Assembly: GCA_028289065.1 (NCBI GenBank)
Contig: JAQGHA010000009.1
Span: 62,001-126,000 of the forward strand
DNA from: Candidatus Saccharimonadota bacterium
Lineage (GTDB): Bacteria > Patescibacteriota > Saccharimonadia > Saccharimonadales > Saccharimonadaceae
Length of the DNA: 64,000 nucleotides
Direction of reading: 5' to 3'
Part shown: positions 1 to 64,000 of the stretch, in pieces
How the letters are laid out: each line of letters opens with the position of its first letter
Numbering within the stretch: position 1 is the stretch's first letter
The notes under the pieces: generated by a model
The model's input: the letters and a program-made list of their open reading frames with translations, nothing else
Told to the model about the DNA's origin: nothing
Database searches by the model: none
Made by a program: the position numbers and the translations under genes

Positions 1-470
1 TACGAGCGCTTCCTAATCTGGATGTAGCTGGTCTTCAGGTCCTCGTAAGGCCGATCGATTCGCTTGATGTCCTCAGCGCTTGTGACGTACACCATGATGG
101 TCCTGTGCTCGATTGCGTACGTTCGCGGGTTGCTATAGCCCGAAGCGATGTCCATCGCCACGCCGAACGGAACTTTAGTGACTGTCGTCCAGACGCAGCC
201 TTCTACCAGGTAGTGGCTACCAAGCAGCGATTGTAACCGCTCGATTTCGCGAAGCAGATATTCCGCATTCAAGAAGCTGGTTTTGCCGACGGTGCAAAAA
301 TCGACGGAACCTTGCACCGCTCTGCGACCGACATACAGTCGCAGCGGAACAGTTGAGCGTAAAACCTCCTGAATTGCTTCATCGATGTTCTGGCGCGTCG
401 CGGCTGCTATTTCTGCAGCTTTGAAGATATCTTCTTCGCGACGTAGTGCTCGACTTCTTTTTCCAAACAA
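1..470 (-). CDS. Hypothetical protein, 3' end cut by the window edge
   Basis: About 156 codons are open on the minus strand and run off the left edge, so the C-terminus is missing. The frame is closed by TGA just upstream of a TTG at 470, which is the only plausible start; a purine-rich GAGAAGGG lies about 9 nt before it. The N-terminus is basic and alanine/glutamate rich (probably helical) and the rest is mixed alpha/beta with no membrane segment. No family is recognised. Codon use (CGC, GTC, CTG, GAG rich) is more GC-rich than the neighbouring ddl. It has its own canonical promoter at 522-550, so it is not part of the ddl unit. Real gene likely, function unknown. Confidence 0.6.
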   Translation of the reverse strand, partial: MFGKRSRALRREEDIFKAAEIAAATRQNIDEAIQEVLRSTVPLRLYVGRRAVQGSVDFCTVGKTSFLNAEYLLREIERLQSLLGSHYLVEGCVWTTVTKVPFGVAMDIASGYSNPRTYAIEHRTIMVYVTSAEDIKRIDRPYEDLKTSYIQIRKRS

Positions 471-521
471 TGTTCACACCCTTCTCGTGCCTCAACCAAG
501 ACGATCTTGACTGATTTGGCG

Positions 522-550
522 ATTATACGTCATTTTTGTATTGTTGTAAA
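522..550 (-). promoter_or_regulatory. Sigma70-type promoter of the partial gene 1-470
   Basis: On the minus strand TTTACA (545-550) and TATAAT (522-527) are separated by exactly 17 nt. The predicted start lies near 515, giving a leader of about 45 nt that contains a short CAAGA/TCTTG hairpin and a purine-rich ribosome site before the TTG start. Confidence 0.7.
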
Positions 551-593
551 TATAATGTTATATGTCAACTATCCGCCGACGCTCAAAATACTT

Positions 594-1733
594 TTAGAAC
601 TGCTGTAAGAAAGATGAGCTAAATGTAGTGTTCAGCTGTGAATTGTCGCTAAAGCGCTGCTCGGCCAATTGCACCAGTTCGTTAACCAAATCGACTGTTG
701 AAACGCCGGCGGCTCGCCAGTTATGTGCATAAATGCTGCCAGGAAGCGGATTAACTTCATTAAAGTACACCGTTTGCGACTTACTATCAATTAGTAAATC
801 AACTCGGCCCATCCCTTGAAGGCCAAGGGCTTTATAGGTAGCTATCGCTGTCTGCAAGACTTTATCGTCTAAACCTTCAGGCAATACTACTGGAAGCTCA
901 CTGTAGCCTTGAGAGCCTGTTTGTTTAGCGCCTCCGGTTTTCTTACCACCGCCGCGAATATATTTATTCTCAAAGTCAAAGAACTCATCGGCGGTTGCGA
1001 GCGGTCGTTCAATAAGGGCTGGTTTTGGAACTTTGTTACCAATAATTGGCACGGTCACTTCAATGAGGTTTGCCACCGCTTCTTCAACAATAATCTTGTT
1101 ATCGTAATAGGCAGCTACTTCTAATGCATTGTGCAGTTCTTCTTCTGTGGTCACTCGGGTAATACCAATACTGGAACCTAAATGGGCTGGCTTAACGAAC
1201 AAGGGGTACGAAAGCGTTGCGGCAACTTTTGCTGTTTCACCAACTTGATCAGCCAAAAATTCATCACGGGTTAAAAAGACAAACTTGGAAGTTGGTATGT
1301 TGTTTGCCTCGGCTACTTGCTTCGCCAACACTTTATCCATGGCTATAACGCTGGAATCCATATCAGCACCAACAAATGGAATGCCCGCCATACGAAATAC
1401 ACCCATTAGTGAACCGTCTTCACCAAAAGAACCATGCATGGCTGGAAAATTAATATCGATGCGCGTTTTATTTAACATAAAACCACCATCAAAAGTGACA
1501 GTAACTGGTTTAGCCTTTTTAATAAAGTCTTCTATTTTACCGCTACTAAACAACGAAATATCTTTTAGCTTTGGGCCACTTATCCAGCGGCCTTGTTTGG
1601 TGATATACACCGGAATGATGGTGTATTGTCCGGCCATCTCTAGCGGTTTAATAACCGAAGACAACGCCGTAATAATCGAGATATCGTGTTCTGTAGAACG
1701 TCCGCCAAAATATACAGCTACTGTTTTTTTCAT
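594..1733 (-). CDS. ddl: D-alanine--D-alanine ligase
   Basis: ATP-grasp enzyme joining two D-alanines into the dipeptide used for the peptidoglycan stem; cytoplasmic. The 379 residues are normal for the family. The N-terminal motif VYFGGRSTEHDISIITA, the MHGSFGEDG loop (about residues 99-107), the ATP-grasp core with KPAHLGSSIGI (about 181-191) and the metal-binding FNEVNPLPGS near the C-terminus are all present. The next gene upstream on this strand is murF, which uses the product, so the two form a functional pair. A TATAAT at 1742-1747, 8 nt from the ATG, and no Shine-Dalgarno sequence suggest an additional leaderless transcript starting at ddl itself. Confidence 0.96.
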   Translation of the reverse strand: MKKTVAVYFGGRSTEHDISIITALSSVIKPLEMAGQYTIIPVYITKQGRWISGPKLKDISLFSSGKIEDFIKKAKPVTVTFDGGFMLNKTRIDINFPAMHGSFGEDGSLMGVFRMAGIPFVGADMDSSVIAMDKVLAKQVAEANNIPTSKFVFLTRDEFLADQVGETAKVAATLSYPLFVKPAHLGSSIGITRVTTEEELHNALEVAAYYDNKIIVEEAVANLIEVTVPIIGNKVPKPALIERPLATADEFFDFENKYIRGGGKKTGGAKQTGSQGYSELPVVLPEGLDDKVLQTAIATYKALGLQGMGRVDLLIDSKSQTVYFNEVNPLPGSIYAHNWRAAGVSTVDLVNELVQLAEQRFSDNSQLNTTFSSSFLQQF

Positions 1734-1752
1734 TATGATTAATTATACCTTA

Positions 1753-3183
1753 TTACTGGTAATTATCGGTCCAGTCATTCTGCATCAACACAATGTCGCC
1801 GGCGGCAACGAACTGGTCGAGGTTCGTATAAAATTGCAGCGGGTTGTCGATTTCAATCAGCTTGCCGTTAAACTTCTCACGAGTTAACCCAGCCTTTATA
1901 TACTCAGTGACTGAATTTTGCATCAGCACAACCACATCAACCGACCCGGCAATCTGCCTACCGATAGTTTCATGGATTTCTCGTACTTTAGACCCTTGCT
2001 CCACCAGACCTGGTGTTACATAAATTCGACGTTTTGCGCCTGATGATTTCAAGAAGGATAACCCGGCCTCCACACCTTGGCTGTTTCCATTGTAGGTATC
2101 GTCAATCACCCAGGCGCCATGCATTGGGCGAGGCTCCATACGATGCTCGAATGGCCGTACTTTACGCAGTCCATTTTCGATGTTTTCAATACTTACCCCA
2201 AGCTCATATGCCATAGCGACAGCCGCAGCTGTTACTCCAACGGTATGTACCCCAACCAGGCCAGTCTTTGCATGAATCGTTTCACCTTGGCGGGTCATAG
2301 TAAATTCAGTACCATCAATAGCTGTTGATATATGACCAACCTGCCAGTCACCGGCTTTTTCATCACTAAACCACAGTGTGCTTTTATTCTTATATGATTT
2401 AACCAGTGGGCTTTGTTCATTTTTATATAGTTTTTCTGGCTTTACAAACTTTTCAATTTCAAAAATTGTCGCCACGGTATTTTCTAATGAACCAAAACTC
2501 GATAAATGAGCTTCATTAATACCGGTAATAATAGCGTATTCCGGATGCACCAGCCGAGACAGCTCACGAACATCGCCAACTTTTTCTTCACCTAACTCGA
2601 ACACTAATATATCTTCGTCGCCCTTAAGCTTCATGACAAACCGGCTAATACCGATAGGTGTATTCATATTTCCTGGCGTGGCGGCAACATTCATTCCCTC
2701 ACCTATAACAACTTTCAGTATTTCTTTGGCAGTTGTCTTACCAAAGCTACCAGCTACTGCTATTCGTCGTCCAGGGTGGTCATTTAGTTTTTTCTGGGCA
2801 TTAGCGATAATAACTTTTTCACGTGGTCTTTGGATTAACAATTCACCGATAAATAATGGTACTGCTAAGCCATAGGCGACAATAAAAGGTGCCGTAATGA
2901 GTAACAGCAAAGCAACTAGTAACCACATCTGCCCGTACACTGTTGATAAATAGACAGCCGCGATAATAACAAGAAGAATAACGAACACTATAGCTTGAAT
3001 AGCCAGTAATAATATCCGAACTTTTTTAGTCATATCTAGCGTGCGCCGCTTCATAACCCGTCGAAAGTCGGCTGTTCGATTGAACCAAGTTAGATACTGA
3101 CCTAAGTTGTATTCAGTACTTTGAAGCATGTACAAAAGTACTTTCGGATAGCTTGGAAGGAAACGAGTCCAAAAATATTTCAT
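1753..3183 (-). CDS. murF: Membrane-anchored MurF-type ligase (UDP-MurNAc-tripeptide--D-Ala-D-Ala ligase)
   Basis: Mur ligase adding D-Ala-D-Ala to the UDP-MurNAc peptide. The P-loop GSFGKTT is at residues 145-151, followed by ATPGNMNTPIG, a central ATPase domain with ELGEE and TGINEAHLSSFGS, and a C-terminal domain with WVIDDTYNGN. The 476 residues are usual, but the usual N-terminal UDP-sugar binding domain is replaced by about 120 residues carrying two hydrophobic segments (about 56-82 and 86-112). This suggests a membrane-tethered ligase, and the substrate-side domain is not recognisable. Its ATG overlaps the stop of the hydrolase gene by 4 nt, so it is translationally coupled; ddl follows 19 nt downstream. 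Confidence 0.88.
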   Translation of the reverse strand: MKYFWTRFLPSYPKVLLYMLQSTEYNLGQYLTWFNRTADFRRVMKRRTLDMTKKVRILLLAIQAIVFVILLVIIAAVYLSTVYGQMWLLVALLLLITAPFIVAYGLAVPLFIGELLIQRPREKVIIANAQKKLNDHPGRRIAVAGSFGKTTAKEILKVVIGEGMNVAATPGNMNTPIGISRFVMKLKGDEDILVFELGEEKVGDVRELSRLVHPEYAIITGINEAHLSSFGSLENTVATIFEIEKFVKPEKLYKNEQSPLVKSYKNKSTLWFSDEKAGDWQVGHISTAIDGTEFTMTRQGETIHAKTGLVGVHTVGVTAAAVAMAYELGVSIENIENGLRKVRPFEHRMEPRPMHGAWVIDDTYNGNSQGVEAGLSFLKSSGAKRRIYVTPGLVEQGSKVREIHETIGRQIAGSVDVVVLMQNSVTEYIKAGLTREKFNGKLIEIDNPLQFYTNLDQFVAAGDIVLMQNDWTDNYQ

Positions 3184-3941
3184 CCTAGAAACCTATCTAT
3201 CGCTTTGGTTGCACCGTCAAAATCGTCATCGTATACAAAGTGCCCAGCATTAGGTAATACAATTAATTCTGACTTTGATATCTTGGCATGCATAAGCTTG
3301 CCATCTGCTAATGGAGTTTCCGTGTCTCGTTCGCCCCATAGCAATAAGGTTGGCGCAGCAATGGCCGGTAAGTACTGCGTTAGGTCTTCGCGGATGGTAT
3401 TTAAAAATACCTGTTTCATAGCACCAGACTGTTGGTAATCACTACTTCCTACGGCTGCATACAGGCGCTCTCGCAAGCTTTTGCTCATTTTGTTGAGCCC
3501 TGGCAGTGCAGTCACCGCCTTACCTGTTTTAGCGACTGTACGATAGGCGATCATTTTAGCGGTGGTTTTCGGCTTAATACCAGCTGAACCCATGAGAATA
3601 ACTTTTTCAGGTTGTAGCAAGCCGGTCGCGACTCCTTTAATTATTACCCGCCCACCAAATGAATGGCCGAAAATCGCCGTGAGTTTAGATATATTCATTT
3701 TACCTACAAAAGCGGCGGTGAGTTCCGCATACTCCCCTACTGACCAGTTGCCATTCGGCACCGGGCTGGCACCAAAACCGGGGAAATCAATTCGAAATAC
3801 TTCGTGGCCGGTTACAACCAGGTGTTGAGATAGCTGGTCGAAAGACGCAAGTGATGTACCCCAACCGTGAAGAAGCAAGACAGCGTTTCCCTGACCCTCT
3901 TTTTTGTATTCAATTAGCTGTCCGTTTACGAGGACTTTCAT
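3180..3941 (-). CDS. Alpha/beta-fold hydrolase
   Basis: A 253-residue serine hydrolase. VLLLHGWGTS supplies the oxyanion loop (about residues 22-31), GHSFGG holds the nucleophilic Ser (about residue 94), LLLWGERDTETP holds the acidic residue and NAGHFVYDD the catalytic His. The family covers esterases, haloperoxidases and thioesterases, so the substrate cannot be named. It sits first in a coupled unit with murF (4-nt ATGA overlap) and ddl, so a role linked to envelope building is possible but inferred. A TATAAT at 3950-3955 lies 8 nt before the ATG and there is no ribosome site, predicting a leaderless mRNA. Confidence 0.88.
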   Translation of the reverse strand: MKVLVNGQLIEYKKEGQGNAVLLLHGWGTSLASFDQLSQHLVVTGHEVFRIDFPGFGASPVPNGNWSVGEYAELTAAFVGKMNISKLTAIFGHSFGGRVIIKGVATGLLQPEKVILMGSAGIKPKTTAKMIAYRTVAKTGKAVTALPGLNKMSKSLRERLYAAVGSSDYQQSGAMKQVFLNTIREDLTQYLPAIAAPTLLLWGERDTETPLADGKLMHAKISKSELIVLPNAGHFVYDDDFDGATKAIDRFLG

Positions 3942-3993
3942 ATGTCTTTATTATACTGCATTGTTATAGAGATATATAGAAATGGTTAAAGTG

Positions 3994-4389
3994 TTATTTT
4001 GCGGGAATTGATAACCAGTTTTTGATAATACTCGTTATTGGAATGAGGTTGACGGTGATATCTTCGATAGTCCTAAAGGTGAGCATTCCCCTAATATCGG
4101 AGCTCCATTCTATTAACTCGCTATCGTCTTGCATTACTGGAGCACCTTTTTTGTCTTCTTTGCGGGTAGCGCCCATATGGAGTATGAGCTTTACGACGCC
4201 CTGCTTATTCATAAGGTTAAAGGTGATTCTATCTTCGCCATTTAAAACGTAGCTTGGGGCATTCCATTTGATATGCTCTTCTAGCTGAGGAGCGGTTTTT
4301 AAGATAAGGTCACGGAGAGTATTTACTTGGAGGCGTTTATCCTCATTTAAATCGGCGAGGAATTCTTCGAGGGTTTTGTACTTTTGCAT
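3994..4389 (-). CDS. DUF1801 family protein
   Basis: A 131-residue soluble protein matching the DUF1801/YdhG-like fold: an N-terminal helix pair with LRDLILKTAPQLEEHIKWNAPSY, then strands with a VVKLILHMG segment and a C-terminal helix ending in a conserved IKNWL-like stretch. The family is small, cytoplasmic and of uncertain role, and is found widely in bacteria. A second, divergent DUF1801 gene lies at 25119-25484. A TATTAT box lies about 6 nt before the ATG, so leaderless transcription is likely here too. It is 52 nt upstream of the hydrolase, which has its own -10 box. Confidence 0.8.
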   Translation of the reverse strand: MQKYKTLEEFLADLNEDKRLQVNTLRDLILKTAPQLEEHIKWNAPSYVLNGEDRITFNLMNKQGVVKLILHMGATRKEDKKGAPVMQDDSELIEWSSDIRGMLTFRTIEDITVNLIPITSIIKNWLSIPAK

Positions 4390-4436
4390 ATAGATATAAT
4401 AGCAGAATTATAATGTGCTGATATTATTCAATATAG

Positions 4437-4465
4437 TTGCATAATTAGTTGTATTATACTATAAT
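4437..4465 (+). promoter_or_regulatory. Canonical promoter of the orphan membrane gene
   Basis: TTGCAT (4437-4442) and TATAAT (4460-4465) are spaced by exactly 17 nt. The transcript would begin near 4472 with a leader of about 70 nt containing the dyad GGCCactGGCC, a segment with the bases ACGTTA and GTCAGATC, and a strong TTGGAGGC ribosome site before 4544. Confidence 0.75.
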
Positions 4466-4543
4466 ATGCTTAGTTATGGCCACTGGCCGTGACAGCACGT
4501 TACGGTCAGATCACGATTCTTTTCCTACTTTGGAGGCTTTCGT

Positions 4544-5359
4544 ATGTTTGAAATATTTGATGGATGGGCGCTTGTACTTTGGACTCTCGGCGGCATAATG
4601 ATTGTCTGTGGAATTATCTGCTTTTTCATAGCAGATGGTGGTATGTTACTGGTAATCTTCGGTATTGTGGCGATCATTTGGGGCGGTGGAATCCAGACGG
4701 GTCACGACGCCAATAAGTTCGAAGTAAAGTCGGCCGGTGAGGCGTGTGTTTTAGAAAGCGCACGTGAAGTCCCAGCAGGAGCTACACTTGGCACAGCGAA
4801 AGACGACCGCGTTGGTCCAATCTATCCATGCTACTTCCTACTGGATCAAGGTATCCAACCGGGTATCGACGGAGTTTTCGATCCGGTCCCGATGAAGATG
4901 TTTGGAGAAGTCAACGAGTCGCTTTTCGCAGATCAGAATTTCACCGCGGAGGGAAACCTAGGCGGAGTGGCTCTACTTGGAACTGGCGTCATCAGCGGCG
5001 ACTATAAGGCAAGCGAAACAACCGAGCGCACACAGGTAGTCGCTTTCATGGCAGAAACCAGTGGCGGCTACGCAAGTTTCGTGGTTGAAACGGGTTCAGT
5101 CCGCTACAAGGAATGTGCCGATTGCATACCCAACGTGCGTATCTGGACTTCCAAGGAACCGATGTTTACCAAAACCCTTGGTGAAGAAAAAGATGACTCA
5201 ATTTGGCTGACAACAGAAGACGCACCCCCCGTTGCCTCGCTCACACGAGACAATGCACCCGTTTCGCCAGGTCGGACAGTTCAAGCGCTTGCCACGAGAA
5301 TCGTGATCGAGCTTCCCTCGTCACTTATGCCTGGGGCAAACCCTCTTCCTATCAACTGA
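4544..5359 (+). CDS. Orphan membrane-anchored hypothetical protein
   Basis: A 271-residue protein. Residues about 8-52 hold two hydrophobic helices joined by a short acidic turn; the remainder is an extracytoplasmic or cytoplasmic beta-rich domain with four cysteines (including an ECADC pair near residue 193) and a Pro/Ser-rich tail. I recognise no family. Its base composition and codons (GTC, CTT, GGC, CGC) are more GC-rich than the flanking genes. It is a single-gene unit: canonical N17 promoter, TTGGAGGC ribosome site 10 nt before ATG, and a strong hairpin terminator 20 nt after the stop. This pattern is shared with other foreign-looking genes in the window, so recent acquisition is plausible. 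Confidence 0.75.
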   Translation: MFEIFDGWALVLWTLGGIMIVCGIICFFIADGGMLLVIFGIVAIIWGGGIQTGHDANKFEVKSAGEACVLESAREVPAGATLGTAKDDRVGPIYPCYFLLDQGIQPGIDGVFDPVPMKMFGEVNESLFADQNFTAEGNLGGVALLGTGVISGDYKASETTERTQVVAFMAETSGGYASFVVETGSVRYKECADCIPNVRIWTSKEPMFTKTLGEEKDDSIWLTTEDAPPVASLTRDNAPVSPGRTVQALATRIVIELPSSLMPGANPLPIN

Positions 5360-5376
5360 CCAGTGCTTATCCACTT

Positions 5377-5435
5377 CCGCAGCGGCTTTAGATGCTTTTA
5401 TCTAGAGCTGCTGCGGGGTGGGTTTTTATTTTTGT
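5377..5435 (+). terminator. Intrinsic terminator of the 4544 gene
   Basis: CCGCAGCGGCTTTAGAT pairs with ATCTAGAGCTGCTGCGG (17 bp counting two G-U pairs) around a 6-nt loop and is followed by GGGTTTTTATTTTT. Confidence 0.85.
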
Positions 5436-5464
5436 AAAGTTTGGTTGTTGAAGTTGTAATTAAA

Positions 5465-6037
5465 TTAACTTCCGACTTGCCTTAGCCAATCTCTAATATA
5501 CATCCCGACTCTTTCTGAATCAGTTTCTTTAAGTACGCCCCCATGCATAATTACATTGCGAGATTTTTCCAATGTACTAATAATTTCCTTAGCCCAATCT
5601 ATGTTTGTCACGTGCGGCTCAAATAGTGTCCAGTTGCCCGCGATTATCGATATTAAATCGCCAAATTCAGTATAATCGATAAGGTTTTCTCCTCTCGCTG
5701 AGTGCCACCTGATGGTCTGTTCAATATCACGCCTATTCTCAGCTCTTGTTCTAACATCCTTTTTTACTGAAGTCTCCCACCAATCCGTACCCTTGTCCTC
5801 CTGAAGCATTTTTGTAACAAAGCTTCTAACTGTATTTTCAAAAGCATGAATAGCAGTATATACAGTCGAGCTCTCTGTTGCGGAGGTGACTAGGTTCTCA
5901 TCCATGCTATTTAGCCCAAGCTGGTCAAATTTTTTACTAAAGTCTGCGTCACTAAGTGCGCGCTTATTAGTTCTTCCAGCTTTATCTAAAGCTTCTTCAG
6001 TCACTAGAGCTCTAAAGACATAAGAGTACAAATCCAT
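5465..6037 (-). CDS. Swt1-type HEPN domain protein (putative RNase partner of DUF5343)
   Basis: A 190-residue all-helical protein with the HEPN signature R-x4-H at Arg160-Asn161...His165 (SRNVIMHGG), as in the Swt1 HEPN family, whose Arg and His form a metal-independent RNase site in active members. A second helix around residues 55-80 (SSTVYTAIHAFENTVRSF) is the usual first HEPN helix. Its ATG overlaps the stop of the DUF5343 gene (TAATG), so the two are translationally coupled and surely work together. HEPN proteins are common in toxin-antitoxin and abortive-infection systems; that role is inferred. No other nuclease or methylase lies nearby. Confidence 0.78.
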   Translation of the reverse strand: MDLYSYVFRALVTEEALDKAGRTNKRALSDADFSKKFDQLGLNSMDENLVTSATESSTVYTAIHAFENTVRSFVTKMLQEDKGTDWWETSVKKDVRTRAENRRDIEQTIRWHSARGENLIDYTEFGDLISIIAGNWTLFEPHVTNIDWAKEIISTLEKSRNVIMHGGVLKETDSERVGMYIRDWLRQVGS

Positions 6038-6678
6038 TAGAGTAAATGATCCTTGAGGCTCTTGAACAATGCATCATATACTGCAGGGTCACGAGATTCA
6101 GGAAGATGAATCTGAATATTATAATGTAAGCCTAAAGAATCTAGCCCGGTTAAGGAACCCTTCAAATCGGACTGCTTTTCTTCTTTAATAGTCGTAGTTT
6201 CAGTTTCAGGTATTTCTTCTATTTTCTTAGCTGTCGCAGGTATGGTTTTTTTAGGACTCCAAACAGCATACTCGGCAAGAGCTTTGAACGTATTAGCCAT
6301 CATGCCGTAAACCCTATCAGAATACTTTCCTTGAGTTAGTGTCTTTAGCTTACTCTTAACTTCATCTGCAGGCAGAGATTGAGCCGTTACGTTTACATTA
6401 AATAAATCCTCGTAAGCATCCATGACAGCCTGTGCCATTATTTCTTTTGACCTAGTTTGATCCATGAACTCGTAATATCGGGAGGTGGGTACTCCACTTT
6501 CTTCTAGAAAACCCAGACTTTTTAAAAGTCCTATGTATAGCCTATCGTTCGTACTTTTGAACTCTAAACTTTCGAGAAATTTCTGAGTAAAGGACTCCGG
6601 AGCGCGCGCGCTAATTAAACTATTAAAGAACGGTTCTACGTTTTTTGTCGTGATCAAATAAGATGTTGTGAGTGCCAT
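6037..6678 (-). CDS. DUF5343 domain protein
   Basis: A 213-residue protein matching DUF5343 over its first about 135 residues: FTQKFLESLEFKSTNDR, IGLLKSLGFLEESGVPTSRY and a MANTFKAL helix. The pattern suggests a winged-helix-like DNA- or RNA-binding fold. Residues about 136-175 are a Lys/Glu/Thr-rich linker and the C-terminal about 35 residues form a second small domain (GLHYNIQIHLPES). The start at 6678 is fixed by AAGGAG 6 nt upstream; a longer upstream frame has no such site. It is the first gene of a two-gene unit with the HEPN gene. I infer it to be the binding or antitoxin-like half of the pair; this is not proven by sequence. Confidence 0.8.
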   Translation of the reverse strand: MALTTSYLITTKNVEPFFNSLISARAPESFTQKFLESLEFKSTNDRLYIGLLKSLGFLEESGVPTSRYYEFMDQTRSKEIMAQAVMDAYEDLFNVNVTAQSLPADEVKSKLKTLTQGKYSDRVYGMMANTFKALAEYAVWSPKKTIPATAKKIEEIPETETTTIKEEKQSDLKGSLTGLDSLGLHYNIQIHLPESRDPAVYDALFKSLKDHLL

Positions 6679-6733
6679 TTCTATCTCCTTATAAATATTA
6701 GTATATAACATTCGTTTAGTTAAATGATACAAG

Positions 6734-6777
6734 GTTAATCTGTTAATACTCGAGTTAATCGGCAAATAGCAATTAAC
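6734..6777. promoter_or_regulatory. Cluster of GTTAAT/ATTAAC boxes upstream of the DUF5343-HEPN pair
   Basis: GTTAAT occurs at 6734-6739, 6742-6747 and 6754-6759, and an inverted ATTAAC lies near 6772, all 55-95 nt upstream of the DUF5343 start. Repeated half-sites like this are typical for autoregulation by a DNA-binding partner. A TATACT box sits between them and the start. Regulatory function is inferred. Confidence 0.35.
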
Positions 6778-6850
6778 CCACAATTAGTCCAATCGTTTAA
6801 TGGGTATAAACGTCATCTTAATCGAGGGAGCTTTTCTATTTGTCATCATA

Positions 6851-6874
6851 GTGCAGGTACAGGGACTCTAACCC
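6851..6874 (-). repeat. Truncated copy of the tRNA-Gly 3' end
   Basis: The 24 nt at 6851-6874 match the 3' end of tRNA-Gly (6997-7020) with about one or two mismatches; the core ggtacagggactctaaccc is identical. There is no CCA and no 5' half. Duplication of a tRNA 3' end in direct orientation is the usual scar of site-specific integration, but only 146 bp separate the copies. The rest of 6679-6995 holds a CCCTGGAC/GTCCAGGG hairpin (6900-6934) around an ATT-repeat loop, and no gene. Confidence 0.6.
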
Positions 6875-6955
6875 CAGCTCGCTGTGGCTCGCCGGGCTGC
6901 CCTGGACTATTATTATTATTGATTCGGTCCAGGGTTAGAAACACTATCATTCATA

Positions 6956-6994
6956 CCAAATAAAATTGCCTAGCTTACACTAGGCAATTTTATT
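6956..6994 (-). terminator. Terminator of tRNA-Gly
   Basis: A perfect inverted repeat (CCAAATAAAATTGCCTAG and its complement, 6-nt loop) begins at the encoded CCA end of tRNA-Gly and ends in an AT-rich tail. Confidence 0.8.
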
Positions 6995-7070
6995 TGGTGC
7001 GGGTACAGGGACTCTAACCCTGGACCTCATCCTTGGCAAGGATGCGCTCTAACAGCTGAGCTACACCCGC
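6995..7070 (-). tRNA. tRNA-Gly(GCC), CCA encoded
   Basis: Complete cloverleaf read on the minus strand: acceptor GCGGGTG/TACCCGC, D-arm GCTCAGCTGTTAGAGC, anticodon loop TTGCCAA with anticodon GCC, T-arm with GGGTTAGAGTCCC, discriminator A and an encoded CCA. The T-loop reads TTAGAGT rather than the usual TTCGA form, which is unusual. It has a canonical promoter at 7090-7118. Confidence 0.93.
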
Positions 7071-7089
7071 ATGGGTGGTTGCTTTATGA

Positions 7090-7118
7090 ATTATACAGAG
7101 GTAAGGCGGTTTTTTCAA
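7090..7118 (-). promoter_or_regulatory. Promoter of tRNA-Gly
   Basis: TTGAAA (7113-7118) and TATAAT (7090-7095) on the minus strand with a 17-nt spacer, about 20 nt upstream of the mature tRNA 5' end. Confidence 0.8.
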
Positions 7119-7132
7119 GTCGTTGGGCGTAA

Positions 7133-7169
7133 AAAGAAATACTCCCATCAAATGATGAGAGTATTTCTT
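7133..7169 (-). terminator. Terminator of tRNA-Phe
   Basis: AAAGAAATACTC and its complement form a 12-bp stem directly after the encoded CCA of tRNA-Phe, followed by TTTTT on the minus strand. Confidence 0.8.
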
Positions 7170-7244
7170 TGGTGGCTCCTCCCAGGCTCGAACTGGGGAC
7201 ACAGGGCTCTTCAAGCCCCTGCTCTACCACTGAGCTAAAGAGCC
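7170..7244 (-). tRNA. tRNA-Phe(GAA), CCA encoded
   Basis: Minus-strand cloverleaf: acceptor GGCTCTT/AGGAGCC, D-arm GCTCAGTGGTAGAGC, anticodon stem GGGGC/GCCCT with loop TTGAAGA (anticodon GAA), T-arm CCCAGTTCGAGCCTGGG, discriminator A plus CCA. Promoter TTGTCA-N17-TAAAAT lies at 7267-7295. Confidence 0.95.
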
Positions 7245-7266
7245 GCACTTGGTTTGAACTTTATCT

Positions 7267-7295
7267 ATTTTACTAGAGGTGGAGCGTTCTGACAA
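7267..7295 (-). promoter_or_regulatory. Promoter of tRNA-Phe
   Basis: TTGTCA (7290-7295) and TAAAAT (7267-7272) on the minus strand, 17-nt spacer. Confidence 0.7.
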
Positions 7296-7308
7296 GGTTA
7301 GCGATAGA

Positions 7309-7959
7309 TTAATTAGTAATTGCTGTATAGACCACTGTATCGGTATACGAACCAGCCGGTAGCGAGGTATCAGAGCAAAGTCCGTACCAGACCGGTGTTA
7401 TTTCAGCTATTGGGGCTGCGACTGTCTTATAGGCAATTGTATCTGGGCTGCCTAATACGGGCACGCCAGCAAATTGGACCGATGGCACTGTAGTATTCGA
7501 CGATGCCGTCGTTGGGCCAGCACCAAAGCCAGCTATGCTATCGACACGATAGCCCCAAGTATTGGCAGTTAACGATACGGGCGCTGCCCTAGTACCAGAG
7601 ATGGCTACTATTGCACCACTTCCACTTCGGAGTAAGTTTGTATCTGTATCGGCATCGTTTACTTGCAAGGTATAGCCGGTGCTTGAACCAGTGCGCACGG
7701 AAACTTCGTCTTTAGCAACCGTACAGGTAGTACTGCCGCCCGGGGTAATATCAGCTACGACGGTTGTAGATGAGGTCAAAGTAATACTGCAAGTACCAAA
7801 TTCGCAGGTGCCATACGAACCAATGCCGTAAGTAAGGCCTTTAGCTGGGCTCATCATCAGCACCGCAAACACAAACATTGCGAGAATATATAAGCCAACA
7901 AATTGAAAGTAGGTTTTTTTCTTTGCATCTATCTGTAACGACATAGACGAAATTCTCAT
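7309..7959 (-). CDS. Secreted beta-rich surface protein, paralogue of the 8923 gene
   Basis: A 216-residue protein with a signal or anchor helix at about residues 18-42 ending before a Ser/Thr/Gly-rich beta domain. Two cysteines follow the signal (GTCEFGTC) and two more occur later (TCTV, GLCSD), allowing disulfides outside the cell. The central NTWGYRVDSIAGFGAGPTT and the C-terminal SYTDTVVYTAITN are shared with the protein at 8923-9540, so these are paralogues. It is the last gene of a three-gene minus-strand unit with a DUF916-like protein, resembling in layout (not proven in fold) the WxL surface protein loci of Firmicutes. Exact function unknown; probably cell-surface adhesion or coat. 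Confidence 0.75.
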   Translation of the reverse strand: MRISSMSLQIDAKKKTYFQFVGLYILAMFVFAVLMMSPAKGLTYGIGSYGTCEFGTCSITLTSSTTVVADITPGGSTTCTVAKDEVSVRTGSSTGYTLQVNDADTDTNLLRSGSGAIVAISGTRAAPVSLTANTWGYRVDSIAGFGAGPTTASSNTTVPSVQFAGVPVLGSPDTIAYKTVAAPIAEITPVWYGLCSDTSLPAGSYTDTVVYTAITN

Positions 7960-7965
7960 ACTTTC

Positions 7966-8907
7966 TTATTTTTTAGTGGCTTGTTCGCTCGAGCGCTTCC
8001 GACGGCCGGTGGCTTTGGACTTGAAGTACAAAACAGTTGCGAGGAATAATGCTAGGAAAACGACAATAATCCATGGTTGAACGTAGATAATTTGTTCATC
8101 GGGGAAATTTTGGTCCTTATCGGCAACGGTGGCGCTTCGACTAATCGTGTATATACCCACTGGCGAAGTTGGGGCCCAATCGACCGGTATTTGGCGCTGA
8201 GTCTGCGGTAATACGTATCGCTCTATGGTCGCGTTATATACTTCTTTACCTGAAAAGTTTTTTACACTAGCTTTAACGGTTGCTTGGAAGTGGACTCCGC
8301 CGGTGTTACTCACCTTAAAACCAAGTGGGATACTGCCTTCGTATCGGAAACCGCCAACTGGCTGAACGGATGCATTGCCGTCGACCTTAACATCGCCTTC
8401 AACGGTGATATACAAAATATTACCAACACGATTACGTGGCTGTACTCCCCCACTTTGACTAGCTGCGTCTGGCCGGGTTTCAGCAAATAATACAGCGTAG
8501 TATCCACCAGCTGCTGTGCCGCTTGGTACAGTTACCGTGTAGTTAATATCGGCGGATTTTTGCGGACCAACGGTTACCAGTGGATTGCTTACTTTAATCC
8601 AGGTTGCCGTTTCGGTCGATCCAGGCAATTGTGTAAACAGCGGTGTATATTCAAGGCCGGTCACATAGTACGGCGAAGCTTTGGTTACTAAATTATAGGC
8701 GTCTCCACCGCTATTAAGTACCTGAAAACTTTTTTGAATCGTACTTCCCGCCTTAACCGATATAAGCGTGGAAGATGGTGACATAGTAATGTTTTGCGAT
8801 GTGTTCGCTTGGGCGTAAGCCGAAGATCCGACAAGTAATGGAACAGCTAGGACAACAAATGCGGCTAGTAAGAAAATTTTATTTTTCAGTGGAAAGCTCA
8901 ACGTCAT
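7966..8907 (-). CDS. DUF916-like (WxL-interacting type) surface protein with C-terminal membrane anchor
   Basis: A 313-residue protein: N-terminal signal (about 8-31), a first Ig-like domain with MSPSSTLISVKAGSTIQKSF and the GGYYAVLFAETRP strand typical of DUF916 peptidoglycan-binding domains, a second beta domain (about 170-270, VGIYTISRSATV), one membrane helix (about 281-300) and a basic cytoplasmic tail (KATGRRKRSSEQATKK). In Firmicutes such proteins bridge WxL proteins and the wall. Here it sits between two paralogous secreted proteins with 6-nt and 15-nt gaps, so a surface complex of the three is likely. The match is to architecture and short motifs, not a computed hit. Confidence 0.72.
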   Translation of the reverse strand: MTLSFPLKNKIFLLAAFVVLAVPLLVGSSAYAQANTSQNITMSPSSTLISVKAGSTIQKSFQVLNSGGDAYNLVTKASPYYVTGLEYTPLFTQLPGSTETATWIKVSNPLVTVGPQKSADINYTVTVPSGTAAGGYYAVLFAETRPDAASQSGGVQPRNRVGNILYITVEGDVKVDGNASVQPVGGFRYEGSIPLGFKVSNTGGVHFQATVKASVKNFSGKEVYNATIERYVLPQTQRQIPVDWAPTSPVGIYTISRSATVADKDQNFPDEQIIYVQPWIIVVFLALFLATVLYFKSKATGRRKRSSEQATKK

Positions 8908-8922
8908 ACCACTACCTTAGCA

Positions 8923-9540
8923 CTAATTAGTTGTTGCGGTATAGGTAACGCTGTTAGTGTAAGTGCCCGAAGGAGTAGCAGTATTAACAGCAACACTGTA
9001 CCAAACGGTTGTTACGTCGTTTGTAGCTGTTGTGCCAGTTGTCTTTAAGGTCTGAGGAGCACCGGTTGCAGGAACTGGGGCATATGTAGTTGTGCCGATA
9101 GTAGCATTACTCGCACCAGTTGTAGGACCGGCACCAAATCCACCGATGCCGTCAACGCGGTATCCCCAAGTGTTTGCCGATAAAGCCGTTGGCGACGCAA
9201 AAGTACTACCGGTAATAGCTGGAATTGAGTTACCACCAGAAACTAAAGCCGAAGAGCCAGTTGTCTCTGCAAGTGATAGTGTATACCCAGCTGAGTTGTT
9301 CGTACTCACGGTTACGGTGTCACTAGCAGTAGTTTGTACACCAGCACCAGTTGGTGTTGAGTTCAAGTTAACGGTACCAGAGGTAGTAAACACGTTAATA
9401 GCTGAGCCAATGGTTGAACTAATGGTTGTTGTTGTAGTCAATGCTTCAACAGTGAATGGGAATACTAAAACGGCTAATAAACCGAAAGTTAAAGATGCAG
9501 CTACTACTTTCGAACGAGTGAACAATGTCTTGGTTTTCAT
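8923..9540 (-). CDS. Secreted beta-rich surface protein
   Basis: A 205-residue protein with a basic N-terminus and a signal helix (about 12-33), then an almost entirely Thr/Ser/Ala/Val beta domain without cysteine. It shares NTWGYRVDGIGGFGAGPTT and the C-terminal TYTNSVTYTATTN with the protein at 7309-7959. Tryptophan-containing motifs (TWGYR, TVWYS) recall WxL-type domains, and the adjacent DUF916-like gene supports that reading. First gene of the unit: AAGG 6-9 nt before ATG and a canonical promoter at 9595-9623 predict strong expression. It may be an abundant coat protein; the role is inferred. Confidence 0.75.
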   Translation of the reverse strand: MKTKTLFTRSKVVAASLTFGLLAVLVFPFTVEALTTTTTISSTIGSAINVFTTSGTVNLNSTPTGAGVQTTASDTVTVSTNNSAGYTLSLAETTGSSALVSGGNSIPAITGSTFASPTALSANTWGYRVDGIGGFGAGPTTGASNATIGTTTYAPVPATGAPQTLKTTGTTATNDVTTVWYSVAVNTATPSGTYTNSVTYTATTN

Positions 9541-9594
9541 TTTTATACCTTGGTACTAATTTAATGTTAGTTTTTGATAATGCTTCTGTCCTCA

Positions 9595-9623
9595 ATTAAA
9601 CCATATCGATAATGTTTATACAA
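9595..9623 (-). promoter_or_regulatory. Promoter of the surface-protein unit
   Basis: TTGTAT (9618-9623) and TTTAAT (9595-9600) on the minus strand, 17-nt spacer, followed by a leader of about 50 nt with an AAGG ribosome site. Confidence 0.55.
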
Positions 9624-9674
9624 CTATGTAATTTCTACCTATGATTTCCTATATTACTAGGTTGGCATAAGTGG

Positions 9675-9680
9675 TATAAT
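9675..9680 (+). promoter_or_regulatory. -10 box of the tail-fibre-like gene
   Basis: A perfect TATAAT at 9675-9680 with no clear -35 box; the leader of about 35 nt carries GGAGAGG (9702-9708), 13 nt before the ATG at 9722. Confidence 0.55.
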
Positions 9681-9721
9681 TTTGTATAGAATCCGTAGAG
9701 CGGAGAGGTTAAAAATAACAG

Positions 9722-10468
9722 ATGAGCAGATTGCCGAACGTCGGTGGCGACGATAATGAGTGGGGTGTCATTTTAAATGACTATCTTTCCGTGTCGCTTA
9801 ATAGTGACGGTACTTTAAAAACAGCTTCTCTGCCCGCTTCCTCCCTTACCAGCTCAGGTATTGTAGAATTAGCAACTACCGCCGAAGCAATAACCGGTAC
9901 TGATGCGGTTCGCGCCGTTACGCCAGCTGGCCTCAGCGCCGCTAATGCCTATAAAGCTGATCTTAGCCATACCCATTCCGGAGCAGATATTACCAGCGGC
10001 AGTATCTCCGCTAGCTATTTGCCAGCTTCTTCGGCAGCCGCCTCCGGTATTGTTGAACTGGCTACTGTTGCAGAAACCCTTATCGGCACTGATACCGTTC
10101 GGGCTGTTACACCAGCTGGCGTTGATGCTGCCCTGGTAGTTGGTTCCGGCCCAATAACCCTTATAGATGCCGCCACGGTCGAAACCGACGCTTCGCTTTC
10201 TAATTACTTTAGGGTTGGTATTACTGCAAGCAGAACCCTAGGGGCCCCAACTAATCCAACTGATGGACAGCGTATTTTATGGGAAATTACCGCTGTAAGT
10301 GGCAATAAGGTAATTACCCCGGCTATCGGTACTAGTGGGTCGTTTAAATTTGGATCAGATTTTACAGTCATACCCATGATACTAAGCGGAACAACAACTT
10401 TTATTGGAGCTGTATATCGCTCCTCAACGGCGCGTTGGCACATTATTTCGGTAGGGTCAGGACACTAG
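9722..10468 (+). CDS. Phage tail-fibre-like protein
   Basis: A 248-residue protein built like a phage tail fibre. The N-terminus (LPNVGGDDNEWGVILNDYL...DGTLK) is the form seen at the start of many tail-associated proteins. Two tail-fibre repeats, SGIVELA...GTDAVRAVTPAG at residues 45-70 and SGIVELA...GTDTVRAVTPAG at 108-133, flank an HTH/SAD spacer, and a C-terminal beta domain (RTLGAPTNPTDGQRILWEI...AVYRSSTARWHII) is the usual tail-tip fold. No signal peptide is visible, and no capsid, terminase or lysis gene is near. The next gene follows after 3 nt, so both are one unit. Probably a receptor-binding or host-attachment protein; the route of export is unknown. Confidence 0.78.
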   Translation: MSRLPNVGGDDNEWGVILNDYLSVSLNSDGTLKTASLPASSLTSSGIVELATTAEAITGTDAVRAVTPAGLSAANAYKADLSHTHSGADITSGSISASYLPASSAAASGIVELATVAETLIGTDTVRAVTPAGVDAALVVGSGPITLIDAATVETDASLSNYFRVGITASRTLGAPTNPTDGQRILWEITAVSGNKVITPAIGTSGSFKFGSDFTVIPMILSGTTTFIGAVYRSSTARWHIISVGSGH

Positions 10469-10471
10469 GCT

Positions 10472-11830
10472 ATGGCTGTCTTATTTCAAGCAATAGGCAC
10501 AGGATCCTCTGCGACAACAGGAACCTTAACGGTACCGTGGCCCGTACATTTAGTAGACGATATTGGTCTTCTATTTGTAAATTCATCTGCTGGTGGAACC
10601 GTAGAGACCCTTGCAACGGCGAATGGTTTCACCTATTTGAATACATATTCAACGGGCACAGGTACCGCCGGTACGAAAATTGCTGTCTACTGGGCAAGAG
10701 CTACAACAAATACCATGGCAAGTCCAATTCTTACCGCTGGTTCCGATTATAAATACGGTGTCATTGCAACTTTCCGAGGAGCAATTACAACCGGTAGTCC
10801 CATCAACGTCTACGATGGAGGCGTCAAGGCTTCCGCTAGCACAACTGCATCCATTACGAGTGTTACAACTACCGTTACTGATACATATATTGTCAATGCT
10901 ATTGCCAGTGACCTTTCCTCAACCGCAGCCTTTGTAACGAGTTATACAAACGCTAATCTTTCCACCCTTACTAAGCGGTTTGATACTGGGACAACTAGTG
11001 GTTTGGGTGGGCAAATATCATTCGCAACCGGCGCAATGGCAACAGCTGGGCCGACCGGTACCACCAACGTCGTACTCACTTCAAGTATCAATGCCTTTGT
11101 TTCTTTAGCTCTTATACCTGCACCGCACCTTACCAGTTTCGTTAATACATTCGAGGGCGGTACAGATGGAGTTGCAATTACGAACGGCAATTCAGGTGGT
11201 GCCTCTGGTTTACAACTCACAAGTACCTTGTTCAACACAGGCGCATCAATCACATTCAGTAATATTATAGCTCGTGGCACATTAGCTATGAAAATAACCT
11301 ACCCTACAAATACCGCTGCTTACGGTATATGGAATTGGGAAAGTTCAGTCCGATCAGTTGCTCGTTTTTATGTTTATTTCAAAGATTTCATAGATCCAAG
11401 TTACTTCGAACTGATGCGCTTTCGAAACGCTACAAGCACACATACAGGTTTAATTACACTGGTGGATAGTTGCATAAGAATACGATCATTTAGTGTACAG
11501 GCAACTTCAGTAATAAAGATTCAGCCAAATAGCTGGTACAGATTTGAGTTAGCAGTCACCAAAGGAACTACAACTTCTAATGGGCGCGTTGAGTTTGTCG
11601 GTTATGATAATGATTCTCTTACTCCTTTCTATAGTTACGATAGTGGAACAACGGCTGACACCGGCACAACCGACTTATCAACTGTTCGTCTCGGGTCTGC
11701 AACCCCTGCAGTGAGTGACATGACTGTTTATTATGACGACTTTTCCGTCCAAGAACTTGCGTCTGGTTTTATTGGTCCTTCAGCCACCGGCACTAACTAC
11801 GATACAACTCAATTCTTATCCTTTTTCTAA
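10472..11830 (+). CDS. Large two-domain tail-like adhesin
   Basis: A 452-residue Thr/Ser/Gly-rich protein. Residues about 1-225 form a repetitive beta domain of the type found in phage tail and secreted proteins (VDDIGLLFVN, GFTYLNTYSTGTG, GVIATFRGAI, SPINVYDGG). Residues about 228-445 look like a concanavalin/LamG-type jelly roll (FEGGTDGVAI, YGIWNWESS, NSWYRFELAVTKG, YYDDFSVQEL), suggesting carbohydrate binding. No cleavable signal peptide is visible. It is co-transcribed with the tail-fibre-like gene, 3 nt apart. The first domain resembles the C-terminal domain of the pilin at 17401-18489. Function as a host or surface adhesin is inferred. Confidence 0.7.
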   Translation: MAVLFQAIGTGSSATTGTLTVPWPVHLVDDIGLLFVNSSAGGTVETLATANGFTYLNTYSTGTGTAGTKIAVYWARATTNTMASPILTAGSDYKYGVIATFRGAITTGSPINVYDGGVKASASTTASITSVTTTVTDTYIVNAIASDLSSTAAFVTSYTNANLSTLTKRFDTGTTSGLGGQISFATGAMATAGPTGTTNVVLTSSINAFVSLALIPAPHLTSFVNTFEGGTDGVAITNGNSGGASGLQLTSTLFNTGASITFSNIIARGTLAMKITYPTNTAAYGIWNWESSVRSVARFYVYFKDFIDPSYFELMRFRNATSTHTGLITLVDSCIRIRSFSVQATSVIKIQPNSWYRFELAVTKGTTTSNGRVEFVGYDNDSLTPFYSYDSGTTADTGTTDLSTVRLGSATPAVSDMTVYYDDFSVQELASGFIGPSATGTNYDTTQFLSFF

Positions 11831-11867
11831 ATTAAATTCTGGTTGTTTATAGAGGTATAATAGATAC

Positions 11868-13040
11868 ATGGTCCGTATTCCACTAGCTGAACGCATGCGT
11901 CCGCAAACACTCGATGAAGTGATTGGACAAACACACCTCCTAGGCAATAAAGAAATTATTCGACAGATTGTTAAAAACCGCGAACCGGTCAGTCTGCTTT
12001 TATGGGGGCCGCCCGGTAGCGGCAAAACAACATTAGCGCGCATTATAGCCCGTGAAGTGCAAGCTGAATTTATAGAAATCTCTGCCGTTACCAGCGGCAA
12101 AAAAGATGTTGAACGAATTGTCGAACATGCCCGCCAAAACTGGAACCTACAACTCCGCACTATTTTATTTGTAGATGAGATTCATCGTTTCAACAAAGCC
12201 CAGCAAGATGCCTTTTTGCCACACGTTGAATCTGGCCTTATTACATTAATAGGGGCCACCACTGAAAACCCTAGCTTCGAGGTAATTACTCCCCTTTTAA
12301 GCCGGAGCCGAGTATTGGTTCTTGAGCCATTAAACAAAGAAGACATTATTGCAATTTTAAAACACGCTGTCGCCGAAGAAGCTGTTGTTAAACGAGTGTC
12401 GGCAGAAGCAATTGATTACATTGCCGAATTATCCGGTGGTGATGCTAGGGTCGCACTTGGCAACCTTGAACTCGCTTTAACAATGGCGAAGAAGATTGAT
12501 ATCGAAGTGGTCAAATCAGCCGCACAAAAACGGCTTCCTGGTTACGATAAAAAAGGCGACATGCACTATAACGTTATATCGGCGTTTATTAAAAGCATGC
12601 GCGGCAGTCATGTTGACGCTACCTTATACTATTTAGCTCGTATGATTGATGCTGGTGAGGATCCGAAGTTTATTGCCCGGCGGATGGTAATATTTGCTTC
12701 CGAAGATATTGGCCTGGCCGGCAATGGTGCGCTCGGTTTAGCATTAAATGCTTTTCAAGCTGTGGAGCGTGTTGGTATGCCTGAATCAAATTATATTTTA
12801 TTCCACGTTGCTACGGCATTGGCAAAATCTGAAAAGTCCCGAGCAACCAGCGACGCTATGCATACCGCTCAGCGTTTAGCCAAACAACACCCAGATGCCC
12901 CTGTGCCGCTTCACCTACGCAATGCGCCAACGAAACTCATGAAAGATCTTGACTATGGCAAGGGGTATAAGTGGGAGGCCGACTTCAAACACGAAAAAGG
13001 CTTTTTACCCAAAGAGCTGAAAAACGAAAAAATCTTTTAA
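11868..13040 (+). CDS. rarA: Replication-associated recombination protein A (RarA/MgsA AAA ATPase)
   Basis: Clamp-loader-like AAA ATPase acting at stalled replication forks. Walker [10 protein letters not shown] (about residues 47-55), Walker [15 protein letters not shown] (about 99-112), sensor 1 [11 protein letters not shown] and the C-terminal tetramerisation region ([33 protein letters not shown]) are all present. At 390 residues it is shorter than the usual 430-450 but no domain appears missing. A TATAAT at 11856-11861 is only 6 nt from the ATG and there is no ribosome site, so the mRNA is predicted to be leaderless. Confidence 0.95.
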
Positions 13041-13085
13041 AGCTCATGTTTGCATGTGTATCAATTTAAGTATTAAATTACTCTA

Positions 13086-13853
13086 ATGGATATTACTGAA
13101 AAAATGGAACGTGCTTTCGCCGAACTGCCGGGAGTGCGCGTTGGCCCTTATTACTCACAAATTCATAATGAATATAATCGTGAAGATTTTCTTCGTTCTA
13201 TAATTGCGCCTAATGTATTAGTCGCCCTTCATCGAGCCAGGCAAGCCCAAGAACTAGCCGTTTCATACCGGGACTTTAATGTTGGCGCTGCAGCGGTTGC
13301 GCTTACCAGGCATAATGCTGGTTTTCAAATACTGCCAGGTATTAATGCAAAAACTAACGAAGAAGGGCCACTCAATATGCATGCCGAACAATTAGCTCTC
13401 CGAACCGCAAAAACGCATAATGCCGATATGATAAGTATTGTGGCGGTAGTGGGAAATACTCAACCCGACCAACAAAGTGGTCATGAAATGCACACCCTTC
13501 ATCCATGTGGGAAATGTCGAACTAAACTATTCGAAGAACCTTTAATAGACAATGATGCGACGCTAATATTCAGTGCATTACCTGATTTGCAAACAATTGA
13601 AGTAGCGACCGTTAATGGCCTCCTCGCTTACCATAACGACGAAGATCCGGACCCAAGTGGAGTTACGTTATTTCAGTTTCCTGACCTCGAATTATTCAAA
13701 CCATTTATACCTCCAGAAAATGGAGTAGTGCGATTAGAAGATAACCAGCGAACGGACGAAGAGGAAAGAATCTGGGGAGCTACTATTGGCCATTACGTAT
13801 TGCAGCATCAACTTAGGCTACATAACTCAAGCCAGAATCAATTAGATAGTTAA
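13086..13853 (+). CDS. Cytidine-deaminase-fold protein
   Basis: A 255-residue protein. The centre carries the zinc and proton-relay motifs of cytidine deaminases: FNVGAAAVAL, NMHAEQLAL (His-Ala-Glu, about residues 99-107) and HPCGKCR (Pro-Cys-x-x-Cys, about 140-146). It is much longer than a normal tetrameric cytidine deaminase (about 130 residues): there are about 40 extra N-terminal and about 85 extra C-terminal residues of unknown fold. Substrate therefore uncertain: free cytidine, a modified nucleoside, or something else. It lies 45 nt after rarA and ends 3 nt from the convergent trehalase gene. No clear ribosome site is seen. Confidence 0.75.
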   Translation: MDITEKMERAFAELPGVRVGPYYSQIHNEYNREDFLRSIIAPNVLVALHRARQAQELAVSYRDFNVGAAAVALTRHNAGFQILPGINAKTNEEGPLNMHAEQLALRTAKTHNADMISIVAVVGNTQPDQQSGHEMHTLHPCGKCRTKLFEEPLIDNDATLIFSALPDLQTIEVATVNGLLAYHNDEDPDPSGVTLFQFPDLELFKPFIPPENGVVRLEDNQRTDEEERIWGATIGHYVLQHQLRLHNSSQNQLDS

Positions 13854-13856
13854 CAT

Positions 13857-15446
13857 TTAGTTCTTAAAGCCACGTTTCAAAGCTTCGTACACACCGTTTG
13901 TCCAACCAAACCCGTCTTGTAAAACGTACTCGCCGCCGCCGCCTAAGCCATCGTCACTTTGTACATTGTATTTTTCCACAAACTTCTGCGATTGTGTATA
14001 AACTTTTTCGTTCAATTCAACCCATCGTTTTGCAATTTCATCCGCCAGGTCATTGTGTCCATAATTTCGTAGGCCTTTTATAGCTACCCATTGCAAAGGT
14101 GCCCAGCCATTCGGCGCGTCCCATTGTTGGCCGTTTTCATTTAAGGTAGTTACTAAGCCGCCTGGTTGAAGAAAATCTTTTCTCAGCACTTCAGCTACGC
14201 GGTCTGCTTGTTCTTGTGTAGCTAGGTTCACAAACAATGGAAATACACCGGCTAAACTCATGACGTTCGTTGGTGTGCTGTGATGAAAATTGAAATCACC
14301 ATAAAAACCGAGCTTTTCATCCCATAAATAATCCTGAATAGCTTGGCGGCGAACCTTAGCTTTCTGTCTAAATTGCCGAGCTTTAACAAAGTTAAATGAG
14401 GCTTTGTATGCGTCTGCAATAGTCATTTCCAAATGGTACAATAAACTATTTAAATCAACTGGAATAATATCAGCGGTGTGAATTGATTTAATATCTGCCG
14501 GGTCTAAGAACCAACGTGAACTAAAATCCCAACCAGATTCGGCGGCAGCTCTAATGTGCAAATACAAACGTCGGCTATCTACCCTACCGGATTGTTCAGC
14601 CGTTTCGATATCTTCTTTTAACGACTCAGGACGTGGTGTATTTTTATTATCGTAATAACGGTTCAATAACGAACCATCCGGCATTTCAGCTAAGCGCCTA
14701 TAGGCTAAGTGTTCAGTGTTCGCTAGTTTCGTTTTACCTTTCATCCAAAAGCGATATTCCGCCGTTAAATAGGGTAAGTATTCGCGCAAAACATTTTTAC
14801 CTTTTTTATTGGCAAGTAACTCAACCATGTGTGAAAAGAAAGGTGGCTGGGAACGGCTTAACAAATACGTACGATTTGCAGTAGGAATATAACCATATTT
14901 ACGAATTTGATGCGTATAATTTTTCATCATGTCGTCAATTGGTCGCCACCGGCCGCTTGAGGCTAAACCGAGCATAATGAAATAGGTGTCCCAGTAGAAC
15001 TGCTCGTTAAAGCGACCACCCGGTACGATGTATTTATGCGGCAGAGCTAACAAAGAACCGCGCGCAACTCGGTTTCGGCGTTCTAGGAAGGTCCATAGCT
15101 CATCGATGTGTTCCAAAGGAGTATGGTCTGGGCTACTTTCATATACTCGCTGGTAAACGCCTTCTGTAGCGTCGTAAAAATGCCGGGTCACGAAATCACG
15201 TAAATCAAAATCAGGGTCTTTTTTAAGTAACTTGTATTCTTCTTTAATAGAACGTAGACGATGGCCAGGAACAAGGTCAACAAATGTTTTGCCATCACCA
15301 TAGACATTCATTTTTTGAACATCAAGTAACAATTCGCCTAAACTTTCGTCGACGTCTTTATCATTTTTTAACAAAATACCAGTCGTTTTCACTAAGGCCG
15401 ATTTAATCGGATCAGTGATTGGACTGGTGTTTATTTTTCTTGCCAT
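13857..15446 (-). CDS. Alpha,alpha-trehalase (GH37)
   Basis: Hydrolyses trehalose to two glucoses. Family signatures are complete: PGGRFNEQFYWDTYF, ESGWDFSSRW with the catalytic Asp, QWDAPNGWAPLQW, and GGGGEYVLQDGFGWTNG with the catalytic Glu. About 529 residues, normal for GH37. There is no signal peptide, so it should be cytoplasmic. I use the ATG at 15446: a TATACT at 15455-15460 lies 8 nt upstream, whereas an in-frame GTG at 15452 would be only 2 nt from it. No trehalose transporter or phosphorylase is visible in the window, so trehalose must come from elsewhere or from the host. Confidence 0.93.
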   Translation of the reverse strand: MARKINTSPITDPIKSALVKTTGILLKNDKDVDESLGELLLDVQKMNVYGDGKTFVDLVPGHRLRSIKEEYKLLKKDPDFDLRDFVTRHFYDATEGVYQRVYESSPDHTPLEHIDELWTFLERRNRVARGSLLALPHKYIVPGGRFNEQFYWDTYFIMLGLASSGRWRPIDDMMKNYTHQIRKYGYIPTANRTYLLSRSQPPFFSHMVELLANKKGKNVLREYLPYLTAEYRFWMKGKTKLANTEHLAYRRLAEMPDGSLLNRYYDNKNTPRPESLKEDIETAEQSGRVDSRRLYLHIRAAAESGWDFSSRWFLDPADIKSIHTADIIPVDLNSLLYHLEMTIADAYKASFNFVKARQFRQKAKVRRQAIQDYLWDEKLGFYGDFNFHHSTPTNVMSLAGVFPLFVNLATQEQADRVAEVLRKDFLQPGGLVTTLNENGQQWDAPNGWAPLQWVAIKGLRNYGHNDLADEIAKRWVELNEKVYTQSQKFVEKYNVQSDDGLGGGGEYVLQDGFGWTNGVYEALKRGFKN

Positions 15447-15506
15447 TACCACCCAGTATAGACGGAGTTGCTAAAAGTTAGCAAGGTAATAAGCGCAGAA
15501 AATAGT

Positions 15507-17324
15507 TTATTTGTTGCGTTTGCGTTGGTTAGGGTCAAGGAAGCGTTTTCGAAGACGCACGCTCTTTGGAGTAACTTCAAGTAATTCATCGTCTTCTAGG
15601 AAGTCGATTGATTGCTCAAGGCTAAGGTCAGTAAATGGAGTCAACTGAATTGTTCCATCGCTTGATGATGTACGCATGTTAGTAAGTTGCTTACCACGAC
15701 AAACGTTGACATCAAGGTCACCAGAACGGTTATATAGACCAACAATCATACCTTGGTAGACAGTTGTACCTGGGCCAACGTAGAGTGTTCCACGTGCAGC
15801 TGCATTATCAAGTGCAAATGCTGTAGTTGCGCCAGCTTCGGTAGCAATCAATGCACCATTACGAAGTTGTTGCAGCTTTGTACCGAGTGGTTGGTAGCCG
15901 TACGGCAAGCTGTTCATGATAATCGTACCTTTAGTAGCGGTCATAAGAATATTACGAAGACCAATCATAGCCCGAGTCGGAATAATAAACGTTACCCGAG
16001 TTGCACCAGAGCCTGTTTGTTCTTGCTTAAGTGTCGTTGCACGACGGGCACCAAGTTCTTGGCTAACAGCACCAAGGAATTCACCACCAACTTCAACCAA
16101 TAGTTCTTCTACTGGTTCTTTAGTAACACCATCTTCTTCGATAGTCACCGCTTGTGGGCGACCGACTTCAAATTCGTAATCTTCACGGCGAAGTGTTTCG
16201 ATAAGTACTGAAAGGTGCAATTCACCACGGCCAGAAACAACAAATCCAATACCTTCTTCGCGAACACGTAAAGATACGTTGGTTTCAAGTTCTTGCTTCA
16301 AACGGTCACCAATTTGGCGGCTAGTGTTGTACTTCGCTTCTTTACCCTTAAGTGGGCTAGTGTTTGGACCAAGGTACATACTTAGTGTTGGCGCTTCAAC
16401 GTCAATAACAGGCAAGGCTTCAGGGCTTTCTTTATCAGCAAGTGTTTCACCAATGTGAGCATCGCCAATACCGGTAATAGCAACAATGTCACCAGCTCCA
16501 GCTTCGTCAATTTCTTCACGAGTTAAACCACGGTAACCAAATACTTTATCAACTTTTGAGGCAACAATATCGCCTTCACGTTTCATGAGTACAATTCCTT
16601 GACCTTTTTTGATTGTTCCACGAGTAATACGACCAATGGCATATTTACCTTGGAAAGTGTCGTATGCCAGTGAAGTAACCAGCATTTGGAATGGCTTGTC
16701 AATTTCTACAGTCGGCGCAGGAATATCGTTAATGATAGCATCAAAGATTGGTGTAAGGTCGGTGTGTTCACCTGGGTTATCAGGAAGTGTAGTCCACGCT
16801 TTGCCTTCACGGCCAATTGCGTAGTACACAGGGTAGTGTAATTGGTCGTCGCTAATAGCAAGTTCTAAGAAGAGGTCTGAAACTTCGTCGATTACTTCAT
16901 CAATTCGGCGTGATGGCTTGTCAATTTTGTTAATCACAACAACTGGCTTTAAACCAAGTTCAAGCGCTTTAGAAAGCACGAACTTAGTTTGTGGCATTGG
17001 ACCTTCTTGGGCGTCAACAATAAGAAGCACACCGTCGGCCATGTTAAGCGTACGTTCAACTTCTCCAGAGAAGTCGGCGTGGCCTGGTGTATCGATGATG
17101 TTAATTTTGTAATCGCCATGGTAAACAGAGGTTTGCTTGGCGGTGATTGTAATACCACGTTCGTGTTCTTGGTCGCCACTATCCATGATGAGTGATTGGT
17201 CCATCTCCGCTTGGTTAGAACGGAAAGTGTTACTTTGTTTAAGCAGGCCATCCAGAAGAGTAGTTTTTCCGTGGTCAACGTGCGCAATAATAGCGACGTT
17301 TCGAATTTGTTTTGGGTCTTTCAT
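15507..17324 (-). CDS. typA: Translational GTPase TypA/BipA
   Basis: Ribosome-associated GTPase of the EF-G family, linked to stress growth and 50S assembly. G1 AHVDHGKTTLLDGLL, G3 DTPGHADFSGEV and G4 NKIDKP are intact; domains II, III, V and the BipA-specific C-terminal domain (SVRLRKRFLDP near the end) follow. About 605 residues, the usual length. The start at 17324 (MKDPKQIRN) is chosen because homologues begin here; the frame extends 16 codons further without support. The leader contains a small ACCTAC/GTAGGT hairpin just before the ATG, which may mask the ribosome site. Monocistronic. Confidence 0.96.
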   Translation of the reverse strand: MKDPKQIRNVAIIAHVDHGKTTLLDGLLKQSNTFRSNQAEMDQSLIMDSGDQEHERGITITAKQTSVYHGDYKINIIDTPGHADFSGEVERTLNMADGVLLIVDAQEGPMPQTKFVLSKALELGLKPVVVINKIDKPSRRIDEVIDEVSDLFLELAISDDQLHYPVYYAIGREGKAWTTLPDNPGEHTDLTPIFDAIINDIPAPTVEIDKPFQMLVTSLAYDTFQGKYAIGRITRGTIKKGQGIVLMKREGDIVASKVDKVFGYRGLTREEIDEAGAGDIVAITGIGDAHIGETLADKESPEALPVIDVEAPTLSMYLGPNTSPLKGKEAKYNTSRQIGDRLKQELETNVSLRVREEGIGFVVSGRGELHLSVLIETLRREDYEFEVGRPQAVTIEEDGVTKEPVEELLVEVGGEFLGAVSQELGARRATTLKQEQTGSGATRVTFIIPTRAMIGLRNILMTATKGTIIMNSLPYGYQPLGTKLQQLRNGALIATEAGATTAFALDNAAARGTLYVGPGTTVYQGMIVGLYNRSGDLDVNVCRGKQLTNMRTSSSDGTIQLTPFTDLSLEQSIDFLEDDELLEVTPKSVRLRKRFLDPNQRKRNK

Positions 17325-17400
17325 AAAAAATATACCTACTTCCGGTAGGTCCTTATACATTAATTGTAGCATAACAGAGGTTAAAAGTCAAAGAGGCACA

Positions 17401-18489
17401 CTAACTAGCAGGAGGTATAACAATCTGAACACCCGTTCCATTTGTTGCTTGTGAATTTGGATACGTAACGGTCATAGCTTGTGATACACCAGGCGTTTGT
17501 TTTTCTTCGTAACCAATCGTGATAGTTTGATTACGATTACTACTGATTTGAGGAATCCAAATCCAAGGGGTCACGCCAATAAGGGAAGTATAGTTTGTTT
17601 CATTCGCTATTGTGCGCTCAGTTCCGATAGACAGAACTAGTGATTTTGCGATAGTGGTCGTTACCGTTGGAGTAACCGTTGTGGTTGAGCTTGCGTTGCT
17701 TGCTCGATCGCCAATAGTCCCAATATTCCATGTACTCACCGCTGCCGAATTGCCACCCCAAAGCAGCACTGCGTTCACTAAGGTTTCACCACTCGCCCCT
17801 ACCGCATCAAATAGCTGCTGATTGGCGTCGCCAGGCTGCTTAATCTTGGCAAATATACTGGTGTAGAGCGAGTTTGCAGTATGGCGTGGCATTAATGTAG
17901 TCCACCCAGCTGGCGGTGTAGGTCCAGAATTAATTGAATTTGCATATACTATTATCATCCAAGACCCTACAGGTACAGAACCAATGAGAACTGCTGTATT
18001 ATTAGCCGGAGTTGCTGCCGTAGCGCTAGATACGTCAGTATAACCCCCTCGCGTTGGATAGGTAGTAGTTTCATTACTTAACATACCAACAGTATGTTCG
18101 GCGCAAAGACCCGACATAATGCCATTCGCTTCTGATATATGATAAGTTGCCGATGATGAACTTGAACCAATTGAAATACAGTATGATTCAGCCGCGCTAG
18201 AATATGCCCATAAATTGCTAGTATTTCCATACAGTGATTGATTTGAGTTTAAAGCATTAAGCGAAGCCGGGTATGTGCCATTATCAACTTTATAAATATC
18301 AATGAGAGTGGCAGCTTGTTTGATACTTGCCTGTAGTGAGGCTTGTGCGGCTCGTTGGGTTATACCGCTAAATGCAATGATAGTAATTGAAGCCAAAATA
18401 GCTATTACCACGACTACGATTAAAAGCTCCACAATAGTGAAACCGGAAGATATTTTTTTTGTGTTGGCTATATACCTTCTAGTGCCCAT
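17401..18489 (-). CDS. Type IV pilin fused to a phage-tail-like C-terminal domain
   Basis: A 362-residue prepilin. The leader ends at Gly16, the mature protein would start Phe17 with Glu at +5 (GFTIVELLIV), and the hydrophobic helix runs to about residue 45. Residues about 46-125 form a short pseudopilin-like head (LIDIYKVDNGTYPASLNAL). Residues about 160-362 are an extra beta domain (VGSWMIIVYA, PPAGWTTLMPRH, IFAKIKQPGD, VLLWGG) resembling secreted and phage-tail domains and the N-terminal domain of the 10472 protein. Pilins are usually 140-180 residues, so the fusion is unusual and suggests a tip or adhesive minor pilin. No other pilus gene is adjacent. Confidence 0.82.
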   Translation of the reverse strand: MGTRRYIANTKKISSGFTIVELLIVVVVIAILASITIIAFSGITQRAAQASLQASIKQAATLIDIYKVDNGTYPASLNALNSNQSLYGNTSNLWAYSSAAESYCISIGSSSSSATYHISEANGIMSGLCAEHTVGMLSNETTTYPTRGGYTDVSSATAATPANNTAVLIGSVPVGSWMIIVYANSINSGPTPPAGWTTLMPRHTANSLYTSIFAKIKQPGDANQQLFDAVGASGETLVNAVLLWGGNSAAVSTWNIGTIGDRASNASSTTTVTPTVTTTIAKSLVLSIGTERTIANETNYTSLIGVTPWIWIPQISSNRNQTITIGYEEKQTPGVSQAMTVTYPNSQATNGTGVQIVIPPAS

Positions 18490-18546
18490 ACTAATTGATC
18501 CATAAAGCTAAAGCTTAAATCTAAGTATACTACAATAATTTCAAAT

Positions 18547-18633
18547 TGGTGCGCGCGAGAGGACTTGAACCTCCACGTCCTTGCGAACACTAGCACCTCA
18601 AGCTAGCCTGGCTACCAATTACAGCACGCGCGC
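18547..18633 (-). tRNA. tRNA-Leu(GAG), CCA encoded
   Basis: Class II tRNA on the minus strand: acceptor GCGCGCG/CGCGCGC, anticodon loop TTGAGGT (anticodon GAG), long variable arm (GTTCGCAAGGAC), T-arm GGAGGTTCAAGTCCTCT, discriminator A and CCA. Promoter at 18644-18672. Confidence 0.93.
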
Positions 18634-18643
18634 ATCGCGGTTT

Positions 18644-18672
18644 ATTATAACACCGTGAAAGCCATTTTTAAA
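18644..18672 (-). promoter_or_regulatory. Promoter of tRNA-Leu
   Basis: TTTAAA (18667-18672) and TATAAT (18644-18649) on the minus strand, 17-nt spacer. Confidence 0.65.
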
Positions 18673-18699
18673 GTGTCGCCTCTTTAGCCTGATGAATTA

Positions 18700-18728
18700 T
18701 TGCAATCAGGGGTCACTTCGTGTACAAT
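18700..18728 (+). promoter_or_regulatory. Promoter of tRNA-Val
   Basis: TTGCAA (18700-18705) and TACAAT (18723-18728), 17-nt spacer, ending 12 nt before the tRNA. Confidence 0.7.
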
Positions 18729-18740
18729 ATCGTGAAGTAA

Positions 18741-18817
18741 GGGCGATTAGCTCAGTTGGCTAGAGCATCTCGTTTACACCGAGAGGGTCGGGGGTTCGAA
18801 TCCCTCATCGCCCACCA
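18741..18817 (+). tRNA. tRNA-Val(TAC), CCA encoded
   Basis: Cloverleaf on the plus strand: acceptor GGGCGAT/ATCGCCC, D-arm GCTCAGTTGGCTAGAGC, anticodon loop TTTACAC (anticodon TAC), T-arm GGGGGTTCGAATCCCTC, discriminator A and CCA. Confidence 0.95.
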
Positions 18818-18820
18818 TAG

Positions 18821-18850
18821 AAAAAACTCACTATCAAGGTGAGTTTTTTC
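18821..18850 (+). terminator. Terminator of tRNA-Val
   Basis: AAAAAACTCAC and GTGAGTTTTTT form an 11-bp stem with a 7-nt loop directly after the tRNA. It also works in the opposite direction for nothing obvious. Confidence 0.8.
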
Positions 18851-18868
18851 TTTAGGAAAATATATTTC

Positions 18869-20662
18869 TTATGGTGTGGCAAAAACCATACGGTCACCTA
18901 CTGACCAAAAGCGAATATCACCGTACCTATCGGCACTCGATACTAGCATGAAATCATCAGACACGGCGTGGATACTTTTTGTGTGTACATACTGCATAGT
19001 TGCTTGATATAAACCAATCGCCGGCGCATCAGCCAACCATTGGTTAGCGAAAGTTGTGTATTTAGCGTTACGTAAATCAGCTTCGACGCGTGATCGAGCA
19101 CTTACCAAGGCGTCATCACTAATTGGGTTCGTGTAGTTTGAGAAGTTAAGCCCAGAAGCTGCCTGAGAGCTGTGCCAATAAGCATACACATCCGGGTCAC
19201 CACCGATGGTCAGTTGATACAACAAGACATCGTATTGTCGAGGCTGAAGCACCTTTTGAACGACATTTTGTGATTGGTCGCTTGGGTCAACGATATTAGT
19301 GGTAACTGTAACACCAAGGGTACGCCATTGCTTTGCTAAAATTTCTAAGGCTGTTTCGAAGTCATTATTTTTTGTCGTTACTACACTCAATGTCAGCGGT
19401 TGTCCGCCTTTCATGCGCACAGTTCCTTCTTTCACCCAACCAGCTTCATCAAGCAATTGGTTGGCCCGGACGACGTCATACACTGGGGCAACAGGTATAT
19501 TTCCAGATATTTGATTATCAATAAATGGTAGGTACAGTTGAGGAAGGTCCTTTGAAAGAGTGCTTCGAACATCTTTGGTATCGGTGCCAGCTTGTAATGC
19601 TTGGCGGACCTTCTTGTCCTGCAATACCGGACTGGTTGTATTCATCAGGGCATATACCCCACTGTTGACTGGCCGGTGTTCGACAGCATAGCGCTCGGTA
19701 TTAATGGCATTTGAATCAGTGACGGTTAAATCAGTGGCTGCATTTACCTCGGAAGTGTTCAAAGCGCGCTTAATAGCATCGATATTTTGATATACATGTA
19801 GCTGCACACGATCTAGTTTCGGCGTGCCCTTAAAGTATGAATCGCTTTTCGCCAGGTGGATAATTTCACGACCATTTGCCGCATCAACTTCTTGTAATAA
19901 TCTCAGGGTAAACGGACCGCTGCCGGTTGGCTTTGAACTGAAAGCGTCTTCGCGAAGGGCAGCCGGTTCAACATCGCGCAAAATATGTTCAGGAAGAATT
20001 GGTAAAAAACGCAGGGCGTGAGGAAAAGCTGCATAGACCGCCGGTAGCTCAAAAGCGACTGTACGACTATCAATTTCCTTAGCAATTACATTATCCCAAC
20101 CAGTAATGGTTGAACGTGAGGCGGGGTCTTTCAAAACGTTGACCGTAAACACCACGTCACGGGCTCGAACATATGAACCGTCATCCCATCGAGCATCTGG
20201 TCGAATAGTGAAACTGTAGGTTTTACCGTCAGGGCTAACATTCATACTATCAGCTAGGTCATAATTAAGCCGACCACTTTTGTCGTAAGTAACTAGCCGT
20301 GAAAATAATAACTCACCAACAGTCTCTTCAGCGCTTGATTTGGCAAAGATGGGGTTGAGCGTATCAACTGGCCCTAACACCGCTTCAGCATAGGTACCAC
20401 CGGTCGCATTAGCCGTCGTACGGTAGTTATTTTGATACCACAAATACTGCAGCCCGGTTGCACCAATGATAATACCAATAGCTAACACCCAGAGGGCAAT
20501 TCGTCGACGGACTTCACGGAAATTATCTAGACGTTTAAATATAAACCGACGGGCATGTTTGATACTAGCCCCTTCTACCCTTTTCATGCGACGCGAAAGG
20601 TCTTTGGAGCTAAAACTCATTTTAGGAATGCGGCGCCACTTACTTGGTTCGTTTTTTGCCAC
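18869..20662 (-). CDS. ABC transporter substrate-binding protein, family 5 (peptide type), membrane-anchored
   Basis: A 597-residue solute-binding protein of the OppA/DppA class. After a basic cytoplasmic N-terminus (about 1-55) there is one uncleaved anchor helix (about 56-78), not a lipoprotein box. Typical segments follow: TYAEAVLGPVDTLNPIFAKS, DSMNVSPDGKTYSFTIRPDARWDDGSYVRARDV-type region, and a C-terminal YHSSQAASGLNFSNYTNP-like stretch. The usual partners (two permeases, two ATPases) are absent nearby, so it is an orphan here; permeases may lie elsewhere, or the protein may have been turned to another role. secG follows 5' on the same strand with a 14-nt gap. Confidence 0.9.
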   Translation of the reverse strand: MAKNEPSKWRRIPKMSFSSKDLSRRMKRVEGASIKHARRFIFKRLDNFREVRRRIALWVLAIGIIIGATGLQYLWYQNNYRTTANATGGTYAEAVLGPVDTLNPIFAKSSAEETVGELLFSRLVTYDKSGRLNYDLADSMNVSPDGKTYSFTIRPDARWDDGSYVRARDVVFTVNVLKDPASRSTITGWDNVIAKEIDSRTVAFELPAVYAAFPHALRFLPILPEHILRDVEPAALREDAFSSKPTGSGPFTLRLLQEVDAANGREIIHLAKSDSYFKGTPKLDRVQLHVYQNIDAIKRALNTSEVNAATDLTVTDSNAINTERYAVEHRPVNSGVYALMNTTSPVLQDKKVRQALQAGTDTKDVRSTLSKDLPQLYLPFIDNQISGNIPVAPVYDVVRANQLLDEAGWVKEGTVRMKGGQPLTLSVVTTKNNDFETALEILAKQWRTLGVTVTTNIVDPSDQSQNVVQKVLQPRQYDVLLYQLTIGGDPDVYAYWHSSQAASGLNFSNYTNPISDDALVSARSRVEADLRNAKYTTFANQWLADAPAIGLYQATMQYVHTKSIHAVSDDFMLVSSADRYGDIRFWSVGDRMVFATP

Positions 20663-20676
20663 GGGTTACCTCTTAA

Positions 20677-20904
20677 TTAACTAGGGATAAGTAAACCGAC
20701 TAGAATAGCCAGTACGAATACAACAGCAAATACGACTGTTACTTCAAAAAGGTTTTTATCGATACCACGACGAGTTGTATATAATTCACCTGAACTACCA
20801 AAACCGGCACCAAGGGTTGCACCACGTTGCTGTAATAGAATTGAAACAACCATTAAGACGGCCGAAGCAATCATGACGATTTGAAGAATTGTGTCGATAC
20901 TCAT
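20677..20904 (-). CDS. secG: Preprotein translocase subunit SecG
   Basis: A 75-residue protein with two membrane helices (about 5-25 and 51-73) and the family loop LLQQRGATLGAGFGSSGELYTTRRG between them. Accessory part of the SecYEG channel. It starts directly after the holin-like gene (adjacent codons) and is followed 14 nt later by the solute-binding protein gene, so the three are co-transcribed. Confidence 0.93.
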   Translation of the reverse strand: MSIDTILQIVMIASAVLMVVSILLQQRGATLGAGFGSSGELYTTRRGIDKNLFEVTVVFAVVFVLAILVGLLIPS

Positions 20905-21294
20905 TTAATTACTCCTACTGGTTTCTCTGCGTATTTCTACTGCAGCACTTACTATATAGTTTACCAGACTTAGGATGATTCCGGTAATTATCGAGTTACC
21001 AAATGACATAGCCACACCAGGGGCAAGTGCCAATGATATGTACACGATTATACCGTTTACTACTATGGTGAATAAACCTAGTGTCATCAAAATTGCCGGT
21101 AGCGATACGACAACGAGCAGTGGTTTAAATAAACTGTTTACAAGTGAAAAAATGAGACCGGCGAATAAAAATCCCCAAAAACCAGCCGTCACATCTACGT
21201 CATCATAGCCAGTACCAAGTAAACGAAACGCTACCCAGAAACCAAGAGCATTTAGCGCCCAACGGAGTAGAAATACAAGAAATTGTGCTTTCAT
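20905..21294 (-). CDS. Phage holin family 4-like membrane protein
   Basis: A 129-residue integral membrane protein with four hydrophobic segments and the family pattern (GFWVAFRLLGTGYDDVDV, FLFAGLIFSLVNSLFKPLL, PAILMTLGLFTIVVNGIIVY). The family name comes from similarity to holins, but it is widespread in bacterial chromosomes and there is no endolysin or phage gene beside it, so a lysis role should not be assumed. Lies between pepP and secG on the same strand; function unknown. Confidence 0.85.
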   Translation of the reverse strand: MKAQFLVFLLRWALNALGFWVAFRLLGTGYDDVDVTAGFWGFLFAGLIFSLVNSLFKPLLVVVSLPAILMTLGLFTIVVNGIIVYISLALAPGVAMSFGNSIITGIILSLVNYIVSAAVEIRRETSRSN

Positions 21295-21310
21295 TATTAC
21301 CTTAAGTATA

Positions 21311-22507
21311 TCACAAGCTGGTTGGCAGAGCGGCCGATAAGTTGACGTTGCCGGAGCTCGTTACTAAAATGTCATCTTCAATCCGAACACCAATCTTTTC
21401 TTCCGGAATATAAATACCCGGCTCAACCGTCAGTACCATGCCTGGCTGGAATGTATCATAGCCACCCAGTGAATCATGCACATCAATACCAAGTCCGTGG
21501 CTAATAGCGTGAGGGAAATAACGATCATAATCTTCCGGTTTATTTAATAGGTTAAGGTTTTTTAATGCCTGCTTCATAATTGTTTCAACCTGTTTTTGAT
21601 AATCTTTCAGGCTGACACCAGCTTTGATTAATTCAATAATCGCCTGATGCGCCTGCTCGACTTCGGCGTGAACATTTTTTTCACGTTCAGATGGCGTACC
21701 AATAGCATAGGTGCGCGTAATGTCAGCTGCGTAACCACCAACCTTCGCACCAGCATCAATCAGGACCAGGCCGTTACTTGGTAAAGCATCGTTATTTTCG
21801 ATATAGTGCAGCGTACATGCATTTTTACCCATAGCTACAATTGGCTCATAAGCGTGGCCTTGCGAGCCAGCCACACGAAATGCGTAACTCAGAGTGGCTT
21901 CAATTTCATATTCGAACCGAGCCGTAGCCAATTTTTCTTGTACGTTATTAAAACCTTCAACCGAAATCGCAATAGCTTGTTTAATCAATTCGATTTCTTC
22001 AGCCGTCTTAATAGCTTTTAACTTGGCCACTTCTTGTCTACAATTGCGAAGCTCCGAAAAGATAGGTCGAAGCTGTTTATGTAATTTTTGGTAGGCCGGG
22101 TTTAAAGCAAAATCATAGTACTTTGAATGGGGGTGTTTGAAAACAGTGTATACGGCTGTATGTTTTAGGGCGATTTTCTTGAGCAGGCCTTCATAGTCAT
22201 CTTCATAGTTTACGTATTTTATACCACTTATTTTTTGGGCTTCATCTGCGCTCATACCGCCATCGAAAGTGCGTTGAATTGCGGTTTTAGCAGGCGAAAT
22301 TAACCAACTCTTATCGCCAAAAATAATTAGTTGCCAATGTGGTTCTGCAATACCGGTCAGCCAAAAAAAGCTAGACTCTTGTACAAACGGTGCCGAACCA
22401 TCATTAGTTTGCTGCACGGCACTAAACGCCGTAATTACAATCGGTGCTCCATGTACAATTTTGCTGAGTTTTTTTCGTCGCTGTTGGTATGTTTTTGCCG
22501 TTATCAT
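21311..22507 (-). CDS. pepP: Xaa-Pro aminopeptidase (M24B)
   Basis: Removes an N-terminal residue before proline; cytoplasmic metalloenzyme. 398 residues: an N-terminal creatinase-like domain (about 1-150, QTNDGSAPFVQESSFFWLTG) and the pita-bread domain with the metal ligands in LVLIDAGAKVGGYAADITRTY (two Asp), HGLGIDVHDSLGG (His), TVEPGIYIPEEKIGVRIEDD (two Glu). A TATACT at 22515-22520 lies 7 nt upstream of ATG with no ribosome site, so a leaderless mRNA is predicted. Peptide use fits a peptide-scavenging lifestyle. Confidence 0.94.
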   Translation of the reverse strand: MITAKTYQQRRKKLSKIVHGAPIVITAFSAVQQTNDGSAPFVQESSFFWLTGIAEPHWQLIIFGDKSWLISPAKTAIQRTFDGGMSADEAQKISGIKYVNYEDDYEGLLKKIALKHTAVYTVFKHPHSKYYDFALNPAYQKLHKQLRPIFSELRNCRQEVAKLKAIKTAEEIELIKQAIAISVEGFNNVQEKLATARFEYEIEATLSYAFRVAGSQGHAYEPIVAMGKNACTLHYIENNDALPSNGLVLIDAGAKVGGYAADITRTYAIGTPSEREKNVHAEVEQAHQAIIELIKAGVSLKDYQKQVETIMKQALKNLNLLNKPEDYDRYFPHAISHGLGIDVHDSLGGYDTFQPGMVLTVEPGIYIPEEKIGVRIEDDILVTSSGNVNLSAALPTSL

Positions 22508-22546
22508 GCATCTCAGTATAGCCTAACCAATGGTAACCGGGGAATG

Positions 22547-24109
22547 TTATTCTTTTGGAGCGTTCTTAAGAAAACGAACTAATGTTTGAGCTTTCTTGTC
22601 ACCAACCACCGCCGCTAGCTCTGCTTCACTGGCTGCTTCCACGGCTCGTAAACTGCCTAGCTTCTTAATAAGCATCCGTCGAGTGGCTGGCCCAATGCCT
22701 GGAATTTCCTCAAGGATACTGGCGGTCTGTTTTTGACGCTTCAGCACCGTATGGTAACTAACGGCAAACCGGTGTGACTCGTCGCGGATTCGTTGAAACA
22801 ACTTTGTTAGATCACTGTATTTACTAAAGGTACTTCCTTGTAGGTTTTTTGAGTGTGATGAAGCATTTCGCTGGTCAGGGTGAAGGTTCACAATGTAAAA
22901 ATCCCGTGAACGTTCTACAAAAATCCCTACCTCCGGTTCTTTTCGCATTTTCTCTATGTAACTGGTGTCAATGTTAGATCGCAAAGCGTGCACAATCACT
23001 TCTTCTTCACGCTTAGCGATACTAATAACCGGAATGTTTAATGACTGCGCTTCAATGGCTTTAATCGCCGCCTCCAGCTGGCCTTTACCACCATCTATCA
23101 ATAAAAGCTGTGGCGTTCCCCAAGCTTTGATATTTTTTGGTGATAAACGACGGAAAATAGTTTCGTACATATTGGCATAGTCATCGTTTTGCTCTAACTT
23201 GGTTTTGTATTTTCGATAATCACTTCGACTACTCACACCATTTATAAATACCACCTGGCTGGCAACGACATTTGTTCCGCTCATATGTGAAATATCGAAA
23301 CCTTCAATTCGAACCGGCACTTTTTCCATCTGCAATAAATCACGAAGTAATATGAGCGCTTTATCTTTACTAATATCTAAGAACTCTTTATCGCCAAACA
23401 TAATTCGTTGCTGTAAGGCTTTTAAGTCATTTAACTTATTTCGAAAACGGGCGGCATTTTCAAAATCTTGCTGTTTAGCAGCTTGCTGCATTTGTTTTTC
23501 AATATCACGAATAATTGCTTTACGACCACCTTCGAAATAACGGGTAAGTTGCTTCAACGAAGCCTTGTATTCGTCACTCGTTACACCCGGCCGTGGGCTT
23601 AAGCCGATATGCGCGTCTAAGTCAGGGCGTGCTCCGTCTTTTGGCGGCGTAGTATAATATGGAAAAACTTTACGTAAATAACGAAGTGCTTTTTTAATCG
23701 CAAAGCCGTTGTAGTAAGGCCCGTAATAATCGGCGCCATCGTCGGCCGGGTTACGTGTATAACAAACCGTCGGCCATTCGCTTTTCATATCAATTCGAAT
23801 GTACATTTGTGATTTATCATCACGCAGCAAAATGTTGTAGCGTGGCATATAGCGCTTGACCATTTCCGACTCTAGAAACAAAGCATCGAGCTCACTTTCC
23901 GTTTCTACCCAGTCGGTATCGTGAATTTCTTCAACCAGTGCTTGGGTTTTGATATCCATGTCACGCTTACTTTGAAAATATTGCCTTACTCGGTTTTTCA
24001 AAACCGCCGCTTTACCAACATAAATAATTTCACCATTTTTGGACTTATGAAAATACACCCCGGCCGAGCGTGGTAGTGTTTTTAACTTAGCTTCAAGTTG
24101 GGCATTCAT
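22547..24109 (-). CDS. uvrC: Excinuclease ABC subunit C
   Basis: Makes the two cuts in nucleotide excision repair. GIY-YIG domain at the N-terminus (GVYFHKSKNGEIIYVGKA, about 18-35), UVR motif around residues 200-235 (KQQDFENAARFRNKLNDLK), RNase H-like C-terminal nuclease (IEGFDISHMSGTNVV, LLIDGGKGQ) and a terminal helix-hairpin-helix (IPGIGPATRRMLI). 520 residues against about 600 in E. coli; the shortening is in linkers. UvrA is in the same window at 30762. TATACT at 24119-24124, 9 nt before the ATG, no ribosome site. Confidence 0.96.
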   Translation of the reverse strand: MNAQLEAKLKTLPRSAGVYFHKSKNGEIIYVGKAAVLKNRVRQYFQSKRDMDIKTQALVEEIHDTDWVETESELDALFLESEMVKRYMPRYNILLRDDKSQMYIRIDMKSEWPTVCYTRNPADDGADYYGPYYNGFAIKKALRYLRKVFPYYTTPPKDGARPDLDAHIGLSPRPGVTSDEYKASLKQLTRYFEGGRKAIIRDIEKQMQQAAKQQDFENAARFRNKLNDLKALQQRIMFGDKEFLDISKDKALILLRDLLQMEKVPVRIEGFDISHMSGTNVVASQVVFINGVSSRSDYRKYKTKLEQNDDYANMYETIFRRLSPKNIKAWGTPQLLLIDGGKGQLEAAIKAIEAQSLNIPVISIAKREEEVIVHALRSNIDTSYIEKMRKEPEVGIFVERSRDFYIVNLHPDQRNASSHSKNLQGSTFSKYSDLTKLFQRIRDESHRFAVSYHTVLKRQKQTASILEEIPGIGPATRRMLIKKLGSLRAVEAASEAELAAVVGDKKAQTLVRFLKNAPKE

Positions 24110-24177
24110 CTCTTATATAGTATACCTAAAATAGTTATTCACTGCTTTAGCAAGCAGTAGCGCTACACGAAAACTGT

Positions 24178-25065
24178 TTAGGCTTCTTGGCGACACGCTT
24201 CGGTATGGAATAGTAGGTCAGGGTTCTGTTTACAGTTTTCGCAAATTAACACCAGGTCATTACAATTCGCCCAGGCGCAGTTTTCAAAATTACTAGTTTT
24301 GCTTTGACAGTGAGTACATTCACCAATCGTTTTCGTATGGTCACTAAATTCAACCGTCATACGGTCATCAAAAACGCGTAAGCTGCCTTCCCATAGGCCA
24401 TCATCACCGTAAGCTTCACCATATTTCACAATTCCACCATCCATTTGGTAAACATCTGTAAAGCCACGCTTTTTCATCATGGCCGAAATAACTTCACAAC
24501 GTATTCCGCCGGTGCAATACGTCACTATTTTTTTACCTTTGATATCATCGTATTTATCACTTTCCAGTTCAGCAATAAAGTCTCGCGAGGTATTAGTATT
24601 TGGTACGATCGCATTTTTAAATTTACCAATTTTGGCTTCGTGTTCGTTACGACCATCAAAGAAAATAACGTCGTCACCGAATTGTTCGACAAGTTCATGG
24701 ACTTGTTTTGGTTTTAAGTGCACACCACCACCTACGACACCTTTTTCATCAACTTTAAATTCATCTTCACTATTTTGAAACCCTACCAGTTCACGGCGTG
24801 TTTTCACACCCATACGCGGGAAATCCTCACGAGTACCGTCGCTCCATTTAAAAACGACGTCTTTAAAGGCTGAGTATGTTTTTGTTTCTTTTATATAAGC
24901 TTTCAAATCATCCATTTCACCACCAACTGTACCATTTAAGCCTTGGGTACTAATTAAAATACGGCCGCGTAAGTTCAAGCTAAGAGTAAGGTTTTTTTGC
25001 CATAACTTAACAGCCTCAGGGTCGCTGATAGGTGCGAATTTATAATAAAGTAAAATCTTTTGCAT
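24178..25065 (-). CDS. trhO: tRNA uridine(34) hydroxylase TrhO (rhodanese family)
   Basis: Makes 5-hydroxyuridine at tRNA wobble U34. The N-terminal ferredoxin-like domain (LYYKFAPISDPEAV, RGRILISTQGLNGTVGG) and a rhodanese domain with the loop YCTGGIRCE holding the active Cys (about residue 180) are intact. The C-terminal about 60 residues carry eight cysteines (ECTHCQSKT, CAWANC, LICENC), a likely zinc site. About 295 residues. The start at 25065 (MQKILLYY) is chosen over an upstream TTG because a TATAGT at 25074-25079 lies 8 nt before it. Confidence 0.93.
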   Translation of the reverse strand: MQKILLYYKFAPISDPEAVKLWQKNLTLSLNLRGRILISTQGLNGTVGGEMDDLKAYIKETKTYSAFKDVVFKWSDGTREDFPRMGVKTRRELVGFQNSEDEFKVDEKGVVGGGVHLKPKQVHELVEQFGDDVIFFDGRNEHEAKIGKFKNAIVPNTNTSRDFIAELESDKYDDIKGKKIVTYCTGGIRCEVISAMMKKRGFTDVYQMDGGIVKYGEAYGDDGLWEGSLRVFDDRMTVEFSDHTKTIGECTHCQSKTSNFENCAWANCNDLVLICENCKQNPDLLFHTEACRQEA

Positions 25066-25118
25066 CAACACCAACTATAGCACTTTTAACCCTTTAAATC
25101 CAGGTGTATACTAGCACC

Positions 25119-25484
25119 ATGACAACACAAAGCGATCCACGGGTAGATGAATATATAGCTCAGTTCCCGGAACTGGCACAACAGCGCATGCACGTACTAC
25201 GAAAAATTATTCGCCGTACCTTTCCAACTGCAATTGAAGATATTAGCTATAAAATGCCCGCCTATCGTTTAGAAGCCGGCAAAATGCCAGTAGTGTTTTT
25301 TGGCGCATACGAGAAGCATATTGGGGTATACGCTGTTTTAACCCCACAAGATACAAAGTTATATAAACAAATCGAACCCTACAATAACGGTAAAGGCACC
25401 TTACGGTTCGATAATAACAAACCGCTCCCGGTGGTTTTAATCGAACAAGTTCTGGCGCACCAGTATGTTCACTTAATAAAATAG
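25119..25484 (+). CDS. DUF1801/YdhG-like protein
   Basis: A 121-residue soluble protein: PELAQQRMHVLRKIIRRTFPTAIEDISYKMPAYRL, then KMPVVFFGAYEKHIGVYA and a C-terminal NNGKGTLRF / VVLIEQVLAHQ pattern as in the YdhG branch of DUF1801. Distant relative of 3994-4389. The start at 25119 follows a TATACT (25107-25112) by 6 nt, making it the tightest leaderless case in the window; an upstream in-frame ATG at 25104 would precede the -10 box and is rejected. Confidence 0.8.
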   Translation: MTTQSDPRVDEYIAQFPELAQQRMHVLRKIIRRTFPTAIEDISYKMPAYRLEAGKMPVVFFGAYEKHIGVYAVLTPQDTKLYKQIEPYNNGKGTLRFDNNKPLPVVLIEQVLAHQYVHLIK

Positions 25485-25513
25485 TTTACAATCTATCCAT
25501 TCTTCGATAAACT
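25485..25513 (+). promoter_or_regulatory. Promoter of the ABC exporter unit
   Basis: TTTACA (25485-25490) and TAAACT (25508-25513) with a 17-nt spacer. The perfect 12-bp palindrome GACCCGCGGGTC at 25525-25536 lies a few bases downstream of the predicted start and could be an operator. Confidence 0.6.
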
Positions 25514-25522
25514 ACAAGAACT

Positions 25523-25585
25523 ATGACCCGCGGGTCCTCTACGTGCATACGTTTGGACGGCCAAACCAATAGCACTACTTTTTAA
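25523..25585 (+). CDS. Putative 20-residue leader peptide of the ABC exporter
   Basis: ATG at 25523 is 9 nt after the TAAACT box, so it would be read as a leaderless ORF; it runs 20 codons to TAA at 25583-25585 and ends 32 nt before the exporter GTG. The peptide begins MTRGSSTCIR. It covers the palindrome and a TTTGG/CCAAA hairpin. This layout is like ribosome-sensing leaders of drug-resistance genes, but composition over so few codons proves nothing. Confidence 0.3.
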   Translation: MTRGSSTCIRLDGQTNSTTF

Positions 25586-25616
25586 ACAAACTATAGGCTC
25601 AAAGGAGGTTCTTCTC

Positions 25617-27368
25617 GTGTCCACTAACGCCACGACTATTAAGCTGTATTGGCAGCAAATCAGAAAATATAAACTCAGTTTTTTTACGATGCTTTTTGGT
25701 ATTCCAATCGCTGCCTTGTGTATAGATACAGCGGTTCCGTATTTCTTATCGCAGGCCGTGGGCACCCTGGCAGCCGGTGATTCGTCAACTTTATGGAGCT
25801 TCATTATCCTGGCAAGTTGTGCGGCTGTTGCGGGGTTTGCTTTTAACCTTCTAGGTTTTCAAAGCGCCATTTACCATGAAAGCCATGTCCGCCAAGACCT
25901 GACGATTGATACCGCAGAACAACTCATTCAAAAAGATCAAAACTTTTTCTCAAACCAAAAAATTGGTGCGCTCACTGGTTATTTTATCTCATTCGTTACG
26001 TCACACATTGACCTACAAGATTTATTTATCATCCGTACCATTTCTTTTGTATTAAGTATCGGTACAGGTCTGACAATTATCTTTTTGCACGCGCCTTTGC
26101 TTGGTGCTATTATCTTAGCCCTGATAATAGGATTGGTTGTCCAAATTCGTTTTTCATTAAAAATACGCATGCCTTATCGAATGGAACGCAAACGCCTCGT
26201 TGGTGAAGTAAATGGCGCAGCGGCGGATTCAATCGCAAATTCATTGACTGTAAAAACTTTTGCTAATGAGAAGTCCGAACAATCAACTCTTATCAAGCTA
26301 ACAGAAAAATATCGCAGTGTTTACCGTAAAGATTTTCGCCTCATGTCGGTTGAAGGTTCATTACGAATCCTTCTTATGACAACCGTCCAAATCATTGCTA
26401 TTGTCATCATCGCCGGCCTGCTTTCAAATAAATCACTTGAACTCGGTATAGCTATATTTACCATCGCCTATCTACAACGTATCGCCACTCAGTTGTTTAC
26501 CCTTGGCGAAATTATCAATGGCTACGATCGAATTTTCTTAGCAGTTGCCCCAATGACAGAAATACTAATGCAAGCAAATGACATTAACGATGCCCCTCAC
26601 GCTCATAAACTGAAAGTCACAAAAGGTGAAATTGATTTTAAAGATGTTGTTTACGCCTATTCAGACAGCGCTGATGTAAATGTACTTAAATCACTTAACC
26701 TGCATATACCTAGCGGCCAAAAAGTAGGGTTAGTCGGTACATCTGGTGCTGGCAAAACCACGCTTACCAAATTACTTCTCAGGTTTGATGACAGTACTTC
26801 TGGTGATATTACAATCGATACTCAATCTATTAAGGACGTTACTCAAGAAAGCTTACGAAAAAATATCGCCTATGTTCCCCAGGAACCGACTCTCTTTCAT
26901 CGCAGCCTACGAGAAAATATTGCGTACGGCCGGCTCAATGCTACCGATGAAGAAATACTGAATGCCGCCAAACAAGCCAATGCGATGAGTTTTATTAAAA
27001 AGCTGCCCGATGGTCTAGATACTATTGTGGGTGAACGCGGAATTAAATTATCTGGTGGCCAACGGCAACGCATCGCCATCGCTCGAGCTATTTTAAAAGA
27101 CGCGCCCATTCTGCTGCTTGATGAAGCGACTTCAGCGCTCGACTCTGAGTCCGAAAAATCAATTCAACAAGCATTTGAAAAATTAATGCAAGGTCGCACG
27201 AGTATCGTGATAGCTCACCGGCTATCAACCATCGCCAAACTCGATCGAATTATCGTTATGGACCACGGCAAGATAGTGGAAGATGGTACTCACCAAGAAC
27301 TTATTGACCATGGTGGTATTTATGCAAGGCTTTGGGCTCATCAATCTGGTGGATTTATAGAAGAATAG
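25617..27368 (+). CDS. ABC exporter, fused permease-ATPase
   Basis: A 583-residue half-transporter of the MsbA/multidrug type. Six membrane helices fill about residues 1-310; the ATPase follows with Walker A GTSGAGKTT, Q-loop AYVPQEPTLF, signature LSGGQRQR, Walker B ILLLDEATSALD and switch His in AHRLS. Substrate (lipid, peptide or drug) cannot be told from sequence. The GTG start is fixed by a full AAAGGAGG ribosome site 8 nt upstream. It is one of the minority of genes here with a classic leader, and that leader contains a candidate leader peptide and palindrome. A bidirectional terminator follows. Confidence 0.93.
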   Translation: MSTNATTIKLYWQQIRKYKLSFFTMLFGIPIAALCIDTAVPYFLSQAVGTLAAGDSSTLWSFIILASCAAVAGFAFNLLGFQSAIYHESHVRQDLTIDTAEQLIQKDQNFFSNQKIGALTGYFISFVTSHIDLQDLFIIRTISFVLSIGTGLTIIFLHAPLLGAIILALIIGLVVQIRFSLKIRMPYRMERKRLVGEVNGAAADSIANSLTVKTFANEKSEQSTLIKLTEKYRSVYRKDFRLMSVEGSLRILLMTTVQIIAIVIIAGLLSNKSLELGIAIFTIAYLQRIATQLFTLGEIINGYDRIFLAVAPMTEILMQANDINDAPHAHKLKVTKGEIDFKDVVYAYSDSADVNVLKSLNLHIPSGQKVGLVGTSGAGKTTLTKLLLRFDDSTSGDITIDTQSIKDVTQESLRKNIAYVPQEPTLFHRSLRENIAYGRLNATDEEILNAAKQANAMSFIKKLPDGLDTIVGERGIKLSGGQRQRIAIARAILKDAPILLLDEATSALDSESEKSIQQAFEKLMQGRTSIVIAHRLSTIAKLDRIIVMDHGKIVEDGTHQELIDHGGIYARLWAHQSGGFIEE

Positions 27369-27379
27369 TCCTCAAATAA

Positions 27380-27414
27380 AAAATCCTGCTAACATTTGTC
27401 AGCAGGATTTTTTG
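27380..27414. terminator. Bidirectional terminator between the exporter and L25 genes
   Basis: AAAATCCTGCT...AGCAGGATTTT forms an 11-bp stem with A and T runs on both sides; it serves the convergent genes on each side. Confidence 0.85.
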
Positions 27415-27426
27415 TATTAGTTGCTA

Positions 27427-28158
27427 CTATTTATTAGCGTCAACGTTTGATTGCTTTGGCTCGTCTTGGAGCTTTCCGCCTGGTTTGGTTTCTTCAGCTT
27501 GTGAATCTTGTGGAGTATCCGCACCATTCTCAGCTTCAACATCGTCGTCGATAGTTGCATCACCAGCAGTTGCTTCGTTAGCAGCTTCAAGGGCAGCTGG
27601 TTCGTAAACATTGGCTACAACCAATTCAAGGTCTTGCTCAGCGTCAGCGAATTCAACACCTTCAGGTAGAACGATGTCGGCAACGGTAATTTTATCTTCG
27701 TCAGTTTCAAGGTGAGCAATTGATAGTTCAATTGATTCAGGAAGTAAGGCTGGTTTTGCCTTAACTTCAAGGTGCTCAATAGCTTGTAGCACAATCAGGC
27801 CAGCTTTTTCAGCAGCGCTTTCGCCCAGGCCAGTAAGAATAATTGGCACTTGGGTAGTAATAACGTCGTTTTGCTTAATGGCGTGGAAAGCAACGTGCAA
27901 AAGGCCGTGCTTTACAGGGTCGATTTCAACGTCCTTGATGATAGCGAGCTTCTTCTTACCATCGATAGTAAGGTGCACAGGTGTGTGCAAGCCAGCTTCG
28001 CGAATAACTTTCATTGTTTCAACTACTGCAGATTGTGTTGATATTGGTTCGTCTTGACCACCATAGACGACACTCGGAATAATACCATCTTGGCGAAGTT
28101 TAGTAACCTTCTTACCAGTCGCTTGGCGTGTGTCTAGTTTTAATGTAATTTCGTGCAT
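27427..28158 (-). CDS. rplY: 50S ribosomal protein L25 / CTC family
   Basis: Binds 5S rRNA. Residues about 1-90 are the L25 domain (LKLDTRQATGKKVTKLRQDGIIPSVVYG), about 95-185 the TL5 C-terminal domain (VTTQVPIILTGLGESAAEKAG) and the last about 40 residues are an acidic, Asp/Glu/Ala-rich tail. 243 residues, as in the long CTC type. The start at 28158 is fixed by GGGGAG 4 nt upstream; the open frame continues 78 codons upstream without a start signal. A TATAAT about 40 nt upstream gives a normal leader. Confidence 0.93.
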   Translation of the reverse strand: MHEITLKLDTRQATGKKVTKLRQDGIIPSVVYGGQDEPISTQSAVVETMKVIREAGLHTPVHLTIDGKKKLAIIKDVEIDPVKHGLLHVAFHAIKQNDVITTQVPIILTGLGESAAEKAGLIVLQAIEHLEVKAKPALLPESIELSIAHLETDEDKITVADIVLPEGVEFADAEQDLELVVANVYEPAALEAANEATAGDATIDDDVEAENGADTPQDSQAEETKPGGKLQDEPKQSNVDANK

Positions 28159-28261
28159 GTGTCTCCCCTTTAAACTGTTGTTGTGACTGCCATCAATTAT
28201 AGCATATTTATAGTATTTTGACGAATAGAGTTCAGAGGCGCGGCGTGCTATAATTTGAGTA

Positions 28262-28936
28262 ATGATACCGGGTGTTGATTTAATCGAATTTATTAAGTGG
28301 GCAAGCATCTTAGGTGTGGCCGCAATTGTATTCGCTGAATCAGGTTTGTTAATTGGTTTTTTCTTACCTGGTGACAGTTTACTCTTCGCCACCGGCTTCT
28401 TGATTCACTCCGGCTTCCTGGATATTAGTATCCACCTGGCCGTATTGATTGTGTTTGTCGCTGCAGTTCTAGGCGACAGTGTCGGGTATACGTTCGGGCG
28501 AAAATTAGGGCCTCGCTTGTTTAAAAAACAAGACGCTCGCTTATTCAAACAAGAATATATTCAGCGAGCTCAAGCTTTTTATGATAAGCATGGCGGCAAA
28601 ACAATTATTATTGCCCGTTTCATTCCAATTGTCCGTACCTTTGCACCAATTGTCGCCGGGGCTGGCGAAATGAACTACCGTCGCTTCTTAGCTTTTAACC
28701 TTGTCGGCGCTTTACTATGGGCTGCTGGTATTACGTATGCTGGGTATCTACTTGGTGGTGTGTTCGAATCTATGGGTATTGAGATTGATACAATCCTACT
28801 GCCAATTATCGCCATTATCATTTTCATATCAGTCCTCCCACCTGCAATCCACTTACTCAAAGATAAGAAAAACCGTGACGCTCTATGGTACGGTGTGAAA
28901 AAACAATTCAAAACACTGTTTAGCCGTAGTAAATAA
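28262..28936 (+). CDS. DedA family membrane protein
   Basis: A 224-residue integral membrane protein of the DedA/SNARE-associated family, members of which move lipid carriers such as undecaprenyl phosphate. Family motifs: FAESGLLIGFFLPGDSLL, GDSVGYTFGRKLG, KHGGKTIIIARFIPIVRTFAPIVAG with the conserved Arg pair, and FNLVGALLWA. Four to five membrane segments. TATAAT at 28249-28254 is 7 nt from the ATG, preceded by TG (extended -10), with no ribosome site: a clear leaderless candidate. It diverges from the L25 gene. Confidence 0.92.
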   Translation: MIPGVDLIEFIKWASILGVAAIVFAESGLLIGFFLPGDSLLFATGFLIHSGFLDISIHLAVLIVFVAAVLGDSVGYTFGRKLGPRLFKKQDARLFKQEYIQRAQAFYDKHGGKTIIIARFIPIVRTFAPIVAGAGEMNYRRFLAFNLVGALLWAAGITYAGYLLGGVFESMGIEIDTILLPIIAIIIFISVLPPAIHLLKDKKNRDALWYGVKKQFKTLFSRSK

Positions 28937-28986
28937 CCCCTTCGAGCTTGCTAAATAGCGCTTATGCCTCCATACTTATCAGCACT

Positions 28987-30765
28987 ATGGGGCATCAGGT
29001 AAACAAACATCTTGGTTCAACTTTACACGATAATGGTGTGAACTTTGCGGTGTGGGCGCCGTTTGCCAAGGAAGTCAACCTGCTACTTACGGTTGAGTTC
29101 GATTCTAAAAAAATTCCTATGGCCAGCGATGGCAAAGGCTACTGGAGCGTTGATGACGTCGATGCTAAAGCTGGTCAATCTTATTTATACGAAATCACTA
29201 CGCCATCAGGCGAAAAACTCAAACGTAACGACCCTTACGCCCGGCAGCTTACCGATTCTGATAACGGTGCATCGATTATTGTTGTTCACGATTTTAAATG
29301 GGGTGATGCCGAACATTTTTCAGCTGTTGAACATAACAAAGCAATTATTTATGAGTTACACATCGGAACATTTCATCGCCCCGATGCTTCGACTGCTGGT
29401 ACGTTTTATACGGCTATCGAAAAACTCGACTACCTAAAAAGTTTAGGCGTTAATTATATCGAACTGATGCCTATTACCAGCATGGCGCAAAGTTATGGTT
29501 GGGGCTATGCGCCAAATTATATCTTTTCAGTTGAGCATGCCTATGGTGGACGGCGCGGTTTACTGGAGTTTGTAAAAGCCTGCCACGAAAAAGGCATCGG
29601 CGTCATTTTGGACGTCGTGTACAACCACTTCTTTAATAAAACTGACTTATGGCAATACGATGGCTGGAGTGAAAACGATCGTGGAGGTATTTATTTTTAT
29701 AACGACGAGCGCGGTGTTACACCATGGGGTGGCCGTCCTGATTATGGCCGCGCCGAAGTTCGACAGTTCATACTTGATAACGTCGCCATGTGGCTAAGTG
29801 AATTTAAAATTGATGGCCTCCGGGTTGATTCAACTATTTATATGCGAAATAGTGACGGCAGTAACGATAAGCCGGAACTTGACATTACCGATGCCTGGAG
29901 CTTACTTGGCGAAATTAATAACTTAGCTCATAAAATAAACCCAAACGCCCTCTTGATTGCCGAAGATAACTCAAGTAACCCGGGCATTGTTCAGCCAACC
30001 ACAAAAGACGGTATGGGTTTCAACGCTCAATGGGAAATTGGCTTTCCGCACGTTATTCGCGATAGCTTAGGTATTACAAACAACCCTGACCAGCCACGAT
30101 TAGACGGTATCAAATATGAACTTGACCATACCTATACTGGTAATGCGTTCGATAAAGTTATTTTTAGCGACTCACACGATACCGCTGCCAATGGTTCGGT
30201 ACGATTAAACGAAGCTGTCACACCAGGCAATGCGGGTAGCGTCTTCGCCCGCCAACGAACACTTCTGGCCAGCGCTGCCACTTTAACGGCCCCTGGCATA
30301 CCTATGTTGCTGCAAGGACAGGAGTTTATGCAAGAAGGTGCTTTCAATGACTGGCAGATGTTAGATTGGGCTAAAACTGGCCAATTTGCCGGCATTGTTT
30401 TAGCTCATCAGCACTTAATCAACCTGCGCCTAAATACTTTTGATAATACCCGTGGACTACTTGGTCAATCAACCCAATTATTCCATCGAGATGATGCAAA
30501 TAACATTATTGGTTTTCACCGCTGGGACAAGGGCGGCCCGCTAGATGATACCTTGGTCATTATTAATTTTGATAAAGTCCGGCTACAGAATTACGAACTA
30601 TCCCTACCAGATAGCGGCGAATGGCGAGTGCGTTTTAATAGCAGCTGGAAAGGTTATAGCCCTGATTTTCACGATACACCGACTGAAATAATCAGTGCTG
30701 ATGATGCAAAGAAAGCGTCCATCAACATGTCGGAGTTTAGTGTCTTAATTTTATCGAAGGACTAG
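28987..30765 (+). CDS. GH13 alpha-glucan enzyme (branching enzyme / maltooligosyl-trehalose hydrolase type)
   Basis: About 592 residues: an N-terminal carbohydrate-binding beta domain ([22 protein letters not shown]), a TIM barrel with [11 protein letters not shown], the nucleophile Asp in DGLRVDST, the acid Glu in LLIAEDNSS, the transition-state Asp in FSDSHDT, and a C-terminal beta domain. [19 protein letters not shown] fits both GlgB-like and TreZ-like enzymes, so branching versus trehalose release is not settled; a trehalase gene elsewhere in the window mildly favours TreZ. The start at 28987 ([10 protein letters not shown]) is preferred to an unsupported 28948. Its stop overlaps the convergent uvrA stop by 4 nt. 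Confidence 0.85.
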
Positions 30766-33575
30766 AGTAGTTCTTTAAGGTATTTGCCGGTAAACGACTT
30801 GGCAACTTTTGTAATTGCTTCTGGTGTGCCACTGGCTACAACCATACCGCCACCTTGTCCACCTTCAGGACCCATATCGATCACATGGTCGGCACTTTTG
30901 ATAACGTCTAGGTTGTGTTCAATAATCACCATGCTATTTCCACCTTCAACAAGTTTGTGCAAAATACCCAACAGTCGTTTAACGTCAGCACTGTGCAACC
31001 CGGTTGTTGGTTCATCAAGAATATACAGTGTTTTTCCAGTTGATCGGCGTGAAAGTTCGGAAGCTAATTTAATACGTTGCGCTTCACCACCACTAAAGGT
31101 TGTGGCTGGTTGGCCAAGCCGAATATAGCCTAGACCGACATCGACAAGTGTATTTAGCTTACGAGCAATTGATGGAATATTCTCAAAGAACTTCGCACCT
31201 TGTTCAACAGTCATGTCTAACACATCGCTAATAGTTGCATCCTTGAATTTAATTTCAAGTGCTTCGCGGTTGTAACGTTTTCCCTTACATACATCACAAG
31301 TAACATACACATCTGGCAAAAAGTGCATTTCAATTTTGATAACACCATCACCCTGACAGTTTTCACAGCGGCCACCCTTAACGTTAAAGCTAAAGCGCCC
31401 CGCTTTGTAACCACGGATATTTGCTTCAGTCGTACCAGCAAATAATTCACGAATTGGTGTAAATACACCGGTATACGTCGCTGGGTTAGAGCGTGGTGTC
31501 CGGCCAATTGCTGATTGGTCGATAACAATTACTTTATCAAGTTGGTCGATACCTTCAATGTTATCGTGAGCACCAGGAATGGCGTGCGCGCGGTGCAAAC
31601 GTGCCGAAAGTTCTTTAGCCAAAATATCGTTAATGAGCGTTGATTTACCGCTACCACTCACGCCACTCACAACGGTCATCAAGCCAAGCGGTAAGGTAAC
31701 ATCAATATTCTTAAGGTTATTTTCACGGGCACCCTTAATAACTAACGCACGGTCTTTTTGGATTGAACGGCGCTTTTTAGGTATTTCAATTTTTTCAGTG
31801 CCACTCAAATATCGTCCAGTAATACTGGCTGGGTTTAAGGCAACCTCAGCTGGTGTACCGAAGGCCACTACTTCCCCACCAGCCACACCAGCGCCAGGTC
31901 CAATATCTAATAAGTAATCAGCTTGGCGAATAGTATCTTCGTCGTGTTCAACTACAAGCACCGTGTTACCCAAGTCACGAAGGTGCTTAAGTGTCGCGAT
32001 CAAACGGTCGTTGTCCCGTTGATGTAAACCAATCGAAGGTTCGTCAAGGACATACAACACACCTTCCAAGCCTGAACCAATTTGGGTAGCCAGACGGATA
32101 CGCTGGGCTTCTCCACCGGAAAGCGTATTAGCCGCTCGTGAAAGCTCAAGGTAGCTTAAACCAACATTATGCATAAAACCTAAGCGAGCCTGGATTTCTT
32201 TTAGAATTTGGGTTGCAATAAAAGCTTCTTGTTCATCCAGCTTCAAAGTATTTGCAAATAAGTCTAAGGCGTCCTCAACACCAAGTGTACAGATATCCAT
32301 AATGTTCAAACCGTGGATTGTTACTGCTAATACAACCGGCTTTAAACGAGCACCATGACAAGCAGTACATTCTCGATCACGCATAAAGCGTTCGATGTCT
32401 TTACGCATAAAGTCACTATCGGTTTCCTTGTAACGGCGTTCAAGGTTAGGTATTACACCTTCATAAGTTGAATCATATGAACGTCCGTCACCAAGTGAAA
32501 TACGATATTTTTCATCACCCGTTCCGTATAAAATCTTTTCGACAGCAGCGGCTGACATTTCTTTCACAGGTACCTTTAGGCTGAACTTGTGTGACTGGGC
32601 GACGGCATTCAAACGTTTCATATACCAAGCGTCGCTATTTACCCGATTATACGGACGAATCGAACCTTCGGCAATTGATAAATTAGGGTTAAATACCAAC
32701 TCTGGGTCAACTTCCAGCCGGCTTCCAAGGCCAGTACATACCGGGCAGGCACCTTGTGGCGCGTTAAAGCTAAACAGCCGAGGTTCAAGCTCGGGAATTT
32801 CCTCATTTGGATGGTCAACACAAGCGTACCGTTGGCTGTAAATAAATGATTGCTCAGAATCGACATCCATAATTTCCACCACTCCACCAGCAACATCCAG
32901 CGCTTGCTCGACTGATTGCGTGACGCGGCCGCGAACATCTTCTGACATTGCAATACGATCAACTACAATTTCAATATTGTGCTTATACTTCTTATCAAGA
33001 GTCGGATACTCATCCAATGAATACACAACGCCATCTACGCGAGCACGGGCGAACCCGAGCCGCCGATATTGTTCAGGTATGTGCGCGAACTCACCTTTTT
33101 TGTCTTTTGCAATTGGTGCCAGCACCATCAAACGAGAGCCTGATTCTAATTTCATAATTTCATCAATAATATCTTGGGGTGTTCGCCGGGTAACTGGTTT
33201 ACCGCAAATTGGACAGTGCGGCACACCAATGCGAGCATATAGCAAACGTAAGTAATCGTAGATTTCGGTGACTGTTGCAACTGTTGAACGTGGGTTTCGG
33301 CTGGTCGATTTTTGGTCGATACTAATAGCCGGGCTTAAACCTTCAATTTGGTCGACATCCGGTTTTTCCATAAGGCCCAAGAATTGCCGAGCATAGCTAG
33401 AAAGGCTTTCAACGTAGCGGCGCTGACCTTCGGCATAAATGGTATCAAAAGCTAAGCTTGATTTCCCTGAGCCACTTAAACCCGTAATAACAACGAGTTT
33501 GTCGCGCGGGATCTCAACACTAATATTTTTTAGGTTGTGCTCGCGAGCACCTGTAACACGTATAACCTCTGACAT
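30762..33575 (-). CDS. uvrA: Excinuclease ABC subunit A
   Basis: Damage-sensing ATPase of nucleotide excision repair. 937 residues, normal. Two ABC modules: Walker [15 protein letters not shown] and [14 protein letters not shown], two [24 protein letters not shown] signatures, and zinc motifs CPICGKPV...CPVCTG and CENCQGDG...[10 protein letters not shown] plus CTACHG. All key residues are present. TATAAT at 33585-33590, 9 nt before the ATG, with no ribosome site. UvrC and UvrD are also in the window but not linked; UvrB is not seen. Confidence 0.97.
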
Positions 33576-33636
33576 AACCGTCTAATTATACACTTTTTTC
33601 AGACTTTTTTCTAGTATGCCATCATTACGCACATGC

Positions 33637-33666
33637 TTGCGTTCACTCCAACAGGGGTGTTATATT
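33637..33666 (+). promoter_or_regulatory. Promoter of the 83-residue membrane protein gene
   Basis: TTGCGT (33637-33642) and TATATT (33661-33666) with an 18-nt spacer; the start codon follows 32 nt later. Confidence 0.5.
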
Positions 33667-33698
33667 CTTTAAAACTTACTTACAGAAATTGACGAAAA

Positions 33699-33950
33699 AT
33701 GAAAAAAATTATTACCCTTATTTGCCTGATTATGTCAGCGCTGCTCATCCTCGACAGCATTCATTTTAGCCATGCTTTGATGATGTTTTACTTAGCCGGA
33801 ATTATTCCTGGTACTAATACCGTCATTGAAGCGAGTCAAATGCTTGAGATTTTTGCCCTAGTTTCAGGCTTTACCTTTGCTCGAATCATAAATTATATCG
33901 CCAAGTCATTCATACTTGAACTTACTGCTACTTCTCAAGTTCAAAGTTAG
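33699..33950 (+). CDS. Small two-helix membrane protein
   Basis: 83 residues with one hydrophobic segment at about 4-18 continuing to a second at about 24-40 and a third weaker one at 52-66; no cysteine, no known motif. A promoter is visible upstream, and the reading frame overlaps the convergent sbcB stop by 4 nt. No family recognised. Coding status rests on the promoter, the membrane pattern and tight packing. Confidence 0.5.
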   Translation: MKKIITLICLIMSALLILDSIHFSHALMMFYLAGIIPGTNTVIEASQMLEIFALVSGFTFARIINYIAKSFILELTATSQVQS

Positions 33951-35365
33951 TCTTCGTCAATCGGGACAATGCTTTCAGCCCATAACTGCATTTCTTGTAA
34001 AACGAACTGCTTAGACTCATCGGTTGTAGTGCTGGCAATTTGATTCAAGCGAGCCACAAAGCCAGGTAAGGCGGCTTTAATATGGGCACTGCGCCATGCT
34101 TCCCAGGCTACGGCTTCATCTTCCGCTAAACTTCTCGGATAATTGCGTGCTTTGTAATGAAGTAGTAGTCCGTTTAAGCGTTCGTCGTTAAATTCTGGGT
34201 GTAAGTCAGCTAATTGTTGCTGGTTACTATTGCGAACCTTTTCAATTCGCAGTGTGTCAGTGTCGGATACGAAGCCGTCGTATAACTGAGCCTCGGGATC
34301 GGTCGCCTTTTTATATTCTGGCTTGTTCTCATACAAACTACGGATGTTTTCGGCAAAGGACGGCGTTGAAAGAAGAATTGAGCGGTGCTGTTTAATAGTA
34401 GCCTCATCAAGACCAATCCGTTCCCAACCACCCTGTTGTTCAAGTACTCCAAGTGGAGCAACGGCTGGCGCGCGGTTATATTGCAGCTCCTTTATTGGCA
34501 GTTTAATAAAGTCATCTTTTTTGCGCTCTTCCCAGCTTGCAAAGAACTTCTTTTGTAAGTCTTGCGGTGATAGTTGCACAAAAGGCGTTGGGTCATACCG
34601 CAAATCGTACACTACAACGTTACCATTTTTACCAGACGTCAGCGGGAAGGCAACGGTGGCTTTTTCGTATTCGGCATCATACTGACCGCTCACATATACA
34701 AACGGTTGCTTATCGTCCAGGTTAACCAATTTTTGCACCAGCTTCTTATCCTTATAGGCAAACAGGTGGCTGTATAATTTTGGCTGCTTGGTTTTAATAA
34801 GCTTCGTTACCGCAATCAGGGCTTCAACGTCACTTAAAGCATCGTGGGCTTTGAAATGGTCGATGCCGTTTTCTTTCGATAGAAGCTCAAGGCGGTTGCT
34901 CGCCTTACCATCTACCACTGGCCATACAATGCCTTCCGGACGAAGGGCTCGCGTCATCCGAACGACATCAAGTAAGTCCCAGCGTGCACGCCCATCTTTC
35001 CAACACCAAGCGTAGGGGTCGTAAAAGTTGCGCCAAAAAAGCGCTCGAATAAATTCATCGTCAAAGCGTATGCTGTTAAACCCAGTGGCAATAGTACCAG
35101 GCGTAAATACTTCTTCCATTAGGAGCTTGGAAAACTCGGCTTCAGTGTAGCCATCGGCTTGGGTTTGCTGTGGCGTAATACCCGTCACCATTAGAGCATC
35201 TGGGCTCGGCAAGGTATCATCGTTTAACTTAACAAGAATATTATAGGGTTCACCGATTGGATTTAGATCAAGGTCAGTCCGAATACCGGCAAATTGCATA
35301 ATACGGTCTTCGCGTGGATTGAGGCCGGAGGTTTCAAGGTCGTAAAAGAAAAAAGTTTGGTCCAT
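33947..35365 (-). CDS. sbcB: Exodeoxyribonuclease I
   Basis: Single-strand 3'-5' DNA exonuclease of the DEDDh class. 472 residues match the ExoI family: FFFYDLETSGLNPREDRIMQFAG (first Asp/Glu), GFNSIRFDDEFIRALFWRNFYDPY (Asp), HDALSDVEALIAV (His and Asp), then the SH3-like and helical domains (QYDAEYEKATVAFPL, KARNYPRSLAEDE). Works in recombination and mismatch repair. TATAAT at 35373-35378 is 7 nt from the ATG with no ribosome site. Confidence 0.94.
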   Translation of the reverse strand: MDQTFFFYDLETSGLNPREDRIMQFAGIRTDLDLNPIGEPYNILVKLNDDTLPSPDALMVTGITPQQTQADGYTEAEFSKLLMEEVFTPGTIATGFNSIRFDDEFIRALFWRNFYDPYAWCWKDGRARWDLLDVVRMTRALRPEGIVWPVVDGKASNRLELLSKENGIDHFKAHDALSDVEALIAVTKLIKTKQPKLYSHLFAYKDKKLVQKLVNLDDKQPFVYVSGQYDAEYEKATVAFPLTSGKNGNVVVYDLRYDPTPFVQLSPQDLQKKFFASWEERKKDDFIKLPIKELQYNRAPAVAPLGVLEQQGGWERIGLDEATIKQHRSILLSTPSFAENIRSLYENKPEYKKATDPEAQLYDGFVSDTDTLRIEKVRNSNQQQLADLHPEFNDERLNGLLLHYKARNYPRSLAEDEAVAWEAWRSAHIKAALPGFVARLNQIASTTTDESKQFVLQEMQLWAESIVPIDED

Positions 35366-35393
35366 AGCTTCTATTATAGCTTGTGAATGTTAT

Positions 35394-35612
35394 TTAAATA
35401 TAAAAGTAAGCGCCCCAAATGAATGGGGCGCGGTTGAACAAACCGAATGGTCGGGTGCCCAGCTTTTCAGCCGGACACCCTTCCACTCTATTAAATTTAT
35501 TTGAATCTTTTAAACAAGTATCACAACTCGCTCTTAGCATCCCATGGCGGGGTTGCTTGGCGAATGCTCCGGGGGCTTTATAGCCAGAAGAATGTGCAGA
35601 AGCTAATGTCAC
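35394..35612 (-). CDS. Possible 72-residue Cys-containing small protein
   Basis: Opens with GTG at 35612 in a transcript that starts near 35923. The middle has a Cys cluster (SCDTC...EGC), the end is aromatic and hydrophobic. Codons in the middle are AT-rich and coding-like. Against it: no convincing ribosome site, and the last codons coincide with the GCGCCCC/GGGGCGC hairpin at 35410-35431. It may be a real Zn-binding miniprotein or a chance frame in a structured RNA. Confidence 0.3.
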   Translation of the reverse strand: MTLASAHSSGYKAPGAFAKQPRHGMLRASCDTCLKDSNKFNRVEGCPAEKLGTRPFGLFNRAPFIWGAYFYI

Positions 35613-35923
35613 GCTCTCGCGATGGTTAAGATCTGCTGAGTACTTCGTCCCTCAATTGTGACGGCAACCTGACGATGTAGCTTTTTAGCTACGGGTTATG
35701 TCAGTGAAAGCACGGTCATTCGAAACCGCTGGTGAACACTAGTTCTCCTTTCTCGTGAGCTGTTTAGCGTCATCCACAACCAGTGTGTGGGAACGGAAGT
35801 TTGAAAAAGCTAGGTAAACCCGCTGGTGTACAAGACACCGCCTTATCTGTTTAAAGACTTTGAGTGAATTTGGATTTGTTCGATTGTGCTAGACCGCGGT
35901 CAGGGCGAACCCGTACGTAATCT
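35405..35923 (-). ncRNA. Unidentified structured transcript behind a perfect promoter
   Basis: A consensus promoter at 35930-35958 drives about 520 nt toward sbcB. It holds several stems: GGTGT/ACACC near 35840, GTAGCT/AGCTAC near 35685, GGGTGTCC...GGCACCC near 35465 and a 3' GCGCCCC/GGGGCGC hairpin at 35410-35431. A 7-codon frame with AGGAG (35716-35739) and the possible 72-residue ORF lie within. I looked for tmRNA, RNase P, SRP and 6S landmarks on both strands and did not find them. Either a lineage-specific stable RNA or a long leader. Confidence 0.4.
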
Positions 35924-35929
35924 ATGTGT

Positions 35930-35958
35930 ATTATAGCACTTATATATAATAATGTCAA
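35930..35958 (-). promoter_or_regulatory. Perfect consensus promoter TTGACA-N17-TATAAT
   Basis: TTGACA (35953-35958) and TATAAT (35930-35935) on the minus strand with exactly 17 nt between. The best promoter in the window, and it is not in front of a recognised gene. Confidence 0.85.
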
Positions 35959-35965
35959 TACCTTA

Positions 35966-35998
35966 TATAAAAAGAACTCCCAATTGGGAGAAGTTTGT
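35966..35998 (-). terminator. Terminator ending the 43-codon cistron
   Basis: CTCCCAATTGGGAG (35977-35990) is a perfect palindrome followed on the minus strand by TTCTTTTTATAT. Confidence 0.7.
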
Positions 35999-36049
35999 CA
36001 AAATCCGACAGTGTAGTAATGAGCATCCAGGTGCGTCAAGTAGATCGAG

Positions 36050-36093
36050 CCAGCAGGTTCCAGTCAGCGACGAGCTGAGCTGGAACCTGCTGG
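36050..36093. repeat. Long near-perfect hairpin downstream of the 43-codon ORF
   Basis: CCAGCAGGTTCCAG and its exact complement (14 bp) enclose TCAGC/GCTGA with one bulge, for about 19 bp in all around a 5-nt loop. On the minus strand there is no T-run right after it, so it may protect or process the mRNA end; the true terminator is at 35966-35998. Confidence 0.85.
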
Positions 36094-36173
36094 GTTCCGT
36101 TGATCGCGAGCGGGTCGCGGCCTAGCATTTACTCCCGGGGAGCGTTATGCCGGGCGGCGGCGATGCCGGCTGG

Positions 36174-36305
36174 TCAGGTCGAGAGCGCGACGGGGGCGGC
36201 GGAGCAGCCCTCGGCGATGGCGCCGACGAGGTGGATCATCTTGGACGAGTTCATCTTGGTCGAGGCCATGGCCGGCGGGGAGCCGGAACAGATGGAATTC
36301 ATCAT
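36174..36305 (-). CDS. 43-residue orphan peptide, GC-rich
   Basis: ATG at 36305 (a second ATG follows at once) has AAAGGAAAG about 5-10 nt upstream and ends at TGA 36174-36176. The peptide begins MMNSICSGSPP, has two cysteines (Cys6 and Cys34), many Ser/Thr/Ala and a C-terminal EGCSAAPVALST. Every codon prefers G or C at the third place, unlike all neighbours. The unit is complete: TATAAT at 36472-36477, a 160-nt folded leader, ribosome site, ORF, long hairpin, terminator. It could be a secreted or modified peptide, but no processing enzyme is adjacent and no family is recognised. Plus-strand frames here are shadows. Confidence 0.5.
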   Translation of the reverse strand: MMNSICSGSPPAMASTKMNSSKMIHLVGAIAEGCSAAPVALST

Positions 36306-36477
36306 GTGACTTTCCTTTCACTTGGTGAAGCAGGATCGATACGAGCACATGGGGCCGTACCGACGAACTACCTCTTATCCGAAGAGGCACCGATAGCGAG
36401 TCGCTAAAGGTTTCAACCCAAGAAAACTTCTTGAATAAAAATCTTTAGCGTCTCGTACCGATGAAATGCGTATTATA
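36306..36477 (-). promoter_or_regulatory. Promoter and structured leader of the 43-codon ORF
   Basis: TATAAT at 36472-36477 has only a weak -35. The leader folds into at least three stems: GCTAAAG/CTTTAGC closing an inner CAAGAA/TTCTTG hairpin, CCTCTT/AAGAGG, and TTCAC/GTGAA directly before the ribosome site, which it could mask. A riboswitch or thermosensor is possible; no known class is recognised. Between 36478 and 36572 nothing else is seen. Confidence 0.45.
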
Positions 36478-36572
36478 CACTGTCGAATTTTTAATGAATC
36501 CAATGAGAGTAAACTCAACCATTAGCTTGGGGAGTATTGTAGCATTTAGTTCTGTGTTTGTCAATACTGAAT

Positions 36573-37871
36573 TTAATCAGCTTGTTCAACAAGAGGGAAT
36601 TCATCTAAACCGATACGAATAATTGAGGCACCGTCAGCGCCAGCTCGGTTTAAGGCATGGGTAATACCCATCTTTTTCATGATGTCACGTAAACGATTAA
36701 GACCTTCGTGTGATTCAAAGTCGGTTCGACGAGCAAACTTTTCAATTTTGTGGCCACGAACTTCATAGACAAGACCTTCACCAGATTGACGCTTTTTAAT
36801 TTTCCAAGCCAGCATTTCTTGGTCTTTATTCAGCGTAATGACAGCCATTCCTTCATCGATATCTTTATTTTCTTCTTTTTCAGCAATACGTACTGCTTCA
36901 ACCTTACGGCGAAGCTCACGGAGGACTTCTTTAAGCCCGGTATGAGCTGGAGAAGATATGGCAAACATTGGTGTATCCCCTGCCACAGTTTTCAGAAGGT
37001 CCATTTGCATTTGGATGATATCGTCATCAAGACCTTCGGTTTTCGTCAGAGCCACAACTTCTGGACGGGTAATAAGGCTAGTACTGTAGGCTTCAAGCTC
37101 TTTACGAATAATAGTGTACGATTTAGCGACATCGTTGTCGTAAGCATCAATAAGGTGCAATATAACTGCCGTACGCTCTACGTGGCGCAAGAATGCATCA
37201 CCAAGGCCTTTACCTTCGCTTGCGCCTTCAATAAGACCAGGAATGTCTGCAATCAGTAAGCTACCATCATCAACGTCGGCGACCCCTAAGTTTGGAGATA
37301 GCGTCGTAAACGCATAATCGGCAATTTCCGGTTGAGCATTTGTTACCACGCTTAGGAAGGTAGACTTACCGGCATTAGGGAAGCCAACCAAACCAACGTC
37401 GGCTAATAATTTCAATTCAAGTTCAGCTTCAAACGTATCACCTAGCTCACCTTTTTCGGCGATGCGAGGTGCTTGGCGAACAGATGATTTAAAGTGAGCA
37501 TTTCCAAAACCACCATCACCGCCTTTGGCCACGACTACTTCTTGGCCGTCTTCAGTTAAGTCAGCAATAATTTCACCATCACGGCGTACGATTGTACCCA
37601 TAGGTACTTTAACGTACTTGGTTGCGCCCATTTTACCGTGACGATCACGTTTAGTACCGGCAGAACCTGGTTCACCTTTTAACTCGGGCTTGTAACGGAA
37701 ATCGAGAAGTGTGTTGACGTTTTCGCTAGCGACGAAGACAACGTCTCCACCTTTACCGCCGTCACCGCCGTCTGGACCGCCCATATCAATATAAATTTCA
37801 TGACGAAAACTAACGGCCCCATCGCCGCCGCGTCCTGCTTGAACAAATACTTTAGCGGTATCAACGAACAT
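36573..37871 (-). CDS. obg: Obg/CgtA GTPase
   Basis: Ribosome-associated GTPase for 50S maturation and stress signalling. Glycine-rich Obg fold at about 1-158 (FVQAGRGGDGAVSFRHE, GGPDGGDGGKGGDVVFVA), G domain with GFPNAGKSTFLS, DIPGLIEGASEGKGLG and ALTKTEG in place of the usual NKxD, then a C-terminal OCT-like domain (about 350-425, FESHEGLNRLRDIMKKMGI). 432 residues. TATAAT at 37880-37885 is 8 nt from the ATG, and no ribosome site is present. Confidence 0.96.
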   Translation of the reverse strand: MFVDTAKVFVQAGRGGDGAVSFRHEIYIDMGGPDGGDGGKGGDVVFVASENVNTLLDFRYKPELKGEPGSAGTKRDRHGKMGATKYVKVPMGTIVRRDGEIIADLTEDGQEVVVAKGGDGGFGNAHFKSSVRQAPRIAEKGELGDTFEAELELKLLADVGLVGFPNAGKSTFLSVVTNAQPEIADYAFTTLSPNLGVADVDDGSLLIADIPGLIEGASEGKGLGDAFLRHVERTAVILHLIDAYDNDVAKSYTIIRKELEAYSTSLITRPEVVALTKTEGLDDDIIQMQMDLLKTVAGDTPMFAISSPAHTGLKEVLRELRRKVEAVRIAEKEENKDIDEGMAVITLNKDQEMLAWKIKKRQSGEGLVYEVRGHKIEKFARRTDFESHEGLNRLRDIMKKMGITHALNRAGADGASIIRIGLDEFPLVEQAD

Positions 37872-37888
37872 ATACTCTAATTATAACA

Positions 37889-37918
37889 CAATTGCCCCTG
37901 TTTTGACAGAGGCAATTG
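37889..37918 (-). terminator. Hairpin after the LysM-CHAP gene
   Basis: CAATTGCCTCTGT pairs with ACAGGGGCAATTG (13 bp, one G-U pair). The following T-rich stretch contains the obg -10 box, so terminator and promoter abut. Confidence 0.65.
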
Positions 37919-37934
37919 ATTATCAGTTTACATT

Positions 37935-39077
37935 CTAGTGAATGTAGTAGTATTGGCCTACCTGGCTGGCAGGTAGATTACGGCCGGATACAATATTGTA
38001 ACCACCACCAGATACACGAGCATTCATCTCGCTTAATCGCAGGTCACCGTTAGGAAGAACTTCCTCAACGATAGCTACGTGGCCAGAGTCCTGGATGACT
38101 GCACCAGCAGCTGGAGTACGGTTCACTGTGTAACCGGCGCTACGAGCATTGGTTGCCCACGAACCAGCGTTACCCCATCGTTGGCCGACTGGGCGACCAA
38201 GTTCAGCCCGGCGGTCAAAGGCGTAAGCCGTACAGTTACCGTTGGCGTACGAACCAAGGTTTGGTGTGCCGCGCTTAATGAACCAGGTACTTCCGTTTGA
38301 GAAGCCCGAGCTATAACCAGTAATGTAAGTACCGCCAGTAGCTGAGCGGACGACAGGAGCACTATAGCCAGGTCGTTCATTAGTTGGAAGCTGTGCACCA
38401 GGAATAACAATCTTTAAACCAGCAGTAAGGCCGCTAATTTCAAGGTCATTGTAGGTGGTAATAAGTGAACCGTCAGCCTTGTATTTATCAGCAAGGCTCT
38501 GAACGGTATCGCCAGCCTTAACGGTGTAAACAATACCATCGCGAGGCAGAATATCAATTGTCGAACCAGCAGCTAATGCATTAGTAGTAAGGTTGTTCGC
38601 CCATTTAATGGTATCGGCAGAAATATCGTATTTAGCAGCAACGCTATCGACAGTATCGCCAGCGACAACAGAATACTTAGTAATATTTCGGCTAGCCGTA
38701 GAAAGCTGCACAATCGTTGGTTTACTAATTGAGCTGGTTACATCGCTTGAAGCGTACTGTGTTTGCACACGGGTTGAAACAGCTCGCTCGGCAACGTTTG
38801 GTGCAATAGCGAGGTTTGATGCTGCAGCTACAGAAGCGGCAATATCATTGGCAACCACGTCATTTACGGCTGGTTGATCAGCGGAAATGCTAGACGCATT
38901 TGCAACCGGCGCAGCAGAAGCGGCCGTGACATCCTGTTCAGGAGCACGGTAACCAATAGCAATCACCGACACAAGGAGGGCGAATACGCTAGTATAAATA
39001 GCGACGGTTGACGATTTAACACGACCCTTAGGGGATCGCTTAGCTGGTTGTGTTGAAGGTAAAGCCTGAGGCTTCAC
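37935..39077 (-). CDS. LysM-CHAP cell-wall hydrolase
   Basis: A 380-residue exported wall enzyme. One anchor or signal helix at about 24-45, an Ala/Ser/Val-rich stalk to about 130, LysM domains at about 133-177 (KYSVVAGDTVDSVAAKY) and 181-226 (VYTVKAGDTVQSLADKY), and a CHAP amidase/endopeptidase domain at about 268-380 with Cys in NGNCTAYAFDRR and His in DSGHVAIVEEV. The GTG start at 39077 has only GGTGGG upstream. The frame stays open 40 codons further, and AGGAG 4-7 nt before an ATA/ATT pair (about 39133-39138) hints at a rare start. It has its own promoter and a 285-nt leader. Confidence 0.9.
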   Translation of the reverse strand: MKPQALPSTQPAKRSPKGRVKSSTVAIYTSVFALLVSVIAIGYRAPEQDVTAASAAPVANASSISADQPAVNDVVANDIAASVAAASNLAIAPNVAERAVSTRVQTQYASSDVTSSISKPTIVQLSTASRNITKYSVVAGDTVDSVAAKYDISADTIKWANNLTTNALAAGSTIDILPRDGIVYTVKAGDTVQSLADKYKADGSLITTYNDLEISGLTAGLKIVIPGAQLPTNERPGYSAPVVRSATGGTYITGYSSGFSNGSTWFIKRGTPNLGSYANGNCTAYAFDRRAELGRPVGQRWGNAGSWATNARSAGYTVNRTPAAGAVIQDSGHVAIVEEVLPNGDLRLSEMNARVSGGGYNIVSGRNLPASQVGQYYYIH

Positions 39078-39368
39078 CGCAATTGTCCCACCATTGGCAG
39101 TAGCATTGCTACCGCTCGTAAAATCATTACGAATTATCGTTCTCCTGCCGCTCGGATTTCTCTCGAGGGCTTCTACCGTACTCTGTCTTGCTTCTTTTTA
39201 ACAAAGAAAAGGATGCGTGTCGACCAGTGTTAATTATTATAGTGTTCTTGCTTCCGTACGACATTTCAGATAGGCCCATTTGTGTTTCTGTACCCCACTC
39301 GCAGGTGTTACTGGCCGATTCGGACCTTGGTATCACTAGTAGATAGATTCACAAAATGTGCTTATTTA
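39078..39368 (-). promoter_or_regulatory. Long structured 5' leader of the LysM-CHAP gene
   Basis: About 285 nt from the predicted start near 39362 to the GTG at 39077. It contains GGCC...GGGCC enclosing CACC/GGGG pairs around 39290-39315, a TGTCG/CGACA stem and a short AAGAA-rich stretch. Leaders of wall hydrolase genes often carry c-di-AMP (ydaO) riboswitches; I could not find the conserved core of that class, so the identity is open. Confidence 0.4.
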
Positions 39369-39397
39369 AGTATATCAACTATAGCTTTTTTAGTCAA
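39369..39397 (-). promoter_or_regulatory. Promoter of the LysM-CHAP gene
   Basis: TTGACT (39392-39397) and TATACT (39369-39374) on the minus strand with a 17-nt spacer. Confidence 0.75.
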
Positions 39398-39443
39398 TTT
39401 ATTTTATAACTATAGTCTTTTGTCAAGTCCGGACTCACCAGGG

Positions 39444-40670
39444 TTAAATGATCTGACACTTTTGCAGACAATGGTTCACAATATTCGCTTCATGCTCATC
39501 CAGGGTGCGTGCGTAATATGTGACATGGTCATCGCCACTAAGGAAATATAAGTAGTCACCACTCGCAGGCATGGCCACCGCTCGTAGTGCTGCTAAACCA
39601 GGAACAGCAATTGGCCCAGGAGGCAAGCCAGCGTACCGGCGGGTGTTATAAGGAGAGTCAAGTGAAGGGTCACGAGTTACCCCGGTTTTATCAGCGATGT
39701 ACTGATACGTAACATCCGAACCAAGCTGCATATTAATTGCTAAGCGGCTATAAAATACTTGGGCGATTTGCGCTTTGTCATCCCCACCGGATTCACGCTG
39801 AACGATTGATGCCAATGTAATACCCTGATAAAGGCTCAGGCCGCGATCTTTATATGCCGAAACAAGGTTATATTGCACAACCCATTTATAAAATTCATCA
39901 AAAGTTCTTGTTAATACATCTTCAACGCTAACGCCGGTGTTAAATTGGTAGGTCTCGCCAAAAATGTAACCTTCAAGGTCAGCAGTGGCAGGCTTATCCT
40001 GAAAGAGCGGGTGGTCGTAGGTCTTTCCGAGCGCCGCAGCAATCTCTGCATCCGTGAAACCGGCTTTTTCCAGTACAGATGTAACATCTTTTCGGTTTTC
40101 CGGCTTGGTGACCTTATCGACTAAGGTAGCACCCGGGTAAAAAGTAATCGTAAAAGTGTCGACACTCCCCTTTACGAGGTGTTCAACAACTTGCGGAGTA
40201 GATTCCGAAGGCGTTAGCATATAATCACCAGCTTGAAGGCTATTCTGAACGCCGCTCAGGCGGGTATACCACAAAAAAGCCGGCTTACTGCGTATGACAC
40301 CTTTGTCTTTAAGGACAGTAGCGATTTCATCAGGTGTACTAGCCGCTTCAATTTCAACGCGAACCTTGTCGTCGTTCTTGGCATTCGCCGGAGACAGCTC
40401 AACTTGGTACCAAACCCACAATGATGCAGCCGTAATAATAAGTAGGGCTATCAGGCTAGCGATAATAATAAGCAATTTTTTACGTTTGCGTACCTTTTTA
40501 ATACCAGAATCATCACTATTAATCGGCTGCGGCGCCGGTGCTTCCGCGATTGGAGGGATAGGCGGTTGCGCAAGTGGGGGCTGCGGCGGTTGTACGGGCT
40601 GAAGCGGCCGAGGCGGTTGATTGGGTTGACCCGGATTTTGAGTTGGACGCCGGACGGGCTTAATATCCAT
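39444..40670 (-). CDS. mltG: Endolytic transglycosylase MltG (YceG-like)
   Basis: Cuts nascent glycan strands and ends their growth. The cytoplasmic N-terminus (about 1-75) is Pro/Gln-rich, followed by one membrane helix (about 85-108), a LysM-like region (VRVEIEAASTPDEIATVLKD) and the catalytic domain with Glu in ASIVQRESGG and the MQLGSDVTYQY and LPPGPIAVPGLAALRA motifs. 408 residues. The start at 40670 is fixed by GGAG 7 nt upstream; it overlaps the end of ruvX by 11 nt, so both are translationally coupled. Confidence 0.94.
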   Translation of the reverse strand: MDIKPVRRPTQNPGQPNQPPRPLQPVQPPQPPLAQPPIPPIAEAPAPQPINSDDSGIKKVRKRKKLLIIIASLIALLIITAASLWVWYQVELSPANAKNDDKVRVEIEAASTPDEIATVLKDKGVIRSKPAFLWYTRLSGVQNSLQAGDYMLTPSESTPQVVEHLVKGSVDTFTITFYPGATLVDKVTKPENRKDVTSVLEKAGFTDAEIAAALGKTYDHPLFQDKPATADLEGYIFGETYQFNTGVSVEDVLTRTFDEFYKWVVQYNLVSAYKDRGLSLYQGITLASIVQRESGGDDKAQIAQVFYSRLAINMQLGSDVTYQYIADKTGVTRDPSLDSPYNTRRYAGLPPGPIAVPGLAALRAVAMPASGDYLYFLSGDDHVTYYARTLDEHEANIVNHCLQKCQII

Positions 40671-41070
40671 ATTGCGTCTCCATGTAATCTTGCAAAATAA
40701 TACAGGCAGCCTGGGCATCAATATCGCCCTTAGAATACGGCTTCTTTTGGTTTATGAGGCGCTGTTCAGCGATAACGCTGGTAAGTGATTCATCTTGAAA
40801 AACCAATTCCGGACCAATATCTTTCAATTGTTCAGCAAATTTTTCAACGTAATTGGTTTGTGCGGTCGCTTCACCTTGTTGGTTGCGCGGATAGCCAATC
40901 ACAATTACTTGAGCGGCTTGATTAATCGCAATCTCGGCAATTACTGTCACTTCATTACCGTCAACTTCAATTGTCGTAAATGGAACAGCAATTCGCACAG
41001 CGTCATCGGCAACCGCAACACCAATACGCTTTTCACCCACATCCAAACTCATTAAAGCTCGGCTACTCAT
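40660..41070 (-). CDS. ruvX: Putative pre-16S rRNA nuclease / Holliday junction resolvase-like RuvX (YqgF)
   Basis: 136 residues of RNase H fold: MSLDVGEKRIGVAVAD at the start holds the first Asp, VIGYPRNQQGE the second motif, FQDESLTSVIAEQ the Glu, and DIDAQAACIIL the last Asp. Known roles are processing of 16S rRNA 5' ends. It overlaps the upstream membrane-protein gene by 8 nt and mltG by 11 nt; ruvX-mltG adjacency is common in bacteria. Confidence 0.93.
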   Translation of the reverse strand: MSSRALMSLDVGEKRIGVAVADDAVRIAVPFTTIEVDGNEVTVIAEIAINQAAQVIVIGYPRNQQGEATAQTNYVEKFAEQLKDIGPELVFQDESLTSVIAEQRLINQKKPYSKGDIDAQAACIILQDYMETQYGY

Positions 41071-42736
41071 CTTGAACTTTGAACTCGATGGTTACCTTGT
41101 CGGTGTTATTCGGAACGGTACGTACCCAGAAATAGGAGAACTGTACATCGACACTTTTAATACCATTCATCGTTTCAAGGCTTTGCTGCACTTCACCGTA
41201 GCGCTTGCCTTTTACTTCCTCTTTAATTGCATCTTCATTAATGACCGGGCCAACACTACCCTTTGAATTAATCGAAGCCATCATAACTGCACCGTCTTTT
41301 CGGAAATTACTAATGGTCGCTTGGTCAACACCAGTACCGTATACCTTTTGAGCCTTTTTATCATCTAAATTAGATTCGAGGTTTTTGCGTAGGTACGTAT
41401 CAAGGTCGTTTTTAGAAACAGCTTGGATTGAGTATGTAGTTGGAACGGTTAGCTTAGCCTTGCCGTCTGCCGCTTCAGCTCCAGAGGCAGGTACTGAAAC
41501 AATCGCACCTCGATCGACAGTAAAGCTACTATCGATAATCAGTTCTCCGTTTGTAAATTTCTTTTTTAACTCTGCTTTTTGAGCATCAGTGGAAGCTCCC
41601 ACCAACTGACCTTGAGCACGTTCGATGTCATCTGCTGAAACAACCCGAGCAACCTTTGTGGTTCCGCCAGCAGTCGCTCCTTGAAATGCTCCAGTTGTAC
41701 CATCTGGCCCACTAGCATTCCCCGATATACCATTTGAGCCTGTACCGGATTGAGCCGCCGTAACGTCGACGGTTACCGATTGCGCACAATAAGCTGGGAA
41801 GCAAGGCGTGCTAGCAGGAATAGTTACAGCACTATTTGTCAAAAATGCCGTACCATTTGTGCTCGTGAAACGCGTTCCGGCTGGAACTCCGTAAGCAGCG
41901 GGTGTTAGCTTACTAATCTTAAGTGTGCCGGTAGCTTTTTCACCCACATCTTGTTGTCCAGTCGCTTCAAACTCAACCACTTCGTCCTTCTGATTTTGTT
42001 GCGATACCGAGCTAATAATTCCTTTTGAAAAATCCGTTGCCACCGGGCCGCCCAGTGTAATTGATGAACTGACTGGGGCCGGTGTGGTGCTGGCTGTAAT
42101 TATTACAGTTGCCGCCGGAGCAAATACAAACATCCAAATTAACAAGGCAATGAGGGCTACGCCACCGCCAATACCTAAAAACAATCTTTTACGGAAAGTA
42201 TCAAAGTTTGGGATTTTTGATTTTTTTGCGTTCTTGGCGGTTTTCGCCATGCTCGATTTAGCGATAGTTGAAGCTGCGACAGGGCCCGTAACGGTTTCAC
42301 CGTCGATATTTAAGTCGGTAGCATCAATGTCATCACTGCGCATTGAAGTTGCAGCAACAGCCGTGCCGTCTTTTACTTTGACGGTTTTGGCATGATCGCC
42401 AACCGGAAGGTCGGAACCGTCGATAATGTCATCGTCGTCGGCAACTACTAAGGCAGCTACTTCGGCAATTTCTGGTTTTGTCTGTAGGTTTTTAGCAACC
42501 GGAATTTTGGCACTGGCTGAAAGCGCAATCAATGCTTGGTTGTTGGTAATTAATACCAATTGCTTTTTCTCGGCACGAGCCATACGGTCCAATAGCCGTA
42601 AGTTTACCGCACTTTGAAGAGCACCGGCCCGTTTGGGCGGTACTAAAGCGACGATTTTTTCTTTAGCCTTTTTTATTTTGCCAATAATGGCCGTAATGTC
42701 GTCGTCAACATCGATGTAAATAACGTCTTTATTCAT
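41063..42736 (-). CDS. Membrane protein with baseplate J/gp47-like domain
   Basis: A 557-residue protein. Residues about 1-95 form a Rossmann-like domain (VIYIDVDDDITAIIGKIKKAKEKIV), about 96-180 a low-complexity linker, one membrane helix at about 192-212 (LFLGIGGGVALIALLIWMFVF) and a large extracytoplasmic beta-rich region with VSSSITLGGP, GEKATGTLKI and AAYGVPAGTRFTSTNG, the form annotated as baseplate J/gp47 in CPR genomes. The C-terminus ends in a small alpha/beta domain. Only 1 nt separates it from the FtsA-like gene and it overlaps ruvX, so it belongs to an envelope unit. Function unknown. Confidence 0.75.
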   Translation of the reverse strand: MNKDVIYIDVDDDITAIIGKIKKAKEKIVALVPPKRAGALQSAVNLRLLDRMARAEKKQLVLITNNQALIALSASAKIPVAKNLQTKPEIAEVAALVVADDDDIIDGSDLPVGDHAKTVKVKDGTAVAATSMRSDDIDATDLNIDGETVTGPVAASTIAKSSMAKTAKNAKKSKIPNFDTFRKRLFLGIGGGVALIALLIWMFVFAPAATVIITASTTPAPVSSSITLGGPVATDFSKGIISSVSQQNQKDEVVEFEATGQQDVGEKATGTLKISKLTPAAYGVPAGTRFTSTNGTAFLTNSAVTIPASTPCFPAYCAQSVTVDVTAAQSGTGSNGISGNASGPDGTTGAFQGATAGGTTKVARVVSADDIERAQGQLVGASTDAQKAELKKKFTNGELIIDSSFTVDRGAIVSVPASGAEAADGKAKLTVPTTYSIQAVSKNDLDTYLRKNLESNLDDKKAQKVYGTGVDQATISNFRKDGAVMMASINSKGSVGPVINEDAIKEEVKGKRYGEVQQSLETMNGIKSVDVQFSYFWVRTVPNNTDKVTIEFKVQDE

Positions 42737-42737
42737 A

Positions 42738-44000
42738 CTAGATTTTCAGAAGCCGATTAAATTTATCCTTTATCGTATCTCCCTCACCACTCCCTATAAG
42801 TGTATCATATCCCACCCTTAGCAAGCCCATGGCGGTAATGAAAGTATGGTCGGTAACATCGCCGGTAGCATCGGCAACACCAATCACTTCAGAGGGGTTA
42901 ATATGGTGAACGGTCGGTTTTTTAGTAAACGGTAATTCTTTATGCCACGTAGGTTCATTCAAAATATCAACAATTTTTTCGAGACTTGAACCACCACCAC
43001 AAAGTAGAATTCTATTAGGTAAATGATCGACTGAATCAAATTCACTTAAGGCAAGTTCAACACCGGCAATCCAAACTTCAAGCGTTTTATCGATAGCATC
43101 ATTTACTTCTTTTTTAACTGAAGCTTTAATTTGTTCATGATCAATATTTACCTTAAGTTTTTCGGCATCTTTATAAGGAAGGTTCATATCGCTGGCAATT
43201 GTTTGCGTCACGCTACGACCACCGATTCCGAACATCTTAGTTCCCTCTACACCACCGTCATTTACAACCGCAATGTCGGTAGTACCACCACCCATATCAA
43301 GTAATATGGCGGTGAAGTTGCTATTAGCATCGTTTCCAAGCACACTCCGGCTGACGGCAAATGGTTCAGCAGCAACCGCTAACAATTCTAACGACAGCTC
43401 ATCAGCTACTCGTTCTAGCGCTCCAATGTGTACCATCGGTGCAAAGGCGGTATAAATTTGTACCGCTACGTCACGGCCTTGGAAGCCAATCGGGTTACTG
43501 ACTTTATAGCCATCAATGTGGATACCAACAAGGGCACTGTTTACAAGTTTTACTTCGACTTCATTATTACCAGTCTCTAAGGCAATTTGTTTTTGAGCTT
43601 TAATTTGAGCTCGTTCCTGTACCTTTTCGATGATGAATTCCATCTCAGAATCATCTAGCGGGCGGTCGGGTTGTGGGCGGCGGTAACGGATAGTATCGGT
43701 TACACCCTTTACGAGTTCACCAGCAATACCAATGACGACACGTTTCGCCTGTAGGCCAGCTTGCTCTTCGGCGTCAGCTAAAGCTTCTTCACAATTACGT
43801 ACAACACCAGCAATATCAGCAATAGCCCCAGAATGCATATCGCTTACTTCTTGACGTGAACGGCCAACGCCCACAATCTTAAGTTCTTCACCCTCAATTT
43901 TAGCAATCAGCGCCTTTACAAATTCGGTTCCTATATCCAATGCTACGATGTAATCGTCATTGGATGGCTTGCGCTTCGTTCTAAATTTTTCTAATACCAT
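42738..44000 (-). CDS. ftsA: FtsA-like actin-fold ATPase
   Basis: 420 residues of the FtsA/PilM actin-like family. Phosphate loops VALDIGTEFVKALI (about 19-32) and ILLDMGGGTTDIAVV (about 231-245), the SHS2-type 1C domain (about 85-170) and the adenosine loop LCGGGSSLEKI are visible. FtsA anchors FtsZ to the membrane; PilM does the same for pili. The usual membrane helix is replaced by LIGSGEGDTIKDKFNRLLKI at the C-terminus, which could be an amphipathic anchor. FtsZ is not next to it. First gene of the ftsA-baseplate-ruvX-mltG chain; TATAAT 11 nt before the ATG. Confidence 0.85.
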   Translation of the reverse strand: MVLEKFRTKRKPSNDDYIVALDIGTEFVKALIAKIEGEELKIVGVGRSRQEVSDMHSGAIADIAGVVRNCEEALADAEEQAGLQAKRVVIGIAGELVKGVTDTIRYRRPQPDRPLDDSEMEFIIEKVQERAQIKAQKQIALETGNNEVEVKLVNSALVGIHIDGYKVSNPIGFQGRDVAVQIYTAFAPMVHIGALERVADELSLELLAVAAEPFAVSRSVLGNDANSNFTAILLDMGGGTTDIAVVNDGGVEGTKMFGIGGRSVTQTIASDMNLPYKDAEKLKVNIDHEQIKASVKKEVNDAIDKTLEVWIAGVELALSEFDSVDHLPNRILLCGGGSSLEKIVDILNEPTWHKELPFTKKPTVHHINPSEVIGVADATGDVTDHTFITAMGLLRVGYDTLIGSGEGDTIKDKFNRLLKI

Positions 44001-44103
44001 AGTTGCTGTCCATTATAACATTAGTGGTAAGCAAAATGCTCGCGCTATTGATAAAAATTGGCTTCCATTTGTATTTATAAGTAAATCATGATATAAAATT
44101 ACG

Positions 44104-45036
44104 ATGATAAGGCCTCATAAAAATAGCGAGTCTGAACCTCAGATTCCGCCTCATACTGAACTTCTGGTTACCGACATGGAAACATACGTTAATGAGAATG
44201 TTCACGAATATCTCGATGGGTACCCTTCTATACTTAAAGCAACCGATTATCAAGTCTTACGAGCACCAGATGGTAAACTTCCTGCTGGAATTCGTCGCAT
44301 TGATAATGCCTACGTCACTAAGGTTGCCCCAGGAGAGCGCGAGCTCAGTGGAGTGGATATACTCATGCAGTTTCCCTTGCAATACGAGGCAGAAAACCCC
44401 ATAAACGTCACCTTTAAATGGAATGACGGGACACACTGTCGTATTGCAATTGTTGATAAACGACCGGTATTAATTGTCGAGAACGGCGATAGCACACTCT
44501 ATAGCGGTTTTATAGATATGGACGAGTTAGCGTCGTATTTGAATTCTTGCGGTTTACCTAAAAGCATTTGGGGCGCAGATATCAACCAAGCGATTGAAGA
44601 TATTGATAGTAGTAGCGATACACACATCTATCAACGCGCAAGTATTATCATTGATCCATATACAACTATGGAAATTGTTCATGAGAAACGTTTCAAAACA
44701 GATATTCATGAAACCAGAAAAATCCTTGATGAGCTTTGTTTGAATATTGACCACCTTGAGTATAACGCCAGCATACTTACCGACGATATATACCTTCCAC
44801 CAGCACCGACCTATCGAAATATGCTTAGGTTTGAGCGTAACGAAACAGAAGATGGTACACAACAAGATACATCCACTTCAGACGAAGAATCATGGAGCTA
44901 TCGAGGAGCATACTCTGGAAAACTTGAATTAGGGGAATTCGTTGATGCACTCGTACAAATTGACCCGAAGCTTGTAATTCCAAACTCTAAAATTGTTGCA
45001 AAAGCATTGTCGGTTATGAAGCAAAAACCGTACTAA
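44104..45036 (+). CDS. Hypothetical protein, soluble, 310 residues
   Basis: No recognisable family. The protein is acidic and has no membrane segment. It is mixed alpha/beta, with a central strand region (INVTFKWNDGTHCRIAIVDKRPVLIVENGD), a His-rich stretch (MEIVHEKRF) and a C-terminal acidic linker (NETEDGTQQDTSTSDEE) before a short helical end. Promoter TTGTAT-N17-TATAAA at about 44069-44097 puts the start 6 nt after the -10 box, so it is leaderless. It is the only plus-strand gene between 33.9 and 64 kb, and its stop overlaps alaS by 4 nt, which supports real coding. Confidence 0.7.
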   Translation: MIRPHKNSESEPQIPPHTELLVTDMETYVNENVHEYLDGYPSILKATDYQVLRAPDGKLPAGIRRIDNAYVTKVAPGERELSGVDILMQFPLQYEAENPINVTFKWNDGTHCRIAIVDKRPVLIVENGDSTLYSGFIDMDELASYLNSCGLPKSIWGADINQAIEDIDSSSDTHIYQRASIIIDPYTTMEIVHEKRFKTDIHETRKILDELCLNIDHLEYNASILTDDIYLPPAPTYRNMLRFERNETEDGTQQDTSTSDEESWSYRGAYSGKLELGEFVDALVQIDPKLVIPNSKIVAKALSVMKQKPY

Positions 45037-46913
45037 ACAAGCGACGCTTTAATGCGTCGAATACCGGCGCTTGACGCTTCTTCCTTAGTAATCTTGAAGA
45101 CTTTTCCGTCTTCCGCTAGTTGGCCGGTATGATCTACGTGGGGCCCACCACAAATCTCCAGGCTAGCAATGTGGCCGCCTTCACCCATTTGATATACCTT
45201 CACTTCATCGCCATAACGTTCGCCGAATGGGCCGATTGCGCCCATATCAAGCGCTTCTTGGGTTGGGTATAGCTTAAAGCTGACAGGAAGATCTTCTGCA
45301 ATCCAACCATTCACTAATTCTTCCGCCTTAGCAATTTCTTCAGGTGTCACTTTTCGATCTAAATTGAAATCAAAACGCAAACGTTCATCGGTAATGTTGC
45401 TTCCGTGTTGGCGAAGTTCATTACCTAATATTTCGCGAAGGGCAGATTGTAACAAGTGTGTCGCTGTGTGGTATTTTTTATGAATCAAATCGTCACCCGC
45501 TAAGCCACCTTTAAATTCACCTTTTGTGGCTGTACGCGAACGGTTTCGTTGTTCTTCCATCTTGGCATCAAATTCTTGGCGCCAGCTTTCCGATAAAGTA
45601 ATACCTTGCTTAAAAGCTTCTTCAGTCGATAGTTCAACCGGGAAACCGAAAGTATCGTAGAGTGTAAATAATTCCGAACCAGTAATTCCAGTTGCAGAAA
45701 ACTTCTCAAGTTCTTTGAGGCCTTTTCGTAGGGTTTGACGGAATACTTTTTCTTCTTTAACCAGCGTCGCAATCACTTCATCACGAGCCGCCGCTACTTC
45801 TGGGTAGTCGGTTGCATATAAGTCAGCAATAACAGGTACAATTTCTTCGAAGAAGTTTTGTTCAATACCCAGGTCAAACGCAAACCGAATAGCTCGGCGT
45901 AGCAAACGACGCATAACGTAGCCTTGTTCTTTGTTAGCTGGCTTAACGCCATCAACCGCTAAGAAAGTTGCTGCCCGAAGGTGGTCAGCAATTACCCGCA
46001 TGCTCGCAGTGTTGCTTTCGTATTTCTTACCACTTAACGTTTGGATTTTTTCGATAATTGGCCATAACAAACTAATTCGGAATACGTCAGGGCTATTAAT
46101 TTGAGCAGCGGCAATCCGTTCTAGCCCACCACCGAAGTCAACGTTTTGTTTTTCAAGCGGCGTAAAGCTGCCATCTTCATTTCGTCGATACTGCATAAAT
46201 ACTTGGTTACCAATTTCCATAAATTGGCCGCTGTCGCTAGCAGGGTGCGCCAAGCCAAAACCTTCAGCATGGTTCTCTGGACCAAAGTCATAAAATACTT
46301 CGCTATCCGGGCCACACGGGTCACCGATAGGAGTTTTTTCTAGGCCGCCGCCTCGGCTCCACCAGTTTTCGCCGTCATCGTAGAAGAAAATACGTTCACC
46401 TGGTTTGATACCACGAACATCACCATCCGCTTGCGAGCCGACTTCAACAATGTCAGCTTCAATGCCGCGTTCAGTAAATACTTTTTGCCAAATATTTGCC
46501 GCTTCATCGTCGCGAGGAATGCCGTTTTTCTCGTCGCCAATAAAAGCCGTTACGTATAATTTTGTTGGGTCGAGTTTTACAACATCAACTAAAAATTCAA
46601 AGAACCAACGAATTTGCTGCTCCTTAAAATAATCACCCATACTCCAGTTACCGAGCATTTCAAAAAAGGTTGTGTGCCGGTTGTCACCAACGTCTTCAAT
46701 GTCTTGAGCTCGTAAACATGTCTGGCTATCAACTAGACGAACACCAGAGGGGTGCTGCTCACCTAATAAAAAAGGTAAAAGTGGCTGCATACCACTACCC
46801 GTAAATAAGGTTGTCGGGTCGTTAAACGGAATTAGCTGCGCACGAGGAATAATTGCGTGGTCGCGTTGGTTAAAAAATTCTAGGTATGAGTTGCGAATAT
46901 CTTGAGCGTTCAT
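45033..46913 (-). CDS. alaS: Alanyl-tRNA synthetase lacking the C-Ala domain
   Basis: 626 residues against about 870 in E. coli. The aminoacylation domain is complete (FLEFFNQRDHAIIPRAQL, FTGSGMQPL, TFFEMLGNWSMGDYFK, GGLERI). The editing domain is present with the zinc ligands HTATH and CGGPHVDHTG, ending in SSAGIRRIKASLV. The DHHA1/C-Ala region that normally follows, used for dimers and tRNA elbow binding, is absent, and the stop codon is clean. The neighbour downstream is a plus-strand gene, so no split-off piece is here. TATAAT at 46922-46927 is 8 nt from the ATG (leaderless). Confidence 0.95.
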   Translation of the reverse strand: MNAQDIRNSYLEFFNQRDHAIIPRAQLIPFNDPTTLFTGSGMQPLLPFLLGEQHPSGVRLVDSQTCLRAQDIEDVGDNRHTTFFEMLGNWSMGDYFKEQQIRWFFEFLVDVVKLDPTKLYVTAFIGDEKNGIPRDDEAANIWQKVFTERGIEADIVEVGSQADGDVRGIKPGERIFFYDDGENWWSRGGGLEKTPIGDPCGPDSEVFYDFGPENHAEGFGLAHPASDSGQFMEIGNQVFMQYRRNEDGSFTPLEKQNVDFGGGLERIAAAQINSPDVFRISLLWPIIEKIQTLSGKKYESNTASMRVIADHLRAATFLAVDGVKPANKEQGYVMRRLLRRAIRFAFDLGIEQNFFEEIVPVIADLYATDYPEVAAARDEVIATLVKEEKVFRQTLRKGLKELEKFSATGITGSELFTLYDTFGFPVELSTEEAFKQGITLSESWRQEFDAKMEEQRNRSRTATKGEFKGGLAGDDLIHKKYHTATHLLQSALREILGNELRQHGSNITDERLRFDFNLDRKVTPEEIAKAEELVNGWIAEDLPVSFKLYPTQEALDMGAIGPFGERYGDEVKVYQMGEGGHIASLEICGGPHVDHTGQLAEDGKVFKITKEEASSAGIRRIKASLV

Positions 46914-46941
46914 AAGGGGTTATTATATATGAGCAGATAAC

Positions 46942-46976
46942 AAAAAGCCACCTCCGGGTGGGCGTGAGGTGGCTTT
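46942..46976 (-). terminator. Terminator between mnmA and alaS
   Basis: AAAGCCACCTC...GAGGTGGCTTTTTG has an 11-bp stem and T-tail on the minus strand. Between it and mnmA are two more inverted repeats: TTGAAGCTC/GAGCTTCAA (about 46984-47009) and AAGGTATT/AATACCTT (about 47031-47068). Because alaS begins right after, an attenuator for alaS is possible, but its own -10 lies downstream of the terminator, so this is more likely the end of the thiolation operon. Confidence 0.75.
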
Positions 46977-47103
46977 ATTATGACTTGAAGCTCTAGGGCA
47001 AGAGCTTCAAATAAAAAGAGCTTGGATAATAAGGTATTCCTCGCAGGTGAAGTCTCTTAAATACCTTACATGAGTACTATACAGTCGATACCTGAGAAAA
47101 CAC

Positions 47104-48162
47104 TTAAGCTATAATGCCGCCGCCAATACATATTTCATTATTATAAATTACTACCGATTGCCCAGGTGCAACGGCTCGTTCAGCATTATCAAGTGTAAGT
47201 TCAATTGAGCCATCATCATTAAATGATAACTGAGTTGGAATGAGCGCCGCTCGGTGTCGAACCCTTACCTGATATTCGCCTGCTTCAGGGGTTTCATTTA
47301 TCCAATGAGCGCTCGTTAGGTTAAGTTGTGGTCGCCACAAAGCATCATCGTTTAAATTAGTCGTCGCATAGACTTCGTTCTTGTCCATGTCTTTACCAAC
47401 AACGTAATACGGCAGGCCACCGCCAACATCCAAACCATGGCGTTGCCCAATGGTGTAAAAAATTGCCCCATCATGTTGCCCAAGCACCTTGCCGGTTTGC
47501 TTATCAATAATCGAACCAGCCTTCTGCTCAACATATTGACTTAAGAATTCACGAATACCAATCTGCCCTACAAAACAAATACCCTGGCTATCTTTTTTAG
47601 CTGCCGTAAATAACCCGCGAGCCTTCGCCATTTCACGAACTTCCGGCTTCTTAAATTCACCTAACGGAAAAAGGACTTTTCCTAAAGCTTCACCCGTAAC
47701 GCGATACAGGAAATAGGTCTGATCCTTATTAGTATCAACAGCTTGCACAAGTTGGCCATTTGAGCGCCCTTCTTCGTGCCTTACCCGTGCATAGTGTCCG
47801 GTAGCAATCAAATCAGCACCGTCTTCTAAAGCAGTTTCCAGAAAGATTTTAAACTTCACTTCTTGGTTGCACATAATATCCGGGTTCGGTGTGCGTCCCA
47901 GTTTATATTCTTCAATCATGTAGTCTACGACTTTGTGTTTGTACTCATTTTCGAAATCAAAAACTTTAAAATCAATACCAAGTTGCACAGCAACCCGTTT
48001 GGCATCGGCGAGGTCATCAGCCCATGGGCATTTCATACCGGGTAAATCTTGGGTCCAGTTTTTCATATACACGCCCGTAACGTCATAGCCTTGCTCGACT
48101 AAAAGTGCCGCTGTTAACGACGAGTCAACACCACCACTCATGCCTACGTATACTTTTGTCAT
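47104..48162 (-). CDS. mnmA: tRNA-specific 2-thiouridylase MnmA
   Basis: Adds sulfur to U34 of tRNA-Lys, -Glu and -Gln. 352 residues; the PP-loop VGMSGGVDSSLTAALL at the start, the first catalytic Cys in PNPDIMCNQEVKF (about 101-104) and the second Cys in SQGICFVG (about 197-200), followed by the beta-barrel C-terminal domain. It overlaps the ydcF gene by 4 nt. With the cysteine desulfurase at the head of the unit it forms a compact sulfur relay without visible TusA-E proteins. Confidence 0.96.
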   Translation of the reverse strand: MTKVYVGMSGGVDSSLTAALLVEQGYDVTGVYMKNWTQDLPGMKCPWADDLADAKRVAVQLGIDFKVFDFENEYKHKVVDYMIEEYKLGRTPNPDIMCNQEVKFKIFLETALEDGADLIATGHYARVRHEEGRSNGQLVQAVDTNKDQTYFLYRVTGEALGKVLFPLGEFKKPEVREMAKARGLFTAAKKDSQGICFVGQIGIREFLSQYVEQKAGSIIDKQTGKVLGQHDGAIFYTIGQRHGLDVGGGLPYYVVGKDMDKNEVYATTNLNDDALWRPQLNLTSAHWINETPEAGEYQVRVRHRAALIPTQLSFNDDGSIELTLDNAERAVAPGQSVVIYNNEICIGGGIIA

Positions 48163-48758
48163 GTTGTCGCTCCAATATAAAAGGCAATAATTTTTACTAA
48201 TTCACCACCCGATAACCACCAGCCTCTTGGGGTTAGCCACCAGAACCAGTTCCAGTCACTATCTTGCGTCACGGGATAATTTCGTATATTTACCTGTTCG
48301 GCGCGTTTGTTAAATTCTAGACTAGCCCGTCGTTGGTGATACCCTGACGTAACTAATATAATATCGTCATAGCCACGGTCGCTAAATATCGTTTTAGTAT
48401 TGGCGGCATTTTGCTGAGTAGATTCGGCATCGCTATCAATAATAATTGCCGATAGCGGTACACCAGCTTGGACCGCCTGGACTTGCATTGCTTCGGCATT
48501 GCTTGGGCCAGTTTTATCCTGGGCTGCGCCTGAAAGAATGAGTGTATCAGCCCATCCATTTTTGTATAAGGCAATGCCTGATTCAGTGCGGGCTTGGGTG
48601 TCTCCACCGCTTACCACGACAATCGCATCTGATTTAGCACAGTCTTTGCTCGCGCTTGGGGCTGAGTTACAACCCATAAAACTATTCGGCTGCAAGTAGA
48701 CTGTTATTAAGGCGATAAATACTACCACCAATACCCCGATACTAATAAGCCATTTCAT
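48159..48758 (-). CDS. YdcF/DUF218 family membrane-anchored protein
   Basis: 199 residues: a signal-anchor helix at about 4-22, then the DUF218 fold with DAIVVVSGGDTQARTESGIALY, LILSGAAQDKTGPSNAEAM, SDAESTQQNAANTK and LVTSGYHQRRASLEF. Family members bind nucleotides or act in envelope polysaccharide steps; the exact role is unknown. It is squeezed between iscS and mnmA with overlaps of 1 and 4 nt, so it is expressed with tRNA thiolation, although functional linkage is not obvious. Confidence 0.85.
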   Translation of the reverse strand: MKWLISIGVLVVVFIALITVYLQPNSFMGCNSAPSASKDCAKSDAIVVVSGGDTQARTESGIALYKNGWADTLILSGAAQDKTGPSNAEAMQVQAVQAGVPLSAIIIDSDAESTQQNAANTKTIFSDRGYDDIILVTSGYHQRRASLEFNKRAEQVNIRNYPVTQDSDWNWFWWLTPRGWWLSGGELVKIIAFYIGATT

Positions 48759-49912
48759 TAACGGCCTACCCGAGCGTATTCTTTTGTCACTTCTTCAATA
48801 ATAATAGCCGCTGCCTGTTGGCAATTTTCGTCCGTTGAAAGGTGCCCTAACGTTATGCGTAAACTACCATCAGCTACTTCCGATGCTAAGCCGATAGCGT
48901 TCAATACATGCGAACGCGTACCTTTGTTTGCCGCACAGGCACTACCAGTCGCCACTAAAACTCCGCGATTTTCTAAACCGAATAATACTCGCTCTGCATC
49001 AATTCCAGGAAACGAAATATGTAAATGGCCGGCTAATCGGTGGCGTTGATGGCCGGAAAGGACGGCTTTTGCAAAAGCATCGGTTAAGGTTTTCTGCATT
49101 GTATCGCGGAGCTTCATAAGCCGTTTTGATTCGAAGCCACGGTGCTCACTGGCTAGTTCCATGGCTTTCGCAAAACCAATAGTGCCGGCTACATTTTCAG
49201 TGCCACTTCGAATGCCACGCTCTTGACCACCACCAACAATATACGGCTTCAACTCAACAAACGGTGCCGACCATAATAGGCCAACTTGCTTCGGGCCATA
49301 TACCTTAGCTGCATTCAAGGTAAGTAAATCAACGCCCAACCTGGCGACGTTAACATCTAGCTGACCAACACCTTGCGAGGCATCACTATGTAAGTAAATT
49401 GGTGTATGGTCGCCACGAGCTAAGCGAGCATTCCGTTCTTTTTTGATAACTTCAGCAATATCGCGAAGTGGTTGAATGGTACCAACTTCATTGTTGGCCA
49501 GCGCAATACTCACCAGTCGAGTATCTGGCCGAATTGCTTGGCGAATAGATTCCGCCGAAACAACCGCCCGGCTGTCCGCCTCTACAATTGTATGTTCGAA
49601 GTTTTTAACAGCCGCTAAAACCGCATGGTGTTCAATATTAGCGGTAACGACGTGCCCACCAATACTCGAAAAAGCTAAGTTAATAGATTCTGTTGCCCCA
49701 GCGGTAATAATAATATCGTCACCACGCGCACCAATGGCTCGACCAATAGTGTCCTTAGCAGCATCGTACGATCGACGGACCATAATAGCCGGAGCATACG
49801 GCGCCGAAGGATTAAAAAAGTCATCAGAAAAGTACGGCATCATGGCCGCAAGCACTTTTGGATCGAGCGGCGTCGCAGCCGCGTGATCAAGATATATCAC
49901 CTCGTTTTTCAC
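48758..49912 (-). CDS. Cysteine desulfurase (NifS/IscS class)
   Basis: PLP enzyme that takes sulfur from cysteine for tRNA thiolation and clusters. 384 residues: YLDHAAATPLDPKVLAAM, TAGATESINLA, SDASQGVGQLDV, the PLP lysine in LTLNAAKVYGPKQVG and the catalytic Cys in TGSACAANKG. GTG start at 49912 is only 6 nt after a TATAAT (49919-49924), so the mRNA is probably leaderless even with GTG. First gene of iscS-ydcF-mnmA. Confidence 0.94.
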   Translation of the reverse strand: MKNEVIYLDHAAATPLDPKVLAAMMPYFSDDFFNPSAPYAPAIMVRRSYDAAKDTIGRAIGARGDDIIITAGATESINLAFSSIGGHVVTANIEHHAVLAAVKNFEHTIVEADSRAVVSAESIRQAIRPDTRLVSIALANNEVGTIQPLRDIAEVIKKERNARLARGDHTPIYLHSDASQGVGQLDVNVARLGVDLLTLNAAKVYGPKQVGLLWSAPFVELKPYIVGGGQERGIRSGTENVAGTIGFAKAMELASEHRGFESKRLMKLRDTMQKTLTDAFAKAVLSGHQRHRLAGHLHISFPGIDAERVLFGLENRGVLVATGSACAANKGTRSHVLNAIGLASEVADGSLRITLGHLSTDENCQQAAAIIIEEVTKEYARVGR

Positions 49913-49936
49913 CTTCTTATTATAGCTTATGGATGA

Positions 49937-50566
49937 CTACGCAGCTAAGCGGAAATCATCTTTTTTAAGATCCGAAAGCGCTTGATCAATTGGATATAGT
50001 TCTTCCATAACAGCATCATCAAATAGTTGAATAGCCTGTATTAAGGTTCGCTCTTCGCCATCGTTCATCGGGAAGGTCCGACCATGAAAACGTTTTTCGA
50101 TGCTGTCAGGTTTAAAAATGTAGTGAATAGTTGTATCTTCTAATTTAATATCCTTACCGTTAGTATATCCAAAGAACCATCCGCCTTTTTCTTCCCAGAG
50201 TCGATAATCCATTTCTTCAGCTTTTTTGCTTTTTTCTTTTCGTTTGATTTCTATAATTTTCCAAGGTCGGCCACCGATTTTACTTTCTGCTTCAATAAGC
50301 TCAGCTAAAATAGGTTTTGGCTTTATAATGATTGCCTTCGCAGCTTTAAGTATTTTATGTTTATTTTCTTCCATAGCAATTGCTGTTTGACGACCGGCGT
50401 ATAGGCGGGACTTTAATTCTTGTTGGTATTCGTAAGCATTAAAATGAGTACTTTGTGGTTCAGGGGTATATTGCTGAACTTCTTGAATTTCTGGTTGCTC
50501 TGAAAAATCCGCAGTTGGTTCTGCTTCAAAAAGCCCATCAGGAATTGTGTATTGTTCATTGGCCAT
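49937..50566 (-). CDS. Hypothetical protein, 209 residues
   Basis: Soluble protein. Residues 1-60 are acidic, Pro/Gln-rich and probably disordered; 60-130 are helical and basic (KHKILKAAKAIIIKPKPILAELIEAE, KRKEKSKKAEEMDYR); 130-209 form an alpha/beta domain with aromatic strands (WFFGYTNGKD, IHYIFKPDSIEKRFHG). No known family. Lies between tatD and iscS on the same strand, 24 nt from the iscS start region. Confidence 0.65.
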   Translation of the reverse strand: MANEQYTIPDGLFEAEPTADFSEQPEIQEVQQYTPEPQSTHFNAYEYQQELKSRLYAGRQTAIAMEENKHKILKAAKAIIIKPKPILAELIEAESKIGGRPWKIIEIKRKEKSKKAEEMDYRLWEEKGGWFFGYTNGKDIKLEDTTIHYIFKPDSIEKRFHGRTFPMNDGEERTLIQAIQLFDDAVMEELYPIDQALSDLKKDDFRLAA

Positions 50567-50616
50567 ATAAAAGTCTTCCGTTAAGAATTGGAATTTTTTT
50601 GTGGTGGTGTTTTGGT

Positions 50617-51375
50617 TTAAGAGAGCGCTGTTAAACGAAACAACGTACGGGCGTTTGCGGTAGTTGCAGCGGCAATATCTTCAAGGCTTAAACCTCGGCG
50701 AGTTGCATGATATTGAGCTACGAGCTTCACATACGCGGGCTCGTTTACTTTACCACGTAATGGCGCAGGAGTCAAGAAAGGGGCATCCGTTTCGAACAAT
50801 AACCTATCCAGCGGAATAGAATCGAAGGTTTCTTTTTGGGTCTCATCTTTAGTAAACGTACTAATTCCATTCACACCAATATATAGACCACGGTCTAAGG
50901 CCTTTTGTAAATTCTCACTTGAATCTGTAAAACTATGTAATTCCCCTCGTATACCTGGGTATTTATCGAAAATGGGCCAAAAATCATCAAAAGCTTCGCG
51001 GACATGGAAAATAATAGGCAAATCATGCTTTAAAGCTATTTTAATCTGGTCTTCTAAAGCTTCCATTTGAACTTCACGCGGGCTATGGGTATAAAAATAA
51101 TCAAGGCCTATTTCCCCTACCGCTACTATTTTTTCTGAGCTACCAGCTAACGCATCGATTCGCCCGTAGCCATCTTTAGTGTCATGGGGGTGCACACCAA
51201 TAACGGCGTATGCTTGGCGGTGCTTTTCAGCAAAAGCAATCGCCTGCTTAGAGCTTTCTTCAGATGTTCCAACACATATAAATTCGTTTACGCCAGCATC
51301 AGAAGCACGTTGAAGTACTTCATCTAGAGGTAATTCATAAGGCTCGTGAATATGACAATGAGTATCAATCAACAT
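50617..51375 (-). CDS. tatD: TatD family metal-dependent hydrolase
   Basis: 252-residue TIM-barrel DNase/hydrolase. Metal ligands: the HxH of IDTHCHIHE (about 3-9), the Glu in AVGEIGLDYFYTHSP, His in PIIFHVREA and in ELHSFTDS, and the Asp in LLFETDAPFLTPAPLRG. Family roles are 3'-5' DNA exonuclease and quality control. It begins within the stop of metG (1-nt overlap). metG-tatD is a long-known pairing also found beside rpfB/yabE and ksgA, as here. Confidence 0.94.
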   Translation of the reverse strand: MLIDTHCHIHEPYELPLDEVLQRASDAGVNEFICVGTSEESSKQAIAFAEKHRQAYAVIGVHPHDTKDGYGRIDALAGSSEKIVAVGEIGLDYFYTHSPREVQMEALEDQIKIALKHDLPIIFHVREAFDDFWPIFDKYPGIRGELHSFTDSSENLQKALDRGLYIGVNGISTFTKDETQKETFDSIPLDRLLFETDAPFLTPAPLRGKVNEPAYVKLVAQYHATRRGLSLEDIAAATTANARTLFRLTALS

Positions 51376-52871
51376 TATTGTTTAGCAGCGTGTGGATCAG
51401 CGGTATGAATATACCGTTTAGGGAATAACACGCCCTCCGACTGCTTCACAACACCGGTTTCAAAGGTCTCGTGAATATAAGCTGCTGTACCAGGCATAAA
51501 TGGCAGTAATAAGTCACCAATTTGCACTAAGGCACCAGCACAGTGCGCTAAAATTTCAGCAAGGTGAGGTTCAGCTTCGGGGTCAGTACCAATACCCTTG
51601 GCAACTATCCATGGCTTTACGTTATCAATATATTGGTTGAGGCTACGGATTTTATTCCAGACTTCGTCAATTGCTTTGTTAAACTCAAGTGCTTCCATAG
51701 CACGGTGATAATTAGTCATGTCGTGTTCGGTCTGTTGAGAATCACCAATAACGCCGGCTTGATAACGCAGTATCATACTCGCAACCCGTTGAATAAGGTT
51801 CCCTAAGTCATTACCCAGTTCGCCGTTATAGGCAGTTTCAAACTTTTCCCAAGTAAAGTCACCGTCATCCTGGGTAGGAATATGACGTGAGAAGAAATAA
51901 CGGAATGCATCTAGGCCGTATTGGTCAATAATTTCATTTGGGTCGATAACGTTACCAACACTTTTGCTGATTTTCGAGCCGCCGATATTAACAAAACCAT
52001 GAGCTAACAGCTTTTTTGGCAGTTCAAGCCCAAGGCCAAGAAGCATGGCAGGCCAAATACCGGCATGGAAACGGAGAATATCTTTACCAATAACTTGAAC
52101 GTCTGCTGGCCAGAAGCTTTTGTATTCCTCTGGACGGTCAGGGTAGCCAAGTACTGTAATATAATTAGCCAGCGCATCAAGCCAGACATACATAATTTGC
52201 TCAGGGTCGCCAGGGACCGGAATACCCCAAGTTAAATTCTTTTTAGGCCGAGAAATACTGACGTCAGGTGTACCGTCCTTAATGAGCTCTAAGAATTCGT
52301 TCTGTCGAAACTCTGGCACGATTTGCATAGTCCCATTATTAATGGCTTCTTTGATTTGATCGGTAAAGGCACTGGTTTTAAAGAAATAGTTTTCTTCACT
52401 TACTTGCTCGAATGGCGTTTGGTGGTCAGGGCAAATACCAGCAAGGGCCTGTACCTCGTTATTAGTAAAGAAGGCTTCATGGCCCATACAGTACCAACCA
52501 CTATATGCACCCTTATAAATATAAGGCTTTAGCTGTTCCCAGATGTATTGTACAGATTGTACATGGTGCTCGTCGGTTGTACGGATAAAGTCAGTGTATT
52601 GTGCACCAACTTTTTTAATGAAGTTTTCAAAATTAAGATACATTTTGTCAGTATAAGCTTTAGGGTCGAGGCCTTCTTCAGCCGCTTTGGCAGAGATTTT
52701 ATTACCGTGTTCATCAGTACCAACTTGAAATCGAACTTCGTGGCCGTTTTGACGTTGGTATCGAGTCCAAATATCGGCCAGCATGTAATCAATAGCGTGC
52801 CCAATATGAGGAGCACCATTCACATAAGGAATAGCAGTCGTGATGTAGAGTTTCTTTTGTGGTTGTTCCAT
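51375..52871 (-). CDS. metG: Methionyl-tRNA synthetase
   Basis: 498 residues, class I. HIGH box in PYVNGAPHIGHAID, KMSKS variant in GGSKISKSVGNVIDP, the zinc-poor type knuckle region around WYCMGHEAFFTNNEVQ, and an anticodon-binding helical domain with ELGNDLGNLIQRV. The optional C-terminal tRNA-binding domain is absent, which is common. TACAAT at 52881-52886 lies 9 nt before the ATG with no ribosome site. Confidence 0.96.
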   Translation of the reverse strand: MEQPQKKLYITTAIPYVNGAPHIGHAIDYMLADIWTRYQRQNGHEVRFQVGTDEHGNKISAKAAEEGLDPKAYTDKMYLNFENFIKKVGAQYTDFIRTTDEHHVQSVQYIWEQLKPYIYKGAYSGWYCMGHEAFFTNNEVQALAGICPDHQTPFEQVSEENYFFKTSAFTDQIKEAINNGTMQIVPEFRQNEFLELIKDGTPDVSISRPKKNLTWGIPVPGDPEQIMYVWLDALANYITVLGYPDRPEEYKSFWPADVQVIGKDILRFHAGIWPAMLLGLGLELPKKLLAHGFVNIGGSKISKSVGNVIDPNEIIDQYGLDAFRYFFSRHIPTQDDGDFTWEKFETAYNGELGNDLGNLIQRVASMILRYQAGVIGDSQQTEHDMTNYHRAMEALEFNKAIDEVWNKIRSLNQYIDNVKPWIVAKGIGTDPEAEPHLAEILAHCAGALVQIGDLLLPFMPGTAAYIHETFETGVVKQSEGVLFPKRYIHTADPHAAKQ

Positions 52872-52914
52872 TTAGAATCTATTGTAACAGATTGATATCG
52901 AAACTGTCAGCCGC

Positions 52915-54120
52915 CTAAATGCCGTCAGCCCTTGACCAGTCGGTGGCTAAGTCAAATCCGTCTGGGTGGTTAGCGGCAAAGCCACCAGTATCGTATACTT
53001 TGGCGGGTCCAACACTGGTTTCGGTAATTGAACACTTAGGGTAACGGCTATAATTGGCTGCAATAATCACGTAACCATCTCGATCAACTTTTACGCCATC
53101 AACCCGTACTTCATAAAAACCACCTTGGCCACATGATTGCATTACCCGGCTCATGTTCAGGTCGTAATAAGTTTCACGGTGCACGACACCTTTGCTATCG
53201 GTCCACATTTGCGCGCCTTTAGAATGCGTTAATGCACCCGGCCTATTTTTTATACCAACGACTTCAATTTGTTTTACTGGTTCTTTAGTAACAATACTCG
53301 CAATTTTGGTTCGCGAAATCTCAACACCGTCTTTAACTTCTATTTCATATGTGTTGGCACGTACACCTGGTACCCCTACAGTACTTACTACCTTGTAACC
53401 CACTTCCCTATCGGCATCAAAAATCCTTTCACTAGTAAATGGCGTAGCTTCATCAAGCGTAACTGTTTGCTTTCCTTCTTGCCAAACTCGAACTTCCATA
53501 CCACTGACAATAGGCGTTGTTTCTGGTACGGATACTCGACCATTCACACCAAGCACAATACCTTTTTCTTTCAACATTTCGCCAACGGTATCACCCTGGG
53601 TTCGAATAAGCGTTTTTTTGCTGTATAAATCAAGGGTAAGTGGCACCGCTCGGTCAATACTCATCTGCAAGCCAGCGCCGTCGCCGATAAAATCTCCCGA
53701 AGGAAGCAAACGAGTCGCATCTTCAGGGTAAATAGTTATACCAGCATCCTTGGCGATTCGTTCCGGCACTTGGTATGGCGTCATAATCTTTACCCGGGTT
53801 GAACCATCAATCACAAATACTGGCCGGGCTCGGTAAATATTCACCTGGTAGTCAGGTGCAATCAGCTCATCGTCACGCGACGGCTCAACACTATCGCGAA
53901 TGTCCAGCTCGATGCCATTATCTTTCAATGCTTCACCGATCGTCTTTTTATCAGTTAAAAAGGAGCTTTCTGTATTTCGGTCATACACAGTAATGAGAGT
54001 TTTAGTGTCTGTTTGAGCATGTACAAAGGATGTGAGATTGAGGCACGCCAAAATAGCAACAATACTCAAACTTGCGAATAAGCTTCTTACCGTAAAATGC
54101 TTGTGTGCCCAAAGTTTCAT
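52915..54120 (-). CDS. YabE-like exported protein with DUF348, G5 and 3D domains
   Basis: 401 residues. Signal helix at about 12-35, DUF348 repeats at about 40-80 (FLTDKKTIGEALKDNGIELDIRD), 95-140 and 155-200, a G5 domain at about 205-285 (RTKIASIVTKEPVKQIEVVG) and a C-terminal 3D domain with its conserved Asp residues (VDRDGYVIIAANYSRY, AKVYDTGGFA, GFDLATDW). Such proteins are secreted wall-lytic enzymes. It shares DYQVNIYRARPV with the Rpf-like protein at 54945, so these are tandem paralogues on either side of ksgA. It has a leader with a TATAAT upstream. Confidence 0.88.
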   Translation of the reverse strand: MKLWAHKHFTVRSLFASLSIVAILACLNLTSFVHAQTDTKTLITVYDRNTESSFLTDKKTIGEALKDNGIELDIRDSVEPSRDDELIAPDYQVNIYRARPVFVIDGSTRVKIMTPYQVPERIAKDAGITIYPEDATRLLPSGDFIGDGAGLQMSIDRAVPLTLDLYSKKTLIRTQGDTVGEMLKEKGIVLGVNGRVSVPETTPIVSGMEVRVWQEGKQTVTLDEATPFTSERIFDADREVGYKVVSTVGVPGVRANTYEIEVKDGVEISRTKIASIVTKEPVKQIEVVGIKNRPGALTHSKGAQMWTDSKGVVHRETYYDLNMSRVMQSCGQGGFYEVRVDGVKVDRDGYVIIAANYSRYPKCSITETSVGPAKVYDTGGFAANHPDGFDLATDWSRADGI

Positions 54121-54168
54121 ACTAGAAGGTAAACCTCTGTCATTGACTTAATTATATCATTGAACGGA

Positions 54169-54951
54169 TTACTCGGTTCGAGCAACAGTTGCCGTTAATC
54201 GTAACCAATTTTCGAGTGAAAGTTGTTCAGCTCGATCATCTGGGTCAATGCCGGCCTCAATTAATAGTTTTTCAGCTTCTGGCTTAGTGAGGTGTAGTCC
54301 GCTCGATATACTGCTGCGAAGTTTTTTACGTTTAGCCGAAAAACCGGCTTTAACGACTCGGAAAAATAGTTTCTCGTCTTCCGTGGCAACTAGCGCTTTA
54401 GGGCGAGTTTTCAAAACGACAACTTGGCTATCCACCTTCGGTGGTGGAGTGAAGAATTTTGCTGGCACTACATCACTCAGTTCAACCTGGGCGTATATTT
54501 GAGCACTCACAGCAAGAATGCTCATATTGCCTGGTTTTGCAGCTACCCTGACGGCAACTTCTTTTTGAATAAGCAATACAATAACTCGCGGCTTATTCAC
54601 AGCGGTGGTTAACAACTGGATAATTTTAGAAGTAATGTAGTACGGCACATTAGCCACAACAACGTACTGCTCAGGAAGCCGGGTCAGATCGAAGGATAAA
54701 ATATCTTGATTGACAACTTCAAGCGATGTTCCCGGAAATTGACCTGGTAATTTTGCCGCTAATTCAGCATCAAGTTCTACGGCTACTACTTTTTTCGAGC
54801 GTCGTAATAGTTCACTCGTTAATGTACCGAGGCCTGGACCAATTTCCAGCACGGTGTCATCGGCGCTAATATTGGCATCATCGGCAATTTTAGCAAGTAT
54901 ATCCCTGTCTTTTAGCCAGTGTTGGCCGAGGGATTTCTTAGGGCCTACCAC
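54169..54951 (-). CDS. rsmA: 16S rRNA dimethyladenosine transferase KsgA
   Basis: Dimethylates two adjacent adenosines near the 3' end of 16S rRNA. 260 residues with KKSLGQHWLKD, the SAM loop LEIGPGLGTLTSELL, VAVELDAELA, and the catalytic NVPYYITSKII (NxPY). GTG start at 54951 overlaps the Rpf-like gene by 7 nt. The Rpf/ksgA link is the same as in Actinobacteria. Confidence 0.95.
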   Translation of the reverse strand: MVGPKKSLGQHWLKDRDILAKIADDANISADDTVLEIGPGLGTLTSELLRRSKKVVAVELDAELAAKLPGQFPGTSLEVVNQDILSFDLTRLPEQYVVVANVPYYITSKIIQLLTTAVNKPRVIVLLIQKEVAVRVAAKPGNMSILAVSAQIYAQVELSDVVPAKFFTPPPKVDSQVVVLKTRPKALVATEDEKLFFRVVKAGFSAKRKKLRSSISSGLHLTKPEAEKLLIEAGIDPDDRAEQLSLENWLRLTATVARTE

Positions 54952-56189
54952 CAGCCCTTTGCGACCTTGAATTTATAAGCCGCCTCCCAAGTTCCATAAC
55001 GACCAATTGCATAGCTATGGCACCACTTCATTTGAGTTACCACGTTTGTTCGCCAATCGCCACCAGCCGTTGCCATTTTAATTCCAGGGGTAGCTTGGCA
55101 CAGGCCATAACCCACACCGCTTGAACTTTCCGCACCAGCAAATTTTTCATAGTAACTTGAAGCACAGCCAGTTGTACCTTGCCAACGAATTGCACACCAT
55201 AAAGCGTTCTCGTTGTTAATTATATACGCAGCGTACTCTTGGTCACCGCTAGCAACCCCAGCTGCAGTCATAATGGCAGCTTTATCAGCCGAGAAAGTTA
55301 CCGAAAGGTTTACTTTATCACCTACTACTTCGACTTGGTTTTTTGGTTGTTGCGTGACAATGGCAGCAATTTCAGTTCGTAAAATTTCTTGGCCATCGCG
55401 GACTTCAATTTCATAGGTAACCGTTCGTTTTCCCGCGACACCTGGTGTTTGAATTTCTTTGTATCCATACGCCCGGTCAGCATCCTTAATCTGTTCTGTG
55501 CCGAAGGCAACATCTTCGTCAACGTTGACGGTTTGTTTACCTTCTCGCCAGATACGGACTTCCAGCCCGCTTGTTATAGTGGTAGACCCTGCTAATGAAG
55601 CTCGGTCATTAGCGGCCAAAGTAATACCTTTTTCTGCCAACATCTCTTCAACCGTATTTCCTTGGGTGCGAATGTAAGTTTTCTTACCGTATAAATTAAG
55701 AACCAGAGGTGTTGCCCGGTCGATTTTCAGTTGTAAGCCAGCGCCATCGCCAACAATATCAGCCGAGCGGCTCAGGCTACTGGTGTCTTCAGGGAACAGT
55801 GCAATACCGACATCGGCAATGATTTGCTCAGGTGTTTGATAAGGGGTCACTACTTTTAAACGGGTAGCACCATCTATAACCGTTACTGGGCGCGCCCGGT
55901 AGATATTTACCTGATAATCGCTAGCAACCAGTTTTTCGTCAATTGCGGGCTCTACGGCATCGTGCGAATCAACATCAATGCCCACTTCTTTAAAAGCATC
56001 CTTTAAGGTTTCGGCTTGAGTCAGGAAGACCGTTTCTTTACCTCGGTCGTGGACAGATATAAGTCGACCATTTTCACTTGAAGCGGCAGCTGGCCGAGCG
56101 ATCAAGCTAGCCGCGAATATGCCAAAAAGCCCCAAAACGGCGAGGCTCACAGAAATAAACGTGGTGGATTTGCGCAAACGCAGTCTCAT
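54945..56189 (-). CDS. Rpf-like exported muralytic protein (DUF348-G5-lysozyme-like)
   Basis: 414 residues. Signal helix about 12-36, three DUF348 repeats (about 40-200), G5 domain (about 205-285, RTEIAAIVTQQPKNQVEVVG) and a C-terminal lysozyme-like domain (about 305-414) with a probable catalytic Glu in IINNENALWCAIRW and the RPF/APF-type GYGLCQATPGIKMATAGGDW. This is the architecture of RpfB of Actinobacteria, enzymes that cut peptidoglycan and wake dormant cells. It is the first gene of the Rpf-ksgA pair, with a TATACT box and a leader of about 45 nt. Acting on its own wall or on a host wall is not decided by sequence. Confidence 0.88.
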   Translation of the reverse strand: MRLRLRKSTTFISVSLAVLGLFGIFAASLIARPAAASSENGRLISVHDRGKETVFLTQAETLKDAFKEVGIDVDSHDAVEPAIDEKLVASDYQVNIYRARPVTVIDGATRLKVVTPYQTPEQIIADVGIALFPEDTSSLSRSADIVGDGAGLQLKIDRATPLVLNLYGKKTYIRTQGNTVEEMLAEKGITLAANDRASLAGSTTITSGLEVRIWREGKQTVNVDEDVAFGTEQIKDADRAYGYKEIQTPGVAGKRTVTYEIEVRDGQEILRTEIAAIVTQQPKNQVEVVGDKVNLSVTFSADKAAIMTAAGVASGDQEYAAYIINNENALWCAIRWQGTTGCASSYYEKFAGAESSSGVGYGLCQATPGIKMATAGGDWRTNVVTQMKWCHSYAIGRYGTWEAAYKFKVAKGWW

Positions 56190-56234
56190 AAAAAAATAAA
56201 CATTCCCTAACAGTGTGTATTGTTTAGTATAGCA

Positions 56235-58346
56235 CTAAAGCTTTTGTAAATGGGCGTATTCAGCGTTTAACTTTTTAGTTTGACCACTGATAAAGGCAAT
56301 CGTTACAGCCATACCATCAACGTCAATAATTTCACCATCACCAAAGGCTGCCGAACGGACTTTATCACCAATATCGAAGCCGATATCGTCGCTATAAAAA
56401 GGCTCATCTGGTTGATACCCCATCACATTTGGCTCGGGATTAGTCATCGCCACTTGGTCACCCATATCGGTAATAAATCGTGACATCGGATTATAGGTTC
56501 GCTGGCCAAATTGCAGGCGGCTATACGCGTAACTGAGGTGCAACTCTTCACGGGCCCGTGTCATACCAACGTAACAAAGCCGGCGTTCTTCCTCGAGCTC
56601 AGCCGGGCTAGCCTCGAAAACTCGTGAGTGTGGCAAAATACCTTCTTCAAGCCCGACCATAAAGACCACTGGGAACTCTAAGCCTTTAGCAGCATGCAGC
56701 GTCATTAACGTTACTGTATCACCATCTTTTTGGCTATCGACACTCGACATTAAGGCCACTTCTTCAAGGAAATCTGAAATACTAGTAAAGTTTTGGGCAT
56801 CAGATAACAATGACCCGAGGTTCTCTTCGCGGTCTTCAGCCTGTGGTGTACCGTCAAGAATGTAATCTCGGTAACCAACTAACTTAATAACCGATTCAAT
56901 TAATTCTGCTGGGCTAGCTTCTTCTACCCGTTCGCGAAGGCTGAGGAGTTTTTCGCCAAGCCGAGCTAAAGCTACTTTCGCCTTACCGGTTACAATATTT
57001 TCAGCCTCAACCCGTACTAAAGCATCAATGATATCAACCGGTTGTTCCGATTGCCACAGTAAAAAACGTTCTAAACTAGTAGCCCCTACGCCACGAGTAG
57101 GAACGTTAGCGATGCGGCTGAAGCTCATACGATCATTCGGCTGATAAATAAGTTTTAAATAAGCAATAATATCTTTAATTTCTTTACGGTCATAGAAGCG
57201 TACACCACCAACAATTTGGTAGGGCACTCGCATTTGCAAAAAGGCACGCTCTAAAGTATAACTTTGGGCATTGGTTCGGTATAAAACTGCGAAATTGTCA
57301 TATTTGCGGGCACCAATTGTTACTTGGGCTGAAATGCGGTCAGCGACCTGCCGAGCTTCTTCGGCTTCATCATACACGCCATGTACTTGTACTGGCGCTC
57401 CACTGCCTTCAGCCGTCCATAACTCTTTATCGGTGCGTTGGGTATTTTTGGTAATTACTTGGTGGGCAGCTTCCAAAATATTACCAGTACTACGGTAATT
57501 TTGTTCAAGTTTAACTACCGTGGCACCGGCGAAGTCACGTTCAAAGTTTAAGATATTGGTAAAATCAGCCCCGCGCCAACTGTAAATTGACTGCCAGTCA
57601 TCACCAACGACACAAATATTCTTTTCGTCGTTAACGAGTAGCTTTACTAGCTGGTATTGAGCAGCGTTAGTGTCTTGGTACTCGTCGATCATAATATGCT
57701 TGAAATGGTTTCGCCACTTAGCGCGAATTTCTTTGTTGTTTTGCAACAAATTAACCGCTTCTAAAAGTAAGTCGTCGAAATCTAAGGCTTTGGCTTCTTT
57801 ACGGCGTTTTTCATATAGCGCATACACCTTGGCGACATTTTTTTGGAATGGGTAGTGAGCATCGGCTTCGTATTCAGTTGGGTTTAACATCGCATTTTTA
57901 GCTGATGAAATAGCACCACTGACTGCTGATGGCTTCATATCTTTATCGGTAATCGAAAGCTGTTTCATAGCTTGCTTTACTAACCCTTGGCGGTCGTCTT
58001 CATCGTAAATGACAAAGTTACGGGGAACATCAATAAATTGGCCATCCATCCGAAGTAAACGTACACAAATACCGTGAAAGGTTCCCATCCAGGGCATAAA
58101 CGAGCGGTCATTGGGCTGGTTTAATAAATGCGATAAGCGCTCACGCATTTCTTTGGCGGCTTTATTGGTAAAAGTCACTGCCAAAATTTGGCTTGGCCAG
58201 ATGCCTTTTTCAGCAATCAGCAATGCAATACGGTGGGTCAGCGTCTTGGTTTTACCACTCCCCGCCCCAGCTAAAATCAAAAGCGGCCCCGACGTTGTCA
58301 GAGCAGCTTGGCGCTGCGCATCATTTAATTCCCCAAGAATGTCCAT
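56235..58346 (-). CDS. uvrD: UvrD/PcrA-type DNA helicase
   Basis: 703-residue SF1A helicase for repair and fork rescue. Motif I AGAGSGKTKTLTHR, Ia VTFTNKAAKEM, II IDEYQDTN, III GDDWQSIYSWRGA, IV EQNYRSTGNI, V LMTLHAAKGLEFPVVFMVG and VI CYVGMTRAREEL are all intact. The C-terminal tail (FSDDIGFDIGDKVRSAAFGDGEI-type Tudor-like end) binds RNA polymerase in PcrA. TATACT at 58354-58359, 7 nt from the ATG, no ribosome site. Confidence 0.96.
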   Translation of the reverse strand: MDILGELNDAQRQAALTTSGPLLILAGAGSGKTKTLTHRIALLIAEKGIWPSQILAVTFTNKAAKEMRERLSHLLNQPNDRSFMPWMGTFHGICVRLLRMDGQFIDVPRNFVIYDEDDRQGLVKQAMKQLSITDKDMKPSAVSGAISSAKNAMLNPTEYEADAHYPFQKNVAKVYALYEKRRKEAKALDFDDLLLEAVNLLQNNKEIRAKWRNHFKHIMIDEYQDTNAAQYQLVKLLVNDEKNICVVGDDWQSIYSWRGADFTNILNFERDFAGATVVKLEQNYRSTGNILEAAHQVITKNTQRTDKELWTAEGSGAPVQVHGVYDEAEEARQVADRISAQVTIGARKYDNFAVLYRTNAQSYTLERAFLQMRVPYQIVGGVRFYDRKEIKDIIAYLKLIYQPNDRMSFSRIANVPTRGVGATSLERFLLWQSEQPVDIIDALVRVEAENIVTGKAKVALARLGEKLLSLRERVEEASPAELIESVIKLVGYRDYILDGTPQAEDREENLGSLLSDAQNFTSISDFLEEVALMSSVDSQKDGDTVTLMTLHAAKGLEFPVVFMVGLEEGILPHSRVFEASPAELEEERRLCYVGMTRAREELHLSYAYSRLQFGQRTYNPMSRFITDMGDQVAMTNPEPNVMGYQPDEPFYSDDIGFDIGDKVRSAAFGDGEIIDVDGMAVTIAFISGQTKKLNAEYAHLQKL

Positions 58347-58370
58347 TGTATCTAGTATACAACGGAATCG

Positions 58371-59342
58371 TTACAGCATTGGTACTACGTACGTGAAAAT
58401 TGCCCAGCCGGCGCCGGCACCAAGTATGATAAGTAGAATAATCCAAAAGACAGTCAGCCAACCTGACTTCTTTTTAACAGGTTGAACAACTGGTTGATGA
58501 TACGATTCAGTGTCGTACATCGCACCGGTCTCTTGGTTAGAGCTTGGTTGTTCTTTGTATTGAGGGGTAATCGAAGTTGGGCCAATAGGCTCTTCGGCAA
58601 TTGGTTGCGGAGCTTCAATAATAGGCTGAGGTGTTTCAGTAACCGGTTCTGGTTCAACGGCAACATCTTCTGTTTTTACAGGTTCTTCATCTTCAAATGT
58701 CTTTAGTTCAGTTTCTTCACTAATAGCTGTAGCAGCCGCAAAATCAATTGGATCAGGTAAGTTCGTTGCTTCTAAGCGTTCTTGAGGCTCTGGTGCTTCA
58801 AGAAGTTCTTCATCTGGTTCGTCTAATAGTCCTTGGAAATCAAATGTATCAGATACTGCGCTTACGTCTGTAGGCAAACTTTCGCCACCACCCAAAGGTC
58901 GTTTTTCAACTTTTGTGTCTGGCAGGAAGGGTGATTCAAGCGGCTCGTTCCAGGCAGCCGGCTCGGTATATTGAGGTTGAGCAACAACTGGTTCTGCTGG
59001 AGCGACGGGTGTAATAACTTCTGGCTTCTTTTCAGCCGGCGCATCGGTTGTACGTGAACGCATATCAGATGAGGGGTGTACCATATCCATAAACCGGCCT
59101 GAGCTACGGCGAGCTGCCGGAGCGGTCGAGACAGGGCTTGGAGGTGGCGTTGGGGTTGGCGCTGGAACAGGCGTCGGTGCTGGCGCATCGGAGACTGGTG
59201 ACAAGACCGTTCGTTCAACGCGAGTGATTGTTTGTGGTTCAGTTGAAGCCGTTACAGGTTCTGTATCGGTTACTGGGTCGGAAACCGTTCCAAGCGCACC
59301 ATTTACAGCTCTATCTAGCTCATCAAAATCAATATCAGACAT
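58371..59342 (-). CDS. Tail-anchored, low-complexity hypothetical protein
   Basis: 323 residues: acidic and Pro/Thr/Glu-rich through residue about 285, with no fold visible, a short helix-like start (SDIDFDELDRAVNGALG), and a single hydrophobic helix at about 297-319 (WLTVFWIILLIILGAGAGWAIFTYV). It would be inserted C-terminus last, with the disordered region in the cytoplasm. SD-like AGGGT lies 5 nt before the ATG. Lies between uvrD and tpiA and is co-directional. Role unknown. Confidence 0.7.
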   Translation of the reverse strand: MSDIDFDELDRAVNGALGTVSDPVTDTEPVTASTEPQTITRVERTVLSPVSDAPAPTPVPAPTPTPPPSPVSTAPAARRSSGRFMDMVHPSSDMRSRTTDAPAEKKPEVITPVAPAEPVVAQPQYTEPAAWNEPLESPFLPDTKVEKRPLGGGESLPTDVSAVSDTFDFQGLLDEPDEELLEAPEPQERLEATNLPDPIDFAAATAISEETELKTFEDEEPVKTEDVAVEPEPVTETPQPIIEAPQPIAEEPIGPTSITPQYKEQPSSNQETGAMYDTESYHQPVVQPVKKKSGWLTVFWIILLIILGAGAGWAIFTYVVPML

Positions 59343-59352
59343 ATTACCCTAC

Positions 59353-60135
59353 TTACTTCTTACCGCTATTAATACTTCGGTGGGCTTTTTCAATAATCGT
59401 ACTGAAGGCTTTTTCGTCCAAACTAGCCCCACCGACTAATAAACCATCAATTTCGTTTAGCGCTAAGTAATCCGCGGCGCTGTCAGCCGTAACACTACCG
59501 CCATATAATACCTGTACTTCGTTTGCAGCCTTTGCGCCGTATAAATGCTTCAACTGATGGCGAATGGTTACTACAGCTTCTGTAACGTCGCTAGGAACTG
59601 CATTTTTACCGGTACCAATTGCCCAAACAGGTTCGTAAGCAATAACAACTTGAGATAGCTCTTCACTGGTAACGTTAGCAAGACCGCCAATAAGTTGGTC
59701 GTGAATTACATCGCGAGTTTCTCCGGCGGTACGCTCGTTCGTAGTTTCACCCACACAAAGAATCGGACGAATGCCATTACGGATGGCAGCTTGAACCTTA
59801 GCGCGGGTATCTTTATCAGATTCATTAAATACATGACGACGTTCAGAGTGACCGACTAACCCATATTGCACAATGCCACGAAGGTTTGTAGCTGAGACTT
59901 CCCCAGTGTAAGCACCGTGGTCACGCCAGTAAAAGTTTTGAGCTGCTAGTTTGAACTGTTTGTAGTTCACTTGCAGACTAAGCGTTTGCAAAGCCAGCAT
60001 AGTAGGCGCGATGATAACATCGACATTTCGGTGGATTTTCACCTCGTTAGCGAGGCGATGCAAAAACAAACTTGACTCATGCACCCCAAGGTTCATTTTC
60101 CAGTTTCCAATAATCAGTTTTTTATCGCTTGCCAT
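59353..60135 (-). CDS. tpiA: Triosephosphate isomerase
   Basis: 260 residues: GNWKMN (Lys), GHSERR (catalytic His), AYEPVWAIGTGK (catalytic Glu) and LYGGSVTADSAADYL (phosphate binding). Interconverts glyceraldehyde-3-phosphate and DHAP. pgk starts 36 nt away and pyk beyond, so three glycolytic genes run in the same direction here. Confidence 0.96.
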   Translation of the reverse strand: MASDKKLIIGNWKMNLGVHESSLFLHRLANEVKIHRNVDVIIAPTMLALQTLSLQVNYKQFKLAAQNFYWRDHGAYTGEVSATNLRGIVQYGLVGHSERRHVFNESDKDTRAKVQAAIRNGIRPILCVGETTNERTAGETRDVIHDQLIGGLANVTSEELSQVVIAYEPVWAIGTGKNAVPSDVTEAVVTIRHQLKHLYGAKAANEVQVLYGGSVTADSAADYLALNEIDGLLVGGASLDEKAFSTIIEKAHRSINSGKK

Positions 60136-60170
60136 AATGCCTATGCTTATTTAATTAACCTTAGTGTAGC

Positions 60171-61400
60171 TTATCTTGGTGCGTCAAGCAAACTCTCGAT
60201 ACCAGGGAGTTTCTTGCCAGCCATTAATTCCAGGGATGCACCACCGCCAGTTGATACGTGCGTGAAGCTTTCGCCACCTTTACCATCCCATTTCAGTACA
60301 AAATCTGCGGTATCGCCGCCACCAATAATAGACGTGGTTTCGGCCTGCGCAGCCAGTGATAACGCCAAGCGAGCGGAGCCGTGGGCAAACTCCGGTAATT
60401 CGGCGTATCCCAAAGTACCGTTCCAGATAACTGTCTTAGCCGTAGCTATTTCTTCGACCATCCGGTCAATTGACGCATCACCAATGTCTAAGGCGATGTC
60501 TTTTTCGTCTAGGTTACCGAGCTTTACGTTTTTACGGGTCGCAGCTTCAGAAATTTGTGACGCAACAGCCACATCATCTGGAAGAATAATAAAATCGTCT
60601 ATACTAGTATCAAGTTTTTTATGCGCCGCCAGGTAAATACTATCGAGTACTTTTTCTTGGCCATCTTCAACCTTGCTATTACCCATGTGATGACCTTTGT
60701 ATTTCAAGAATGTGTTCGACATAGCGCCACCAATGATAATCTTATCGGCAATACCGACAAACCGTTCAATCACGGTAATTTTATCGCTAATTTTAGCACC
60801 ACCCATTACGGCAATTAGCGGCCGCTGAGGCTTTTCCATTGCACCCGTAATGGTGACGTATTCACGCTCGAGCAGTAGGCCAGAGACACTTGGGATAAAG
60901 TGCGTAATAGCTTCGGTGCTGGCATGAGCTCGGTGGACGACGCCAAAACCATCTTGAACAAAATAACGAGCACCGGTACTTTTGGCGATATTCTCGGCAA
61001 AAGCAGTGTCATTGGCTTCTTCTTCGGTATAATAACGAAGGTTTTCGAGCAATATAACGCTGTTTGTTGGGGCTTTTTTAACCGCTTGGACAACTTTGTC
61101 GCCAATACAATCATCGACAAAGATAACTTTGCGATCAAGTAAATCGCTAAGGCGTTTTGCCACCGGCTTTAAACTATACTTCTCTTCACGGCCCTCAGGT
61201 CGTCCAAGGTGGCTCATAATTACCACCTTACAGTGGTGTTCGAGCAAGTATTCGATAGTTGGTAAACTGGCACGTATTCGGAGGTCGTCACTAATGGCCC
61301 CGGTTTTACTTTGGGGCACGTTGTAGTCAGCCCGTATAAGCACGGTTTTATTATCAATTGGAACACTTCGAATAGTTCGTTTAAAAAAGCTCATATCCAC
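60171..61400 (-). CDS. pgk: Phosphoglycerate kinase
   Basis: 409 residues: RADYNVPQ, MSHLGRPEG, the hinge and nucleotide part with GAMEKPQRPLIAVMGGAKISDK and GGGDTADFV. Makes ATP from 1,3-bisphosphoglycerate. Start is either the GTG at 61400 or the ATG two codons later (61394); AGGTGG overlaps the GTG, so the choice is uncertain by two residues. Confidence 0.96.
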   Translation of the reverse strand: MDMSFFKRTIRSVPIDNKTVLIRADYNVPQSKTGAISDDLRIRASLPTIEYLLEHHCKVVIMSHLGRPEGREEKYSLKPVAKRLSDLLDRKVIFVDDCIGDKVVQAVKKAPTNSVILLENLRYYTEEEANDTAFAENIAKSTGARYFVQDGFGVVHRAHASTEAITHFIPSVSGLLLEREYVTITGAMEKPQRPLIAVMGGAKISDKITVIERFVGIADKIIIGGAMSNTFLKYKGHHMGNSKVEDGQEKVLDSIYLAAHKKLDTSIDDFIILPDDVAVASQISEAATRKNVKLGNLDEKDIALDIGDASIDRMVEEIATAKTVIWNGTLGYAELPEFAHGSARLALSLAAQAETTSIIGGGDTADFVLKWDGKGGESFTHVSTGGGASLELMAGKKLPGIESLLDAPR

Positions 61401-61454
61401 CTAATCTTTTCTTGTTATGTTTATTGTACTACGTACGGTACATTTTTTACGAGA

Positions 61455-62867
61455 TTATTCTAAGACGCGAACTTTGATTGTATCGGTAGTTCCGATAATT
61501 CCAGGTTGTTGGCCACTGACAATAATAACTTTGGCAATGTCTTCACCAAAAAAACCATCTTTTTTTAGCTCTTTAGCGAGGTCAAAACCAGCTTCAGCGC
61601 TGTCGGGACGAATGTATGTACGGTTAGCATAGCTTAAAGCTAGTTGCTGAGCCGACTTAATTTCACTGGTTACGCTGACAATTGGCAAGTTTGGACGGTG
61701 AGCCGCAATGTTTGATGCAGTCGCACCAGATTTAGTTTCAGCAATAATAGCATCAACCTTAAGTTGCTCCGCCAAAGTGACGGCAGCGGTACTAATCGCA
61801 TCAAGTTGAAGGTTTTTAGCAATCAAATCGTGGATTGGTGCCACTGGAGCGTTATCTTGCGTATAAAGGATGACTTTTTTCATAGCAGCCACTGTTTCTA
61901 GTGGGTATTTACCATTGGCAGTCTCGTCGGAAAGCATAACAGTATCGGCACCTTGAATAACGGCATTAGCAACGTCACTTACTTCAGCGCGGGTTGGTTC
62001 TGGGTTATCAACCATGCTAGCCATCATTTGGGTAGCAACGATACTTAATTTACCGTGCTTACGGCACATAGCCAAAAGTCGTCGTTGAACAATCGGCACA
62101 ACTTCAGCACCAGCTTCAACAGCTAAGTCACCACGGGCAACCATAATGCCATCGCTGGCTTTCACAATTTCTTCCATCACATCAGGCTTGATAGCTGCTT
62201 TGGTTTCAATTTTGGCAATAATTTGCGCAGTAGAACCACCGGCGACAAGGATTTGACGAAGGTTATTAATATCGTCAGGGCTTTGAATAAAGCTTAAAGC
62301 CACAAAATCGATATCTTGCGTAAGGCCATATTCAATATCTTTTAAGTCTTTAGGGGTTAAAATATCACCACCAAAGTCAGTGTCAGGCAGGTTAATACCC
62401 TTTTTGCTCATAAGCGTTCCGTCGTTTTCAACCCGAAGCTTAATGGCAGTTTCAGATGGAATGTCGATAACGGTTGTACGAACCTTGCCATCAAAGATAT
62501 AAATTGGCTCACCAATTTTAACTTTTTCAGCCAAGTTGTATTGAACTGGGAAGGTTAAACCGTTGTGTTCAGCTGCGTAATCAAGAATAATCTCATCACC
62601 CTTCACAACAGGAGTGTTTTCATTCAACATACCAAGACGAATTTTAGGCCCTTGCAGGTCTTGAAGAATAGCCACCGGCTTACCAATTTTTGCAGCAGCT
62701 TGGCGAATCCATGGAATTTGCTCTTCACGTTCTTCGTGAGATCCGTGACTAAAGTTAAGACGGATACCATTTACACCGGCGAGAATAAGCTTTTCGAGCA
62801 TTTCTGGATTGCTAGTGTCAGGACCGATAGTTGCGAGAATTTTTGTTCGTTTGAATACAATTGCCAT
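61455..62867 (-). CDS. pyk: Pyruvate kinase
   Basis: 470 residues, normal. ILATIGPDTSNPEMLEKL, LNFSHGSHEEREE, AKIETKAAIKPDVMEEI (catalytic Lys/Glu), MVARGDLAVE and the C-terminal domain (ADAIIAETKSGATASNIAAHRP). Substrate-level ATP source. An SD-like AAGGG precedes the ATG, so this gene has a normal leader, unlike the leaderless repair genes. Confidence 0.96.
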   Translation of the reverse strand: MAIVFKRTKILATIGPDTSNPEMLEKLILAGVNGIRLNFSHGSHEEREEQIPWIRQAAAKIGKPVAILQDLQGPKIRLGMLNENTPVVKGDEIILDYAAEHNGLTFPVQYNLAEKVKIGEPIYIFDGKVRTTVIDIPSETAIKLRVENDGTLMSKKGINLPDTDFGGDILTPKDLKDIEYGLTQDIDFVALSFIQSPDDINNLRQILVAGGSTAQIIAKIETKAAIKPDVMEEIVKASDGIMVARGDLAVEAGAEVVPIVQRRLLAMCRKHGKLSIVATQMMASMVDNPEPTRAEVSDVANAVIQGADTVMLSDETANGKYPLETVAAMKKVILYTQDNAPVAPIHDLIAKNLQLDAISTAAVTLAEQLKVDAIIAETKSGATASNIAAHRPNLPIVSVTSEIKSAQQLALSYANRTYIRPDSAEAGFDLAKELKKDGFFGEDIAKVIIVSGQQPGIIGTTDTIKVRVLE

Positions 62868-62915
62868 AATAAATAATAACCCTTTTTACTTTAATGTGCC
62901 TTTGGTCGGTTCTCT

Positions 62916-62990
62916 TGGTGATCTCACGGAGAATCGAACTCCGATTGCCAGGATGAAAACCTGGTGTCCTAACCGTTAGACGATGAGACC
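62916..62990 (-). tRNA. tRNA-Glu(TTC), CCA encoded
   Basis: Minus-strand cloverleaf: acceptor GGTCTCA/TGAGATC, D-arm GTCTAACGGTTAGGAC, anticodon loop TTTTCAT (anticodon TTC), T-arm CGGAGTTCGATTCTCCG, discriminator A plus CCA. The nearest clear -10 box is at 63135-63140, about 145 nt upstream, with a 9-bp hairpin in between. Confidence 0.95.
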
Positions 62991-63122
62991 ATTCGAGTGA
63001 GTAAAAAGGAAAGCTTGCTTTTCCTTTTTCGAGCCGGATGGGTTCATATCGAAGATATGAGACCGTACACAACGCTCTTCATTCTCTGGTGCTTTACCAC
63101 CAAAAGAACAAATCAAAGGCAT
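62976..63122 (-). CDS. Possible 48-residue protein overlapping the tRNA-Glu 5' end
   Basis: ATG at 63122 is 12 nt after the TATAAT at 63135-63140. The peptide starts MPLICSFGGKAPENEE, contains two Cys and a basic stretch (GSKKEKQ) and its last five codons lie in tRNA-Glu. Codon choice looks natural for this genome, but the hairpin at 63003-63029 lies inside it and no family is known. May equally be a tRNA leader with a chance frame. Confidence 0.3.
   Translation of the reverse strand: MPLICSFGGKAPENEERCVRSHIFDMNPSGSKKEKQAFLFTHSNGLIV
63003..63029. terminator. AT-flanked hairpin upstream of tRNA-Glu
   Basis: AAAAAGGAAA and TTTCCTTTTT (roughly symmetric) pair around GCTTGCT-like loop bases. 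It has U-runs in both directions but sits between the tRNA promoter and the tRNA, so it may be an RNA processing site or an attenuator. Confidence 0.5.
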
Positions 63123-63142
63123 TTTACCAGGGGTATTATAGC

Positions 63143-63170
63143 AAAAAAAATCCCCTTTGGCTAGGGGGTA
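63143..63170 (-). terminator. Terminator of the 63321-63686 gene
   Basis: On the minus strand TACCCCCTAGCCAAAGGGGA is followed by eight T residues; the TATAAT of the tRNA-Glu unit comes directly after. Confidence 0.8.
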
Positions 63171-63189
63171 AACAGTCTTAAAATTGTAT

Positions 63190-63310
63190 CCGCTCAAGCG
63201 GAGCGCGTACTCAAGTCTACTACGACTCGGGATGCGCCCCGCTTGAGAGAGATCTTCTTACTTTAGTGATGTACTAAAGCGAGGTATGTGACGCTTTGCA
63301 TCGTCACGTG
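63190..63310. other. Stacked-hairpin region between the GC-rich orphan gene and its terminator
   Basis: Three inverted repeats in 120 nt: a long imperfect one with arms CTCAAGCGG and CCGCTTGAG at about 63194-63248, CTTTAGT/ACTAAAG at 63262-63280 and GTGACG/CGTCAC at 63290-63309. No gene is seen. This is the 3' part of the orphan transcript and may be a structured 3' UTR or an RNA released from it. Confidence 0.55.
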
Positions 63311-63320
63311 GTCATGACCG

Positions 63321-63686
63321 CTAGGCTGTGGCCATCCTGCTGTTGCCAGCCTTGCGGCCGGTCCTTGCTCGATCCGAGTTCTTGAACTCGGTCCAGTGCT
63401 TCGCCTGCGTCTTCTCGATGCTCTCCGAGACGACGGCCTTGACGGCCATGACGTCCTTCGGATCCACCAGCGACTTGATGATGTTGGTGAACTGGGTGTT
63501 CTTGCCGAGGTACTCCAGAACGATCTTGTCGGTCGCGGCGACGCGGTCCTTGAGCTCTCGCTCGGCGCGCCCTCCGATCTTGTCGAGTTCCTTGGGCGGG
63601 GTGAGGCAGTCACCCAGCTTGCAGTTGCTGCACAGCCAGACACTCAGCTGCTTCTCGTGTACTTCGCGCACTTCTGATGAACCCAT
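63321..63686 (-). CDS. GC-rich orphan Cys-cluster protein
   Basis: 121 residues from the ATG at 63686 (MGSSEVREVHEK); a longer frame to 63782 overlaps the -35 and -10 boxes and is rejected. Residues about 19-27 carry three Cys (CSNCKLGDC), likely a metal site, followed by a charged helical region (ELKDRVAATDKIVLEYL, VMAVKAVVSESIEK) and a basic tail (DRARTGRKAG). Third codon positions are almost all G or C (GAC, CTC, AAG, GTC), totally unlike neighbours such as pyk, so acquisition from a high-GC donor is likely. No family recognised. Own promoter, short leader, structured 3' region, terminator. Confidence 0.65.
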   Translation of the reverse strand: MGSSEVREVHEKQLSVWLCSNCKLGDCLTPPKELDKIGGRAERELKDRVAATDKIVLEYLGKNTQFTNIIKSLVDPKDVMAVKAVVSESIEKTQAKHWTEFKNSDRARTGRKAGNSRMATA

Positions 63687-63749
63687 GCATTGTCCAATCC
63701 TGGAACTGTCATCGAGCGTATAGTCCTTGTTGACTACACATAACATCGA

Positions 63750-63778
63750 AATATACCTTGTTTGACAGATCAAGTCAA
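63750..63778 (-). promoter_or_regulatory. Promoter of the GC-rich orphan gene
   Basis: TTGACT (63773-63778) and TATATT (63750-63755) on the minus strand with a 17-nt spacer; leader of about 57 nt with AGGA before the ATG. Confidence 0.75.
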
Positions 63779-63902
63779 TCATTTTATATGTAGCGTGTTG
63801 TTAAGCTCTCAACACACTAGCCGTAGCGCTTTACATGCTGTATATGCTTATAGGGGGGTATTTATAAAGCTTGTGCTTTCGCCGTATACGTTGTATAAAG
63901 CA

Positions 63903-63931
63903 TTGACAATATGGACGTTTTGTGATACATT
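63903..63931 (+). promoter_or_regulatory. Promoter reading out of the right edge
   Basis: TTGACA (63903-63908) and TACATT (63926-63931) with a 17-nt spacer. Between 63779 and 63902 only a GTGTTG/CAACAC inverted repeat (about 63798-63818) is seen. Confidence 0.7.
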
Positions 63932-63955
63932 TATAACATCATTCACGGATAAGGT

Positions 63956-64000
63956 ATGAGAACCCTATCAGGTGTGAGGTGGACGTTAACAAGTCAGATC
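63956..64000 (+). CDS. Possible start of a gene leaving the window
   Basis: An ATG at 63956 preceded by GATAAGGT stays open for 15 codons to the end of the window (MRTLSGVRWTL...). Too short to judge. The stretch may instead be leader: it ends with ACGTTA...GTCAGATC, which also occurs in the leader of the 4544 gene. Confidence 0.2.
   Translation, partial: MRTLSGVRWTLTSQI

Follow-up and report, generated by a model that had tools for sequence, protein, structure and literature searches.

The window, by which we mean the whole 64-kb stretch of DNA analysed here, carries -10-like boxes close before the start codons of genes on both strands (Table 1). The first-pass annotation had listed 17 genes with such a box and no Shine-Dalgarno (SD) sequence. 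Each box was read back at its coordinates, the spacings agree for 17/17, and the list stands in full; two further cases were found in the window, at the genes starting at 4389 (spacing 6 nt) and 44000 (ftsA-like, 11 nt). The observation of boxes close before start codons is confirmed. Of the 17 boxes, 16 agree with TATAAT in 5-6 of the 6 bases, always including T1, A2 and T6; the exception is the weaker TATAAA of the 44104 gene. SD pairing of -6 kcal/mol or stronger occurs in only one of the 17 genes, rarA, where the GAGG lies upstream of the gene's own box, and the mean is -2.0. The L25 gene, the divergent neighbour of dedA, offers a contrast, as it has a leader with an SD sequence while the dedA box lies next to its ATG.

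Table 1. Boxes and related signals in the 64-kb window (nt)
Feature	Coordinates	Strand	Gene start	Position and remarks
ddl -10 box TATAAT	1742..1747	-	1733	8 nt 5′ of ATG
alpha/beta hydrolase -10 box TATAAT	3950..3955	-	3941	8 nt 5′ of ATG
DUF1801 gene -10-like box TATTAT	4396..4401	-	4389	6 nt 5′ of ATG; beyond first-pass list
rarA -10 box TATAAT	11856..11861	+	11868	6 nt 5′ of ATG; SD-like GAGG upstream of box
trehalase -10 box TATACT	15455..15460	-	15446	8 nt 5′ of ATG; longest-ORF GTG 15452 not taken as start
pepP-like aminopeptidase -10 box TATACT	22515..22520	-	22507	7 nt 5′ of ATG
uvrC -10 box TATACT	24119..24124	-	24109	9 nt 5′ of ATG
trhO extended -10 box TGCTATAGT	25074..25079	-	25065	8 nt 5′ of ATG
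DUF1801 gene -10 box TATACT	25107..25112	+	25119	6 nt 5′ of ATG
dedA/VTT-domain gene extended -10 box TGCTATAAT	28249..28254	+	28262	7 nt 5′ of ATG
L25/TL5 ribosomal protein gene extended -10 box TGCTATAAT	28196..28201	-	28158	37 nt 5′ of ATG
L25 gene Shine-Dalgarno sequence AAAGGGGAG	28163..28171	-	28158	within L25 leader; pairing -8.2
uvrA -10 box TATAAT	33585..33590	-	33575	9 nt 5′ of ATG
sbcB/exonuclease I -10 box TATAAT	35373..35378	-	35365	7 nt 5′ of ATG
obg extended -10 box TGTTATAAT	37880..37885	-	37871	8 nt 5′ of ATG
ftsA-like gene extended -10 box TGTTATAAT	44012..44017	-	44000	11 nt 5′ of ATG; beyond first-pass list
44104 gene (no family) weak -10-like box TATAAA	44092..44097	+	44104	6 nt 5′ of ATG; TGA before box
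alaS -10 box TATAAT	46922..46927	-	46913	8 nt 5′ of ATG
cysteine desulfurase -10 box TATAAT	49919..49924	-	49912	6 nt 5′ of GTG
metG extended -10 box TGTTACAAT	52881..52886	-	52871	9 nt 5′ of ATG
pcrA/uvrD -10 box TATACT	58354..58359	-	58346	7 nt 5′ of ATG

In the window alone, a strict box lies 6-9 nt before the start of 13/51 genes with longest-ORF starts or 14/51 with coding-score starts, compared with means of 1.4 and 1.5 and maxima of 5 and 7 in 200 shuffles. A functional contrast between the two kinds of gene holds only loosely: 20 box genes lean toward repair and replication and 20 SD genes toward ribosome and metabolism, but gyrase B and a class II tRNA synthetase are also found among the latter. 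The proposal that orphan genes use classic signals did not hold, as 2/17 box genes are of unknown function (25119 and 44104), and orphan genes are thus not excluded from the box mode.

Distance profile and chance controls

The analysis was extended to 426,540 bp of the same genome (46% of the genome; GC 44%), leaving out genes whose start lies no more than 66-110 nt from the end of a stretch, and two start sets were compared, longest-ORF starts (366 genes) and coding-score starts (367 genes). Set against shuffled upstream regions, as the first-pass annotation had suggested, the distance profile of this part of the genome has a sharp peak at 6-9 nt. With coding-score starts 75/367 genes have a strict box at this distance (shuffles ~11.6-11.8, maximum 19), and in 34 of these the spacing is exactly 6 nt; with longest-ORF starts the count is 66/366 (shuffle mean 10.9, maximum 20 in 100 shuffles), with 29 genes at 6 nt where shuffles give 2.7.

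A motif model fitted by EM converged on TATAAT, with frequencies of 0.95 for T1, 0.96 for A2 and 0.91 for T6 and distance weights of 0.39, 0.17, 0.20 and 0.08 at 6, 7, 8 and 9 nt. EM on shuffled sequence converges on other motifs with lambda of 0.25-0.44, compared with 0.29 for the real data; since shuffles give equal or larger values, lambda itself is no evidence, and we therefore kept the model fixed and scored it on shuffles. Scored this way, 111/367 genes have a posterior >0.5 (shuffle mean 21.5, maximum 38 in 50 shuffles), 43 of them at the commonest spacing of 6 nt and only 5 with a GTG or TTG start. Among genes with an upstream neighbour on the opposite strand the count is 45/102 (shuffle 8.1, maximum 14), while the same threshold is passed by 19/233 non-start ATGs upstream of these 102 genes and by 51/1,966 internal ATGs.

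No 6-9 nt box peak was found at 1,972 internal ATGs of the sample, in E. coli (1/163 genes, 2.1 expected) or in a mostly alphaproteobacterial set (4/670, 3.4 expected); Bartonella had the box in 0/51 genes (1.2 expected) and two Clostridia in 2/27 (1.4 expected). In this comparison of loci 12/80 UvrA loci were left out as unclear or from other phyla. The 13 loci of Saccharibacteria type (for 3 the label reads just ‘bacterium’ or ‘uncultured bacterium’) are all uvrA neighbourhoods and do not count as independent of one another. Among UvrA relatives that carry a phylum name, the nearest belong to Candidatus Saccharibacteria (81-87% identity), which fits the organism guessed in the first-pass annotation.

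Promoter identity, Shine-Dalgarno use and conservation

TGn directly precedes the strict box in 31/75 genes, and the -35 match is only slightly raised, at 17-18 nt, which bears out the first-pass remark that few genes have a -35 box and several have TGn. Contrary to the claim that tRNAs use different, classic signals, the same box precedes 28/49 scored tRNA genes (7.1 in shuffles, maximum 13 in 100), 13 of these boxes carrying TG where shuffles give 0.3. Genes with an SD sequence also have the box further upstream, at 18-50 nt, in 20/43 cases compared with 9.2 in shuffles. Because of the TGn, the tRNA gene boxes and the upstream boxes of SD genes, the box is a promoter and not a translation site. 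A purine lies 7 nt after the box in 12/19 genes at spacing 7, 12/25 at spacing 8 and 7/9 at spacing 9, and the pyrimidine that a start site should have at -1 is there in 30/43 genes at spacing 6; over all strict-box genes the -1 pyrimidine does not discriminate (0.61 vs 0.56), which makes it a weak test.

SD use was scored by pairing energies; SD words overlap the extended -10 (AGGTA). Outside small gaps the box genes avoid SD sequences. For the 102 genes with an opposite-strand neighbour, mean pairing is -1.30 kcal/mol with a box (shuffle -1.32) and -3.93 without, and pairing reaches -6 in 2/45 box genes vs 18/57 others (Fisher P 0.0008). Box genes at gaps of at least 50 nt average -2.29, compared with -2.00 in shuffles. 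At gaps of 0-49 nt 6/26 box genes also have an SD sequence and the two signals are not exclusive (Fisher P 0.46), so leadered read-through transcripts are likely for such genes. The box is found in 26/96 genes at these gaps and in 0/41 overlapping genes (20/367 genes without a called upstream neighbour fall in no spacing class); the idea that operon-internal genes use classic signals therefore holds for overlapping genes and fails for small gaps. Among leading genes, 89/210 have neither box nor SD sequence. Leaderless genes start mainly with AUG, through recognition of a 5′-terminal AUG, and the same restriction is found here, as 74/75 strict-box genes start with ATG, one with GTG and none with TTG, vs 227/292 ATG, 47 GTG and 18 TTG without a strict box (Fisher 2e-6).

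SD leaders serve other genes, among them the L25 ribosomal protein gene and roughly half of the overlapping ones. We also considered a loss of the anti-SD and dismissed it, as the 16S of the genome keeps the core CCUCC (GGATTACCTCCTTTCT in L001). IF3 and a protein with four S1-domain matches are also encoded, so that all the components the first-pass annotation had singled out for inspection are present; this points to a mixed system in which the SD route was not lost.

Orthologs were compared over ~28 families of the order, using for each gene the best 30 loci out of 33-35 genomes with a match; 2/30 pcrA and 2/30 L25 loci were dropped for want of a usable N-terminus. In these best-30 sets the box mode was found for 23/30 alaS, 20/28 pcrA and 18/30 obg loci and for 1/28 L25 loci, and the SD mode for 1 alaS, 0 pcrA, 3 obg and 21 L25 loci. 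Thus, across the order, the box is mostly retained before alaS, pcrA and obg, and L25 keeps its SD leader. For uvrA the box mode was found in only 6/30 loci of the phylum and SD in 9. The box signal also occurs elsewhere in the phylum, unevenly. The 16S tails were read by anchoring on a conserved 3′ segment (3/26 16S loci without the anchor were left out), and the anti-SD is intact in genome G104. Leaderless initiation may be widespread, and probably old, in Patescibacteria and kept gene by gene in the order, where three box genes and one SD gene were followed; in G104, G031 and G069 it may have largely displaced SD despite an intact anti-SD, with promoters even inside tight gene runs. We regard this wider picture as evenly balanced between right and wrong.

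Interpretation and relation to known systems

Collectively, the peak at 6-9 nt, its absence from controls and its retention in orthologs support the leaderless reading of the first-pass annotation. The boxes are very probably promoters of the sigma-70 type, many of them having an extended (TGn) -10 and a -35 that is weak or missing. Their placement would make RNA polymerase start on the start codon itself or no more than a few nt away. The mRNAs would then carry no leader, or one no longer than ~5 nt, and translation would proceed by direct recognition of the 5′-terminal AUG. Two modes would thus operate side by side in this genome, leaderless for roughly a quarter of genes (~36%, net of the shuffle rate, where the upstream neighbour lies on the opposite strand) and SD leaders for others; the three box genes traced through the order mostly keep their mode.

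Base composition gives chance some purchase, as TATAAT-like words are common at 44% GC and ~3% of starts (11.6/367) are expected to have one at 6-9 nt, yet the peak is missing from shuffles, internal ATGs and control genomes and orthologs keep the box; the counts refute this explanation, to which we assign virtually no probability. A misassignment of start codons, with the true starts downstream behind ordinary SD leaders, would draw on the SD-preceded in-frame starts that occur within 30 codons in 11/78 box genes. Some starts may indeed be misassigned on this account, but the frequency is only slightly above that of the other classes (4/43 and 7/89), and in alignments the N-termini of obg, alaS and pcrA orthologs coincide with the boxed start or differ from it by no more than 8 codons, making this a highly improbable general explanation.

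Nor is it at all likely that the box acts in translation, as an A/T-rich region free of structure that aids ribosome binding without SD while transcription starts further upstream. The box does sit where A/T-rich non-SD signals sit, as discussed for Bacteroidetes or S1-dependent initiation, in genes without SD pairing and in a genome that encodes the S1-domain protein, and Nakagawa 2017 warns that A/T bias before starts is not simply a leaderless signal. We rejected this explanation, as it fits poorly with a hexamer of near-invariant T1, A2 and T6 at fixed spacing with TGn upstream, with the same box before untranslated tRNA genes and with its position further upstream in SD genes. A closer competitor is that most genes at spacings of 7-11 have very short leaders (1-5 nt) and are not strictly leaderless. 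The purines often found 7 nt downstream of the box at spacings of 7-9 would permit leaders of 1-3 nt, and in sequence a leader of 1-4 nt looks the same as none. At the commonest spacing, 6 (43/111), however, the A of ATG falls where transcription would usually start, and both alternatives belong to one functional class; we consider very short leaders possible but rather unlikely.

In Zheng et al. 2011 (PMC3160421), what defines bacterial leaderless genes is a TA-like (Pribnow) signal located ~10 bp before the start, with averages of 19.2% in Actinobacteria and 39.4% in Deinococcus-Thermus. The signal and its position are the same here, and box genes are likewise mixed with SD-led genes in one genome; the comparable count lies between 75 (strict) and 111 (model) among 367 genes, with the 12-21 expected from shuffling still included. 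The absence of an SD signal from the same genes is also found, except in the 6/26 at 0-49 nt gaps, as is enrichment in single or first genes with absence from tight operons (45/102; overlapping 0/41), but for the 26/96 at small gaps. The present genome differs in its phylum, its 44% GC, the full TATAAT and the frequent TGn, and ‘TM7’ does not occur in PMC3160421. GeneMarkS-2 (Lomsadze 2018, as cited in PMC9581028) recognizes a class of bacteria with leaderless transcription. Mycobacterial leaderless transcripts (PMC4633059, PMC3898074) are a counterpart with genome-wide maps of transcription start sites; those starts were measured on RNA, whereas the evidence here is from sequence. Within the same radiation, PMC10783764 lists CPR organisms that are SD-scarce and lack CCUCC (Absconditabacteria, Campbellbacteria, Wolfebacteria and Peregrinibacteria). 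Initiation is unusual there too, but the present genome keeps CCUCC and uses SD; neither ‘Saccharimonas’ nor ‘TM7’ occurs in that paper. We found no description in the literature of leaderless genes in the Saccharimonadota group. Leaderless genes are already known in other bacterial groups, and their occurrence in this lineage appears to be unreported.

If this reading is correct, a leaderless model would be needed for Saccharibacteria when gene starts are called, operons mapped or expression constructs designed, as SD-based start calling would find no signal at roughly one gene in four. For expression tools in cultured epibionts a compact rule would be at hand (TGnTATAAT, 6 nt, ATG). A phylum of reduced genomes would also bear on how the leaderless and SD modes coexist and take each other's place, and the gene-by-gene conservation would make that question testable by 5′-end mapping.

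Boxes at start codons in the window and its genome

Genes were called mechanically, from ORFs of at least 60 codons and a codon score, with start choice blind to upstream sequence. We then scored a strict box, a TATAAT-like -10 hexamer with T1, A2 and T6 and 5-6 of 6 matches, by its distance to the start codon. In the window (G000:C1:62001-126000 of G000, the source genome of 933,113 bases in 17 contigs; 44% GC over 64,000 bases; UvrA 81-87% identical to its closest phylum-named relatives, Candidatus Saccharibacteria), the box lay at 6-9 nt in 13/51 genes with longest-ORF starts (mean 1.4, maximum 5 in 200 shuffles) and in 14/51 with coding-score starts (mean 1.5, maximum 7 in 200 shuffles). 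A wider sample, the window plus 20 other stretches of G000 (426,540 bp, 46% of the genome), gave 66/366 (mean 10.9, maximum 20) and 75/367 (mean 11.8, maximum 19), respectively, over 100 shuffles each; distance 6 alone held 29/366 genes with longest-ORF starts, versus 2.7 in shuffles. The peak at 6-9 nt that the first-pass annotation had proposed to seek genome-wide was thus found in 46% of the genome. Internal in-frame ATGs of this sample (n = 1,972) showed no distance peak. The same pipeline found boxes in 1/163 genes over 200 kb of E. coli K-12 (2.1 expected), 4/670 in 49 mostly alphaproteobacterial loci (3.4), 0/51 in Bartonella (1.2), 2/27 in two Clostridia (1.4) and 42/152 in 13 Saccharibacteria-type loci around uvrA (4.5). 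The pattern proved real, and it is both strong and general.

Re-reading the 17 boxes listed by the first-pass annotation at their coordinates reproduced all 17 spacings. Sixteen have T1-A2-T6 and agree with TATAAT in 5-6 of 6 bases, the exception being that of gene 44104 (TATAAA). The reported absence of Shine-Dalgarno (SD) sequences also held, with pairing at or below -6 kcal/mol, taken as SD presence, in just one of the 17 genes, rarA, where a GAGG of SD type sits upstream of the box. The divergent pair of dedA and the ribosomal protein L25 gene combines opposed modes, leaderless-type for dedA and an SD leader for L25.

Upstream signals of selected genes in the window
Gene	Start	Observation
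dedA	28262	Box 7 nt before ATG; SD pairing -1.7
L25	28158	TGCTATAAT 37 nt upstream; AAAGGGGAG within leader
L25, mechanical ORF	28392	Overlaps dedA; probably too long
DUF1801 gene	4389	Box 6 nt before ATG
DUF1801 gene	25119	Box 6 nt before ATG

Box genes, SD genes and the nature of the box

An EM motif with learned distance was TATAAT (T1 0.95, A2 0.96, T6 0.91), with distance weights of 0.39, 0.17, 0.20 and 0.08 at 6, 7, 8 and 9 nt. Once fixed, the model scored above 0.5 in 111/367 genes (mean 21.5, maximum 38 in 50 shuffles) and in 45 of the 102 genes with an opposite-strand upstream neighbour (mean 8.1, maximum 14); it did so at 51/1,966 internal ATGs and at 19/233 non-start ATGs within 150 nt upstream of those 102 genes. 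Among the 102, mean SD pairing was -1.30 with a box (-1.32 in shuffles) and -3.93 without, and pairing at or below -6 occurred in 2/45 box genes versus 18/57 others (Fisher P 0.0008). Same-strand genes after gaps of at least 50 nt had a box in 33/108 cases, with SD in 3/33 box genes versus 25/75 others (P 0.008). At gaps of 0-49 nt, a box preceded 26/96 genes and SD was not avoided (6/26 box genes; P 0.46), while overlapping genes had a box in 0/41 cases and SD in 19/41. The suggestion that operon-internal genes use classic signals is therefore borne out for overlapping genes but not for gaps of 0-49 nt. Neither box nor SD preceded 89/210 leading genes, those with an opposite-strand upstream neighbour or a same-strand gap of at least 50 nt. 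Strict-box genes start with 74 ATG, 1 GTG and 0 TTG, versus 227, 47 and 18 for genes without the box (Fisher P 2e-6).

Alignment of strict-box genes on the hexamer gave T at 0.55 and G at 0.61 just before it, with TG in 31/75 genes and a -35 match barely above background at 17-18 nt, in agreement with the earlier impression of few -35 boxes and several TGn. Contrary to the claim that tRNAs use different signals, the same box precedes 28 of 49 scored tRNA genes from G000 and eight relatives of the same order (mean 7.1, maximum 13 in 100 shuffles); 13 of the 49 have a box with TG (mean 0.3, maximum 2) and 13 a box 8-12 nt before the mature end (mean 0.6, maximum 4). SD genes carry a box 18-50 nt upstream in 20/43 cases (9.2 expected). 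The TG before the hexamer, the tRNA genes and the upstream place in SD genes argue that the box is a promoter element. On sequence grounds the leaderless reading is very probably correct.

Functions were compared outside the window between 20 box genes, drawn from 27 with posterior >0.9 and an opposite-strand neighbour, and 20 SD genes, drawn from 28 with pairing at or below -8 and an opposite-strand neighbour or a gap of at least 50 nt. No Pfam family (at 1e-15) was assigned to 5/20 and 7/20, respectively. Among the box genes are replication and repair types (DNA polymerase I, primase, UvrD-type helicase, methylpurine glycosylase), along with a tyrosine recombinase, enzymes of EPSP-synthase/MurA-fold and MurB type and a RelA/SpoT protein; among the SD genes are ribosomal protein S6, gyrase B, SHMT, ribonucleotide reductase, CTP synthase, pyrophosphatase, RNase J, a class II tRNA synthetase and an S30AE-family protein. 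The proposed housekeeping and repair bias of box genes is the direction in which these samples lean, but two of the SD genes, those for gyrase and the synthetase, also have housekeeping roles.

Conservation and spread of the box

Orthologs of alaS, pcrA, obg and L25 were collected from 35 genomes of the order (33 families; best 30 loci each), with starts set by N-terminus alignment blind to the upstream DNA, which was scored afterwards. Among these best loci the box mode was found in 23/30 for alaS, 20/28 for pcrA, 18/30 for obg and 1/28 for L25, and SD at or below -6 in 1, 0, 3 and 21, respectively. For uvrA, 30 loci across the phylum included 6 with a box and 9 with SD; the box was present in 4/4 loci of the window's own family, and outside it there were two weak box cases and SD leaders were common. 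Together these patterns indicate that initiation mode, as read from upstream DNA, is a trait of single genes, often kept and able to switch.

We surveyed 20-60 kb per genome in ten further members of the class and in 20 genomes belonging to the rest of the phylum. Boxes at 6-9 nt were found in 6/34 genes in the same genus (0.7 expected), 12/67 in the family (2.0), 27/166 in the order (5.7), 5/59 in the class (1.1) and 72/620 in the rest of the phylum (16.6). Individually, 9/10 genomes of the class and 10/20 of the remaining phylum passed at an uncorrected Poisson P of 0.05. Across the phylum, box use is mixed. When more sequence was scored (L088, L108, L348-L356 and other loci), three genomes with intact anti-SD had mean SD pairing no stronger than in shuffles: G104 (box 20/88, 2.0 expected; SD share at -6 0.15 vs 0.10 shuffled), G031 (15/83, 1.6; 0.05 vs 0.04) and G069 (18/83, 5.6; 0.04 vs 0.05). 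G060 is SD-led (box 4/85, 1.5 expected; SD share 0.39 vs 0.11 shuffled), G062 has some box (6/74, 1.8 expected) and no SD, and G021 (2/87, 2.5 expected) and G103 (1/63, 0.3 expected) show no box excess. At same-strand gaps below 20 nt, boxes at 6-9 nt occur in 7/32 genes of G104 (0.3 expected) and 8/36 of G031 (1.3 expected).

Translation machinery and known leaderless genes

The anti-SD, IF3 and S1 were inspected as the first-pass annotation had proposed. The 16S tail of G000 is GGATTACCTCCTTTCT, CCTCC is present in 22/23 16S tails from genomes elsewhere in the phylum, IF3 is found in 31/31 genomes, and a frame of 364 residues in G000 matches the S1 domain four times. SD initiation is therefore available and used.

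In three genera of one family of the phylum, f65, a degenerate 16S anti-SD core (ATCTCC, ACTTCC or ATTTCC) replaces ACCTCC; the carriers are G103 (L203), G129 (L372) and G140 (L374). Scored with the canonical anti-SD, its own being degenerate, G103 has mean SD pairing at shuffle level (-2.33 vs -2.46) and 0.19 of genes at -6 vs 0.08 shuffled. G087 has two whole-model 16S matches with differing tails and scores, on C8 and C10 (L192, L217), reflecting contamination or a genuine second copy. The 2,041-nt match at G021:C1:372490-374530 (L215) suggests an insert within the gene. The 16S search gave no match in G009, G105, G142, G065 and G131, genus, family or order mates listed as 99-100% complete, where the gene is possibly unassembled.

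Zheng et al. 2011 (PMC3160421) defined leaderless genes by the same upstream signal and gave shares of 19.2% in Actinobacteria and 39.4% in Deinococcus-Thermus, with no mention of TM7 in the excerpted text; the StartLink paper (PMC9581028) cites leaderless transcription in 21.6% of bacterial species. The words TM7 and Saccharibacteria are absent from the excerpted texts of Nakagawa 2017 and a 16S-tail survey (PMC5397173, PMC6107228). Titles and abstracts among the matches listed, with subscription papers and preprints outside the scope, contain no description of leaderless genes in Saccharibacteria or Patescibacteria; excerpts with both kinds of word were GeneMarkS-2 citations, YchF and leaderless mRNA generally, and a leaderless-secretion reference. 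Some CPR are reported to be without CCUCC, and in other bacteria the reading of leaderless mRNAs involves ribosomes carrying initiator tRNA, and IF2 (PMC10783764, in part). By analogy, leaderless mRNAs here would be read in this way. The putative leaderless genes are an addition to SD initiation and no substitute for the SD route. They are of a known kind, to which the Saccharibacteria lineage appears to be new.

Follow-up and report, generated by a model that had tools for sequence, protein, structure and literature searches.

Results

A coupled DUF5343–HEPN gene pair

Two adjacent genes in the 64,000-nt stretch of Candidatus Saccharimonadota DNA analysed here (the window) probably form an effector module that was gained by horizontal transfer and belongs to the PADLOC candidate system PDC-M34; its most likely role is that of an abortive-infection or stress RNase. 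The upstream gene (positions 6037–6678, minus strand) encodes a 213-aa DUF5343 protein (PF17278, E 6.4e-42), hereafter the partner, which aligns to positions 1-207 of the 208-position PADLOC model PDC-M34A (E 1.6e-76). The downstream gene (5465–6037, minus strand) encodes a 190-aa protein that matches the Pfam family HEPN_Swt1 (PF18731, E 2.6e-13) with 50.7 bits, above the curated cut-off of 27.5 bits, and covers positions 5-191 of the 192-position model PDC-M34B (E 2e-73). The window proteins thus match both halves of one PADLOC-DB system. The stop codon of the DUF5343 gene and the start codon of the HEPN gene overlap in a TAATG (6035–6039, minus strand), an arrangement seen in the sequence, supported by the gaps in relatives and likely to couple translation of the two frames. 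An AAGGAG ribosome-binding site (6685–6690, minus strand) precedes the DUF5343 ATG by 6 nt. The original prediction, made from the sequence alone, had given the coordinates, strands, frames and overlap of the two genes correctly and had rightly placed a strong ribosome site at the head of the unit. What it proposed as a candidate defence unit is already listed in PADLOC as PDC-M34; since the database lists both proteins, the DUF5343–HEPN pairing was already on record there as a candidate and is itself not new. We found no mention of "DUF5343" or "PDC-M34" in the literature searched and no published anti-phage test of PDC-M34; PDC systems are presented elsewhere as candidates that are unpublished or, for the most part, not validated (PMC12988326, PMC11811056).

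Conservation of the pairing across genomes

Scanning a genome collection with three HEPN query sequences returned 65 loci from Patescibacteria, Bacteroidota, Bacillota, Spirochaetota, Planctomycetota, Pseudomonadota, Acidobacteriota, Myxococcota and others. A DUF5343 gene lies directly upstream of the HEPN gene in 59 of them. Pairs are also present in cultured relatives, for example Flavobacterium anhuiense (L037) and Methylomonas lenta (L048). As for the other six, two begin at a contig edge (L065, L069), three are remnants (L071, L072, L074), and one (L062, which coincides with L005 in the genome) encodes a distant HEPN protein with an SLFN_AlbA_2 neighbour. The gap between the two genes measures −11 to +12 nt, mostly −8 or −4, in 51/56 measurable pairs. 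Conversely, searching PDC-M34A against 349 genomes from the family of one Flavobacterium yielded seven matches; the HEPN gene follows directly in all six full-length partners, and the seventh match consists of the C-terminal tail only. The adjacency expected in the original prediction was hence recovered in both search directions. Taken together, DUF5343 and HEPN genes represent one conserved unit whose translation is probably coupled. Comparative sequence analysis establishes that the two proteins form an obligate and tightly linked genetic pair, in which the HEPN active site is invariant.

Structure and active site of the two proteins

The catalytic R-x4-H motif of the HEPN protein, R160-N-V-I-M-H165, is encoded at 5543–5560 (minus strand) and, as originally claimed for Arg160 and His165, is intact: R160, N161 and H165 are invariant across the 57 proteins of alignment A7, as are E67 and R71. 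A wider set retains the R and the H in 63 of 64 rows, the sole exception being a remnant. By this measure of conservation, the motif is under strong selection. AlphaFold2 models the protein as all-alpha (pLDDT 92.9), and a Foldseek comparison with the PDB gave no significant match, AbiA and HpeT being weak matches only. We consider the HEPN protein a probable RNase effector.

For the partner, AlphaFold2 predicts a confident helical domain (residues 1-140; block pLDDT 88–98), a disordered linker (pLDDT about 50) and a C-terminal helix of moderate confidence. From its helix/wing sequence pattern, we infer the N-terminal domain to be winged-helix-like. The partner fold, too, found no significant match in the PDB. 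Solved-structure homologues of either protein were sought by sequence and by fold, with no convincing candidate; a mitofusin match (E 0.0019) spans mainly the linker and was judged a chance hit.

A portable C-terminal tail ahead of different effector types

The last 32 residues of the partner (LGLHYNIQIHLPESRDPAVYDALFKSLKDHLL; 6040–6135, minus strand) are among its best-conserved parts (alignment A6), and conservation, profile search and downstream genes together mark this tail as a portable module. Profile A11, built from 14 tails including those of L188 and L198, was searched against 704 genomes of two phyla, centred on one gammaproteobacterium and one Flavobacterium. It retrieved 16 tail proteins, each with an effector-type gene directly 3′ (16/16). 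Twelve are followed by a HEPN_Swt1-type gene; one of the tail loci, L201, is the same place as L037. Six of these twelve effectors belong to a third subtype, characterised by the motif L-R-x-P/S-I-A-H, an assignment that Pfam confirms for two and that rests on likeness for the other four. In one of the tail loci (L203), the tail is out of frame with the head.

The remaining tails precede other effectors. In L198 and L204, a tail-bearing DUF5343 protein is followed by a Hypoth_Ymh HEPN (E 4e-30 and 6e-30), and the one Ymh-HEPN tested matches PD-Lambda-3_B (E 3e-17). L197 carries a DUF4145-like effector that scores just under the curated cut-off and has no clear R-x4-6-H. In L206 (817–2128), the head has no Pfam match to DUF5343 and precedes an effector of no assigned class with the sequence R-N-Q-C-A-H. 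A seventeenth tail locus, L188 (970–2587), likewise lacks a Pfam match to DUF5343 in its head, which is followed by a PNP_UDP_1 phosphorylase that matches PADLOC PDC-M60C (E 3e-35) and the PN-superfamily "Effector" (E 6e-15). Since their tails were part of the profile, L188 and L198 do not count as independent finds; L197, L204 and L206 do.

That one tail recurs beside several different effector enzymes suggests a modular immune design, and the units in which it precedes other effectors go beyond PDC-M34. We tentatively propose that PDC-M34 could be one branch of an unrecognised two-gene immune class, composed of a variable head, a linker and the conserved 32-residue beta-alpha tail, with an exchangeable effector encoded downstream that the tail would switch on. 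Heads in such a class might comprise DUF5343 as well as regions without a DUF5343 Pfam match; its effectors might include Swt1-HEPN, Ymh-HEPN, DUF4145-like proteins and the PNP phosphorylase; and the tail may serve as a shared coupling or oligomerisation module.

Upstream boxes and the toxin-antitoxin alternative

The original prediction had read GTTAAT boxes ahead of the unit as a sign of autoregulation. Four GTTAAT/ATTAAC words are indeed present within 44 bp (6734–6777), a density reached in 0/5000 local Markov resamples for that word and in 43/1000 for any 6-mer. The cluster is mostly absent upstream of relatives, and we rejected a conserved GTTAAT operator on this ground. Given the any-word frequency and the relatives mostly devoid of boxes, an operator is not established; as operators can diverge, the cluster may still be one. 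An Rfam scan of positions 3900–7400 detected two tRNAs only and no AbiF/AbiD ncRNA (RF03085), and an AbiF-like associated structured RNA was likewise rejected.

Autoregulation would be part of a classical protein toxin-antitoxin system, in which the DUF5343 tail blocks the HEPN RNase, DUF5343 represses its own promoter, and its degradation frees HEPN. Gene order (small partner ahead of toxin), the coupling overlap and the HEPN RNase itself fit such an arrangement, as do the possible repeats upstream and the combination of a disordered linker with a conserved tail, reminiscent of neutralising segments. Nevertheless, we consider this reading unlikely, since the boxes are not conserved, the same tail stands ahead of unrelated effectors, HEPN frames persist beside broken DUF5343 genes, and the partner was not found among the plasmid or phage records searched. 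As to the broken genes, an IS1595-type insertion splits DUF5343 in L030 (7191–9987), with a DUF6414 gene beside the transposase and the HEPN gene intact, and the DUF5343 gene is frameshifted next to an intact HEPN frame in L031, L046 and L067, although some of these lesions may be assembly errors. Such loci speak weakly against an essential antitoxin; they are still compatible with one, because polarity through coupling could also silence HEPN. Many addiction modules occur on phages and plasmids. The partner, unlike these, had no homologue in 50,697 phage records, 72,556 plasmid records or viral contigs; HEPN homologues were equally missing from viral contigs, and five plasmid records carry only distant Swt1-HEPN genes. 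With the partner lacking matches there, carriage of the pair by phages, plasmids or viral contigs was rejected. We also think that an exchange of effectors is more in keeping with immune sensors than with a dedicated antitoxin. Between a simple antitoxin and a sensor/activator scaffold, we lean towards the latter for the partner.

Horizontal origin of the unit

The pair occurs in 2/17 genomes of the genus, at different sites. The window HEPN protein shares about 60% identity with Parcubacteria-type and 57% with Bacteroidota sequences, and about 33% with that of its congener. A tree of 61 HEPN proteins resolves two deep clades that cut across phyla; the window protein falls into one (95/90 support for its 11-row group) and that of the congener (L070) into the other. 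As the two pairs sit in different deep clades, they point to separate acquisitions within one genus. Pairwise identities of HEPN and DUF5343 correlate (r = 0.92), which argues that the two travel together. In the nearest relatives (G006, G011), an alpha/beta-hydrolase gene is directly followed by rarA; in the window, a 7.9 kb block containing the pair and both tRNAs lies between these genes. Based on distribution and phylogeny, the pair was acquired horizontally, bearing out the acquisition assumed from the start. Besides the pair and the two tRNAs, the block (3984–11853) encodes a DUF1801 protein, pilin-like/secreted-type proteins and a protein of no assigned family with an N-terminal hydrophobic stretch.

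The tRNA-Gly flank

Adjacent to the unit, ARAGORN placed a tRNA-Gly(gcc) at 6995–7070 (minus strand). The original prediction had taken its duplicated 3′ end for the mark of a site for acquired genes. The duplication is real (6851–6874 versus 6995–7018, enclosing about 130 bp), but the copies do not flank the pair and, rather than an insertion scar, constitute a conserved genus feature: the copy of the tRNA 3′ end recurs in three congeners, at the corresponding position in two of them and at a distance of 4.7 kb in the other. Three congeners have a homologue of the stretch between the copies (the model included the two closest; G012 was found by it, E 2e-30), so this stretch predates the pair. 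No third copy of the 3′ end exists in the assembly. A tRNA-flanked mobile element carrying the pair was rejected, as there are two repeat copies only and the pair lies outside both.

The view of the site as one for acquired genes did hold, because the genes in the 3′ flank of tRNA-Gly differ in every one of the 11 genomes compared, including the window with its HEPN pair (congener flank loci L173, L174, L111 and L181). One congener (G013) carries an OLD-family nuclease gene there together with that of a UvrD-like helicase, the latter named from sequence motifs, and G006 encodes a GajA-like ATPase about 2.5 kb from tRNA-Gly. These gene contents mark the flank as a genus-level hotspot of variable integration, with OLD-type defence genes in congeners. 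Elsewhere it holds a copper island with a CsoR-like regulator and a P-type ATPase (G012) or a recombinase-like gene, again named from sequence motifs (G014).

Separately, we observed a conserved element of ~150 nt downstream of tRNA-Gly (window 6848–6994, minus strand; L174, 4945–5130; L175, 3972–4165; L173, 2375–2529). It combines a terminator-like hairpin with two tRNA-derived copies, a partial one of the 3′ half in inverted orientation and the direct one of the 3′ end, and has an RNA fold z-score of −4.96, with 10 predicted pairs changed on both sides across three sequences. The element could act as an attachment site or as a regulatory RNA derived from the tRNA.

Genomic neighbourhood

In other genomes, the neighbours of the pair are diverse and mostly housekeeping genes (gyrB, guaA, ribonucleotide reductase, thiC), with no conserved third gene in the loci compared. 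Two related loci are exceptions (L019, L020), where the pair is embedded in a type I restriction-modification (R-M) operon as hsdM-DUF5343-HEPN-hsdS-hsdR. PADLOC families matched numbered 115 for 123 genes near the pair and 51 for 122 genes 60 kb away, an excess that seems to stem mostly from R-M models at a few loci. A general enrichment in defence islands, whose scoring the original prediction had suggested, is accordingly not established, and, the two R-M operons aside, the surroundings of the pair in other genomes mostly do not resemble defence islands.

The frequent vicinity to core genes, e.g. after gyrB or ribonucleotide reductase, would suit a pair that processes RNA in housekeeping or under stress and has no link to phage. 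This we regard as improbable in view of the patchy distribution (2/17 genomes of the genus, 7/349 in the Flavobacterium-centred family), transfer between phyla, effector exchange and R-M embedding. That embedding, along with the published precedent of HEPN proteins in R-M operons (PMC3710099), might in turn hint at an accessory of type I R-M, a PrrC-like back-up for when restriction is blocked; with two related loci only and no R-M gene adjoining the window pair, such a function appears highly improbable.

Discussion

Of the readings weighed, we favour a horizontally acquired effector module that answers infection or stress. In the mechanism we envisage, the folded N-terminal domain of the partner would sense a nucleic acid or phage cue, while the flexible linker and beta-alpha tail would hold or cluster the HEPN effector. 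Once triggered, HEPN, probably as a dimer, would cut cellular or phage RNA and thereby stop growth. The partner would accordingly integrate the cue and control a latent RNase, its tail acting as the coupling or oligomerisation module. R-M embedding at two loci and the OLD/UvrD and GajA-like genes in the tRNA-Gly flank count in favour of a defence role; housekeeping neighbours, the lack of partner homologues in the phage, plasmid and viral records searched and the lack of a significant PDB match count against it.

A numbered candidate system hereby gains a testable anatomy, i.e. an invariant RNase active site, an obligate partner and a short tail that is shared with units carrying unrelated effectors. 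Two of these effectors are similar to defence effectors already known or listed as candidates. Should the tail prove to couple effectors in general, its 32-residue profile would reveal additional immune systems along with their effectors. The window moreover documents a candidate defence unit of the RNase type in a bacterium with a reduced genome and probable dependence on a host, in a genus that acquired the unit independently twice.

With regard to known systems, the pair shares with PDC-M34 the full-length matches, gene order and coupling, without essential difference, and is a divergent member whose nearest relatives are about 60% identical. Within the HEPN superfamily, its effector resembles the Abi2/Swt1 family (PF18731; Anantharaman et al. 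2013, PMC3710099) in being Swt1-type with an intact R-x4-H, but is part of a stand-alone two-gene unit with DUF5343 and unfused to PIN or AAA+ ATPase domains. The type VII toxin-antitoxin system HEPN-MNT (MntA-HepT) is likewise a two-gene unit with a HEPN RNase, whereas the partner here is DUF5343 and neither protein of the pair matches a nucleotidyltransferase. PrrC and RloC anticodon nucleases are comparable in their HEPN-type RNase and, for L019 and L020, in the hsd-operon embedding; they differ in that the window HEPN protein, at 190 aa, has no ABC-ATPase domain and the pair usually resides outside R-M loci. Finally, the HEPN-type component of PD-Lambda-3 (PD-Lambda-3_B) resembles the Ymh effector of L198 and L204, whereas the effector in the window is of the Swt1 type.
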